A DNA stretch of 40,195 nucleotides from Pseudomonadota bacterium. Its GTDB lineage: Bacteria; Pseudomonadota; Gammaproteobacteria; Burkholderiales; Thiobacillaceae. Location: assembly GCA_030684775.1 (NCBI GenBank), contig JAUXXW010000102.1, positions 1 through 40,195 of the forward strand. The letters run 5' to 3'. Shown here one piece after another: positions 1-40,195 of this stretch. The notes beneath the pieces are model-generated. The model was not told where the DNA came from and made no database searches. It saw only the letters and a list, made by a program, of their open reading frames with translations. The translations under genes were made by a program, and so were the position numbers. The first letter of the stretch is position 1. Every line of letters starts with the position of its first letter.

Positions 1-657
1 CTTGAAGGCGTGATCGTTGGACACCGCCTTCACCATATCCTGCGCGTCGTCGAACATGCCGTTGATGGCGATATTGAAAATATTCGGGTCTTGCAACGAA
101 TACATCTGCGCGCGCTGGAAACCGGACATCTTGCCGTTAGGCGACAGCATGAACACGCGGATACCGCGCTTGCCGCGCATCGCGTATTCGGCGGCGGAAC
201 CGGTATCGCCGGAAGTCGCGCCGAGGATATTCAGCTCCGCATGATCCTTGGCCAGCGCATATTCGAACAGATTGCCCAGCAACTGCATCGCCATGTCCTT
301 GAACGCCAGGGTCGGCCCGTTGGACAGTTCCAGGATGAACACACCGTCTTCCAGTTTCCGCAACGGCGTGATCTGGCTGAAATCCGAATCCGGCCTGCCG
401 TGGCTGTAAGCCTCGGTCGTATAGGTTTTATCGACCAGATTCTTCAGATCCTCCGGCTCGATGTCGTCGGCCAGACGAGAAAGAATGGTGAACGCCAGTT
501 GCCGGTAATCCATGTCGCGCATGAATTCCAACTCGACGGCGGAGAAATGCGGATAGGTTTCCGGCAGATAAAGCCCCCCATCCGGCGCCAGGCCGCCCAG
601 GAGAATTTGCAGGAAAGATTGCTTGGGCGCTTGGCCGCGTGTGGAGAGGTATTTCAT
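1..657 (-). CDS. thrC: Threonine synthase, N-terminal part (gene runs off window start)
   Basis: This is the 5' part of the gene, 219 codons starting at the ATG at 657; the 3' end lies outside the window. Threonine synthase converts O-phosphohomoserine to threonine with PLP in the cytoplasm. The N-terminus MKYLSTRG and the PLP-lysine motif GPTLAFKDMAMQ are typical of the long proteobacterial form, and GATSGDTGSAAEYA is the phosphate-binding segment. Homoserine dehydrogenase lies upstream on the same strand, so the two form the threonine branch, but two accessory genes and a palindromic repeat separate them here. No clear Shine-Dalgarno sequence precedes the ATG, and the repeat ends 27 bases upstream of it. 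Confidence 0.95.
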   Translation of the reverse strand, partial: MKYLSTRGQAPKQSFLQILLGGLAPDGGLYLPETYPHFSAVELEFMRDMDYRQLAFTILSRLADDIEPEDLKNLVDKTYTTEAYSHGRPDSDFSQITPLRKLEDGVFILELSNGPTLAFKDMAMQLLGNLFEYALAKDHAELNILGATSGDTGSAAEYAMRGKRGIRVFMLSPNGKMSGFQRAQMYSLQDPNIFNIAINGMFDDAQDMVKAVSNDHAFK

Positions 658-683
658 GGTCGGTTCAGGTTCGTATTGAATTC

Positions 684-755
684 GTAGGATGCGGTGAGGG
701 ACGAACCGCATCGACAGCGGGGTTGATGCGGTTCGCTGCGCTCACCACATCCTAC
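684..755. repeat. Palindromic intergenic repeat, GTAGGATG family
   Basis: The outer arms gtaggatgcggtgag and ctcaccacatcctac pair with one mismatch, and inner gaaccgcatc/gatgcggttc arms also pair. A second member of the same family lies at 33239-33341. The element overlaps the TAG stop codon of the upstream TPR gene (752-754) and fills most of the gap before thrC. As RNA it would form a strong hairpin, which could partly stop transcription or protect mRNA ends. Confidence 0.85.
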
Positions 756-2314
756 AGCGGTAATTTCTCCAGTTCCGCCTGGAACTGCGCTTGCAGTTTG
801 CGGTAGCCGGGATGATCGGGCTGCAAGGCTACCAGACGGGCGGCGAGTTCGGCGCCTTCCTGGAAAGCTGTGTGGGCATCGGAGTAACTACCAAGATCGC
901 TCGCCAACGAGCCAACGTAGTACAGCGACAACGCGATGTCATGCAAAGCGAGAGGCAAATCCCCCCTCGCTTCCAGAAAGAGACGGCTAAGTTCCAGGCC
1001 TTCCGAAAGTACGGATCGCGCGGTCTCCATGTCACCCAAATTGCGGCAGGCACGACCTAGATTATTCAAGGCCACGGATAACGCTCTGATAGACGATGGC
1101 GTATCACCCTCCGCCTGCCGCTCTGTGCGAGCGAGTTGCACCTGTTCGGAATAAGCGGCTCGCGCTGCATGAAAGTCACCCAGAGCAAGATTGGCCCAGC
1201 CCACATTTTCGAGCGCGGTAGGGAGCAGATGAGTCGAGGCCAACGCGGCAAGGCCCTGAATCTGTTGCAACTTGCGGGCAATGTCCAGGCTCTCCAAGAA
1301 CGTCAATCGCGCCTTTCCCAGGCAGCCTGAAGTAAGCTGAATTTCTCCAATGTTGTCGAGCGAAGAGAGCAATTGAAATAACACCGGCGCGGTGTCACCA
1401 GAAATTTCTCTTGCTTGCCGCGCCAATTCCAGACTCTCTTGGCAAGCTTCACGCGCCTCGCTGATGTTACCGGATGCTTTACGTGCGGCTCCCACAGCGC
1501 CAAGGATGTAAGCCAATTCACTCTTAAGGTGGATGTCGTCATGGCTAGCTGCCAGCCTGGCACGCGCAATTGATAAGGCGATTTCTGCATACGAAATAGC
1601 TTCGGCAATTGCACCGCGCTCCAATGCCGCTTGACTGGCCGCAACACCATCCCGTGGATTTAGTCGGATGGCATGTTCTTGCTCAGGAACCACGGCTAAC
1701 AATCGCCGCCATTCGATTTCGGCAAGATTTGGAAGCGGGTGCACAGCTTCAGCAAGAGGCTGGATAGATCCCAACTCCTCCTGGAATAAGTCGACCGCCA
1801 TTTCGGGCACTGGCAAACCCATGCTGTAGGCTCGCACCGTCCACAAATCCGGCGCCAGGATGTGCATCCGGGCCCGGTCATCCTCCGGCAGGATCAGGAC
1901 CAGGGGCCGGCCCACCTTCTGTTCCAGCAGGAAACGGCGCTCATTCAGGCGGGCGAGGATTTCGTAGCGCTGGGCCTGCCATTCGGCGTCACTGGAGCGG
2001 TCCCACAAGTCCAGCCAGATGGCCGGGCGCTCGCCGCCGGGTTCGGGGCGGGCGGCGATCACAGTCTGCACGATGGCGTGGGCCTGGGCGGTGTCGCGGG
2101 GACGCAATAGCAGGGGTTCGAGGCCACGCGTTTGCAGCAGGCTTTCGGCGCGGCGCAGGAGTTCGCGGGCGGGTGTGGGGTGACGGGTGTAGAGCAGGAC
2201 GAGGAGGAAGCCGTCTGCCCATTCCAGGTGCTGCCGGAGATCGCGCCAGATGGTCTCCAGCGCCGACTCGTAGTCCGCCATGTCAGGCGGCGGGGACTTC
2301 TTCCACGCCGACAT
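752..2314 (-). CDS. TPR protein with STAND-like N-terminal domain, partner of the adjacent AAA ATPase
   Basis: The product is a soluble protein of 520 aa with no recognised specific function. Residues 1-200 form an alpha/beta domain with a Walker-B-like strand (AIWLDLWD) and the segment LILPEDDRARMHILAPDLW, a pattern I associate with bacterial STAND/NLR-like proteins paired with TPRs. Residues 220-515 are about five to six degenerate TPR units (for example ALENVGWANLALGDFHAA and ALNNLGRACRNLGDMETA). The ATG at 2314 overlaps the upstream ATPase gene by 32 bases; an ATG at 2281, one base after that gene's stop, is an equally possible start. The overlap suggests co-translation and a two-protein complex. 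Parts of the TPR region look less GC-rich than neighbouring genes, which hints at acquisition. The stop codon lies in a palindromic repeat. Confidence 0.75.
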   Translation of the reverse strand: MSAWKKSPPPDMADYESALETIWRDLRQHLEWADGFLLVLLYTRHPTPARELLRRAESLLQTRGLEPLLLRPRDTAQAHAIVQTVIAARPEPGGERPAIWLDLWDRSSDAEWQAQRYEILARLNERRFLLEQKVGRPLVLILPEDDRARMHILAPDLWTVRAYSMGLPVPEMAVDLFQEELGSIQPLAEAVHPLPNLAEIEWRRLLAVVPEQEHAIRLNPRDGVAASQAALERGAIAEAISYAEIALSIARARLAASHDDIHLKSELAYILGAVGAARKASGNISEAREACQESLELARQAREISGDTAPVLFQLLSSLDNIGEIQLTSGCLGKARLTFLESLDIARKLQQIQGLAALASTHLLPTALENVGWANLALGDFHAARAAYSEQVQLARTERQAEGDTPSSIRALSVALNNLGRACRNLGDMETARSVLSEGLELSRLFLEARGDLPLALHDIALSLYYVGSLASDLGSYSDAHTAFQEGAELAARLVALQPDHPGYRKLQAQFQAELEKLPL

Positions 2315-3641
2315 CCTTGCGGATCAGCGGATGGACGTCGTACCAGTTTTCACCGTTGCGGTAGTTGAGTACCCGCTTGCCGTGAATCAGGCGAGCCAGG
2401 TCCGGGAGTTTGTCCAGGCTGGGCAGCTTGCATTCATGGGTCAGCGTGATTTTCCGCAACCATTCGCGGTCGTCTTCCGCCAGAGGCAGCATGTCGGCGC
2501 GCACAGCGTATTCCGCGTCTCGCACGGCGCCATCCGTAACCCGGAACTGGCTTTGCCCGGCCCGCACCAGACAGTTCCGGAGCATCCGGAAATAGTCGCG
2601 CAGGTCGCCGCCGGAACTGAGCGCCAGTTGATTCAACTGCGCTTCGCTGAAGAACTCGGCCCAGCCCGGATAGCGCTTGGCGACGATGGTTCGCATCACG
2701 ACCAGCCCGCGTTCGCTGGGCTGGCAGGGTTGTCCGGGTACGGGACAGCCTTCGTAGATATGCACGCTGGGCAAGGCGTATATCTGGCCACCGGCATAGG
2801 TGGACAACCCGCCTTCAGAAACGGCGGCAAGGAAGGGCGGCACGGTGTAGACCACGTTCAGGCCGGTGAAACGAAGCTTGTCCGCATGGTCGTCGAAGAG
2901 CACCGCCGCGCTACGGAAGACCTTGCGAATGTCCTCGCCCGCGCTGCTGCCGCCCAGGCGCTCGACGGAATCGGCGATCAGGACGATCTTTCTGCCCGCG
3001 TCAGCGCGTTCCGTCCGCACCAGGTTGACGATTTCCAGGGCATAGGCGCGCGCCAGTTCGACAATTTTGGACAAATAGCCGCGTGTCTTTTCCTGCAACA
3101 GCCGCTTGAAAGTCGGGTCCAGCGCCAAGGCGGCCTTGAGGCTGACGCCATCCGTCACGCCCAGGCTGACTTCCTTGATCTGCACATCGGTTTGCAGAAA
3201 ATGCCAGATGCGTTCCCACCAGTTCTCTCGGGCGGGGTCTATCCCCAGGCGTTCGGCCACTTTCTCAGAGAGGGCACCCATGAGAGTAATCAGAAAATCC
3301 GTGGGCTCCAGCGGACTGGTGAGGTCGATGTACTCGCCCATGTCCACATAAAGAACTTCGCATCCGGATTGTTTGAGCAAGCCCGCCAGGCGCAGCAGTT
3401 CTGTGGTCTTGCCGGTGCCGCGATTGCCGGTGAATAGATAGGAGCCGGCACTTTCCTGAAGTTCGATCTCATAGGCGAGGTCACCAATACGGTCATTGCC
3501 TCCCGCCGTGCCGTGCAGATTCTCCACGTAGAGATCGGCAGACACCGTCTCCTTGATCAGCTTGAGATCGCCAAAAGTGACCGGCTTGTTCCAATCCAGC
3601 GCGTTGTAGAACGTCTTGGTTTTCTGCCGCAGGTCGCTCAT
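2283..3641 (-). CDS. AAA-type ATPase inserted between hom and thrC
   Basis: The product is a 452 aa P-loop ATPase. Walker A is GNRGTGKT at about residues 72-79. Walker B is IVLIADSVERL at about 219-229. No membrane segments are visible. After the core, residues 300-452 form a helical region with a short cysteine-containing loop (EGCPVPGQPC). The start at 3641 has a good ribosome site (AAGGAG, five bases upstream) and lies nine bases after the hom stop codon, so the gene should be transcribed with hom. The TPR gene overlaps its 3' end. Split ATPase/TPR pairs of this kind resemble STAND-type sensing or defence modules, but no effector domain (nuclease, protease, TIR) is visible, so the biological role is unknown. 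Confidence 0.75.
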   Translation of the reverse strand: MSDLRQKTKTFYNALDWNKPVTFGDLKLIKETVSADLYVENLHGTAGGNDRIGDLAYEIELQESAGSYLFTGNRGTGKTTELLRLAGLLKQSGCEVLYVDMGEYIDLTSPLEPTDFLITLMGALSEKVAERLGIDPARENWWERIWHFLQTDVQIKEVSLGVTDGVSLKAALALDPTFKRLLQEKTRGYLSKIVELARAYALEIVNLVRTERADAGRKIVLIADSVERLGGSSAGEDIRKVFRSAAVLFDDHADKLRFTGLNVVYTVPPFLAAVSEGGLSTYAGGQIYALPSVHIYEGCPVPGQPCQPSERGLVVMRTIVAKRYPGWAEFFSEAQLNQLALSSGGDLRDYFRMLRNCLVRAGQSQFRVTDGAVRDAEYAVRADMLPLAEDDREWLRKITLTHECKLPSLDKLPDLARLIHGKRVLNYRNGENWYDVHPLIRKDVGVEEVPAA

Positions 3642-3650
3642 GGCTGCTCC

Positions 3651-4964
3651 TTACCCGTTCAACGCTTCCATGCGAATCCGCGTGACCTTGCCGTGGATGG
3701 ACGCCAGCGTCTCGATCTTGTGGATGGCGGCGTTGATGTCTTTTTCGCGGGCGACGTGGGTGAGCAGAACGACGTCGGCCTGCTCTTCGCCTTCGGCCGG
3801 CTCGTTCTGGATCATGGCTTCGATGGAGATGTTCAGGTCGGCCAGGATACGGGTGACGTCGGCGAGGACGCCGGGTTTGTCGAGCGCGCGTAGGCGCAGG
3901 TAGCAGGCGGTTTCCACTTCTTCCAGGGGCAGGATCGGCAGGTCGGAGAGCTGATCCGGCTGGAAGGCGAGGTGCGGCACGCGGTTCTGCGGGTCTGCGG
4001 TGGCGAGGCGGGTGACATCGACAAGGTCGGCGATCACGGCGCTGGCGGTGGGCTCGGCGCCGGCGCCCTTGCCGTAGTAGAGGGTGGCGCCGACAGCATC
4101 GCCTTGCACCAGGACGGCGTTCATGGCGCCTTCGACGTTGGCGATCAGGCGCTTGGTCGGGATCAGGGTGGGATGTACGCGCAATTCCACGCCTGTGGCC
4201 TGGCGCTTGGCGATGCCGAGTAGTTTGATGCGGTAGCCGAGTTGTTCGGCGTATTTGATGTCGATGGCATCCAGTTTGTTGATGCCTTCCACATAGGCCT
4301 TGTCGAACTGCACCGGGATGCCGAAGGCGATGGAGGCCATCAGGGTGGCCTTGTGGGCGGCGTCGATGCCTTCGATGTCGAAGGTCGGGTCGGCCTCGGC
4401 GTAGCCGAGCTTTTGCGCTTCCTTGAGTACCGTCTCGAACGACAAGCCCTTGTCGCGCATCTCGGACAGGATGAAGTTGGTGGTGCCGTTGATGATGCCG
4501 GCCAGCCACTGGATGCGGTTGGCGGAGAGGCCCTCGCGCAGCGCCTTGATGATGGGAATGCCACCGGCGACGGCAGCCTCGAAGGCGACCATCACGCCCT
4601 TCTTCTGGGCGGCGGCAAAAATCTCGTTGCCGTGCACGGCGAGCAGCGCCTTGTTGGCAGTGACCACATGCTTGCCGTTTTCGATGGCCATCAGCACCAG
4701 ATCGAGCGCGGTGGTATAGCCGCCGATGAGTTCGACGATGATGTCGATGTTCGGGTCTTTAACCAAGCTGAAGGCGTCGTCGGTCACCGTCACATCGGCG
4801 CCGACCAATTCACGGGCGCGTTCGACGTTGCGATCGGCGACGGCGACGATATGGATGGGACGGCCGGCGCGGCGGGTGATTTCTTCCTGGTTGCGGGTGA
4901 GAACGGCATGAGTGCCACCGCCGACGGTACCGATACCGAGCAGGCCTACGTTGATTGGTTTCAT
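3651..4964 (-). CDS. hom: Homoserine dehydrogenase
   Basis: This 437 aa enzyme reduces aspartate semialdehyde to homoserine with NAD(P)H, the branch step to threonine and methionine. The N-terminus has the Rossmann motif [12 protein letters not shown]. The central region carries the typical segments [16 protein letters not shown] and [14 protein letters not shown]. The C-terminal 90 residues form an ACT domain ([19 protein letters not shown]), which suggests threonine feedback control. It starts with an ATG that overlaps the alaC stop by four bases, so the two are translationally coupled. thrC would normally follow, but the AAA/TPR pair lies between. Confidence 0.96.
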
Positions 4965-6148
4965 TTCAGCAATCCATCTTTTTTGAACATGTCGCGCAGG
5001 CCGCGGATGGCCTGGCGGGTACGCATTTCATTTTCGATCAGGGCGAAACGCACATGGTCGTCGCCATAATCGCCGAAGCCGACCCCGGGGCTGACCGCCA
5101 CCTTGGCATCGGCCAGCACTTTCTTCGAGAACTCCAGGGATTTCATGTGCGCGTAAGGCTCGGGAATCGGCGTCCACAGGAACATGGTCGCCTTCGGGGC
5201 CTTCACATGCCAACCCACATCATTCAAACCCTTGACCAAGGCATCGCGCCGTTTCTGGTACATCAGGCGGATGTCTTCCACGCAATCCTGCGGGCCTTCC
5301 AGGGCGGTGATGGCGGCCACCTGAATCGGTGTGAAGGTGCCGTAGTCGTGGTAACTCTTGATCCGGGCCAGGGCCGCGCACAGTTTGGCATTGCCAACCA
5401 TGAAGCCGACCCGCCAGCCAGGCATGTTGTAGCTCTTGGACAGGGTGAAGAACTCCACCGCCACGTCCTTGGCGCCGGGCACCTGCATGATCGAGGGCGC
5501 CTTGTAGCCGTCGAACACGATGTCGGCATAGGCGATGTCGTGCACCACAAAAATGCCGTACTCCTTCGCCATCGCCACCACCTTCTCGAAGAATTCGAGC
5601 TCCACGCACTGCGTGGTGGGGTTGCTGGGGAAGTTGAGGATGAGCATCTTCGGCTTCGGCCAGAAGTCCTTGATCGCCTTCTCCATTTCCTCGAAGAAAT
5701 TCACCCCCGGCGTCATCGGCAGATGGCGGATATCCGCGCCGGCGATCACCGGGCCGTAGATGTGGATCGGGTAGCTGGGGTTCGGCACCAGCACGATGTC
5801 GCCGCGGTCCAGTGTCGCCAGGGCCAGGTGGGCGATGCCCTCCTTGGAACCGATGGTGGCGATGGCCTCTTTTTCCGGGTCGAAGTCCACATCGTAGCGG
5901 GCCTTGTACCAGTTGCAGATGGCCTTGCGCAGACGCGGAATGCCCTTGGAAACCGAGTAGCGGTGGGTATCGCCACGGCGCGCGGTCTCGACCATCTTCT
6001 CGACGATGTGCGGCGGGGTAGGCTGATCGGGATTGCCCATGCCGAAGTCGATGATGTCTTCGCCGCGTCGCCGAGCGGCCATTTTGAGTTCGCCGGTGAT
6101 GTTGAAAACATAAGGCGGCAAGCGAGTAATTCTGGGAAATTCGTCCAT
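4961..6148 (-). CDS. alaC: Alanine-forming aminotransferase, AlaC type
   Basis: This class I/II PLP aminotransferase transfers an amino group between glutamate and pyruvate. I chose the ATG at 6148 ([17 protein letters not shown]) because that N-terminus matches the AlaC/YfdZ family; upstream in-frame starts at 6175 and 6238 would extend into a repeat-like region. This gives 395 aa. Visible motifs are [17 protein letters not shown] near the N-terminus, NPSYPIH in the middle, and the PLP lysine motif [13 protein letters not shown]. The alaC-hom-thrC order is common in betaproteobacteria. Neither candidate start has a strong ribosome site. Confidence 0.92.
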
Positions 6149-6180
6149 CGGATGGGGGTTGCCGCAGGGTGCCATGAAAG

Positions 6181-6253
6181 CGCGTAATCTTACGGGAGTC
6201 GGGCGCTCAGCGTCGAGCGCCGTAAACTTTCGGCCCACAAGCGGGCCTCCTAC
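6181..6253. repeat. Composite palindromic repeat between alaC and a divergent gene
   Basis: Nested hairpins lie side by side: GGCGCTC/GAGCGCC (6202-6208 with 6215-6221) and GGCCC/GGGCC (6232-6236 with 6243-6247). The element ends in a cctcctac motif like the GTAGGAGG ends of known intergenic repeats. It separates divergent genes, so promoters for both must lie within or beside it. No clear -10/-35 pair was found. Confidence 0.6.
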
Positions 6254-6259
6254 CTCACC

Positions 6260-6625
6260 ATGAAGCTACATCTTTCCCACGGCACCGACTTCAACCAGAT
6301 CACCGGCTATGGCCCGGATCATGTCCTGGTAAACAGAGTGCGCCATGAAACCAGCTTGATCGTGTTACCGGATGAAGTGATCGGCACCTGGGCTTCCCGC
6401 TTCGAAGACTTGTCGGCACAGGATTTCGATGTCGTGCTGATGCGCGCGCCGGAAATCGTGTTGCTGGGCAGTGGCGCCCGCCTGCGCTTCCCCGCGCCCG
6501 CGCTCTACGCCGGGCTGCTCAAGGCGCGCATCGGGGTGGAAGTCATGGACACCGCCGCAGCCTGCCGCACTTACAACATTCTCGCCGCCGAAGGGCGACG
6601 GGTGGCGGCGGCGTTGATTCTGTAG
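6260..6625 (+). CDS. Mth938-like domain protein
   Basis: This small soluble protein of 121 aa belongs to the Mth938-like (DUF498/COG3737) family, recognised by its N-terminus ([18 protein letters not shown]), the internal [12 protein letters not shown] segment, and the C-terminal half with [22 protein letters not shown]. The family is widespread; its molecular role is not established, although the human member NDUFAF3 helps assemble respiratory complex I. The gene converges with the downstream Crp/Fnr gene, with only six bases between the stop codons. A repeat lies directly upstream of the start, and no good ribosome site is visible. Confidence 0.85.
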
Positions 6626-6631
6626 GGAACG

Positions 6632-7327
6632 TCAGGGTTCGACCCTGATCTGGCGCAACGCCTCCGGGTCGCACATGTACAAAGTCTGCCCCTGAATTTC
6701 TATACAACCCTGGTCGGACAGTTTGTGCAGCAGACGCGAGAGGGTTTCCGGTTTGACGCCGATGCGTGAGGCGATGACCTGTTTGGGGGCTTCCAGTTCG
6801 ACTTTATGACGGCCGGTTTCGTCCGGGTCGGAGTGGTCGAGCAGGTATTGCAGCAGGCGGTCGGCGCCTTTCATGAGGGTGAGGCGGTCGATTTCGTTGA
6901 CCAGTTTGTGCATCCGCGCGCTCATCCCGGCCATCAGCTTGAAGCAGCGGCTGGCATCCCGCGCCAGCCAAGCCTTGAATTCGCGGCCGTTGATGGCCAC
7001 CAGGCGCACCGGGGTCTGCGCGGCGGCGTTGACCGGGTAATGCCCCCCCATGAACAGCACCGCTTCGGCGAACAGGCGGTTGGCGCCGACCAGTTCGATC
7101 ACTTTCTCATCACCCTGCGGCGAGGCGCGGAACAGTTTGATGATGCCTTCCGCCACCCAGTAAAAAGCCTCCACGTTGTCGCCCTGGCTGAACAACAACT
7201 GGCCCGGCGCCAGATGCACCGGCGCGGCATGGCCGAGTGCTTCCAGGTATTCATCATCCTGCAGACCGGAAAATAGATAGGAACGGCGTAGTGATTCGAA
7301 ATCGGCTTTTTGCAGGGTGGCATTCAT
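6632..7327 (-). CDS. Crp/Fnr-family transcription regulator
   Basis: The product has 231 aa. It has an N-terminal cyclic-nucleotide-like beta roll (APGQLLFSQGDNVEAFYWV), a dimer helix, and a C-terminal winged helix with the recognition segment KPETLSRLLHKLSDQG. The E-x-x-S-R pattern matches FNR/DNR proteins that read TTGAT-N4-ATCAA sites. The four FNR iron-sulphur cysteines are absent, so it is not an oxygen sensor of the classic type. Its ATG overlaps the stop of the upstream HAD gene (ATGA), so the two are co-translated. Its targets are unknown; the nap island about 14 kb away has a matching site but also its own adjacent regulator. Confidence 0.9.
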   Translation of the reverse strand: MNATLQKADFESLRRSYLFSGLQDDEYLEALGHAAPVHLAPGQLLFSQGDNVEAFYWVAEGIIKLFRASPQGDEKVIELVGANRLFAEAVLFMGGHYPVNAAAQTPVRLVAINGREFKAWLARDASRCFKLMAGMSARMHKLVNEIDRLTLMKGADRLLQYLLDHSDPDETGRHKVELEAPKQVIASRIGVKPETLSRLLHKLSDQGCIEIQGQTLYMCDPEALRQIRVEP

Positions 7328-8007
7328 GGTCGCGGCATCTCAACAGAGACCGGCAGGATGTCACCAAAGCGACGGATGGCGGAGAAATCCGCCACCTCCT
7401 TGTCCGGCAGACGGGTATCGGGTTGCAGCACTGCCAACAGATGCGCGATGCCGTACTCACGGGCGGAACGCAGCACCGGGAGGCTGTCGTCCACCAGGAG
7501 GCAGCGCGCGGGGTCGAACGCCTCCACTTCGCGCAGCGCGGCCCAGAAGGCCGGATCTTCCTTGGCCAGGCCGAATGCATGCGAGGTGTACAGGGCGTCG
7601 AAATGCACCGCCAGGCCGGTGCGGTCCATTTTCAGATTGAGGCTCTTGTGGTGGGCATTGGTCACCAGCACCACACGCTTGCCTGCCACTCGGAGTTGCG
7701 ACAGAAACTCGGTCACATCGGGATGCACCTGGATGAGATGGGCCAGTTCTTCCTTGAGGCGGACGATGTCCAGTTCGAGCTGCTCGCTCCAGTAATCGAC
7801 GCAATACCAATCGAGCGTGCCGGCCTTGGCGTTGTAGCGACGGAAGCACTCGGCATGCGCCGCCACCGGCTCGATGCCATGCTTCTCGGCGAATTTCTCC
7901 GGGACATAGACCTGCCAGAAATGGTTGTCGTAATGCAGGTCGAGCAAGGTGCCATCCATATCCAGCAGGATGGTGTCGATTTCGGGCCAGGGCGGAACGT
8001 GGTGCAT
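7324..8007 (-). CDS. HAD-family GMP/IMP nucleotidase, YrfG-like
   Basis: This 227 aa hydrolase of the haloacid dehalogenase superfamily has all four motifs: DMDGT at residues 16-20 (nucleophile Asp16), VTNAHHKS, the lysine in GLAKEDPAFW, and LLVDDS. The length and the segment HYDNHFWQVYVPE match the YrfG nucleotidase group, which dephosphorylates GMP and IMP. The family assignment is firm; the substrate is inferred. It is the first gene of a two-gene unit with the Crp/Fnr gene. A palindromic region lies in its leader. Confidence 0.85.
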   Translation of the reverse strand: MHHVPPWPEIDTILLDMDGTLLDLHYDNHFWQVYVPEKFAEKHGIEPVAAHAECFRRYNAKAGTLDWYCVDYWSEQLELDIVRLKEELAHLIQVHPDVTEFLSQLRVAGKRVVLVTNAHHKSLNLKMDRTGLAVHFDALYTSHAFGLAKEDPAFWAALREVEAFDPARCLLVDDSLPVLRSAREYGIAHLLAVLQPDTRLPDKEVADFSAIRRFGDILPVSVEMPRP

Positions 8008-8308
8008 TGAATCGGCATCCGTGGCAAAAAAGTGGGGGGTGTAGTGTCGTAGAAAACGTGGAACGGTTCCACGTTATTGCACTACCTTCGTAGTAGAACT
8101 TTCGTTATTCCGCCTTGCGCACCACCCTGATTTCAGGGCTTTCCCACGTTCATTCCTGTGCCGCAAACGCCTCATACCCAGGCCCGCCAGCCGGCACCCG
8201 ATCACGCGGCGGTTCGGATGACCACGGCCCGGCCGGGGATGAATTCGCCAACTCACCACCCGAAGTCAAGCGGGGAGCGGATGCCCTCATCGAGGCCGGG
8301 AAGGCGAC
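8008..8308. other. 301-base gap between HAD gene and trpS
   Basis: No convincing gene is visible. Short open frames on both strands (about 60 codons) show no family-like sequence. The only structure seen is the palindromic region at 8041-8085. In related genomes scpA often follows trpS; no scpA remnant could be recognised here. Confidence 0.5.
8041..8085. promoter_or_regulatory. Nested palindrome upstream of the HAD-crp/fnr operon
   Basis: The core is aacgtggaac-g-gttccacgtt (8055-8075), a perfect 10-base inverted repeat around one base. It is flanked by pairing gtagtg and cactac arms at 8041 and 8080. The element lies 34 bases upstream of the HAD start. Its length and symmetry suit an operator for a dimeric repressor or a leader hairpin. 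A T-rich stretch (minus strand) lies about ten bases beyond the stem, too far for a typical terminator. Confidence 0.5.
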
Positions 8309-9511
8309 TCAACCGTAGTTGAGGCCCATGGACTCGCGCACGTCGCGCATGGTCTCGCGCGCCAGGTCGCGTGCCTTCTCGCAGCCGTCGGCGATGATGT
8401 TCTTCACCACGTCCGGCTCTTCCATGTAGGCGCGGGCGCGTTCCTGAATCGGCGCCAGTTCTTTCAGCATGGCGTCGATCACCGGCTGCTTGCATTCCAG
8501 GCAACCGATACCGGCGCTGCGGCAGCCCTGTTGCACCCAGGCACGTACGTCGTCGCCGGAATAAACCTGATGCAACTGCCACACCGGGCATTTTTCCGGG
8601 TCGCCCGGGTCGGTGCGACGTCCGCGCGCCGGGTCGGTGGGCATGGTGCGGATCTTCTTGCCCACCTGATCCGGTTCTTCGCGCAGGGAAATGGTGTTGT
8701 TATAGGACTTGGACATCTTCTGCCCGTCCAGGCCGGGCATTTTCGATGCCACCGTGAGCAGGGCCTCCGGCTCGGTGAGGATCATCTTGCCGCCGCCTTC
8801 CAGATAGCCGTAGAGGCGTTCCTTGTCGCCCAGCGACAGGTTCTGGGTCTCGCCCAGCATGGCGCGAGCTGAATCAAGGGCGGCATCGTCACCGGCCTGC
8901 TGGTAACGGGTGCGCAGTTCCTCATAGAGCTTGGCCTTCTTGCCACCCAGCTTCTTCACCGCCGCCTCAGCCTTTTCTTCGTAGCCCGGCTCTTTGCCGT
9001 AGAGGTGGTTGAAACGGCGCGCGATCTCACGCGAGAACTCGATGTGCGGCACCTGATCCTCGCCCACCGGCACCTGGTTGGCGCGGTAGATCAGGATGTC
9101 GGCGCTTTGCAGGAGCGGGTAGCCGAGGAAACCGTAGGTGGAGAGGTCTTTCTCGCTGAGCTTTTCCTGCTGGTCCTTGTAGGTGGGCACCCGCTCCAGC
9201 CAGCCCAACGGGGTCATCATGGACAGCAGCAAGTGCAGTTCCGCGTGTTCGATCACCTGTGACTGGATGAACAACGTGGCCTTGGACGGGTCGACCCCGG
9301 CCGCGAGCCAGTCGATCACCATCTGCCAGGTCGCCTCCTCGATGCCGCGCGGGTTGTCGTACTGCGTGGTGAGCGCATGCCAGTCGGCGACGAAGAACAG
9401 GCATTCGTATTCGTGCTGGAGTTGAATCCAGTTTTTCAGGACGCCGTGGTAGTGGCCGAGGTGCAGGCTGCCGGTAGGGCGCATGCCGGAGAGAACGCGG
9501 TCTGCGTACAT
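8309..9511 (-). CDS. trpS: Tryptophanyl-tRNA synthetase
   Basis: This class I aminoacyl-tRNA synthetase charges tRNA-Trp. The HIGH-type motif is HLGH at residues 17-20 after SGMRPTGSL, and the KMSKS motif is intact in GLDGQKMSKSYNN. At 400 aa it is longer than the 334 aa E. coli enzyme; the extra length is an insertion around residues 175-235 (GYEEKAEAAVKKLGGKKAKL onward), as in many betaproteobacterial forms. It is the last gene of the rnm-yciO-hicAB-M50-trpS run, seven bases after the protease gene. Confidence 0.96.
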   Translation of the reverse strand: MYADRVLSGMRPTGSLHLGHYHGVLKNWIQLQHEYECLFFVADWHALTTQYDNPRGIEEATWQMVIDWLAAGVDPSKATLFIQSQVIEHAELHLLLSMMTPLGWLERVPTYKDQQEKLSEKDLSTYGFLGYPLLQSADILIYRANQVPVGEDQVPHIEFSREIARRFNHLYGKEPGYEEKAEAAVKKLGGKKAKLYEELRTRYQQAGDDAALDSARAMLGETQNLSLGDKERLYGYLEGGGKMILTEPEALLTVASKMPGLDGQKMSKSYNNTISLREEPDQVGKKIRTMPTDPARGRRTDPGDPEKCPVWQLHQVYSGDDVRAWVQQGCRSAGIGCLECKQPVIDAMLKELAPIQERARAYMEEPDVVKNIIADGCEKARDLARETMRDVRESMGLNYG

Positions 9512-9518
9512 GGTTTCT

Positions 9519-10271
9519 CTAGTTGAGGACGATTTGAATGAGGGCGAGGAGTTTGATCGGATTCAGGCCGAACAGGAAAGCGGCGAGTTCGATGATGGAC
9601 TGGATCAGCGGCCAGATCAGCATGCCGAGCACGCCGAGGAACATCAGGCCAAGCAGAATGAAAATGCCGTAGGGCTCGACATGCGACAACTTGATGGCCA
9701 GCGGCGTCGGCAGCAGGCTGACGGCGATGCGGCCACCGTCCAGCGGCGGCAGGGGAATCAGGTTGAGCGCCATCAGCACCGCGTTGATGAAGATGCCGGC
9801 CGCGCCCATCAAAGCCAGCGGCATGGCGACCGGCGAGCCCGGCATGGCCAAAGCCAGCTTGATCATGCCAGCCCAGATCAAGGCCATCAGCAGATTGGCC
9901 CCCGGCCCGGCGGCGGCCACCCAGAGCATGTCCTGCTTGGGACGGTGCAGTTGATTGAAATTCACCGGCACCGGCTTGGCCCAGCCGAACAGAATGCCGG
10001 CCCCGCCCGAGAGCTTGGTGAGCAGCAGGATGGCGATCGGCACGATGATGGTGCCGACCAGGTCGATATGGCGAATCGGATTCAGGCTGATGCGCCCGAG
10101 CAGTTGCGCGGTGCGGTCGCCGAATTTCAGTGCCGCGTAGCCGTGCGCCGCTTCGTGCAGGGTGATGGCGAACAGCACCGGCAGCGCGAAGATGGAGATT
10201 TTCTGGATGAGGTTGAGTTCCACGGGGGGCTCGTAATGGTTATTGAAGTTGCCAGGTGGCGAGGAAGCCAC
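9519..10271 (-). CDS. M50 site-2-type membrane metalloprotease
   Basis: This polytopic membrane protein of about 250 aa belongs to the site-2 protease (M50B) family. The zinc motif HEAAH lies in the first transmembrane helix (VLFAITLHEAAHGYAA), and the third zinc ligand is in NLIPLPPLDGGRI near the C-terminus. About five to six hydrophobic segments are visible. These proteins have no PDZ domain and their substrates are mostly unknown. Starts are uncertain: GTG at 10271 gives the longest form; GTG at 10223 (MELNLIQKIS) matches the usual N-terminus better. The gene commonly lies between a YciO/Sua5 gene and trpS; here hicAB has been placed upstream. Confidence 0.9.
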   Translation of the reverse strand: MASSPPGNFNNHYEPPVELNLIQKISIFALPVLFAITLHEAAHGYAALKFGDRTAQLLGRISLNPIRHIDLVGTIIVPIAILLLTKLSGGAGILFGWAKPVPVNFNQLHRPKQDMLWVAAAGPGANLLMALIWAGMIKLALAMPGSPVAMPLALMGAAGIFINAVLMALNLIPLPPLDGGRIAVSLLPTPLAIKLSHVEPYGIFILLGLMFLGVLGMLIWPLIQSIIELAAFLFGLNPIKLLALIQIVLN

Positions 10272-10282
10272 GAACCGAATAC

Positions 10283-10495
10283 TCAGGCATGAACCTCAAC
10301 CAACTCGCTGTAGGAATGCGGTTGCGGAACGGCAAGCCCTTCTTCCCGGATGCCTTCCAGGTGAAACTCGATCGCCTCATGGATGAGTTCCATGACTTCA
10401 GCCTGGCTTTCCCCCACCGCGACACATCCAGGCAAATCGGGGACATACGCACCATAGCTGGACGGGCCTTGTTCGATGACAACCAGATATTTCAT
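10283..10495 (-). CDS. hicB: HicB-family antitoxin
   Basis: This 70 aa antitoxin has the partial RNase-H-like fold of HicB: MKYLVVIEQGPSSYGAYVPD, then LPGCVAVGES and a helix ending in HLEGIREEG. I chose the ATG at 10495 because GAGGAAAG lies five bases upstream; a GTG at 10507 overlapping the hicA stop would add four residues. It should bind and neutralise HicA and may repress its own operon. It has no separate DNA-binding domain at the C-terminus, so it is the short type. It follows hicA in the toxin-first order. Confidence 0.88.
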   Translation of the reverse strand: MKYLVVIEQGPSSYGAYVPDLPGCVAVGESQAEVMELIHEAIEFHLEGIREEGLAVPQPHSYSELVEVHA

Positions 10496-10503
10496 GACTT
10501 TCC

Positions 10504-10698
10504 TCACTTTTTCAGACCCGCCTGTTTCAGGGCACTACTGAGCGTTCCCGGCGGAACTTCCACATTGGCTTTACCAGCCACGGTTACCGTGCCCGGCTTG
10601 GCGGGGTGGTGGTACTGGCGATGGCTACCACGCTGCCTTACCTGAACCCAACCATCGACCACAAGCAGTTCGATGAGGTCTTTGACTTTCATGGGCAT
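10504..10698 (-). CDS. hicA: HicA-family mRNA interferase toxin
   Basis: This 64 aa double-stranded-RNA-binding-fold toxin cuts mRNA. The catalytic histidine lies in RGSHRQYHH (His26), the key motif of HicA, followed by the GTVTVAGKANVEVPPGTL strand region and a final helix LSSALKQAGLKK. Nothing suggests inactivation. The start at 10698 has GGGAG nine bases upstream; an ATG two codons later is possible. The stop overlaps the hicB region, so toxin and antitoxin are co-transcribed. The pair sits between yciO and the M50 protease gene in an otherwise conserved operon, which suggests insertion. Confidence 0.88.
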   Translation of the reverse strand: MPMKVKDLIELLVVDGWVQVRQRGSHRQYHHPAKPGTVTVAGKANVEVPPGTLSSALKQAGLKK

Positions 10699-10721
10699 AA
10701 ATATGCGCTCCCGACACTGGA

Positions 10722-11348
10722 CTATTGCAACCCAAGACGCGCGACATCGCCGGTACCCTGGCGAATCAGTTCCGGCACCGGGCCGGAGAGGTCGATCACC
10801 GTGGTGGGTTCAATACCGCAATAGCCGCAGGTCAGAATTACCTCCACCCGGTTATCCAGACAGTCGATGATGTCGTCCGGGTCATTGAGCGGGTATTCGT
10901 GGCCGGGCAGTTGCAGGGTCATCGACAGAATGGGTTCGTTCAGTTCTTCCAGCAGCGCGGCGATGACCTTGTGGTCGGGCACACGCAGGCCGATGGTGCT
11001 GCGCTTGGGGTGCAGCAGCCGGCGCGGCACTTCACGGGTCGCTTCCAGAATGAACGTATAGCCCCCTGGTGTGGCGGCCTTGAGGAAGCGGTACTGACTG
11101 TTGTCCACCCGCGCATAGCGGGCGATTTCCGAGAGATCGCGGCAGATCAGGGTGAAGTGGTGTTTCTCGTCGACCTCACGGATCTGGCGGATGGCGGCCA
11201 TGCCGTCCTTGTTGCCGATCATGCAGCCGATGGCGTAGCAGGAATCGGTGGGATAGACCATCACGCCGCCCTGGCGCAGGAGCTTTACCGCTTCGCTCAG
11301 ATAGCGTGGTTGCGGATTGTCGGGGTGAATATCGAGAACGCGCGCCAT
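10722..11348 (-). CDS. yciO: Sua5/YciO/YrdC-family protein, YciO type
   Basis: This 208 aa protein has the YrdC fold that binds double-stranded RNA or tRNA and nucleotides. Visible family segments are QGGVMVYPTDSCYAIGC near the N-terminus and TPGGYTFILEATREVPRR in the middle. It lacks the extra C-terminal Sua5 domain, and its length fits YciO better than TsaC. Whether YciO acts in threonylcarbamoyl-tRNA synthesis is unsettled. The ATG at 11348 (MARVLDIHPDNPQ) was chosen for family fit and the upstream GGGAGGC; it starts two bases after the rnm stop. Confidence 0.9.
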   Translation of the reverse strand: MARVLDIHPDNPQPRYLSEAVKLLRQGGVMVYPTDSCYAIGCMIGNKDGMAAIRQIREVDEKHHFTLICRDLSEIARYARVDNSQYRFLKAATPGGYTFILEATREVPRRLLHPKRSTIGLRVPDHKVIAALLEELNEPILSMTLQLPGHEYPLNDPDDIIDCLDNRVEVILTCGYCGIEPTTVIDLSGPVPELIRQGTGDVARLGLQ

Positions 11349-11350
11349 GT

Positions 11351-12181
11351 CTACCATGCCTCCCACACCGGTCGGCAACGCAGCGGCAGCGGCAGCAGCC
11401 GGCCCAGTTCGCGGCCGCCTTCGCCGGGAGCGTGGAAGTCGGACCCGACCGAAGCGAGAAAATCGAACTCCACCGCCAGATCGGCATAGGCCGGCATCTG
11501 ATCGGCGGCATGACTGCCGGTAACCACTTCGATGGCATCGCCGCCGAGTTCCTTGAATTCTTTCAGGAAGTCGCGCATTCGCTCGCGGCCGAAGTGGTAA
11601 CGGCCGGGATGCGCCAGCACGGACTGGCCACCGGCCGCGCGTATCCAGGCAAGCGCATCGGCGAGACTGGCCCAGTCGTGGTGTACATAACCGGGTTTTC
11701 CCTTGACCAGATACTTCTTGAACACGGTTTTCACATCTTTCACCACGCCGCTTGCCACCAGGAAACGAGCAAAGTGAGTGCGGCCGATCAAATCCTTGTT
11801 GCCGGCAAAGGCATAAGCCCCTTCCAGGGCGCCGGCAATCCCCAAACGCGCCAGATCATCCGCCATTCGCTCCGCCCGCGCGGCGCGGCCGGCACGATTC
11901 CGGTAAAGGCCGTCGGCCAGGAGTTCGGCGCCGGGATCGACGCGCAGGCCGACAATATGCACGGTGGAGTTGCGCCAGGTAATCGAGACTTCCACGCCGG
12001 CCACCACCTCGATGTCATGCGCTTCCGCCGTGGCGCGCGCCTCGGCCAGGCCACGCAAGTCGTCGTGATCGGTCAACGCCAGAAAGTTCACCCCCTGTTC
12101 CGCTGCGCGCCGTACCAGTTCACCGGGCGAAAGTACGCCATCGGAAGCGGTGGAATGACTGTGGAGATCGTAGACCGGCAT
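11351..12181 (-). CDS. rnm: PHP-domain phosphatase/exoribonuclease, RNase AM (YciV/TrpH) family
   Basis: This 276 aa metal-dependent hydrolase has the PHP domain: DLHSHSTASDG at the N-terminus, LALTDHDDLRG, AGVEVSI, the histidine pair in LAHPGRYHF, and GSDFHAPG near the C-terminus. E. coli YciV removes 5' mononucleotides from short RNAs and hydrolyses 3',5'-nucleotide bisphosphates. I chose the ATG at 12181 (MPVYDLHSH) because longer starts add a non-conserved tail. It is divergent from yciB, with a 96-base shared intergenic region. Confidence 0.9.
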   Translation of the reverse strand: MPVYDLHSHSTASDGVLSPGELVRRAAEQGVNFLALTDHDDLRGLAEARATAEAHDIEVVAGVEVSITWRNSTVHIVGLRVDPGAELLADGLYRNRAGRAARAERMADDLARLGIAGALEGAYAFAGNKDLIGRTHFARFLVASGVVKDVKTVFKKYLVKGKPGYVHHDWASLADALAWIRAAGGQSVLAHPGRYHFGRERMRDFLKEFKELGGDAIEVVTGSHAADQMPAYADLAVEFDFLASVGSDFHAPGEGGRELGRLLPLPLRCRPVWEAW

Positions 12182-12277
12182 ACTGACTTGGGACACTCTT
12201 ACTTGTGACGCGGCCGGCAATCATAGCAAAATGCCCGCCGCCCTCCCCCTTCGCCTTCCTACCCGACCCCGCCCCCC

Positions 12278-12883
12278 GTGAAGATTCTCTTCGATCTGTT
12301 TCCCATCATCCTGTTTTTCGCCGCCTACCAAGTGGGCGAAAAGAACCCCGAAAGCGCCACCGCCTGGCTGGCCGCGCTCGGCATCATCCTCGACGGCGGC
12401 GCCAAGCCAGGCGTATTCCTGGCCACGCTGGTCGCCATCGTCGCCAGTTTCGGCCAGATTGCCTGGGTGTGGCTGCGCCACCGCAAGGTGGAAACCATGT
12501 TGTGGGTATCGCTGGTGCTGATCGTGGTTTTCGGCGGCGCCACCCTGTTCCTGCATGACGAAACCTTCATCAAGTGGAAGCCGACCGTGCTTTATTGGAT
12601 CTTCGCGCTCTCTTTGGGGCTGGCGCCGATCCTGTTCGAACGCAACCTGATCCGCCTGATGATGGAAAAGAACGTGTCGCTGCCCGACGCGGTCTGGACC
12701 CGGCTCAACTTCGGCTGGGTCGGCTTCTTCACGCTGATGGGCATCGCCAACCTGTGGGTGGCGATGCACTACTCCACCGATGCCTGGGTGAACTTCAAGA
12801 TGTTCGGCTCGCTGGGGCTGATGCTGCTGTTCATCATCGGCCAGACCCTGTATCTGTCACGGCATATCAAGGAAGAGGAATGA
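12278..12883 (+). CDS. yciB: Inner-membrane septation protein YciB (IspZ family)
   Basis: This 201 aa inner-membrane protein has about five to six transmembrane helices. The N-terminus [17 protein letters not shown] and the segment [16 protein letters not shown] are diagnostic of the YciB/IspZ family, which in E. coli affects cell envelope integrity and division. It starts with GTG; no strong ribosome site is present in the pyrimidine-rich leader. Its stop overlaps the start of yciI by four bases. Confidence 0.95.
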
Positions 12884-13185
12884 ATCTGTTCTACGCAATC
12901 GTCGCCGAGGATGTTCCGGACAGCCTGGACAAACGTCTCGCCGCTCGCCCGGACCATCTCGCGCGACTCAATCAGCTCAAGGATGACGGCCGTCTGTTGC
13001 TGGCCGGCCCGTTTCCGGCCATCGACAGTCCCGACCCCGGCCCGGCCGGCTTCAGCGGCAGCCTGATCGTCGCCGCCTTCGACGGCCTGGAAGCCGCGCA
13101 AGCCTGGGCCGCCGCCGACCCCTACGTGGCCGCCGGCGTTTATGCCCAAGTCAGCGTCAAACCATTCAAGAAGGTGTTGCCATGA
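12880..13185 (+). CDS. yciI: YciI-family protein
   Basis: This 101 aa protein of the ferredoxin-like dimeric alpha/beta-barrel fold begins [15 protein letters not shown]. It shows [20 protein letters not shown], where the histidine is conserved in the family, then [12 protein letters not shown] and [20 protein letters not shown]. The biochemical role is unknown; related proteins were proposed to be small dehydrochlorinase-like enzymes. The ATG overlaps the yciB stop and is preceded by GGAAGAGGA, so it is co-translated with yciB. bolA follows after ten bases. Confidence 0.9.
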
Positions 13186-13195
13186 GGCTACTTAA

Positions 13196-13462
13196 ATGAG
13201 CGATACGATCAGCGAAATGAAACAACGCCTGGCCGTGCTGGTGCCCGAGCACATCGAAATCGTCGACGAATCCGCGCTGCACGCGGGCCATGCCGGCGCC
13301 AGATCGGGTGGCGGCCATTATCAACTCACCCTGATTGCCGCCGCCTTCACGGGACAAAACAGCATGGCTCGCCATCGCGCCATCTACCAGGCTCTGGGTG
13401 ACCTGATGACCACCCGTATTCATGCGCTTTCCATCACCGCCCTGGCACCCGGCGAACTTTAG
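13196..13462 (+). CDS. bolA: BolA-family protein
   Basis: This 88 aa protein belongs to the BolA/IbaG family, which partners monothiol glutaredoxins in iron-sulphur or redox handling. Visible features are IEIVDESALHAGH near the start, GGGHYQLTLIAAAF, and SMARHRAIYQALGDLM with the conserved RHR segment. The GHY histidine and the invariant His in ARHR are possible cluster ligands. It lies ten bases after yciI and upstream of the parvulin gene, an order common in betaproteobacteria. Confidence 0.93.
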   Translation: MSDTISEMKQRLAVLVPEHIEIVDESALHAGHAGARSGGGHYQLTLIAAAFTGQNSMARHRAIYQALGDLMTTRIHALSITALAPGEL

Positions 13463-13523
13463 CCCGCGGAACTTGCACGCAAGCTCGCACTCCGACACGA
13501 CCACACCAACCCCTGGGGAACCC

Positions 13524-14324
13524 ATGAAAAACGCTCGACTGCTCTCTTTCTTGATTGCTTGCTGCGCACTTCCGGTGCAAGCGGCGGCCGCACCCGACGC
13601 CGCCGACAAGCCGCTGGCCGTGGTCAACGGCGAGGCCGTTCCCGGTCTGTACGCCAGCTTCATCCGGCAAAACCGCGTCAAGCGCAACATGCCGCCCGAG
13701 TCGCTGACCGATGACGCGATCAAGGAAGGCGCGGTGACCGCCACACTGCTCGCTCAGGAAGCGGTGAAGAAGGGCCTGGACAAGAATCCCACCGTGGCGG
13801 CCGCCCTGGAGTTCCAGAAGATGGAACTGCTCGGCCGCGCGGCGCTGGAGGATTACCTGCGCGCCCACCCGATCACGGACGAGACGGTCAAGGCGGAGTA
13901 CGAAAATGCCAAAGAAAAAGCGGGTGAAACCGAATACCGCGCGCGCCATATCCTGGTGAACAGCGAAAAAGAAGCCAAGGAAATGCTTGCCAAGCTGAAT
14001 GCGCGCAAGAAAGCCAAGTTCGAGGATCTGGCCAAGAAATACTCCAAGGACACTTCTGCCGGCAACGGTGGCGATCTGGGATGGGTGCTGCCGGCCAATC
14101 TGGTCCCGGAATTCGCCCAGACGATGGTCGACCTCAAGAAAGGCGAGATCACCAAGAACCCGGTGCAAACCCGCTTCGGCTGGCACGTCATCCGGCTGGA
14201 AGAAACCCGCAAACTGGACTTCCCCGACTACGAAAAAATCAAGAACCGCATCGCTGGCCAGCTCCAGCAACAACAGATCGGCAAACTGGTGCGGGAACTG
14301 GCCGCCACCGCCAAGATCGAGTAG
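13524..14324 (+). CDS. Periplasmic parvulin-type peptidyl-prolyl isomerase
   Basis: This 266 aa secreted foldase has a signal peptide (residues 1-22, cleavage near QAAAAP). A SurA/PpiC-like N-terminal helical domain follows, then a parvulin domain at about residues 130-225 (YRARHILVNSEKEAKEMLA, GGDLGWVLPANLVPEFA, FGWHVIRLEETRK). It catalyses prolyl isomerisation in the periplasm and probably assists outer-membrane protein folding. It lies 61 bases after bolA and ends before a palindromic repeat that separates it from the convergent co-chaperone gene. Confidence 0.93.
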   Translation: MKNARLLSFLIACCALPVQAAAAPDAADKPLAVVNGEAVPGLYASFIRQNRVKRNMPPESLTDDAIKEGAVTATLLAQEAVKKGLDKNPTVAAALEFQKMELLGRAALEDYLRAHPITDETVKAEYENAKEKAGETEYRARHILVNSEKEAKEMLAKLNARKKAKFEDLAKKYSKDTSAGNGGDLGWVLPANLVPEFAQTMVDLKKGEITKNPVQTRFGWHVIRLEETRKLDFPDYEKIKNRIAGQLQQQQIGKLVRELAATAKIE

Positions 14325-14330
14325 TCGCAG

Positions 14331-14362
14331 GTCGGGTTAGGCGCGGGGCGCCGTAACCCGAC
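14331..14362. terminator. GTCGGGTTA palindrome between convergent genes
   Basis: Perfect arms GTCGGGTTA and TAACCCGAC enclose GC-rich inner pairs. The hairpin lies seven bases after the parvulin stop and four bases before the stop of the convergent co-chaperone gene, so it could stop transcription from both sides. There is no T-run. The sequence resembles a common intergenic repeat family. Confidence 0.55.
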
Positions 14363-14365
14363 GCC

Positions 14366-15274
14366 TCATTCCTTCGGAAAATCCGGCCTCGGATCGAAGT
14401 CAGCCATCTTGGCAAGCTGCTCATAGAGCGCCCGCTCCGCTTCGCTCAATGTTGCGGGCAACACAACCTGCAACTGCACATAGAAATCCCCCGCCCCACC
14501 GCTAACCGGCATACCACGCCCGGACAGACGCAACTTCTGTCCACTACGTGTACCGACCGGCACTTTCACCCGCACGTTGCCGTTCAGCGTCGGCACGGTG
14601 ATGGCGGTGCCCAGCGCGGCTTCCCAAGGCGCAATCGGCGTATCCAGGTAGATGTCCTTGTTCTCCAGGCGATACCGCGCATTGGGCGCGATCTGGATCA
14701 CCAGATAGAGATCGCCCGCCGCGCCGCCATAAGGTGAGCGCTGCCCCTTGCCGGGGACACGCAGGCGCTTGCCCGACAAGGCGCCCGCCGGCACGCGCAA
14801 CTTCACATCGCGAGTGCCATCCCGCGCGGACAGGCTCAAATGCTTTTCCACACCGTGGTAGGCCTCTTCCAGAGTCAGCGTGAGGCTGGCTTCAACGTCC
14901 TGCCCGGCCGGCGCCGCGCCGCCGCCATGGAAACCATGACGACGACCGGCTCCAGCCTGTTGGCGTCCACCGAACAGTTGCGAGAACAGATCGGAAAAAT
15001 CCCCTCCATCCGCACCGCCCGCCCAACCCGGCGGTGGACGGAAGTCCTGGCCGGGCCGGTAGGAGGTGCCAAGCTGGTCGTAAGCGGCACGTTTTTCCGC
15101 ATCGCTCAGCACCTCGTTGGCCTCGTTGACTTCCTTGAATTTCTCCTCGGCGCCCACTTCCTTGGAAACATCAGGGTGGTATTTGCGCGCCATGCGCCGA
15201 TAGGCTTTTTTGATCTCTTCTTTGCTGGCATCTCGCGCCACGCCGAGTATCTGGTAGTAATCCTTGTATTTCAT
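14366..15274 (-). CDS. cbpA: DnaJ C-terminal-domain co-chaperone, CbpA type
   Basis: This 302 aa co-chaperone stimulates DnaK ATPase. The J domain is at residues 1-70 with KYHPD near 31-35. A Gly-rich linker follows (about 85-130), then two beta-barrel substrate domains ([16 protein letters not shown] onward). No zinc-finger CXXCXGXG repeats are present, which separates it from DnaJ itself. I chose the ATG at 15274 ([12 protein letters not shown]) because the longer frame adds a non-family tail. No strong ribosome site is visible. It is divergent from hfq. Confidence 0.92.
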
Positions 15275-15359
15275 AGAGGTAGTAATGGAGTTTTCCTGCA
15301 CGTAGATGGGGAAGTCTTGTCGGCCTTGAAAGCCGGTGCGAAGTGCTTTCACGCGCGCA

Positions 15360-15368
15360 TGCTATGAT
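15360..15368 (+). promoter_or_regulatory. Extended -10 promoter candidate for hfq
   Basis: TGCTATGAT reads as an extended -10 (TG-N-TATGAT), 33 bases upstream of the hfq ATG. No good -35 lies at the expected distance, which is tolerable for extended -10 promoters. It is a motif match only. Confidence 0.4.
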
Positions 15369-15400
15369 GCGCCGTCAAAATTCACTCCAGCGAAATTACC

Positions 15401-15655
15401 ATGAGCGAGCGCCAGAATCTTCAAGACGTTTTCCTCAACACCCTGCGCAAAGAGCACGTGCATTGCTCGGTGTTTCTGGTCAACGGCATCAAATTGGTCG
15501 GCAAGATCGAATCGTTCGACCAGTACATGGTCTTGTTGCGCGGTAACGATCAGGCGGTGCAGGCGATCTTCAAGCATGCGATCTCCACCGTTTCACCGGC
15601 CAAACAGATCGACCTCCCCACGCTGAAAGGCGCCGAAAAACCGGCTGACGAATAA
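15401..15655 (+). CDS. hfq: RNA chaperone Hfq
   Basis: This 84 aa Sm-like hexameric RNA chaperone pairs small RNAs with mRNAs. Sm1 contains [20 protein letters not shown] and Sm2 is [12 protein letters not shown] (family consensus YKHAI). The proximal-face Gln in NLQDVFLN and FDQYMVLL are conserved. The usual hfq neighbours hflX and miaA/der are absent, so this may be a second copy or a relocated gene. It has no strong ribosome site and is divergent from the co-chaperone gene. Confidence 0.93.
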
Positions 15656-15658
15656 TCC

Positions 15659-15679
15659 AGGCGGCCCACAGCCGCCTTT
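15659..15679 (+). terminator. Hairpin after hfq
   Basis: AGGCGGC and GCCGCCT arms (7 base pairs) with a five-base loop are followed by two further T. The hairpin begins four bases after the hfq stop codon. The T-run is short, so termination may be partial. It also lies next to the end of the convergent ModE-like gene. Confidence 0.5.
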
Positions 15680-15683
15680 CGCA

Positions 15684-16025
15684 TCATGTTTCAAACAGTT
15701 TCATCAGGTCCGCCGCCTCGGCCGTGACCAGCGACTTCACGCTCGCTTCCAGTTCGCGATAACGCTCAAGCAACACAATCCCTTGCATGGTGAGCTTGGC
15801 TCCCCCACCCCTTACTCCACCGGTGGCGGTTTCAACCAGTGGCACTGGGCAATTCCGGTTGAGTGAATCCAGCATATCCCAGGCGCGGCGATAGGAAATA
15901 TGCAATTTCCGAGCGGCGCCGGATAGCGAACCCGTGCTGTGAATGGCTTCCAGCAGGCGGATTTTTCCCGGTCCGAGATTCAGCGGAGCGGGAAACAGAA
16001 TGTGAACTATCGGTTGTGCGTTCAT
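15684..16025 (-). CDS. ModE N-terminal-type winged-helix regulator
   Basis: This 113 aa protein matches the DNA-binding domain of ModE-type regulators: KIRLLEAIHSTGSLSGAARK, SYRRAWDMLDSLNR and GGGAKLTMQGIVLLERYREL. It lacks the molybdate-binding MOP domains, so it would not sense molybdate in the classic way. It lies just downstream of napB, and nitrate reductase needs molybdenum, so a role in molybdenum or nap control is likely but unproven. Its ATG at 16025 directly follows the T-run of the nap terminator, and no ribosome site is visible. Confidence 0.8.
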   Translation of the reverse strand: MNAQPIVHILFPAPLNLGPGKIRLLEAIHSTGSLSGAARKLHISYRRAWDMLDSLNRNCPVPLVETATGGVRGGGAKLTMQGIVLLERYRELEASVKSLVTAEAADLMKLFET

Positions 16026-16053
16026 AAAAAAGCCGGCCTTTGCGAGGCCGGCT
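16026..16053 (-). terminator. Rho-independent terminator of the nap operon
   Basis: On the minus strand a 9-base-pair stem (AGCCGGCCT with AGGCCGGCT, five-base loop) is followed by a run of six T. This is the best terminator in the window. It follows napB by about 70 bases. The T-run ends at the base before the ATG of the ModE-like gene. Confidence 0.85.
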
Positions 16054-16123
16054 ATTTTACCCGTAGCCACCACGCCACCCGCTAACGGGTGGAGGCGGCG
16101 AGGATGGACGCAACGGTAGGCGG

Positions 16124-16585
16124 TTACTTCGCCTTCTGGAAGGTGCTTTTCACCAGAACATCCACCTTGGCCTGTGGCGCATGACACTGCATACAGTTCC
16201 AGCGCCCCATGTATAGATCGCCCTTCTTCACATTGACGTAGTGGCTGGCGGGCGCGGGAATCGGCATACCCTGCGTGATCTTTTGGCCAAGCAGGTCCGG
16301 TTGAACATGGCAGTCCTTGCACAGGTTGAAGTCACGCGTGATAGGCACCATGTCTTTGGTGGTGTGCGTAATCATGGGTGGCGCCGAGTTATATGATCTG
16401 GCAACACGCTTGTTCGAGCCAGGGTCGCCACCGCCATAATTGACAACAGCCGGATCGAGAACTTCATAGACACTGGAATTGTATAAACCGAGAGAATCCT
16501 CGGAGATGGCCTGGTCCTGTACCGCGATAGCGGGCAGGGACAAGAGAGAGGCCAGTACAGCACTCAATAGCAAGGTCTTCCTCAT
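16124..16585 (-). CDS. napB: Periplasmic nitrate reductase, dihaem cytochrome subunit NapB
   Basis: This 153 aa protein is the electron-transfer partner of NapA. It has a signal peptide (MRKTLLLSAVLASLLSLPA, cleaved near residue 21) and two haem motifs, CKDCH and CMQCH, the pair typical of NapB. The segments NSAPPMITHTTKDMVPITRD and GRWNCMQCHAPQA are family-typical. The ATG at 16585 overlaps the napH stop by four bases and has AGGAGG upstream. It is the last gene of the nap operon, followed by a strong terminator. Confidence 0.96.
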   Translation of the reverse strand: MRKTLLLSAVLASLLSLPAIAVQDQAISEDSLGLYNSSVYEVLDPAVVNYGGGDPGSNKRVARSYNSAPPMITHTTKDMVPITRDFNLCKDCHVQPDLLGQKITQGMPIPAPASHYVNVKKGDLYMGRWNCMQCHAPQAKVDVLVKSTFQKAK

Positions 16586-17604
16586 TTCGTCCTCCTTTGA
16601 ACGGCAATGGCGTCCGCCTGCACATTGTGGCTGCGGATCAGGGGTTTGAAATCGAACTTCAGACTTCCTTCGGGGCAAATCGGCGAGCAGCGACCACAGT
16701 TGCTGCATTCACCGGAAAACACATAACCACGTTCATCCAGCTTCTTCAGATTGAGCACCTGCGGCTCCGGACAAATCTTGGCGCACTCGCCGCAATGCGT
16801 GCAGGTGTTCTTGTCGAAACGCACCCGAACCAGGGACGTCTTGCCGATGAGACTGTAGAAAGCCCCAAGCGGACAAAGATGGCCACACCAGCCATGTTTC
16901 AGGATCAGCAAGTCGAACAGGAAGATCGCCAGCAGCGCGGTAAAACCCAAGCCGAGGCCGAAGATGATTTCTCGGTGCATCATGCCAATCGGGCTCACCC
17001 ACTCGAAAGCGGCCAACCCGGTAACGACCGTGATGATCAATGCGGCAAGCAATACGAAGTAGCGCAGCGAGCGAGGCAAGTGGAAAAGCGCCTGTATACC
17101 CATCTTGTTGCGCAACCAGCCGGCGGCGTCAGTCACCACATTCACCGGGCAGACCCAGGAACAGAACACGCGACCGCCGATCAGGAGGTAGATACCCAGC
17201 ACAATGGCCGCGCCGATCAGGCTTTCCTGTTCGAGGACGTGGCCAGTCAGAAATATCTGCAAGGCGGCGAAGGGGTCGGTCAGGGGAATCAGGCCGATGA
17301 ACTTGGATGCCGACAAGTTGCCGGCCAGGAGCGGCACATCTTTCGCCACTTGCCAGCCCCAGTGTGCCGTACCGAAAAACAACAGCAGGAAACCAACCTG
17401 GGTAAGCCGCCGCAGCACAATGTAACGCCAAGACCACACCCGGGCGCCCCCGGAAAGGTTGTGGACCTTGTCCATGGAAGCCTGGGTATCGGCCCCGCTG
17501 AAGGGAGGCTGCGCGCTCTCAAGAAACTCGCCGGGCCGCCCCAAGTGTTTCTTGGCCCCGTCTGGGGGAGAACGCCGCGAAGCGGTGTTATCGGGGGGGC
17601 TCAT
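16582..17604 (-). CDS. napH: Quinol dehydrogenase membrane subunit NapH, with unusual N-terminal extension
   Basis: This 340 aa inner-membrane protein passes electrons from quinol to NapG. It has about four to five transmembrane helices, the cysteine motifs GRVFCSWVCPVN and CGHLCPLGAF, and two C-terminal [4Fe-4S] clusters (CTHCGECAKICPE, CSNCGRCSPICPE). The start at 17604 overlaps the napG stop (ATGA) and has GAGGGTGG upstream, so it is probably used. Residues 2-43 are Pro/Ser/Gly-rich, unlike other NapH proteins, and residues 2-21 are encoded by an intergenic-type repeat. The core alone (from Met44, at 17475) would be about 297 aa, close to the usual length. Confidence 0.93.
   Translation of the reverse strand: MSPPDNTASRRSPPDGAKKHLGRPGEFLESAQPPFSGADTQASMDKVHNLSGGARVWSWRYIVLRRLTQVGFLLLFFGTAHWGWQVAKDVPLLAGNLSASKFIGLIPLTDPFAALQIFLTGHVLEQESLIGAAIVLGIYLLIGGRVFCSWVCPVNVVTDAAGWLRNKMGIQALFHLPRSLRYFVLLAALIITVVTGLAAFEWVSPIGMMHREIIFGLGLGFTALLAIFLFDLLILKHGWCGHLCPLGAFYSLIGKTSLVRVRFDKNTCTHCGECAKICPEPQVLNLKKLDERGYVFSGECSNCGRCSPICPEGSLKFDFKPLIRSHNVQADAIAVQRRTK
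17541..17600. repeat. Repeat element inside the 5' end of napH
   Basis: Short hairpins follow one another: CCAAG/CTTGG (17541-17555), CCCC/GGGG, and CCGC-GAA-GCGG (17575-17585), ending in a G-run and ctc. This resembles a repeat that is frequent between genes in Burkholderiales and relatives (ccaagc...cttggccccct...ccgcgaagcgg...gggggct). Here it is read in frame with napH. The family match is from memory. Confidence 0.6.
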
Positions 17605-18404
17605 ATTCCACCCTCATTCAGGTAATCCATGCCCGGCGCCGTCTTGGGCACGGGAGCATCCGGCGCGGCGGCGGGCAACGCCTCGGCCGGTTTGAAGTCC
17701 TTCGTAATCTCGGTATCGAAAGTCCAGCCGAGGCGGTAGTGCTCGCCGATTCTTCCCTGCACCAACTTGTGCGGCAAAATGCGGATGGCGGCAATATCGG
17801 TGGGGCAGGCTTTCTCGCAGATACCGCAGCCGGTACAGGCATCGGAATGCACCAGCGGGATGAACATGGCGTGCCTGGAAGTCTGCCGCGGATGCGTTTC
17901 CAGGGTGATGGCCTTGCCCTTGATCGGACATTCGCGGTGGCAGATTTCGCAACGCAAGCCCTTGTAGGACAGGCAATTTTCGATGTCGATCACCGCCAGC
18001 CCCATGCGCGCATCCTCGATGCGCTTCAACTTGGGCGACAGCGCGCCGGTTGGACAGGCCTTCATGCAGGGGATGTCCGGGCACATGATGCAAGCACCGG
18101 TACGTGGCTCGAAAAACGGCATGCCGATGGGTAAGGCGCCGCCGGCCGGCTCCAGTTTCAGGATAAGAGGCGGGCAGTCGATCACGCATTGTCCACACTT
18201 GATGCAAGCTGCGTTGAAGTCATTCTCCGCCAGCGCCCCAGGCGGACGCAGGGCGTAAGGAGCGGCGCGCGCTTCGTTGCGCAGCATGTAGCCCCACAAG
18301 AGTCCACCGGTACCGGCGATCGCGGCGCCTTGCGCCAACTTCACCAGAAAATCACGGCGGGAAGAAGTCAGGCCACTAGGGCCCTGGTCTGCCATTTCTT
18401 TCAT
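17601..18404 (-). CDS. napG: Ferredoxin-type protein NapG
   Basis: This 267 aa periplasmic iron-sulphur protein is exported by the Tat system (SRRDFLVKLAQGAA near residue 16). Four cysteine clusters match the four [4Fe-4S] centres of NapG: CIKCGQCVIDCP, CIMCPDIPCMKACP, CEICHRECP and CTGCGICEKACP. It receives electrons from NapH and hands them to the NapAB complex. The start is an ATG at 18404, with an alternative three codons later. Its stop overlaps the napH start. It is separated from napA by a 157-base gap containing a palindromic repeat. Confidence 0.95.
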   Translation of the reverse strand: MKEMADQGPSGLTSSRRDFLVKLAQGAAIAGTGGLLWGYMLRNEARAAPYALRPPGALAENDFNAACIKCGQCVIDCPPLILKLEPAGGALPIGMPFFEPRTGACIMCPDIPCMKACPTGALSPKLKRIEDARMGLAVIDIENCLSYKGLRCEICHRECPIKGKAITLETHPRQTSRHAMFIPLVHSDACTGCGICEKACPTDIAAIRILPHKLVQGRIGEHYRLGWTFDTEITKDFKPAEALPAAAPDAPVPKTAPGMDYLNEGGI

Positions 18405-18429
18405 CCATTAAACAAGTACTGGTTCAGGC

Positions 18430-18539
18430 CGGGGTGAGGAAACGTGTACCGCCCCCTCACCCCGACCCTCTGGTAGAACAGCCGGCCAATCGACCAAGCT
18501 GGCAATAACGCCTGCCTGGTCGCTGGTTAGCCCAGAGGG
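18430..18539. repeat. Palindromic repeat between napA and napG
   Basis: A perfect 10-base inverted repeat, CGGGGTGAGG (18430-18439) with CCTCACCCCG (18455-18464), is followed by CCCTCTGG (18466-18473) pairing with CCAGAGGG (18532-18539). The ccctcaccccgaccctct motif is found in many intergenic repeats. It breaks an otherwise tightly packed operon and may lower napGHB transcription relative to napDA, or protect the napDA mRNA end. Confidence 0.7.
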
Positions 18540-18561
18540 GGGAAAAGGTTAACTTTCTACA

Positions 18562-21327
18562 TCACGCCTTGTAGATCTTCACCGAGCACTTCTTGTAATC
18601 GGTCTCTTTCGAGAGCGGACAAGTCGTGTCGAGGGTGACCTTGTTGATCAGCACACCCTCGTCGAACCAGGGCACGTAGACCATTCCGCGCGGCATGCGG
18701 TTGCGGCCACCGGTTTCCAGGCGAACCTTGACCTTGCCGCGGCGCGACTCGATCCAGACCAGATCGTTGCGCTTGAGGCCCTTGGCTTCGGCATCCTTGG
18801 GATGAATCCAGCACACGGCGTTGGGCACGGCGCGGTGCAGTTCGGGCACGCGGCGAGTCATGGTGCCGGAGTGCCAGTGTTCCAGCACTCGACCGGTACA
18901 CAGCCAGAGGTCGTAGTTGGCGTCCGGTTTCTCGACTGGCGAGGCATAGGGTCGGAAGTAGATCTTGGCCTTGCCGGAGATGTCCACGGTCTTGTCGGGA
19001 CCGCTGTTCTTGTCCAGGTCGCCCGTCATCATCTTCTGGCCATTGTTGCCGTAGAAGTCGAAGCCCGAACCTTTCTTGACGTAGGGGTCGTACTCTTCGT
19101 TGTTGCGCCATTGGGTTTCCACCCACTTGCCATCCTTCTCGACGACAGGCCATTTCAGGCCACGCACTCTGGCGCCGTGATAGACATCGAACGGCGCCAG
19201 GTCATGCGCCTTGCCATTGCCGAACTGGCGGTATTCCTCGAACAGCGCCTTCTCGGGGAACCAGCCGTCCTTGAGAAGATCGGCGATATGGTTGCCGTGG
19301 CCGCTGGCGACGGCATTGTCGGGCCACTTGTACTTTTTGTTCTCCGGGGTGGCGAACAGCACGTCGTAGAGCGTGGATTCCGGCGTGTAGCCCATCTTCA
19401 CCGCTTCATCGAGCACGCTGGGCAGCTTGCCATCTTCGAAACCGTCGGCCTTCAGGCCCGGAATCTTCTGCTCGCCCCAGACATCCTTGAGCTTGAAACG
19501 CTTGGACAATTCCAGCGTCATCCACAAGTCACCTCGCGCCTGGCCGGGAGGCAGAATCTGCTGGCGCCAGACCTGGGTGCGACGCTCGGCGTTGCCATAA
19601 GCGCCCCATTTCTCGTTGATCATGGCTGCGGGCAGGATCAGGTCGGCCACCTTGGCGGAAACGCCAGGATAGGCATCGGCGACGACGATGAAGTTGTTCA
19701 TCTCGCGCGCGCCCTTGATCCAGTGGTTGACGTTGGCGGTGTTCTGCCAGGGGTTGTTCACCTGGGTCCAGGAGAACAGGATATTGCCGTCTTCCAGATC
19801 GCGCATGATCTTGACAAAGTGGCTGCCCATCTGCGGATTGATGGTCTTGGCCGGCAGCTTCCAAAGCTTCTCGGAAATCGCCCGGTGTTTCGGGTTCATC
19901 ACCACCATGTCGGAAGGCAGACGGTGGGCGAAGGTGCCCACTTCACGCGCCGTGCCGCATGCGGAAGGCTGGCCGGTCAGAGAGAAAGCGCCGTTGCCGG
20001 GCTTGCACTGGCGACCGGTGAGCAAATGGTTCATGTAGGCCTGCTCGTTGACCCAAGAACCACGCTGGTGCTGGTTGAAACCCATGGTCCAGTAGGACAC
20101 GACCTTGCGGCCTTTGTCACAGTAGAGGTCGGCCAATTGTTGCAACTTGGCTTTGAAATCAGCCATCGACTCGTCCGGGTCACCCTTGGCGACTTCGGCC
20201 ACGAAATCCAGTGTGTAAGGCTCCAGACCGGCCTTGAAATCCTCGAAACTGATCGCCCAATCCTTCATCGCGGAACCGGTGCTCTTCTGCTCCACCACCT
20301 CGCCCTCCTTCTTGCGCTGGGCGATGGCTTCCCATTTGTCGAGCACACGCACCTTCTCGTTTTTGACGATTTCCATCTCGGCGGCTGAGTGATATTTCTC
20401 GGCGTCCTTGGGGCGGAAGCCATAGCCGATGTCGTAGGGGCCAGTGGCGAACACGGTGTGCTTCTTGACGAAATCGTGGTCGATGGCGTCGCGTTTGACG
20501 ATCTCGCGAGCGATGTAGTTCTGGATCGCTAGGTCGCCGCTGGGCGCGAAAATGATTTCCAGGTCGGCGATATCGGAGGACATGTTGCCGTACACCGACA
20601 GGTTCACCACTTTCATCTTGGAGTGGGTCAGACGCCGGTCGGTGATGCGCGACCACAGGATGGGATGCATCTCGGCCATGTTGGCGCCCCACAGCACGGC
20701 GGTATCGGTGTGCTCGATGTCGTCGTAGTTGCCCTGCGGTTCGTCGATACCGAAGGTCTGCATGAAAGCGACCACGGCGGAAGCCATGCAGTGGCGGGCG
20801 TTGGGGTCGATGTTGTTGGAGCGGAAGCCGGCCTTCATCAACTTGGCGGCGGCATAGCCCTCATGGATGGTGTACTGACCGGAGCCGAAGATGGAAATGC
20901 CGTGCGGGCCTTTTTCCTTCATGGCCCAACGCATCTTCTCCTCCATGATGTCGATCGCCTGTTCCCAGGAGACAGGAACGAACTTGCCTTTCTTGTCGAA
21001 TTTTCCGTCGGTCATCCGCAGCAGGGGCTGCGTCAGACGGTCCTTGCCGTAATTGATCTTGCCGTTGAAGTAGCCCTTGATGCAGTTCAGGCCCTTGTTC
21101 ACGGGTGCATCCGGATCACCCTTGGTGGCGACGATGCGGCCGCCCTTGGTAGCCACCATGATGCCGCAACCGGTTCCACAGAAACGACAAACGCTTTTGT
21201 CCCATTGCCAACCCGACTCACCCGCTTTGACGGCGGCCTCTGCCTGTTTGGAAAGGGGTATACCTACCGTGGCGGCAGTAGCACCGGCAACGCTGTTTTT
21301 CAGAAAATCACGACGCGAAAGTCCCAT
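18562..21327 (-). CDS. napA: Periplasmic nitrate reductase catalytic subunit NapA
   Basis: This 921 aa molybdoenzyme reduces nitrate to nitrite in the periplasm. It has a Tat signal (SRRDFLK, residues 4-10), a [4Fe-4S] site (Cys47, Cys50, Cys54, Cys82) and the molybdenum-coordinating Cys180 in [13 protein letters not shown]. The C-terminal molybdopterin-binding segments ([19 protein letters not shown]) are present. The protein is much longer than the 829 aa E. coli enzyme and closer to the about 920 aa form known from Campylobacterota; extra segments include one near residues 320-390 and another near 735-790. TAGGAGG lies six bases before the ATG. It is the second gene of napDAGHB. Confidence 0.96.
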
Positions 21328-21345
21328 CTCAGCCTCCTAGCTCGA

Positions 21346-21669
21346 TCAACTATTCAAATATGCCGGTACGGCACAGGTTTCGAATCCATCCTGCTGCTCA
21401 ATCAACTCCGGCGGCATGGCTTCGTAAATGCGTTCATCCTCGGCAAGATAGTGGTAGACCATCTCCGCCATGATGACGTGGGGAATCGCCTTGATGCGTT
21501 TCACACCTTCAATCTCGGCATGGATGTCTTCCGCTTCCTGCACCGCGACGATGCGACCGGTAGTTTCATCCACCTGATGCACCTCCACGCCATCGAGTGC
21601 GTTCAGGGAAGCGACCACCTGCTCGCGGCTCCCCGGTTGGGCTACCACCAAAATGCCTGACAAATTCAC
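21346..21669 (-). CDS. napD: NapD chaperone for NapA maturation
   Basis: This 107 aa cytoplasmic chaperone binds the NapA Tat signal peptide and prevents premature export. It has the ferredoxin-like NapD fold: MNLSGILVVAQPGSREQVVA, LDGVEVHQVDETTGRIVAV and VIMAEMVYHYLA. It starts with GTG at 21669, with AAGGAG seven bases upstream. It is the first gene of the operon and lies about 68 bases from the centre of an FNR/DNR box shared with the divergent regulator gene. Confidence 0.93.
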   Translation of the reverse strand: MNLSGILVVAQPGSREQVVASLNALDGVEVHQVDETTGRIVAVQEAEDIHAEIEGVKRIKAIPHVIMAEMVYHYLAEDERIYEAMPPELIEQQDGFETCAVPAYLNS

Positions 21670-21730
21670 AGCGTTACTCCTTTGGGGTTAGATGCGGGGC
21701 AAATCCTGACAACGCTGTCCTTTATTTACT

Positions 21731-21744
21731 TTGACAAAGATCAA
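21731..21744. promoter_or_regulatory. FNR/DNR-type box between napD and the divergent regulator
   Basis: The sequence TTGACAAAGATCAA matches the TTGAT-N4-ATCAA consensus at nine of ten fixed positions. On the plus strand a -10-like CTTAAT lies exactly 22 bases past the box (21767-21772), the class II spacing for FNR-type activators. On the minus strand a weaker CAGGAT lies at the same spacing (21703-21708), placing a start about 27 bases before napD. Both divergent genes are therefore likely controlled from this site. Confidence 0.8.
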
Positions 21745-21799
21745 GTTTAGCGCAGGCTTTAAGTGTCTTAATCTCGCACCCCGAAACAGGAGCAGTCAT

Positions 21800-22489
21800 T
21801 TGATCCAGGAAACTCGTCACTCAGTCGCTGAAATTCTGTCCCGCCAACCCATGTTTCGAGGCCTGAGTCCGGATGAATTGCAGCAGATAGCTTCGGGTTG
21901 CCGGGAATTCCGCGTCAGGAAGAACGAGGTACTGTTCCAAAAGGGTGACGAGGCCCTTGGCCTGCATGTGCTGGTAATGGGCCAGGTCAAACTGGCCATC
22001 CCCTCGGCGAGTGGCGTGGAAAAGGTCGTGCACATGTGCGGCCCCGGTAGCACATTCGGCGAAGCGGTGCTGTTCCTGGAGCGCCCCTACCCGGTGACGG
22101 CCCAGTCCACGGTGGATGGCATCATTCTGCTGATCGCCAAGCGAACGCTGCTGGATGCAATGGACGCCAGTCCGGCGCTCTCGCGCAAGATGCTGGCCAG
22201 TCTGTCGGTGCGCCTGCACGAACTGCTCGACGACATGGAAACCTGCACCCTGCGCACCAGCGCGCAGCGGGTAGTGTGTTTTCTTACTCAATCCATACCC
22301 GCGATGGATGAAAATCGATGCGATATCCATCTGCCCGCCAGCAAGCAAACCATTGCCTCGCAACTCAATCTGGCCCCGGAAACCCTATCACGTGTCCTTG
22401 GCCATCTCTCCGAAGCCGGCCTGATCAAGGTCAAGGGCCGCACCATCACCATCCTGGATTGCCAAAAACTGCGCACTTTCACTGCGTAG
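21800..22489 (+). CDS. DNR-type Crp/Fnr regulator, divergent from nap
   Basis: This 229 aa regulator has a beta-roll domain (VRKNEVLFQKGDEALGLHVL) and a winged helix with recognition motif APETLSRVLGHLSEAG (Glu194, Ser197, Arg198), the pattern that reads TTGAT half-sites. The N-terminal FNR cysteine cluster is missing, which points to the DNR/NNR branch that senses nitric oxide with haem. I chose the TTG at 21800 because AGGAG lies seven bases upstream; a longer TTG start at 21731 falls on the regulator's own box. It probably regulates nap and itself. It converges with the phosphopantetheinyl transferase gene. Confidence 0.88.
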   Translation: MIQETRHSVAEILSRQPMFRGLSPDELQQIASGCREFRVRKNEVLFQKGDEALGLHVLVMGQVKLAIPSASGVEKVVHMCGPGSTFGEAVLFLERPYPVTAQSTVDGIILLIAKRTLLDAMDASPALSRKMLASLSVRLHELLDDMETCTLRTSAQRVVCFLTQSIPAMDENRCDIHLPASKQTIASQLNLAPETLSRVLGHLSEAGLIKVKGRTITILDCQKLRTFTA

Positions 22490-22496
22490 GCTGCCA

Positions 22497-23120
22497 TCAC
22501 TTCAACCTGACGGACGATGGAGAATGCAATTTCAGGCATAGCGTGCAATCTGTCCGGGCAACCAGGGCGGCGAGAAAATCCACACCAGGCCAAAAATACC
22601 GAGACCGCAGACCACTCGCGTGAAACGCAAGCGGCATGGGGCGCCCGTAGAGTTTGAATATCGCCTCCTTGAGAGTCCATATCCGGTAGAAGCCGTCGCT
22701 TCGCTCAGACATGGGGAGCGACAGAAAATGGTGAAACTCCTCCGGACCGCAAATTTGTTCGGCCAGGGCGACAAAGTCGCGTTCACGGCAATATTCCACG
22801 TCGAGACCAACCGCCACGGGTGCAATGGCGCAGGCGACCAGTTCCCGTGAGTGGGACAGACTGATTTCAGGCGCACCCACACCGACCAGGCACGGTTTGC
22901 CAGATGCCGCGTCGAGTATCCATCCCTCCGCGACGGCGCCGTGTTTATGCAGCAACGCATGACGAAGCAGGGAACGCCCCAGGATGAACTGCTCGCGACG
23001 ACGCGGATGGGTGATGCGAGCCAGACGCTCCATACAGTCCCGGCCCAATTGTTCAACCATCTCATCGCAGTCATGGTCATGGATATCGGCGATAAATACG
23101 TCCACTTCCGTGGTCTTCAT
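22497..23120 (-). CDS. 4'-phosphopantetheinyl transferase (Sfp type)
   Basis: This 207 aa enzyme moves the phosphopantetheine arm of CoA onto a serine of carrier proteins. The magnesium motif GLDVE (Asp107, Glu109) and WTLKEA (Lys151, Glu152) are intact, as is ISLSHSRELVACA. It is transcribed away from the aryl polyene cluster and probably activates the two ACPs encoded there; APE clusters often carry such a gene. The ATG at 23120 has GGAAA eight bases upstream. The stop lies seven bases from the stop of the convergent regulator gene. Confidence 0.92.
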   Translation of the reverse strand: MKTTEVDVFIADIHDHDCDEMVEQLGRDCMERLARITHPRRREQFILGRSLLRHALLHKHGAVAEGWILDAASGKPCLVGVGAPEISLSHSRELVACAIAPVAVGLDVEYCRERDFVALAEQICGPEEFHHFLSLPMSERSDGFYRIWTLKEAIFKLYGRPMPLAFHASGLRSRYFWPGVDFLAALVARTDCTLCLKLHSPSSVRLK

Positions 23121-23213
23121 GGTTAATTTCCACAAAAGGCATTTCGGATAGAATCGCCCGGTTTTTCACAATAAATCCTGCTATTCAAGGGAAAAAGGGA
23201 GTACCAACACTAA

Positions 23214-23372
23214 CAGCCTGTCGGACTTTGGAATCGTCGGCTGCAAATCGACCACAGCGGTCCGTTTTTCGCCGGCTTCTAGCCCCATAGTTCGACTATG
23301 CGGCTGCGAATCCGGCAAAAACCAGCCTCGCTGGGGCCGATTTTCGCTATCGACGACCAAAGCCCGAGAGGC
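23214..23372. repeat. 160-base imperfect palindrome upstream of the APE cluster
   Basis: The element is centred on CATAG-TTCGA-CTATG (23286-23300). The outer ends CAGCCTGTCGGACTTTGG and (reverse strand) CAGCCTCTCGGGCTTTGG match at 16 of 18 positions, and pairing continues across the arms at roughly three-quarters identity. It resembles a miniature transposable or long REP-type element with no coding capacity. It occupies most of the space between the transferase gene and the first APE gene, so the cluster promoter may lie inside or before it. Confidence 0.75.
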
Positions 23373-23397
23373 TGCTAGGGCGGGGCTCCAGAACGTC

Positions 23398-24147
23398 ATG
23401 CATATGAACATATCCGCCCGCGCCGCGTGGGCTCCCGGTCTTGGCGACCTCACCGCGTGGCGATCCTGGCCAGACGATACGCCGCACCCGCAAGGGGCAA
23501 GTCTGATTACGACTCCACTGCCACTGGACGATGGCTCGGCGCCGGACATTCGTTTCGTCGATGCTCTATTGCGCCGCCGCCTGGGACGGCTATCACGCAT
23601 GGCGCTGCACGTTGCAGAAGCGGCATCGACGGGAATGCCATCGCTCCCGACCGTATTCGCCTCGCGCCACGGCGAACTGTCGCGAACGGTGGGAATTCTG
23701 CATGCGCTGGCCGCCGACGAAGCCCCCTCCCCCACTGCCTTCAGCCTCTCTGTACACAACTCCGCCGCCGGCATTCATGCCATCGCCCGCGCTGATCACT
23801 CGCCCGCCACGGCACTGGCCGCCGGCGAGGAAACCCTGCTCTGGGCCTTGCAGGACGCGGCCGTCCGCCTGGCCGCCGATCCCGATTCGGCGATCCTGCT
23901 GGTCTATGCCGATGAACCCCTGCCCGGCGAATACCAAGCGTTTTCCGCCTCCCGCGAGCCGGCCCATGCAATCGCCTTGTTGCTGCGATCCGGCGCGGGC
24001 TTGCGGCTGGAATGGAACGAGAACACGAGCCATCAGCCCTCTCGGGAACCCCTTTCCCTGATGCTGCTGGCACACCTGCTGGGGCGGCAAGAAGACATCG
24101 TCTGGCATGGCGAGCGGCTGTCCGTACATGGCCATAACCATGTTTGA
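23398..24147 (+). CDS. apeC: Ketosynthase-like chain-length factor, ApeC-like (first APE gene)
   Basis: This 249 aa protein matches the short beta-ketoacyl-synthase-like family (Ketoacyl-synt_2). It has the half-thiolase elements RFVDALLRRRLGRLSRMAL and SLSVHNSAAGIHAIA. The active-site cysteine of ketosynthases is replaced (HNSAAG), so it should not condense on its own. In the E. coli APE system a protein of this kind pairs with the ketosynthase ApeO as a KS-chain-length-factor heterodimer, so it probably pairs with the ketosynthase at 36379. The start may be the ATG at 23398 or 23404. The stop overlaps the next gene. Confidence 0.82.
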   Translation: MHMNISARAAWAPGLGDLTAWRSWPDDTPHPQGASLITTPLPLDDGSAPDIRFVDALLRRRLGRLSRMALHVAEAASTGMPSLPTVFASRHGELSRTVGILHALAADEAPSPTAFSLSVHNSAAGIHAIARADHSPATALAAGEETLLWALQDAAVRLAADPDSAILLVYADEPLPGEYQAFSASREPAHAIALLLRSGAGLRLEWNENTSHQPSREPLSLMLLAHLLGRQEDIVWHGERLSVHGHNHV

Positions 24148-24934
24148 GCGGGCGAACTATCTCTGGCGGCTGGGTGTGACCGGCGCCTGTTTCGCCTTGT
24201 TCAGCATCGGCGGCTCGCTGCTCACCGCCCTGGTATTCCCGCCACTACGCCTGTTGCCGGGTGGCGAGCCCCACCGCAACCGGCGGACCCAGGCGCTGAT
24301 TCAACGCTTCTTCTCCTTGTTGATTGGCCTGCTGCGCGGATTGGGCGTCATGCGCCTGGAATTGCACAACGCCGAGGCCTTGAGTCGCTGCCGCAACATG
24401 CTGGTGTTCGCCAATCATCCCAGCTACCTGGACGTCGTCGTGATGCTGTCGTTGATGCCGCGTTCCTCCTGCGTGGTCAACAGCCGTCTCTGGGGCAGCC
24501 CGTTCTGGGGCGGCGTGGTGCGCGCCGCCGGTTACATCCGCAACGATGCGCCGGAAACCCTGGTGGACGACTGCGTCGCGGCGCTGGAGGGTGGCGAGCC
24601 CCTGATCATCTTCCCCGAAGGTACCCGCAGCGTGCCTGGGCGCCCGCTTCGCATGTCGCGCGGCGCCGCCCACATCGCATTGAGAAGCGGCCGCGACATT
24701 CTGCCGGTGGTGCTCACCTGCGACCCGCCGACCCTGACCAAAGGCATGCCCTGGTACCACATCCCACGCCGCGCCTTCACCTTCCGCCTGGAAGTCGGCT
24801 CGCCGCTCAAGGTGTCGGACTGCGTCGATCTCGATGAACCGGCCAGCCTCGCCTCGCGCAAACTCACCGCTTATCTGGAAAACTATTTCACAAGGGAACT
24901 GAATCGCCATGAATGTCGCAACCAACGAACTTGA
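24128..24934 (+). CDS. 1-acyl-glycerol-phosphate-type acyltransferase (LPLAT)
   Basis: This 268 aa membrane-associated acyltransferase has the catalytic HX4D motif (His97-Asp102, NHPSYLD) and FPEGTRS at residues 162-168. An N-terminal hydrophobic helix (residues 15-40) anchors it. In aryl polyene clusters such enzymes attach the polyene acyl chain to a lipid or membrane acceptor. The start could also be the ATG at 24140. It overlaps both its neighbours by about 20-26 bases. Confidence 0.88.
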   Translation: MAITMFERANYLWRLGVTGACFALFSIGGSLLTALVFPPLRLLPGGEPHRNRRTQALIQRFFSLLIGLLRGLGVMRLELHNAEALSRCRNMLVFANHPSYLDVVVMLSLMPRSSCVVNSRLWGSPFWGGVVRAAGYIRNDAPETLVDDCVAALEGGEPLIIFPEGTRSVPGRPLRMSRGAAHIALRSGRDILPVVLTCDPPTLTKGMPWYHIPRRAFTFRLEVGSPLKVSDCVDLDEPASLASRKLTAYLENYFTRELNRHECRNQRT

Positions 24935-25187
24935 ATCCGCCATCAAGGCGCTGATCGTCGATGCCCTGCAACTGGAAGACATCCAGCCCGAGGACATCGA
25001 CACCGACGCGCCCCTGTTCGGCGAGGGCTTGGGCCTGGATTCCATCGACGCGCTGGAACTCGGCGTTGCCCTGAAAAAACGCTTTGGCCTGACCCTTGCC
25101 ACCAACGACCCCGACATCAAAGACCATTTCCGTAGTGTGGGCAGCCTTGCCCACCTCATTGCCCAGCAACGCGCCAACCAAGCCTGA
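24909..25187 (+). CDS. apeE: Acyl carrier protein 1
   Basis: This 92 aa acidic carrier protein has the phosphopantetheine site LGLDSIDALELG (Ser45). In the APE pathway one of two ACPs carries the aryl starter and growing polyene; ApeE is the usual name for the first. The symbol is by position and similarity. It overlaps the acyltransferase 3' end and is followed after eight bases by the second ACP. The adjacent transferase gene should activate it. Confidence 0.85.
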   Translation: MNVATNELESAIKALIVDALQLEDIQPEDIDTDAPLFGEGLGLDSIDALELGVALKKRFGLTLATNDPDIKDHFRSVGSLAHLIAQQRANQA

Positions 25188-25195
25188 ACATACCC

Positions 25196-25441
25196 ATGAC
25201 CGACGACGACATCCTCAACCGCCTGCGCGACATCCTGGTCGAGAACTTCGAGATCACCCCCGAAGCCGTGACCCTGGAAGCCCATCTTTACGAAGAACTT
25301 GGCCTGGACAGCATCGACGCGGTCGATCTGGCCATCAAGGTGCAGCAACTCACCGGCAAACGCATCAAGCCGGAAGATTTCAAGCATGTGCGCACCGTGG
25401 GCGACGTGGTCGCCACCGCGCGGCAACTGCTCGCGGCCTGA
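25196..25441 (+). CDS. apeF: Acyl carrier protein 2
   Basis: This 81 aa carrier protein has LGLDSIDAVDL (Ser39) and the family end VRTVGDVVATARQLL. It differs clearly from the first ACP, so the two probably serve different steps, for example starter loading and chain extension. The division of labour is inferred from other APE clusters. The start has no strong ribosome site. Confidence 0.85.
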   Translation: MTDDDILNRLRDILVENFEITPEAVTLEAHLYEELGLDSIDAVDLAIKVQQLTGKRIKPEDFKHVRTVGDVVATARQLLAA

Positions 25442-25447
25442 GCTGTT

Positions 25448-26020
25448 TTGAAATTTTTTCTCATCCTGCTGCGCGGCCTGTTGTTCGCCGCGCTGCCGTT
25501 TCTCGTCTACTTCGCGCTGCAACATTTCCAGCCGCGCGAAGTGGCGCTGTTGCTACTGACTTTGTTGCTGCTGCGCGCGCCCGGGAAAGCACTCGCCTTT
25601 CTTCGTCGACAAGGGCCTCGCGCATTCCTGGTCGCGGCGGCGCTATTGGTCATGGTGGCTTTGCTCTGGCACAGCAACGACCCGGTCTGGGTGCTTAGCT
25701 ATCCGGTTTTCATGAATGCGCTGATGTTCAGCCTGTTCGCCGCCTCCCTGCGGCATCCGCCCAGCGCCATCGAACGCCTCGCGCGCCTGCGCCACCCCGA
25801 CCTGCCGCCCGAGGGTGTCGCTTATACCCGGCGGATCACCCAGGTCTGGTGCGGCTTCTTCGTCGCCAATGGCGGCATCGCCGCCTGGACCGCATTTGCC
25901 GCCTCGCGGGAAACCTGGGTGCTCTACAACGGCCTGGTTTCCTACCTGTTGATGGGCGCGCTGTTCGCCGGTGAGTGGCTGTACCGGCGCTGGCATTTCG
26001 GTACTGAAGCGACGCGATGA
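25448..26020 (+). CDS. Conserved APE-cluster membrane protein (COG4648 type)
   Basis: This 190 aa integral membrane protein has about five hydrophobic segments (residues 1-30, 30-45, 55-72, 80-95, and 130-185). A family-typical central region TRRITQVWCGFFVANGGIAA is present. The family is found almost only in APE clusters and its function is unknown. It starts with TTG and lies four codons from the ACP stop. Its stop overlaps the next ATG by four bases. Confidence 0.85.
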   Translation: MKFFLILLRGLLFAALPFLVYFALQHFQPREVALLLLTLLLLRAPGKALAFLRRQGPRAFLVAAALLVMVALLWHSNDPVWVLSYPVFMNALMFSLFAASLRHPPSAIERLARLRHPDLPPEGVAYTRRITQVWCGFFVANGGIAAWTAFAASRETWVLYNGLVSYLLMGALFAGEWLYRRWHFGTEATR

Positions 26021-27372
26021 AACTGGCTGAACTCATGGCCGTCGGGCGGTCACCGGATTATCCGGTGGCCTGGGTCGGGGAACGCCTGATCGAATGGGCC
26101 GAATTCAGCGCCCGCGTCACCAAGCTGAGCCATGCCCTCGCGGCGCGTCCGGAACGTGAGTGGCTGCTGGCCTGTGCCGAACCCCACGACTTCGCCGTCG
26201 CCCTGTTCGCCGTCTGGCATAGCAGATGCCGCGCCCTGCTACCGCCGTCGCTACGAGAAGGGGCGATTGCCGAAACCCGGGAACAGGCCGACGGCATCCT
26301 CGACGATCCCTCCATCTGGCCCACCTCGCCTGGCGCGCCTGAAATCCCCTCACTGAAACCGCTCGACCCGGCCCGTGCCGGCCTCGACCTGTTCACCTCC
26401 GGCAGCAGCGGCAAACCGAAACGGATAGCAAAATGCCTGGCGCAACTCGAAGCTGAAGTCGCCACCCTGGAACACCTGTGGGGCGATGGCGAGGGCAGGG
26501 CAACCCGCCCGGTGCTGGCGACGGTGCCGCACCACCACCTCTACGGCCTGCTGTTCCGCCTGCTCTGGCCACTCGCCGCCGGGCGCCCGTTCGACAACCA
26601 GACCTGCACCGCGCCGGAATTCCTCCTCGCCCGCCTGGATCGACTCGGGCCGGGCCGGGTGATCTCCAGCCCCTCGCAACTGGCGCGGATGCACGAACTG
26701 ATTCCACTGGAAAGCCTGGCCGGGCGCGCCACGCAAATCATTTCTTCGGGCGGCCCCCTCGACGCGGCTACGACGGCACGCTTCAAGACGGCGCTCGGCG
26801 AAGCCCCCCTGGAAGTCCTCGGCAGCACGGAGACCGGAGGCATCGCCTGGCGCATCCAGGACGGGGACGACGCCTGGACGCCCTTCCCCGAAGTTGCGGT
26901 GAGTGTTTCCGAGAATTCCGCGCTGTCGCTGGTTTCGCCCTTTCTACCCGAGCGCACCCCGCTGACCACCGATGACGCCGCCGAGATTCTCGACGATGGC
27001 CGCTTCCGCCTACTCGGCCGCCTTGATCGCATCGTCAAAATCGAGGAAAAACGCCTCTCCCTACCCGACATGGAAGCCCGCCTCGCCAGCCACCCCTGGG
27101 TACGCGAGGCCGCCCTGGTCGTGCTGAACGGCCGCCGGCAAAGTCTCGGCGCCTTGCTGGTGCTTACCGAGGAAGGCCGGCGGACACTCGCTCTTGAGGG
27201 TCGCGCCGCCAGCGCCCGCGCCCTGCGCCAGCATCTATCGAACTGGTTCGATGCCGTCCTGCTGCCCCGCCAGTGGCGCTACCCGGATGCGCTGCCCTAC
27301 AACGAGCGCGGCAAGTTGGCCGTGGCCGATCTGGCCCGGCGGTTCGAAACCATGGAAATCCACCATGACTGA
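26017..27372 (+). CDS. apeH: Aryl-acid AMP ligase, ApeH-like
   Basis: This 451 aa member of the ANL adenylating superfamily has the P-loop FTSGSSGKPKR (residues 126-136), a GSTETGGIAWR A5-type motif and LLGRLDRIVKIEEKRLSL, with the final-domain lysine region YNERGKLAVADL. The short form is typical of APE clusters. It should activate an arylacrylic acid (coumarate or cinnamate type) and load it onto an ACP. The ammonia-lyase gene downstream would supply this substrate. Confidence 0.88.
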   Translation: MKLAELMAVGRSPDYPVAWVGERLIEWAEFSARVTKLSHALAARPEREWLLACAEPHDFAVALFAVWHSRCRALLPPSLREGAIAETREQADGILDDPSIWPTSPGAPEIPSLKPLDPARAGLDLFTSGSSGKPKRIAKCLAQLEAEVATLEHLWGDGEGRATRPVLATVPHHHLYGLLFRLLWPLAAGRPFDNQTCTAPEFLLARLDRLGPGRVISSPSQLARMHELIPLESLAGRATQIISSGGPLDAATTARFKTALGEAPLEVLGSTETGGIAWRIQDGDDAWTPFPEVAVSVSENSALSLVSPFLPERTPLTTDDAAEILDDGRFRLLGRLDRIVKIEEKRLSLPDMEARLASHPWVREAALVVLNGRRQSLGALLVLTEEGRRTLALEGRAASARALRQHLSNWFDAVLLPRQWRYPDALPYNERGKLAVADLARRFETMEIHHD

Positions 27373-27721
27373 AGCGATGCCCGTCATTCGCGCCGAGACA
27401 CACACTGACGCCGGCGTCACCCTGCGGCTGTTCGTGCCGGCAGACCTGAACCTGTTCGCCGGCCACTTTCCCGGCCTGCCGCTGCTGCCGGGTGTCGCCC
27501 AGATCCATTGGGCGGCGCGACTGGGCGCGGCGCATTTTCCGATCGACGGCGGTTTCAGCCGCCTGCTCAACATCAAATTCCAGAAGCCGGTACTGCCGGA
27601 CAGCGAACTCGACTTGACGCTGGCTTGGGACGCCACGCGCCGGCAACTGGCATTCACCTACACCTCGGCGGCCGGCTGTCATGCCGCCGGCAAGATCGAG
27701 TTCGCGGCTGAAAACGCATGA
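27365..27721 (+). CDS. apeI: Hotdog 3-hydroxyacyl-ACP dehydratase, ApeI-like
   Basis: This 118 aa hotdog-fold dehydratase has the active-site HFPGLPLLPGVAQ (His34) of FabZ/FabA-like enzymes. It removes water from the 3-hydroxyacyl intermediate in each polyene extension. In the E. coli pathway ApeI works as a heterocomplex with ApeP, encoded here at 37564. The ATG overlaps the ligase 3' end by eight bases, and its own stop overlaps the next gene start. Confidence 0.9.
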   Translation: MTEAMPVIRAETHTDAGVTLRLFVPADLNLFAGHFPGLPLLPGVAQIHWAARLGAAHFPIDGGFSRLLNIKFQKPVLPDSELDLTLAWDATRRQLAFTYTSAAGCHAAGKIEFAAENA

Positions 27722-28464
27722 GCTTCTCCCCCTGCTTCATCGTCCCGGTCTACAACCACGGCGCCACGGTCGGCGCCACGGTGGCGGCCCTGGCGCGGCA
27801 TGATCTGCCCATTTATCTGGTCGACGACGGCAGCGAGGCGAATACCGCCGCCGTGCTGGATCGGCTGGCCGCCAGCACTGCCCAGGTTCGCCTGGTGCGA
27901 CGAACGGCCAATGGCGGCAAGGGCGCGGCGGTGATGAGCGGGATGCGGGCGGCCCATGCCGACGGCCGCAGCCATGCTTGCCAGGTCGACGCCGACGGCC
28001 AGCATGCCCTGGCCGATATTCCGGATTTCCTCGCCGCCGCGCGGGCGAACCCTCAAGCCCTGATCTGCGGCGTGCCGCAATACGACGCCAGCGTGCCGAA
28101 AGGCCGGCTCTACGGCCGCTACGCCACCCACGTCTGGGTCTGGATCGAGACCCTGTCGTTCGCCATCGAAGACTCCATGTGCGGCTTCCGGGTCTACCCG
28201 CTGGCTCCCACCCAACGCCTGATCGACGAGGTGCGTTTGGGGCGGCGCATGGATTTCGACATCGAAGTGCTGGTGCGCCTGTTCTGGCGCGGTGTGCGCA
28301 TCGTCAACCGACCGACGCGGGTGACCTACCCGGAAGGCGGCGTCTCGCACTTCCAGCCACTGCGCGACAACCTGCGCATCTCCTGGCTACATACCCGGCT
28401 GTTCTTCGGCATGTTGCCGCGTCTGCCGTGGCTGCTGGCGAGAAGGGTGATTCGACATGGCTGA
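27718..28464 (+). CDS. Family 2 glycosyltransferase
   Basis: This 248 aa GT2 enzyme has the nucleotide-binding DDGS (residues 36-39) and the DxD-like VDADGQHALAD (91-96). A C-terminal amphipathic region (LRISWLHTRLFFGMLPRLPWLL) may attach it to the membrane. It probably links a sugar or glycan to the polyene. In some APE clusters a glycosyltransferase and an LpxL-like acyltransferase are one fused protein; here the two are separate and in the same reading frame, parted by one TGA (28462-28464). Confidence 0.88.
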   Translation: MSFSPCFIVPVYNHGATVGATVAALARHDLPIYLVDDGSEANTAAVLDRLAASTAQVRLVRRTANGGKGAAVMSGMRAAHADGRSHACQVDADGQHALADIPDFLAAARANPQALICGVPQYDASVPKGRLYGRYATHVWVWIETLSFAIEDSMCGFRVYPLAPTQRLIDEVRLGRRMDFDIEVLVRLFWRGVRIVNRPTRVTYPEGGVSHFQPLRDNLRISWLHTRLFFGMLPRLPWLLARRVIRHG

Positions 28465-28480
28465 ACGCGAAACGCAGCGT

Positions 28481-28538
28481 GTAGCGCAGGCTTCCAGCCT
28501 GCACGCTCGGCGGAGCGCAGGCTGGAAGCCTGCGCTAC
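28481..28538. repeat. Perfect 22-base inverted repeat between GT2 and acyltransferase genes
   Basis: Arms at 28481-28502 and 28517-28538 are perfectly complementary (gtagcgcaggcttccagcc and its complement), with a 14-base loop. The arms contain the AGGCTTCCAGCCTG core common in intergenic repeats. It separates two genes that usually overlap or are fused. Confidence 0.85.
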
Positions 28539-28551
28539 AAAGGCCGGCGGC

Positions 28552-29484
28552 ATGACGCACTGGTCGAAAATGGCCGAAGTCGGCTCCGCCTGGGGGCTCA
28601 ACCTGACCTTCGCGCTCTATCGTCTCCTCGGCGAACGCGCGGCACGCCTGCTGCTGCATCCCATCGTGTTCTGGTTCTTCCTGTTCGCGCCGCGCGCGCG
28701 CCGCGCTTCGAACGATTATCTGGTTCACCTGCACAGTGTCGGTGGCTTTGAGCATTCCCCCACCTGGCGCGACAGCTACCGCCACCTCTATGCCTTCGCC
28801 AGCGCCGCCCTCGACAAAGTGGCCGCCTGGATGGGCCGCATCGACCTCAAGCGCATCGTCTTCGAGAAACAGGCCGATCTCTACGCCCTGCGCGACTCCG
28901 GACGCGGCGCGGTCATCATCGGCTCCCACCTCGGCAGCCTGGAAACCGCGCGCGCCCTCGCCGCGCGCCTGGGCCAGCACCGCAAGATCAACGCCATCGT
29001 CTACACCGACCACGCCATCCGCTTCAACGCCATCCTGGCGCGCGCCAACCCCGCTTTTGCCGTGAACCTGATCCAGGTTTCACAACTCGGTCCGGACACC
29101 GCCCTCTTACTCGCGGAAAAAATCGAAAACGGCGAACTGCTGTTCATCGTCGGCGACCGCACCTCTCCAGCGGAAAACGGCCGTGTCAGCACCGTCGAAT
29201 TTCTCGGCGCCCCGGCCCCCTTCGCGCAAGGCCCTTTCATCCTGGCCAGCCTGCTCAAGTGCCCGGTCTACCTGTTCTTCTGCCTGGCCGATGACGCGGG
29301 CGAGGGCACGCGACAACGCTTCCACATCCACTTCGAGCATTTCGCCAAGCGCATCGACCTGCCGCGCAAGTCACGAGGTGAAGCGCTGCAAACCCTGGTC
29401 CAGCGCTATGCCGACCGACTCGCGCATTACTGCCGCGCCGCCCCCCTGCAATGGTTCAACTTCTACAACTTCTGGCATCCATGA
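28552..29484 (+). CDS. LpxL-like lipid acyltransferase
   Basis: This 310 aa inner-membrane protein belongs to the LpxL/HtrB acyltransferase family, with the HX4E motif in SHLGSLE (His126-Glu131) and GDRTSPAENGR. A hydrophobic N-terminal segment (residues 30-48) anchors it. In APE clusters it is thought to acylate the polyene-linked lipid. The ATG has AAAGG eight bases upstream. The stop overlaps the ammonia-lyase start. Confidence 0.88.
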   Translation: MTHWSKMAEVGSAWGLNLTFALYRLLGERAARLLLHPIVFWFFLFAPRARRASNDYLVHLHSVGGFEHSPTWRDSYRHLYAFASAALDKVAAWMGRIDLKRIVFEKQADLYALRDSGRGAVIIGSHLGSLETARALAARLGQHRKINAIVYTDHAIRFNAILARANPAFAVNLIQVSQLGPDTALLLAEKIENGELLFIVGDRTSPAENGRVSTVEFLGAPAPFAQGPFILASLLKCPVYLFFCLADDAGEGTRQRFHIHFEHFAKRIDLPRKSRGEALQTLVQRYADRLAHYCRAAPLQWFNFYNFWHP

Positions 29485-31025
29485 ATTCCGACAACAAATC
29501 AAAACCGGTCCTGGGAGGCCGCCCCTTGACCCTCGATGAAGTGGTCGCCATCGCCGCCGGCGCCGAGGTCCGCCTGCACGACGACCCCGGCTACCGCGAC
29601 CGCATCGAACGCGGCGCCGCCTTCGTCGACCGCCTCCTGGCCGAGGAAGGCGAGATCTACGGCATCACCACCGGCTATGGCGATTCCTGCTGTGTCGGCG
29701 TCCCGCTCGATCTGGCCCGGCAACTGCCGGTCCATCTGATGCGCTATCACGGCTGCGGTCTGGGCGAGCATTTCAGTTCGGAACAGACCCGCGCCGTGCT
29801 GGCCGCGCGTCTGGCCTCGCTGGCACAGGGCTACTCCGGCGTGCGCTGGTTGTTGCTGGAACGCATCGCCGCGCTGATCAACCACGACCTGCCGCCCCTG
29901 ATGCCCTCGGAAGGCTCGGTCGGCGCCAGCGGCGACCTCACGCCCCTCTCCTATCTCGCCGCCGTGCTCATGGGCGAGCGCGAGGTCTGGCGCGACAACC
30001 AGCCGGTGGCTGCGGCAAGCGCGCTGGCGGCCGCCGGCATCGAACCCATCCTGCTCGCCCCCAAGGAAGCCCTGGCGATCATGAACGGCACCGCCGTCAT
30101 GACCGGCCTCGCCTGCCTGGCCTGGGCGCGCGCCGACTATCTCTCCCGGCTGGCCACACGCATCACCGCGCTGGCCTCCATCGCCACGCGCGGCAACCCT
30201 GAACACTTCGACCCCGCCCTGTTCGCGGTCAAGCCGCATGCCGGACAGAACGAAGTCGCCGCCTGGATCTGGAGCGATCTCGGCCAACTCCACGACGGCC
30301 CGCCGATGCGTTTGCAGGACCGCTATTCCATCCGCTGCGCGCCGCATGTCATCGGCGTGCTGCGTGACGCCCTGCCGTGGATGCGGCGCGACATCGAAAA
30401 CGAACTCAACAGCGCCAACGACAATCCCATCATCGACCCGGACAGCGAGCGCGTCTTGCACGGCGGCCACTTCTACGGCGGCCACATCGCCTTCGTCATG
30501 GACGCCATGAAGACCGCCGTCGCCAGCATCGCCGACCTGCTCGATCGCCAACTCGCCCTGCTGGTCGACACCCGTTACAACCACGGCCTGCCGCAGAACC
30601 TGTCCGGCGCCGAGGGGCCGCGCGCCGCCATCAACCACGGCTTCAAGGCGGTGCAAATCGGCGCCTCGGCGTGGACGGCGGAAGCGCTCAAGCTGACCAT
30701 GCCGGCCACCAGCTTCTCCCGCTCCACCGAGTGCCACAATCAGGACAAGGTCAGCATGGGCACCATCGCCGCGCGTGACTGCCTGCGCGTGATCGAACTC
30801 GCCGAACAGGTCGCCGCCGCCATGGCGCTGGCCGTCACCCAGGGCATCATCCTGCGCGCCCGCCAGGGTGATCTGCCGGAAGAACGCCTGACCGATGCGC
30901 TACGCGAATTCCGCGACCAGGTCAGCGCCGGCTTCCCCTTCCTGGAAGAAGACCGCCCCCTTGAATCCGACCTGCGCGCCGCGCTGGCGCGCATCCGGGC
31001 GCGGGAATGGGAGTTGTACGCATGA
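29481..31025 (+). CDS. MIO-type aromatic amino-acid ammonia-lyase (HAL/PAL/TAL family)
   Basis: This 514 aa enzyme removes ammonia from an aromatic amino acid to give an arylacrylate. The MIO cofactor forms from Ala149-Ser150-Gly151 in GSVGASGDLTPLSY; Tyr61-region GITTGYG and the FYGGHIAF segment are conserved. At the substrate-specificity site (residues 89-90) it has Tyr-His, whereas tyrosine ammonia-lyases usually have His-Leu, phenylalanine enzymes Phe-Leu and histidine enzymes Ser-His. Its place in the APE cluster suggests Tyr or Phe as substrate, giving the starter for the adenylating ligase. The ATG overlaps the acyltransferase stop. Confidence 0.9.
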   Translation: MNSDNKSKPVLGGRPLTLDEVVAIAAGAEVRLHDDPGYRDRIERGAAFVDRLLAEEGEIYGITTGYGDSCCVGVPLDLARQLPVHLMRYHGCGLGEHFSSEQTRAVLAARLASLAQGYSGVRWLLLERIAALINHDLPPLMPSEGSVGASGDLTPLSYLAAVLMGEREVWRDNQPVAAASALAAAGIEPILLAPKEALAIMNGTAVMTGLACLAWARADYLSRLATRITALASIATRGNPEHFDPALFAVKPHAGQNEVAAWIWSDLGQLHDGPPMRLQDRYSIRCAPHVIGVLRDALPWMRRDIENELNSANDNPIIDPDSERVLHGGHFYGGHIAFVMDAMKTAVASIADLLDRQLALLVDTRYNHGLPQNLSGAEGPRAAINHGFKAVQIGASAWTAEALKLTMPATSFSRSTECHNQDKVSMGTIAARDCLRVIELAEQVAAAMALAVTQGIILRARQGDLPEERLTDALREFRDQVSAGFPFLEEDRPLESDLRAALARIRAREWELYA

Positions 31026-31026
31026 G

Positions 31027-31106
31027 CCGTAGGAGCGGGCTTGCCCGCGATACGCCGCCAGATCGAAGTGGAGACGTTGCTATCGCGGGCAAGCCCGCTC
31101 CTACGG
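31027..31106. repeat. Perfect 26-base inverted repeat after the ammonia-lyase
   Basis: Perfect 26-base arms (31027-31052 and 31081-31106) enclose a 28-base loop. The arms contain gtaggagcgggcttgcccgc, a core known from many proteobacterial repeats. The element begins one base after the ammonia-lyase stop codon. Confidence 0.85.
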
Positions 31107-31155
31107 GGGATGCCGTGTTATTTCTGTTTATGCGTCTAAACCGGGAGCCGAACCG

Positions 31156-31578
31156 ATGACCGACTGGCAAGCCGAAGTCCTCCTCGAAGTTCCCTTCCAC
31201 GACGTCGACGTCATGGGCGTGGCCTGGCATGGCCACTACGTGAAGTACTTCGAGGCCGCGCGCGGCGCCCTGCTGCGCGCGCTCGACTACGACTATCCGC
31301 AGATGCGCGATTCCGGCTACCACTGGCCGGTGGTGGAATGCCAGTTGAAGTACGTCCGCCCCGCCCGCTACGGCCAGAAACTGCGCGTCACCGCCCGCCT
31401 GCTGGAATACGAAAACCGCCTCAAGATCGCCTATGAGGTCTTCGACGCCGGCAGCGGCGAACGCCTCACCCGCGGCCACACCATCCAGGTCGCGGTGGAT
31501 GCCGTCAGCGGGGAGTTGCAGTTCGTGTCGCCAGAGGTGCTACACGAGCGGGTGGGGAAAAGCGAACCCGCAGGCTGA
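31156..31578 (+). CDS. 4-hydroxybenzoyl-CoA-thioesterase-like hotdog protein
   Basis: This 140 aa hotdog-fold thioesterase of the YbgC/4HBT type has the family motif FHDVDVMGVAWHGHYVKYFE with the conserved Asp near residue 17. In APE clusters it is thought to release the finished polyene or stray acyl groups from ACP. The ATG is preceded by GGGAG nine bases upstream. It is followed by a 229-base non-coding stretch, unlike most other genes in the cluster. Confidence 0.88.
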   Translation: MTDWQAEVLLEVPFHDVDVMGVAWHGHYVKYFEAARGALLRALDYDYPQMRDSGYHWPVVECQLKYVRPARYGQKLRVTARLLEYENRLKIAYEVFDAGSGERLTRGHTIQVAVDAVSGELQFVSPEVLHERVGKSEPAG

Positions 31579-31807
31579 CCCTAGCAGAACACACGGACAG
31601 GATGCTTCACCTATGGCAATCTGGAACCACACGTCAATGCCTCGCGCTGCGGACGGTGATCGCATTGTCCGGCCAGTGGACGCATTGCGGCTCTGCGAGT
31701 GGCTCTAAGAGAATGACTCCCCATCGCCCCCCTATCCGGACCGGCATTCCGCGGACGCCCCGGACGGGACATATTTCCAACTAACATAAACTCAATGGAG
31801 GTTTCGT

Positions 31808-32476
31808 ATGTCACTACCTAAGTCAACAGTCAAGATGTTGGCCGGCATCGGATTCCTGGCTCTCCTGGCTTCAGGCTGTGCCACCAATCGTTCCGAAGTC
31901 AGGATCGGTGTGACCGCCACTACCAATCCGGAGACCGGGCGTTACGCCAAGATTTCCGAGGTGCGCGACCTGCGCCGATTTGAAGTCAATCCTTCCAATC
32001 CTTCGCGTGAGTCGTTGGGCAATGCAGACGAAATCAAGGATCCGGCGATTACCGGCAGAGCCTACGCCAGAAAACGGAACGGCTTCGGCAAAGCGCTCGG
32101 TGATGTGTTCCTGCCCGAGGGCCAGTCCGTCTCCGGCGTAGTCGCCGATGCCGCCCGGCAGGCCTTGCGGGAAAAAGGGTATGCCGTGGTCGAAGACGGC
32201 TCCCCATACTACGGGGGCGCACTGCCTTTGTCCCTCGACATCGAACATTTCTGGACATGGATTCGTCCAGGCTTCTGGGCCCTTGAAATGCGGGCGGAGT
32301 CCGATGTTGTTATGAAAGGCGAGGCCTTGCTCGGAGCGCCCTCCCAGCCTGTTCATGGAGAGGCACTGATCAACGCCCAGATTGCTGTCGAAAGCAACTG
32401 GCAGGAAGTCAGCCAAAAAGGCCTGAGCGACCTGGTGGAAAAAATGAAGGCCAAATTACGTGACCCCAAAAACTAA
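31808..32476 (+). CDS. Predicted lipoprotein, not a standard APE gene
   Basis: This 222 aa lipoprotein has an N-terminal signal and the lipobox LASGC (Cys at residue 24). The mature part has a YajG-like look (QSVSGVVADAARQALREKGY), but I cannot place it firmly in a family. It has a strong ribosome site (GGAGG, seven bases upstream). It is not part of known APE gene sets and is preceded by a 229-base gap in which I see no structure, so it may be an insertion or a lineage-specific addition to the envelope machinery. Confidence 0.75.
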   Translation: MSLPKSTVKMLAGIGFLALLASGCATNRSEVRIGVTATTNPETGRYAKISEVRDLRRFEVNPSNPSRESLGNADEIKDPAITGRAYARKRNGFGKALGDVFLPEGQSVSGVVADAARQALREKGYAVVEDGSPYYGGALPLSLDIEHFWTWIRPGFWALEMRAESDVVMKGEALLGAPSQPVHGEALINAQIAVESNWQEVSQKGLSDLVEKMKAKLRDPKN

Positions 32477-32489
32477 GAGTTGCTCAGGT

Positions 32490-33200
32490 ATGGACATATT
32501 GGCACGCTCGCGGCCAACCACCGGCAGAGTGGAATATCCAGCGTCGCTCCGGAAAGCAGGAGTCGGGGCGTCGGTGGCCGGGAGGCGAATACTCGCCCGC
32601 GTCTTTGTCTGGGCATTGCCGCTGTATGTGGTGTCATGGTCGTTTGCCCACGCCTCCCCCGCCCTATCCCAACTCACCGCCCGTCTCGACCAGTCCGGGG
32701 TGATACACGCCGATTTCATCCAGACCAAGACCCTCATGGCCCTGAAGCGGCCACTGCGTACCTCGGGCCAGTTGGTGTTCGCGCGCGGCCAGGGGGTGTT
32801 GTGGCGGATCGAGAAGCCGTATCAGGCGAGTTACGCGCTGAACGCGGACAGCGTCACCGAGGTCGGGCCGGGCGGTAGCCGCCGGGTACGCGCGGCGCGC
32901 GAGGTGCCGGCGCTGGCGCAGGTGGGGCGGGTGTTCCAGGCTATTTTCCAGGGCGACATCAAAGGCCTGGAGGAGCATTTCGAGGTAACGACGAGCGGGG
33001 ACGCCGAACGCTGGCGCGTCGATCTGGCGCCGAAGCCGGCGTTGGCGCGCTTTCTGAAAGGCATCAGCGCGCGCGGCGGGCGTTTCCTCGACCTCATCGA
33101 AGTCGAGGAAACCCAGGGTGATCGCACCCGCATCGAATTCCGCAATTCGCGCCTGGATGCGCCGTTGTCGGAAGCGGAAGCGCGGCTGTTGCGAAATTGA
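32490..33200 (+). CDS. LolA-like outer-membrane lipoprotein carrier
   Basis: This 236 aa protein has a periplasmic LolA-like domain (SGVIHADFIQTKTLMALKRP, TSGQLVFARGQGVLWRIEKP). LolA-like proteins of APE clusters are thought to shuttle the lipid-linked polyene through the periplasm. The signal peptide is near residues 43-64. The ATG at 32490 leaves a long positively charged N-terminal tail; a GTG at 32574 with AGGAG upstream would give a more usual signal peptide and may be the true start. Confidence 0.82.
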   Translation: MDILARSRPTTGRVEYPASLRKAGVGASVAGRRILARVFVWALPLYVVSWSFAHASPALSQLTARLDQSGVIHADFIQTKTLMALKRPLRTSGQLVFARGQGVLWRIEKPYQASYALNADSVTEVGPGGSRRVRAAREVPALAQVGRVFQAIFQGDIKGLEEHFEVTTSGDAERWRVDLAPKPALARFLKGISARGGRFLDLIEVEETQGDRTRIEFRNSRLDAPLSEAEARLLRN

Positions 33201-33238
33201 TGGCTTCAAGCCAATCCGGAAGAGCCGGAACCAGCTTC

Positions 33239-33341
33239 GTAGGATGTGGTTACCGAAGGGTAGGGGCCTCATCAGAGCGCAGCGAACCGCATCGCCCACG
33301 GTTGCGTCATGTGGTGCGGTTCGTACCTCACCACACCCTAC
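33239..33341. repeat. GTAGGATG-family palindrome before the exporter gene
   Basis: Outer arms gtaggatgtggt and accacaccctac and inner gcgaaccgca/tgcggttcg pairs mark this as a longer, less perfect relative of the repeat at 684-755. It ends four bases before the ATG of the exporter gene and leaves no Shine-Dalgarno site. Confidence 0.75.
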
Positions 33342-33345
33342 ATCC

Positions 33346-35718
33346 ATGATGCGCCTGCGCGCCTGGATCTGGCTGGCTTGCGCCGCGCTGCTGTTGGCGG
33401 TGACGGTGGCGCGTTTCGTGCCGGAGCCGCCGATCGAAACCGACTTGCTGGCCTTGTTGCCACCTACCGAACGCAATCCCCTGGCGGAACAGGCCGCCAC
33501 GCGACTGGGGCGGCTGACCGGCGAGCGGGCGGTGTTTCTGGTCGGCCTGCCAGACAGTAAAACGAATGGCGCGGATGCGCGCGCCGCCGCCAGCCTGCTG
33601 GCCGCGCGGCTGGAAGATGGCAAGACTTTCAAGAAGATCGTCACCCGCATTCCCGCCCCCGACCCGGCGGCCCTGCTGGATCTGTATATCCCGCATCGAA
33701 TGGGCCTGATCGCGCCGGAACTGCGCGGCGAGACATTCTCGCCGGACAACCTGGCGGCGCGACTGGATGCCCGCCTGGCCAGCCCCTTCGGCGGCGGCGG
33801 CGCGCTGCCGCTGGCGACCGACCCCTTCGGCCTGTTCGATGCCTGGCTACAGTCCCTGCCCTACCGGCAATTCCGCCTTACGCTGGAGGATGGCTGGCTG
33901 ACCGTTCGCGAGAGTGGCGGGATGACCTGGGTACTGGTCAGCGGCGAACTGGCCGGGTCGGCTTTCGCCCCCGTCGTGCAACAAGGTTTGCAGGCCAGGC
34001 TGCCGGCGGCGGAAGCGGAAATGCGGCGACGCTGGCCCGGCGTCCAGGTGCTGCGCGCCGGCGCGGTGTTTCACGCGACGGCGGCGCGCGCGAGCGCGGA
34101 ACGGGAGATGCATGTGATCGGCGTCGGCTCGCTGCTCGGCATCGTCCTGCTGCTGCTGCTGGCCTATCGCTCCGCCGGCCCGCTGGCGCTGGGGCTGCTC
34201 TCGGTCGGGGTCGGCATCTGCGCGGCGGTGCTGACCACCACCTGGGTGTTCGGCCGCCTGCACCTGATGACCCTGGTCTTCGGCGCCAGCCTGATCGGCG
34301 AGGCCATCGACTACGCCATCCAGTACTTCTCCGCGCGCCTGGGCGCCGGGCCGGAGTGGGATGCGCGGCGCGGCCTGGCGACGGTGTTCCCGGCATTGGC
34401 CGTGGCCCTGGCGACCAGCGTGGTGGGTTATGCCGCGCTTTCCTTCACGCCCTTCCCCGCCATGCGCCAGATCGCGGTATTCGCCATCAGCGGTCTCGCC
34501 GCCGCCTGGCTCACCGTGGTGCTGGTGTTGCCCTGGTGGCTGGCGCGGCCGCAAACCTGGACACCAGGCCGGCTGCTGGCGTTACCGGGGCGGTGGCTGA
34601 ATCTCTGGCGCGCCCATGTGACACCACGCGCCTTCCTGGTCTTTACCGGTCTGGCCTTGCTGGTGGCGGTTTCAGGTGGCGCGCGCTTGACCGCCGATGA
34701 CGACATTCGCCAACTGATCCAGTCGCCACCCGACCTGACCGCGCAGGAACGCCAGTTGCGCGCGCTCACCGGCCTGGAAGCGGGCAGCCAGTTTTTCCTG
34801 ATCGAAGGCGACAGCCCGGAACAGGTACTGCAACGCGAGGAAGCCCTGGCTTCGTTACTGGCCGACCGGGGTATCGAGTTGCAAGGCCTCTCTCGCTTCG
34901 TGCCCTCCTGCCGACAACAGCAACACGACCACCAGCGCCTGCGCGACGCACTGCCCGCCGCCCGCCAGGTGCTGGAGGACGCAGGATTCCGCGCGGAAGC
35001 GATCGCCGATTGGAGCAAACAGATTGGCACTGCCCCCGGCGACTGCCTTGCCCCTCAAGCCTGGCTGGACTCACCACTTTCAACCCCTTTCCGCCATCTC
35101 TGGCTGGGACAGGCCAACATGGAGACCGGGGTTGCCACCGGGGTTGCAACACTCGCACTGCCTTCCGGCTACCAGGAAGTCACGGCGCTGACCGAGGCAA
35201 GCCGTGGCCTGCCCGGCGTGACTCTGGTCGACAAGCCCGGCGCGGTGTCGCGTTTGTTCGCGGAATACCGCCGTCTCGGCATCTACGTGATTGCCGCCGC
35301 CACCCTGCTGATCTTCGCCGTCCTGGCCTGGCGCTATGGCCCGCGCGGCGCCGTGGCGGTGCTGGCGCCGGTGCTGCTGGCGCAGGCGCTGACCCTGGGG
35401 TTGCTCGGCCATGCCGGCGTGGTGCTGAACCTGTTCAACCTGCTGGCATTGCTGCTGGTGTTGGGGGTGGGCATCAATTACGCCATCTTCCTGTTCGAGG
35501 GCGCGCGCGGCGAGCCGGGGCAACAACCGGCCTCGCGGGAGGCCGCCGCCCTGCTCGGCGTCGCCCTGTCGGCAGCCACCACGCTGCTGTCCTTCGGACT
35601 ACTCAGCCTGTCTTCCATGCCGGCTCTGGCCGGATTCGGCATCACCCTCGCGTTGGGCGTCGGGATCGCGGTGTTGCTGGCGCCGGCGGTGCTGGTACTG
35701 GCGCGGAGATCATCATGA
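33346..35718 (+). CDS. MMPL/RND-type exporter
   Basis: This 790 aa inner-membrane transporter has the two-fold MMPL layout: one helix at the start, a periplasmic loop, a block of about five helices (residues 255-430), a second loop and a second block of helices (residues 640-785). Signature segments are FGASLIGEAIDYAIQYFSA and LLLVLGVGINYAIFLFEG, with acidic and polar residues in the helices. In APE clusters it is thought to export the polyene or its lipid conjugate to the periplasm. The start is ATG at 33346 or 33349; a repeat adjoins it. Confidence 0.92.
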   Translation: MMRLRAWIWLACAALLLAVTVARFVPEPPIETDLLALLPPTERNPLAEQAATRLGRLTGERAVFLVGLPDSKTNGADARAAASLLAARLEDGKTFKKIVTRIPAPDPAALLDLYIPHRMGLIAPELRGETFSPDNLAARLDARLASPFGGGGALPLATDPFGLFDAWLQSLPYRQFRLTLEDGWLTVRESGGMTWVLVSGELAGSAFAPVVQQGLQARLPAAEAEMRRRWPGVQVLRAGAVFHATAARASAEREMHVIGVGSLLGIVLLLLLAYRSAGPLALGLLSVGVGICAAVLTTTWVFGRLHLMTLVFGASLIGEAIDYAIQYFSARLGAGPEWDARRGLATVFPALAVALATSVVGYAALSFTPFPAMRQIAVFAISGLAAAWLTVVLVLPWWLARPQTWTPGRLLALPGRWLNLWRAHVTPRAFLVFTGLALLVAVSGGARLTADDDIRQLIQSPPDLTAQERQLRALTGLEAGSQFFLIEGDSPEQVLQREEALASLLADRGIELQGLSRFVPSCRQQQHDHQRLRDALPAARQVLEDAGFRAEAIADWSKQIGTAPGDCLAPQAWLDSPLSTPFRHLWLGQANMETGVATGVATLALPSGYQEVTALTEASRGLPGVTLVDKPGAVSRLFAEYRRLGIYVIAAATLLIFAVLAWRYGPRGAVAVLAPVLLAQALTLGLLGHAGVVLNLFNLLALLLVLGVGINYAIFLFEGARGEPGQQPASREAAALLGVALSAATTLLSFGLLSLSSMPALAGFGITLALGVGIAVLLAPAVLVLARRSS

Positions 35719-36260
35719 AAATAGCGTCAATCCTTCTCTTGTTGATCTCCCTCGCCGGCTGCGCCAGCCCGCGCTGCCCGGACATTCCCGGCGGCCCCCG
35801 TTACTGCCTGCAAGCGACCTCGGCGGTGCCGCCTTTCGTTGCCTTGCAGGACATCCGCATCCAGCGCGGCAAGCTCGACGAACGCCTGATCGCGCAACTG
35901 GAAGTGGATGCGAACAACATGAATCTGGCCGGCCTGACGCCGATGGGACAAAAGGTGCTGGAGGCGCGCTTCGACAACGAGGTCGCCACCGCCGACAGCC
36001 TTGCCGGCGACCGCTTCGACGCGCGCGCGCTGCTCTCCCTGGTGCAGATCGCGGTGTGGCCGGCGGCCAGCGTGCGCGCCGGCCTCGGCGACGATTGGGA
36101 ATTGCTGGAAACGCCCGCCCTTCGCCGTCTGCTGCGCGATGGCGCCTCCATTGTGGAAGTGGCGCGGATCGGCGAACCGCCAGCTTATCGACAACTGGAC
36201 ATCCGCCTGCCCGACGCGGGCTTGTCGCTGACCGTGCGGGCGATCGAGGAGGAGGAATGA
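35715..36260 (+). CDS. DUF3261 lipoprotein of APE clusters
   Basis: This 181 aa lipoprotein has a signal and lipobox LAGC (Cys16). The rest matches the DUF3261 type (VALQDIRIQRGKLDERLIAQ and LLSLVQIAVWPAASVRAGLG), known from aryl polyene clusters. It is probably an outer-membrane lipoprotein that accepts or anchors the pigment. Function is inferred only from context. The ATG overlaps the exporter stop by four bases. Two palindromes follow it. Confidence 0.85.
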   Translation: MKIASILLLLISLAGCASPRCPDIPGGPRYCLQATSAVPPFVALQDIRIQRGKLDERLIAQLEVDANNMNLAGLTPMGQKVLEARFDNEVATADSLAGDRFDARALLSLVQIAVWPAASVRAGLGDDWELLETPALRRLLRDGASIVEVARIGEPPAYRQLDIRLPDAGLSLTVRAIEEEE

Positions 36261-36272
36261 GCAAGAAAGTAG

Positions 36273-36365
36273 GGTGCGCCGCGCGCACCAGTCGTGTAGC
36301 GCCGGTGTCTCGCCGGCTCGTAACCGGCAATCAGACCCACGAAGCCGGCTGGAAGCCGGCGCTAC
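36273..36365. repeat. Tandem palindromic repeats before the ketosynthase gene
   Basis: Two elements lie side by side: GGTGCGC-CGC-GCGCACC (36273-36289, a perfect 7-base stem) and a longer imperfect one (36296-36365) whose ends GTAGCGCCGG and CCGGCGCTAC are complementary. The second shares the gtagcgc...gcgctac ends with the repeat at 28481. They separate DUF3261 from the next gene and leave no Shine-Dalgarno site before its ATG. Confidence 0.75.
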
Positions 36366-36378
36366 AGGTCGCGCCACG

Positions 36379-37563
36379 ATGATTCCCGTCTATATCTCCG
36401 CCCTCGGCCTGGTCAACGCCCTCGGCAACAGCCGCGAGGAAGTGCGCGAGCGTCTACTGGCCGGCGACGGTTCCGGCATGGTTCGCGAAAGCGGCTGGCT
36501 GACCTCCGGTGAAGAAGCGCTGGTCGGCAAGGTGCGGGGTGAACTGCCCACGCTGCCCGAACATCTGGCCCGTTACGACTGCCGCAACAACCGCCTGCTG
36601 CTGGCCGCCCTGGCGCAGATCGGCGAGCAAGTCGAACAGGCCATCGAGCGTTATGGGCGCGCCCGCGTCGGCGTCGTGCTGGGCACCAGCACTTCCGGCA
36701 TCGCCGAGGGCGAGGCGGCCATCGCCGCGCTAGATCGTGACGGCGCCATGCCGGCCAGATTCGACTACGCCCGCCAGGAGATCGGCACGGCGGCGCCTTT
36801 CCTGGCCCGCCATCTCGGCCTACTGGGGCCGGCCTACACGGTCTCCACCGCCTGCACTTCCAGCGCCAAGGCCCTGGTTTCGGCCCGCCTGCTGCTGGCG
36901 GCGGGGGTTTGCGACGCGGTGCTGGCCGGCGGCGTCGACAGCCTCTGCCGGCTCACCGTGAGCGGTTTCACGGCGCTGGAATCGGTCAGCCCGGAACGCT
37001 GCAACCCGATGAGCGCCAACCGTCGCGGCATCAATATCGGCGAGGGCGCGGCCCTGTTTTTGCTGACCCGAGAGACGGCGGCCATCGCCCTGCTCGGCCA
37101 CGGCGAATCCAGCGACGCCCACCACATCTCGGCGCCGCACCCCGAGGGCCTGGGCGCGGAAGCGGCGATGCGCGCGGCGCTTGGCGATGCCGGCCTGGAG
37201 CCGACCGACATCGCCTACGTCAATCTGCATGGCACCGCCACAGTCAAGAACGATGAAATGGAAAGCCGCGCCATGCGCCGGGTTTTCCCCTCGAACACCC
37301 CGGCCAGCTCCACCAAGCCGCTGAGCGGCCACACCCTGGGCGCGGCCGGCGCCACTGAAATTGCCTTCTGCTGGCTGGCCCTTACGGACGATAATGCACG
37401 CCTGCCGCCGCACGTCTGGGATGGCGTCGCCGATCCGGCGCTGCCCCCCCTGCGCTTGGCGCGGCTGGGAGAACGCATGCGGTCGGAGAAGCCGCGCGTA
37501 ATGATGAGCAATGGGTTTGCCTTCGGCGGCAGCAATGTCAGTCTGATCATTGGAGAGCGGTAG
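36379..37563 (+). CDS. apeO: Ketosynthase ApeO-like
   Basis: This 394 aa thiolase-fold condensing enzyme has a complete Cys-His-His site: Cys159 (STACTSSA), His284 (NLHGTATVKND) and His318 (KPLSGHTLGAAG). In the E. coli APE system the corresponding ApeO forms a heterodimer with a chain-length-factor-like ApeC; here a matching half lies at 23398. It would extend the polyene chain on ACP by two carbons per cycle. The open frame continues upstream into the repeats, but the ATG at 36379 matches the family start. Confidence 0.9.
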   Translation: MIPVYISALGLVNALGNSREEVRERLLAGDGSGMVRESGWLTSGEEALVGKVRGELPTLPEHLARYDCRNNRLLLAALAQIGEQVEQAIERYGRARVGVVLGTSTSGIAEGEAAIAALDRDGAMPARFDYARQEIGTAAPFLARHLGLLGPAYTVSTACTSSAKALVSARLLLAAGVCDAVLAGGVDSLCRLTVSGFTALESVSPERCNPMSANRRGINIGEGAALFLLTRETAAIALLGHGESSDAHHISAPHPEGLGAEAAMRAALGDAGLEPTDIAYVNLHGTATVKNDEMESRAMRRVFPSNTPASSTKPLSGHTLGAAGATEIAFCWLALTDDNARLPPHVWDGVADPALPPLRLARLGERMRSEKPRVMMSNGFAFGGSNVSLIIGER

Positions 37564-38016
37564 ATGTATCCCCCCAGATTTCCCGCAATCGAGGAATTGC
37601 TGACGCATCGCGGCAACATGCTGCTGATCGACCGCGTTATTGGTTTTGACGCGGACGGCGTCCAGGTCGAGGCCCGCGTCGATGGCGAGGCCTGGTACGC
37701 CGATGCGGATGGGGCGATGCCGGCCTGGATCGGCATCGAGTTGATGGCCCAGGCCATCGCCGCGCTGGTCGGCCTCGCCGCCCGAGAAAAAGGCCTGCCG
37801 CCGAAACAAGGGCTGCTCCTCGGCACACGCGGTTTCACCGCGAGCGTGCCGGCATTTAGTCGAAATACAACCCTGGTGGTGTCGGCCAGCGAGGTGTTTC
37901 AGGAAACAAATGGGCTGGCCGCTTTCGACGCCCGCATCGAACAGGCGGGAGAGACCGTGGCGGAGGCCACGCTGAAAGTGTTTGAACCAGCGGATTTCAA
38001 AGTGATCGTGGAGTAG
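37564..38016 (+). CDS. apeP: Hotdog dehydratase ApeP-like
   Basis: This 150 aa hotdog protein belongs to the ApeP/FabZ-like dehydratase family: FPAIEELLTHRGNMLLIDRV near the start and the active-site helix WIGIELMAQAIAALVG. In E. coli it forms a heterocomplex with ApeI that dehydrates the 3-hydroxyacyl-ACP. The start directly follows the preceding TAG and has GGAGAG upstream. The ketoreductase gene starts on its stop codon. Confidence 0.9.
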   Translation: MYPPRFPAIEELLTHRGNMLLIDRVIGFDADGVQVEARVDGEAWYADADGAMPAWIGIELMAQAIAALVGLAAREKGLPPKQGLLLGTRGFTASVPAFSRNTTLVVSASEVFQETNGLAAFDARIEQAGETVAEATLKVFEPADFKVIVE

Positions 38017-38765
38017 TGAAAGTGACAGAGAAGGCGAACGAGAAAAAACGTGTCCTAGTAACCGGCTCCAGCCGAGGCATAGGCAGGGAAATCGCGCTGC
38101 AACTCGCGCGTGACGGTTTCGCCGTGACGGTGCATTGCCGCAAGAGCCGCGCGGAAGCCGAGGCGGTCGTGAATGAGATCAAGGCCGACGGTGGCCAGGC
38201 CGATCTGCTGTTTTTCGATGTCACCGACCGTGCCGGCACGCGCCAGACGCTGGAAGACGCCGTCGCGGTGCATGGCGCCTTCTGGGGCCTGGTGGTCAAC
38301 GCCGGCATCGCCCGTGATGGCGCGTTCCCCGCCCTCACCGCGGAAGACTGGGACGAGGTCATCGATACCGGGCTCAATGGCTTCTTCAACATCACCCAGC
38401 CCCTGGTCATGCCGCTGGTGCGCATGAAAAAAGGCGGGCGCATCGTGGTCATGACCTCGGTTTCCGGCGTCATCGGCAACCGCGGCCAAGTCAACTACAG
38501 CGCCGCCAAGGCCGGCCTGATCGGCGCCGCCAAGGCGTTGGCGGTGGAACTGGCGAGCCGGGGCATCACCGTCAACTGCGTCGCGCCCGGCCTGATCGAC
38601 ACAGACATGGTGAAAAATCTCCCGCTCGACGAGGCGCTGAAAATGGTGCCGTTGAACCGCCTGGGCAAACCGGAAGAAGTCGCCGCCGTGGTCGCGTTTC
38701 TCATGTCGCCGGGCGCCGCTTACGTCACCCGCCAGGTCATCGGCGTCAACGGGGGAATCGTCTGA
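38016..38765 (+). CDS. apeQ: 3-ketoacyl-ACP reductase ApeQ (FabG-like)
   Basis: This 249 aa short-chain dehydrogenase reduces the 3-ketoacyl-ACP intermediate with NADPH. The cofactor motif TGSSRGIG lies at residues 16-23, NAGI follows at about 95-98, and the catalytic set is Ser148, Tyr161 and Lys165 (VNYSAAKAG). It starts with GTG, with GGAG five bases upstream. The stop overlaps the start of the last ketosynthase. Confidence 0.93.
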   Translation: MKVTEKANEKKRVLVTGSSRGIGREIALQLARDGFAVTVHCRKSRAEAEAVVNEIKADGGQADLLFFDVTDRAGTRQTLEDAVAVHGAFWGLVVNAGIARDGAFPALTAEDWDEVIDTGLNGFFNITQPLVMPLVRMKKGGRIVVMTSVSGVIGNRGQVNYSAAKAGLIGAAKALAVELASRGITVNCVAPGLIDTDMVKNLPLDEALKMVPLNRLGKPEEVAAVVAFLMSPGAAYVTRQVIGVNGGIV

Positions 38766-39988
38766 TGCGCCGCGTCGTCGTCACCGGCATGGCCGGCATC
38801 ACCTCGCTGGGCGACACCTGGCCCGAAATCGAAGCGAATCTGCGCGCCGGCCGCACCGGCATCCGCCAGATGCCGGACTGGGAGCGCTTCGGCGACCTCA
38901 ATACCCGCCTCGGCGGCCCGGTCGAGCACTTCACCACCCCCGCCCATTACCCGCGCCGCATGGTCCGCTCGATGGGCCGTGTCGCCCTGTTGTCGGTGCG
39001 CGCCACGGAAATGGCCCTGACTGACGCCGGACTGATCGAAGACCTCACAATCCGCGACGGAAAAATGGGCATCGCCTACGGCTCCTCGGCGGGCAGCATG
39101 GAACCGCTGCGGGCGTTCGGCCAGATGCTGGAGACCGGCAGCATGCTGGGCGTCACTTCCACCAGCTACATCCAGATGATGAGCCACACCAGCGCGGTCA
39201 ATATCGGCCTGTTCTTCGGCCTCAAGGGCCGCATCATTCCCACCAGCAGCGCCTGCACCTCGGGCAGCCAGGCCATCGGCTACGCCTATGAAGCCATCCG
39301 CTTCGGCCGCCAGGACCTGATGGTCGCAGGCGGCGCGGAAGAACTCTCCGCCCTGGATGCCGCCGTGTTCGACACCCTGTTCGCCACCAGCACCCAAAAC
39401 GACACCCCGGAACGCACCCCGCGCCCCTTCGACACCACCCGCGACGGCCTGGTGGTGGGCGAAGGCGCGGCCACCCTGATCCTGGAAGAACGGGAACACG
39501 CCCTCGCCCGCAGCGCCACGATCTACGCCGAAATCGTCGGCTTCGCCTGCAACTCCGACGGCGCCCACATCACCCAACCGGAAGCCGCGACCATGGCCAC
39601 CGCGATGCGCCTCGCCCTGAGCGACGCCGGCCTGAAGGCTGCGGCCATCGGCTATGTCAACGCCCACGGCACCGCCACTGATCGCGGCGACATCGCGGAA
39701 ACCCAGGCCACCGCCGAAGTCCTCGGCCGGGTGCCCATCGCCTCCCTGAAGGGCCACTTCGGCCACACCCTGGGTGCCTGTGGCGCCATCGAAGCCTGGC
39801 TGGCCATCGAAATGATGCGCAATGGTTGGTTCGCCCCGACCGCGAATCTGGAGAACGTAGACCCGAATTGCGGCGAGTTGGACTACCTGACAGGCATTGG
39901 ACGGGAAATGCGGGTGGAATATCTCATGAGCAATAATTTTGCGTTTGGGGGGATCAATACATCGCTGATATTCAGGAGGAATGAATAA
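38765..39988 (+). CDS. apeR: Ketosynthase ApeR-like
   Basis: This 407 aa condensing enzyme has a complete active site: Cys164 (SSACTSGSQA), His301 (VNAHGTATDRGD) and His334 (KGHFGHTLGACG). In the E. coli cluster ApeR is a second ketosynthase, active as a homodimer, proposed to make early extensions or supply a fatty acyl part. It is the last gene of the cluster; a large palindrome follows. Confidence 0.92.
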   Translation: MRRVVVTGMAGITSLGDTWPEIEANLRAGRTGIRQMPDWERFGDLNTRLGGPVEHFTTPAHYPRRMVRSMGRVALLSVRATEMALTDAGLIEDLTIRDGKMGIAYGSSAGSMEPLRAFGQMLETGSMLGVTSTSYIQMMSHTSAVNIGLFFGLKGRIIPTSSACTSGSQAIGYAYEAIRFGRQDLMVAGGAEELSALDAAVFDTLFATSTQNDTPERTPRPFDTTRDGLVVGEGAATLILEEREHALARSATIYAEIVGFACNSDGAHITQPEAATMATAMRLALSDAGLKAAAIGYVNAHGTATDRGDIAETQATAEVLGRVPIASLKGHFGHTLGACGAIEAWLAIEMMRNGWFAPTANLENVDPNCGELDYLTGIGREMRVEYLMSNNFAFGGINTSLIFRRNE

Positions 39989-40084
39989 CCACACGGAGCC
40001 GGCCTCATTACCCATACGAAACCGGTGTAATCGGCGGATATGCCGCGCATGTCCACCACTACCAAACCAAAACGAAGTGCCGTA

Positions 40085-40151
40085 GGTTGGGCAAAGCGAA
40101 GCGTGCCCAACATTGCGACGGTTCGTTGGGCACGCTTCGCTTTGCCCAACC
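40085..40151. repeat. Perfect 27-base inverted repeat at the end of the APE cluster
   Basis: Arms at 40085-40111 and 40125-40151 are perfectly complementary, with a 13-base loop. They contain gttgggcaaagcgaagcg, a core common in proteobacterial intergenic repeats. The hairpin lies about 95 bases after the last ketosynthase stop and could serve as a transcription or mRNA-end barrier. There is no T-run. Confidence 0.85.
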
Positions 40152-40195
40152 AACGGCTGGCTCAGGAATCCTGGAGTTATTAGGGTGTAACAACG

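What the first reader, a model, noticed from the sequence alone, without database searches (positions are those of the whole stretch)
23398..39988. Aryl polyene cluster with its own ammonia-lyase but no methyltransferase
The run of condensing, reducing, dehydrating, ligase, acyltransferase and export genes matches APE pathways. The MIO enzyme inside the operon should supply the aryl starter. No ring methyltransferase and no flavin-dependent halogenase or hydroxylase is present, so the predicted pigment would have an unmodified or singly hydroxylated ring, unlike the methylated E. coli product.
Basis: partly seen in the sequence, partly recalled or inferred. Interest (0 to 1): 0.75.

Follow-up and report, generated by a model that had tools for sequence, protein, structure and literature searches.

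The report
Ordinary aryl-polyene pigment cluster, cut short
This is a standard bacterial yellow-pigment (aryl polyene) gene cluster with its usual ammonia-lyase, and the methyltransferase said to be missing was probably only cut off by the end of the assembled DNA piece, because it sits at the end of another piece of the same genome.

Summary
The cluster is real. Window 22497-39988 carries a phosphopantetheinyl transferase, homologs of E. coli ApeC-ApeL, then RND transporter, DUF3261, ketosynthase, dehydratase, ketoreductase and ketosynthase genes, with an intact MIO ammonia-lyase at 29481-31025.

The headline claim, "no methyltransferase", is an assembly artefact. The window is a whole contig (C107) that ends 207 b after the last gene, just past a palindromic repeat found at 42 places in the genome. 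Contig C147 of the same genome carries, at its own end, an apeA homolog, a methyltransferase 45% identical to E. coli ApeB and a further ketosynthase. In two same-genus genomes all these genes lie on one contig in that order. The predicted head group is therefore methylated, as in E. coli.

The missing flavin halogenase/hydroxylase does hold at genome level, apart from one weak partial hit.

The lyase is common: the 80 loci kept by one search carry it at 59-95% identity, in Vibrio, Shewanella, Herbaspirillum, Massilia and others, and 67 of 80 have six core ape genes around it. Tyrosine is its likely substrate; that is inferred. An ordinary new member of a known kind.

The parts
22497..23135 (-). 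4'-phosphopantetheinyl transferase (would activate the ACPs), divergent from the operon
   Evidence: Pfam ACPS 48.7 bits over cut-off; NCBIfam PPTase models below their cut-offs
23398..24147 (+). ApeC-like chain-length factor (Ketoacyl-synt_2)
   Evidence: Pfam 193.9 bits; 29% identity to E. coli ApeC
24107..24934 (+). ApeD-like lysophospholipid acyltransferase
   Evidence: Pfam Acyltransferase; 39% to ApeD
24909..25187 (+). ApeE-like acyl carrier protein
   Evidence: Pfam PP-binding; 56% to ApeE
25196..25441 (+). ApeF-like acyl carrier protein
   Evidence: NCBIfam PRK05350 over cut-off; 54% to ApeF
25448..26020 (+). ApeG-like membrane protein
   Evidence: 54% over 99 aa to ApeG; no Pfam hit
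26017..27372 (+). ApeH-like adenylating aryl-ACP ligase
   Evidence: Pfam AMP-binding; 32% to ApeH; best NCBIfam model 4-coumarate--CoA ligase, far below cut-off
27365..27721 (+). ApeI dehydratase (start placed by eye within ORF 27194-27721)
   Evidence: Pfam ApeI-like 60.8 bits; 33% to ApeI
27718..28464 (+). glycosyltransferase, N-terminal half of ApeJ
   Evidence: 59% to ApeJ residues 3-242
28552..29484 (+). LpxL-like acyltransferase, C-terminal half of ApeJ
   Evidence: 42% to ApeJ residues 248-550
29481..31025 (+). MIO aromatic amino-acid ammonia-lyase, intact ASG triad
   Evidence: PF00221 522 bits; motifs over 81 sequences
31156..31578 (+). ApeK-like thioesterase
   Evidence: 4HBT; 57% to ApeK
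31808..32476 (+). putative lipoprotein, no family hit; not a typical ape gene
   Evidence: no Pfam or NCBIfam hit
32460..33200 (+). ApeL-like LolA carrier
   Evidence: LolA_3; 32% to ApeL
33346..35718 (+). ApeM-like MMPL/RND transporter (start placed by eye within ORF 33118-35718)
   Evidence: Pfam MMPL
35715..36260 (+). ApeN-like DUF3261 protein
   Evidence: Pfam DUF3261
36379..37563 (+). ApeO-like ketosynthase
   Evidence: NCBIfam PRK09185 over cut-off
37564..38016 (+). ApeP dehydratase
   Evidence: Pfam ApeP-like 73.9 bits
38016..38765 (+). ApeQ-like ketoreductase
   Evidence: Pfam adh_short
38765..39988 (+). ApeR-like ketosynthase, last complete gene before the contig end
   Evidence: Pfam ketoacyl-synt
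40008..40078 (+). 71-b stretch 92% identical to the sequence at the 5' end of the apeA homolog on contig C147
40079..40157 (+). 79-b palindromic dispersed repeat, 42 places in the genome at 94-100% identity; contig ends 38 b later

Best explanation
A standard Gram-negative aryl-polyene locus of the lyase-bearing type, split by an assembly break. Shown from sequence: window genes apeC to apeR plus PPTase and MIO lyase on C107; homologs of apeA and apeB plus a second KS at the end of C147. Inferred from known pathways: the lyase removes ammonia from tyrosine (possibly phenylalanine) to give p-coumarate (or cinnamate); ApeH adenylates and loads it on an ACP; ApeO/ApeC, ApeQ and ApeI/ApeP extend it with malonyl units into a conjugated polyene; ApeB methylates the ring; ApeD and the two ApeJ halves attach the acid to a lipid; LolA, MMPL and DUF3261 proteins carry it to the outer membrane. 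p-Coumaroyl-ACP is also what a 4-hydroxybenzoate starter would become after one extension cycle, so the lyase changes the route in, not the kind of product.
For: Domain content. All 12 E. coli CFT073 proteins compared (ApeA-ApeL) have a homolog: ten in the window, two (ApeA 29%, ApeB 45% over 346 aa, E 3.5e-113) on C147. Contig ends: window stops 207 b after apeR, methyltransferase 850 b from the end of C147. In G022 (506-kb contig) and G016 (47.6-kb contig) the window genes and C147 genes are on one contig in the same order, at 41-99% identity. A 71-b sequence near both contig ends occurs at only these two places in the genome, and a 79-b repeat present at 42 places ends the window. A close methyltransferase (58% or more) is in 5 of 61 genomes, all among the 8 with a close lyase (64% or more); 0 of the 53 others. 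ApeB and this methyltransferase hit the same NCBIfam family, FlxJ, best (470 and 429 bits, both under the cut-off of 560).
Against: No read spans C107 and C147; adjacency is inferred. The stretch between apeR and apeA differs in length and content among relatives (G022 apeR to MT about 1.7 kb, G016 about 4.2 kb). Three of 8 close-lyase genomes lack a close methyltransferase (G005, 77% complete; G043; G049), so it is not universal. No NCBIfam cut-off is met for the lyase or the methyltransferase. A UbiC-like chorismate lyase is also in the genome, so 4-hydroxybenzoate is available as a rival starter.
Confidence: 0.88

Rival explanations
1. One reading: the pathway has no ring methyltransferase and makes an unmethylated aryl polyene.
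For: None found in the cluster part of the contig. Many lyase-bearing APE loci show no ApeB-type gene within their 10-kb flanks: 38 of 67 loci with the six core genes.
Against: ApeB-type gene in the same genome in the conserved neighbourhood. The flank argument is weak: locus L004, which is the G016 contig by its length of 47633 b, shows none in its flanks although the contig carries it.
Confidence: 0.06
2. The C147 methyltransferase serves something else and only happens to resemble ApeB.
For: It is on a different contig in this assembly, and placement on a tree is affected by long branches.
Against: Same apeA-apeB order as E. coli, on one contig with the cluster in G022 and G016, restricted to lyase carriers among 61 genomes. 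In L012, L019 and L081 relatives at 57-62% identity lie inside the ape cluster.
Confidence: 0.06
3. The starter is 4-hydroxybenzoate from the UbiC-like enzyme, as in E. coli, and the lyase has another or an auxiliary role.
For: UbiC-like gene present; E. coli makes its pigment without a lyase in the part of the cluster seen; published ApeH work uses 4-HBA (PMC8253772, passages).
Against: The lyase sits within the operon in the same place in related clusters with residues conserved over 81 sequences; flexirubin has an assayed tyrosine ammonia-lyase starting it (PMC3992019, passages).
Confidence: 0.2

Closest known systems
E. coli CFT073 APE cluster (apeA-apeR)
   Same: Homologs of all 12 proteins compared (ApeA-ApeL), and the apeA-apeB pair in the same order.
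   Different: E. coli has no lyase between apeJ and apeK (annotation). Here apeA-apeB follow apeR instead of preceding apeC, apeJ is two genes, and a further KS follows apeB.
Lyase-bearing APE clusters of Vibrio, Aliivibrio, Shewanella and Burkholderiales (e.g. loci L011, L038, L013, L012)
   Same: Core genes and lyase in the same order; lyase 59-95% identical over the 80 kept loci.
   Different: Most carry a FAD oxidoreductase (53 of the 67 loci with six core genes), which is absent here apart from a weak partial hit.
Flexirubin pathway (FlxA tyrosine ammonia-lyase, FlxJ methyltransferase)
   Same: Ammonia-lyase start and a methyltransferase of the FlxJ family; FlxA was assayed on tyrosine and phenylalanine (PMC3992019, passages).
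   Different: The lyase scores 306 bits against the FlxA model, cut-off 700. No dialkylresorcinol genes were searched for.
Xanthomonadin / arcuflavin clusters
   Same: Type II PKS-like aryl polyene with LolA, exporter and acyltransferase (PMC3949708 and PMC3691225, passages).
   Different: Those start from hydroxybenzoate made by a XanB2-type chorismate enzyme, and the xanthomonadin and arcuflavin clusters carry a halogenase.

Membership tests
Aryl-polyene biosynthetic cluster | KS plus chain-length factor, KR, ApeI and ApeP dehydratases, two ACPs | tested here: met
Aryl-polyene biosynthetic cluster | Adenylating ligase for an aryl acid | tested here: met
   AMP-binding Pfam; 32% to ApeH
Aryl-polyene biosynthetic cluster | Membrane attachment and export set (acyltransferases, LolA, MMPL, DUF3261) | tested here: met
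Aryl-polyene biosynthetic cluster | Makes a conjugated aryl polyene pigment | not testable with these tools
   needs culture or heterologous expression
ApeB/FlxJ methyltransferase (gene on C147) | Sequence similarity to E. coli ApeB along the length | tested here: met
   45% over 346 aa
ApeB/FlxJ methyltransferase (gene on C147) | Passes the curated FlxJ model cut-off | tested here: not met
   429 bits against 560; E. coli ApeB also fails at 470, so I file it as ApeB-type, not as FlxJ
MIO aromatic amino-acid lyase (PF00221) | ASG triad forming MIO | tested here: met
   81 of 81 sequences including the window's
Histidine ammonia-lyase | NCBIfam HAL cut-off; Glu of the QE motif (recalled) | tested here: not met
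   383 bits against 524 and 376 against 539; motif is NQD, not NQE
Tyrosine ammonia-lyase | Activity on tyrosine | not testable with these tools
   residue pattern compatible; best NCBIfam hit is the BagA/FevW TAL model, 392 bits against a cut-off of 1000
APE flavin oxidoreductase / halogenase-like protein | Close relative in the genome | tested here: not met
   own genome only 27% partial hit, E 2.6e-4

The most novel reading that the evidence does not exclude
The APE-linked lyases form a group with their own selectivity signature ([FY]-H at the usual selectivity pair and ECHNQDKVS near the end) that is neither the HAL, PAL nor TAL pattern as I recall them, so they may act on a substrate other than free tyrosine or be tuned to hand product straight to ApeH.
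Probability: 0.12. Interest if true: 0.4.

Novelty: new member of a known kind. Interest (0 to 1): 0.12.

Why it matters
It shows how a biosynthetic absence read from one contig can be an assembly artefact, and it corrects the predicted pigment to a ring-methylated one. Beyond that, it adds one more lyase-bearing APE locus, in a genus where 5 of the 23 genomes searched, the own one included, carry the lyase.

Tried and rejected
Rejected: 'no methyltransferase'. Rejected: that the lyase is unusual for APE clusters. My own slip: the longest-ORF rule picked an antisense ORF over the methyltransferase in G022 and G016, so I first took them to lack it; one search corrected this by tblastn. In one search I read the 240-aa L041 protein as a second kind of methyltransferase by eye; it was not pursued. 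Promoter and terminator scan gave no more than shuffles for promoters (2 found, mean 2.3) and slightly more terminator-like sites (17, mean 13.1), so nothing is built on it. Literature: searches listed no paper that I could see treating the lyase of proteobacterial APE clusters; two papers recalled as central (Cell 2014 and JACS APE papers) are not held, so absence from print is not claimed. The methyltransferase tree has four distant non-APE rows on very long branches and a mislabelled row (L116, which is G010's APE-type gene); L121 was dropped because my script did not recover it. The tree is only supporting. No structure prediction was run.
Full report
What is in the window. Pfam scans identify, on the plus strand from 23398 to 39988, a chain-length-factor-like ketosynthase, an acyltransferase, an ACP, an AMP-binding ligase, an ApeI dehydratase, a family-2 glycosyltransferase, an LpxL-like acyltransferase, an aromatic amino-acid lyase, a 4HBT thioesterase, a LolA protein, an MMPL transporter, a DUF3261 protein, a ketosynthase, an ApeP dehydratase, a short-chain reductase and a final ketosynthase. 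A second ACP lies at 25196-25441 and a phosphopantetheinyl transferase on the minus strand at 22497-23135. Compared with the 12 E. coli CFT073 proteins ApeA-ApeL (the fetched stretch begins inside apeM, so ApeM-R were not compared), ten (ApeC-ApeL) have their homolog in the window. This is an aryl-polyene cluster; chance is not an issue.

The contig edge. The window is the whole of contig C107 of a 3.85-Mb, 227-contig genome, 96% complete. Its last gene ends at 39988 and the contig at 40195. The last 117 b are a 79-b near-perfect palindrome (40079-40157) and 38 b more. That palindrome is found at 42 places in the genome at 94-100% identity, with only 40 of 458 first-look candidates scored, so an assembly break here is unsurprising.

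The methyltransferase. A methyltransferase encoded beside a Vibrio APE cluster (L011:2271-3338:-) finds one gene in the own genome, G000:C147, at 42% identity, E 1e-94. C147 ends 850 b beyond it. Read from that end, C147 carries a lipoprotein fragment, a 156-aa homolog of ApeA, the 366-aa methyltransferase, a ketosynthase, a kinase-like protein and an asparagine synthase-like protein (the last two named by eye). The methyltransferase is 45% identical over 346 aa to E. coli ApeB, and the ApeA homolog 29% over 91 aa to E. coli ApeA. Pfam gives the same Dimerisation2-like plus Methyltransf_2 architecture as the Vibrio gene; the best solved structure is 3dp7, E 2.5e-100, then SibL, 4qvg, E 7.4e-16; NCBIfam gives FlxJ-family methyltransferase for both it and ApeB, both below the cut-off. 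PMC8253772 (passages seen) names ApeB as the likely ring methylase.

Why C107 and C147 belong together. In G022 (one 506-kb contig) and G016 (one 47.6-kb contig) tblastn places two upstream genes, the 20 cluster proteins except those without a match (the thioesterase-LolA interval protein 'Lipo' is missing in both) and the C147 genes in one unbroken order: apeR, lipoprotein, apeA homolog, methyltransferase, ketosynthase, kinase-like, asparagine synthase-like. Identities run from 41% (PPTase in G016) to 99% (an ACP in G022). A 71-b sequence just after apeR in the window recurs 92% identical at the start of the apeA homolog on C147, and a 75-b query covering most of it finds only these two places in the genome. 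I did not see a read or contig that spans the gap, so adjacency is inferred; I put it at about 0.9. G010 has the methyltransferase on another contig too (C77, 92%), its cluster contig also being broken.

Co-occurrence. Among 61 genomes, 8 have a lyase at 64% identity or more (G000, G005, G010, G016, G022, G040, G043, G049) and 5 have a methyltransferase at 58% or more (G000, G010, G016, G022, G040). All 5 are among the 8; of the 53 others none has one (best E 2e-16). Against a strict link: G005 (77% complete), G043 and G049 have the lyase without it.

The lyase. It is intact (ASG triad), and in 81 sequences (window plus the 80 kept loci) the triad is in 81 of 81, a [FY]-H pair at the selectivity position in 81 of 81 and ECHNQDKVSM in 80 of 81. 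The HAL glutamate (recalled) is absent, which speaks for tyrosine or phenylalanine. No NCBIfam cut-off is met; the BagA/FevW tyrosine ammonia-lyase model scores highest. PMC3992019 (passages) reports that the flexirubin enzyme FlxA, with HAL-like residues at one motif and TAL/PAL-like at the other, acts on tyrosine and phenylalanine and not on histidine, so sequence motifs alone are an imperfect guide. The genome also has a UbiC-like chorismate lyase, hence two possible sources of starter.

How common it is. Of these, 67 have six chosen core ape genes on the lyase strand: 23 with both an ApeB-type gene and the FAD oxidoreductase within the flanks, 6 with ApeB only, 30 with FAD only, 8 with neither. 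So lyase-bearing APE clusters are widespread, and clusters without a visible methyltransferase are too, subject to the flank limit: L004, the G016 contig by its length, shows none only because its flank ends too soon.

The flavin enzyme. A FAD oxidoreductase with Trp_halogenase/FAD_binding_3 similarity accompanies many such clusters. In the own genome only a 27% partial hit at E 2.6e-4 appears, and none close in G005, G010, G016, G022, G040 or G049; G043 has one at 78%.

Verdict. An ordinary, complete APE pathway of the lyase-bearing type. The finding's selling point is an artefact of the contig edge. Predicted product (inference): a ring-methylated, hydroxylated aryl polyene lipid.

Noticed in passing
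window 28472-28539, 31020-31113, 36295-36366, 40079-40157: Palindromic repeats in intergenic gaps of the operon; the last occurs at 42 places in the genome at 94-100% identity, and the first has weaker relatives at many places, 72-82% over most of its length.
   Followed up: partly
L101:15595-17646 and 17565-18782 (same-genus genome G016): Between the MMPL and DUF3261 genes G016 has two extra ORFs absent from the window: a glycosyltransferase-28-like protein (below cut-off) and an ORF with an alpha/beta-hydrolase part and a radical SAM/SPASM part.
   Followed up: partly
L114:13768-14991 (own contig C147): A further ketosynthase directly after the methyltransferase, also in G022 and G016; its role is unknown.
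   Followed up: no
window 31808-32476: Putative lipoprotein between thioesterase and LolA with no family hit, not matched in the G022 or G016 stretches.
   Followed up: no
window 40008-40078: The sequence after apeR resembles the 5' end of the apeA homolog on C147 (92% over 71 b), like a short duplicate.
   Followed up: partly
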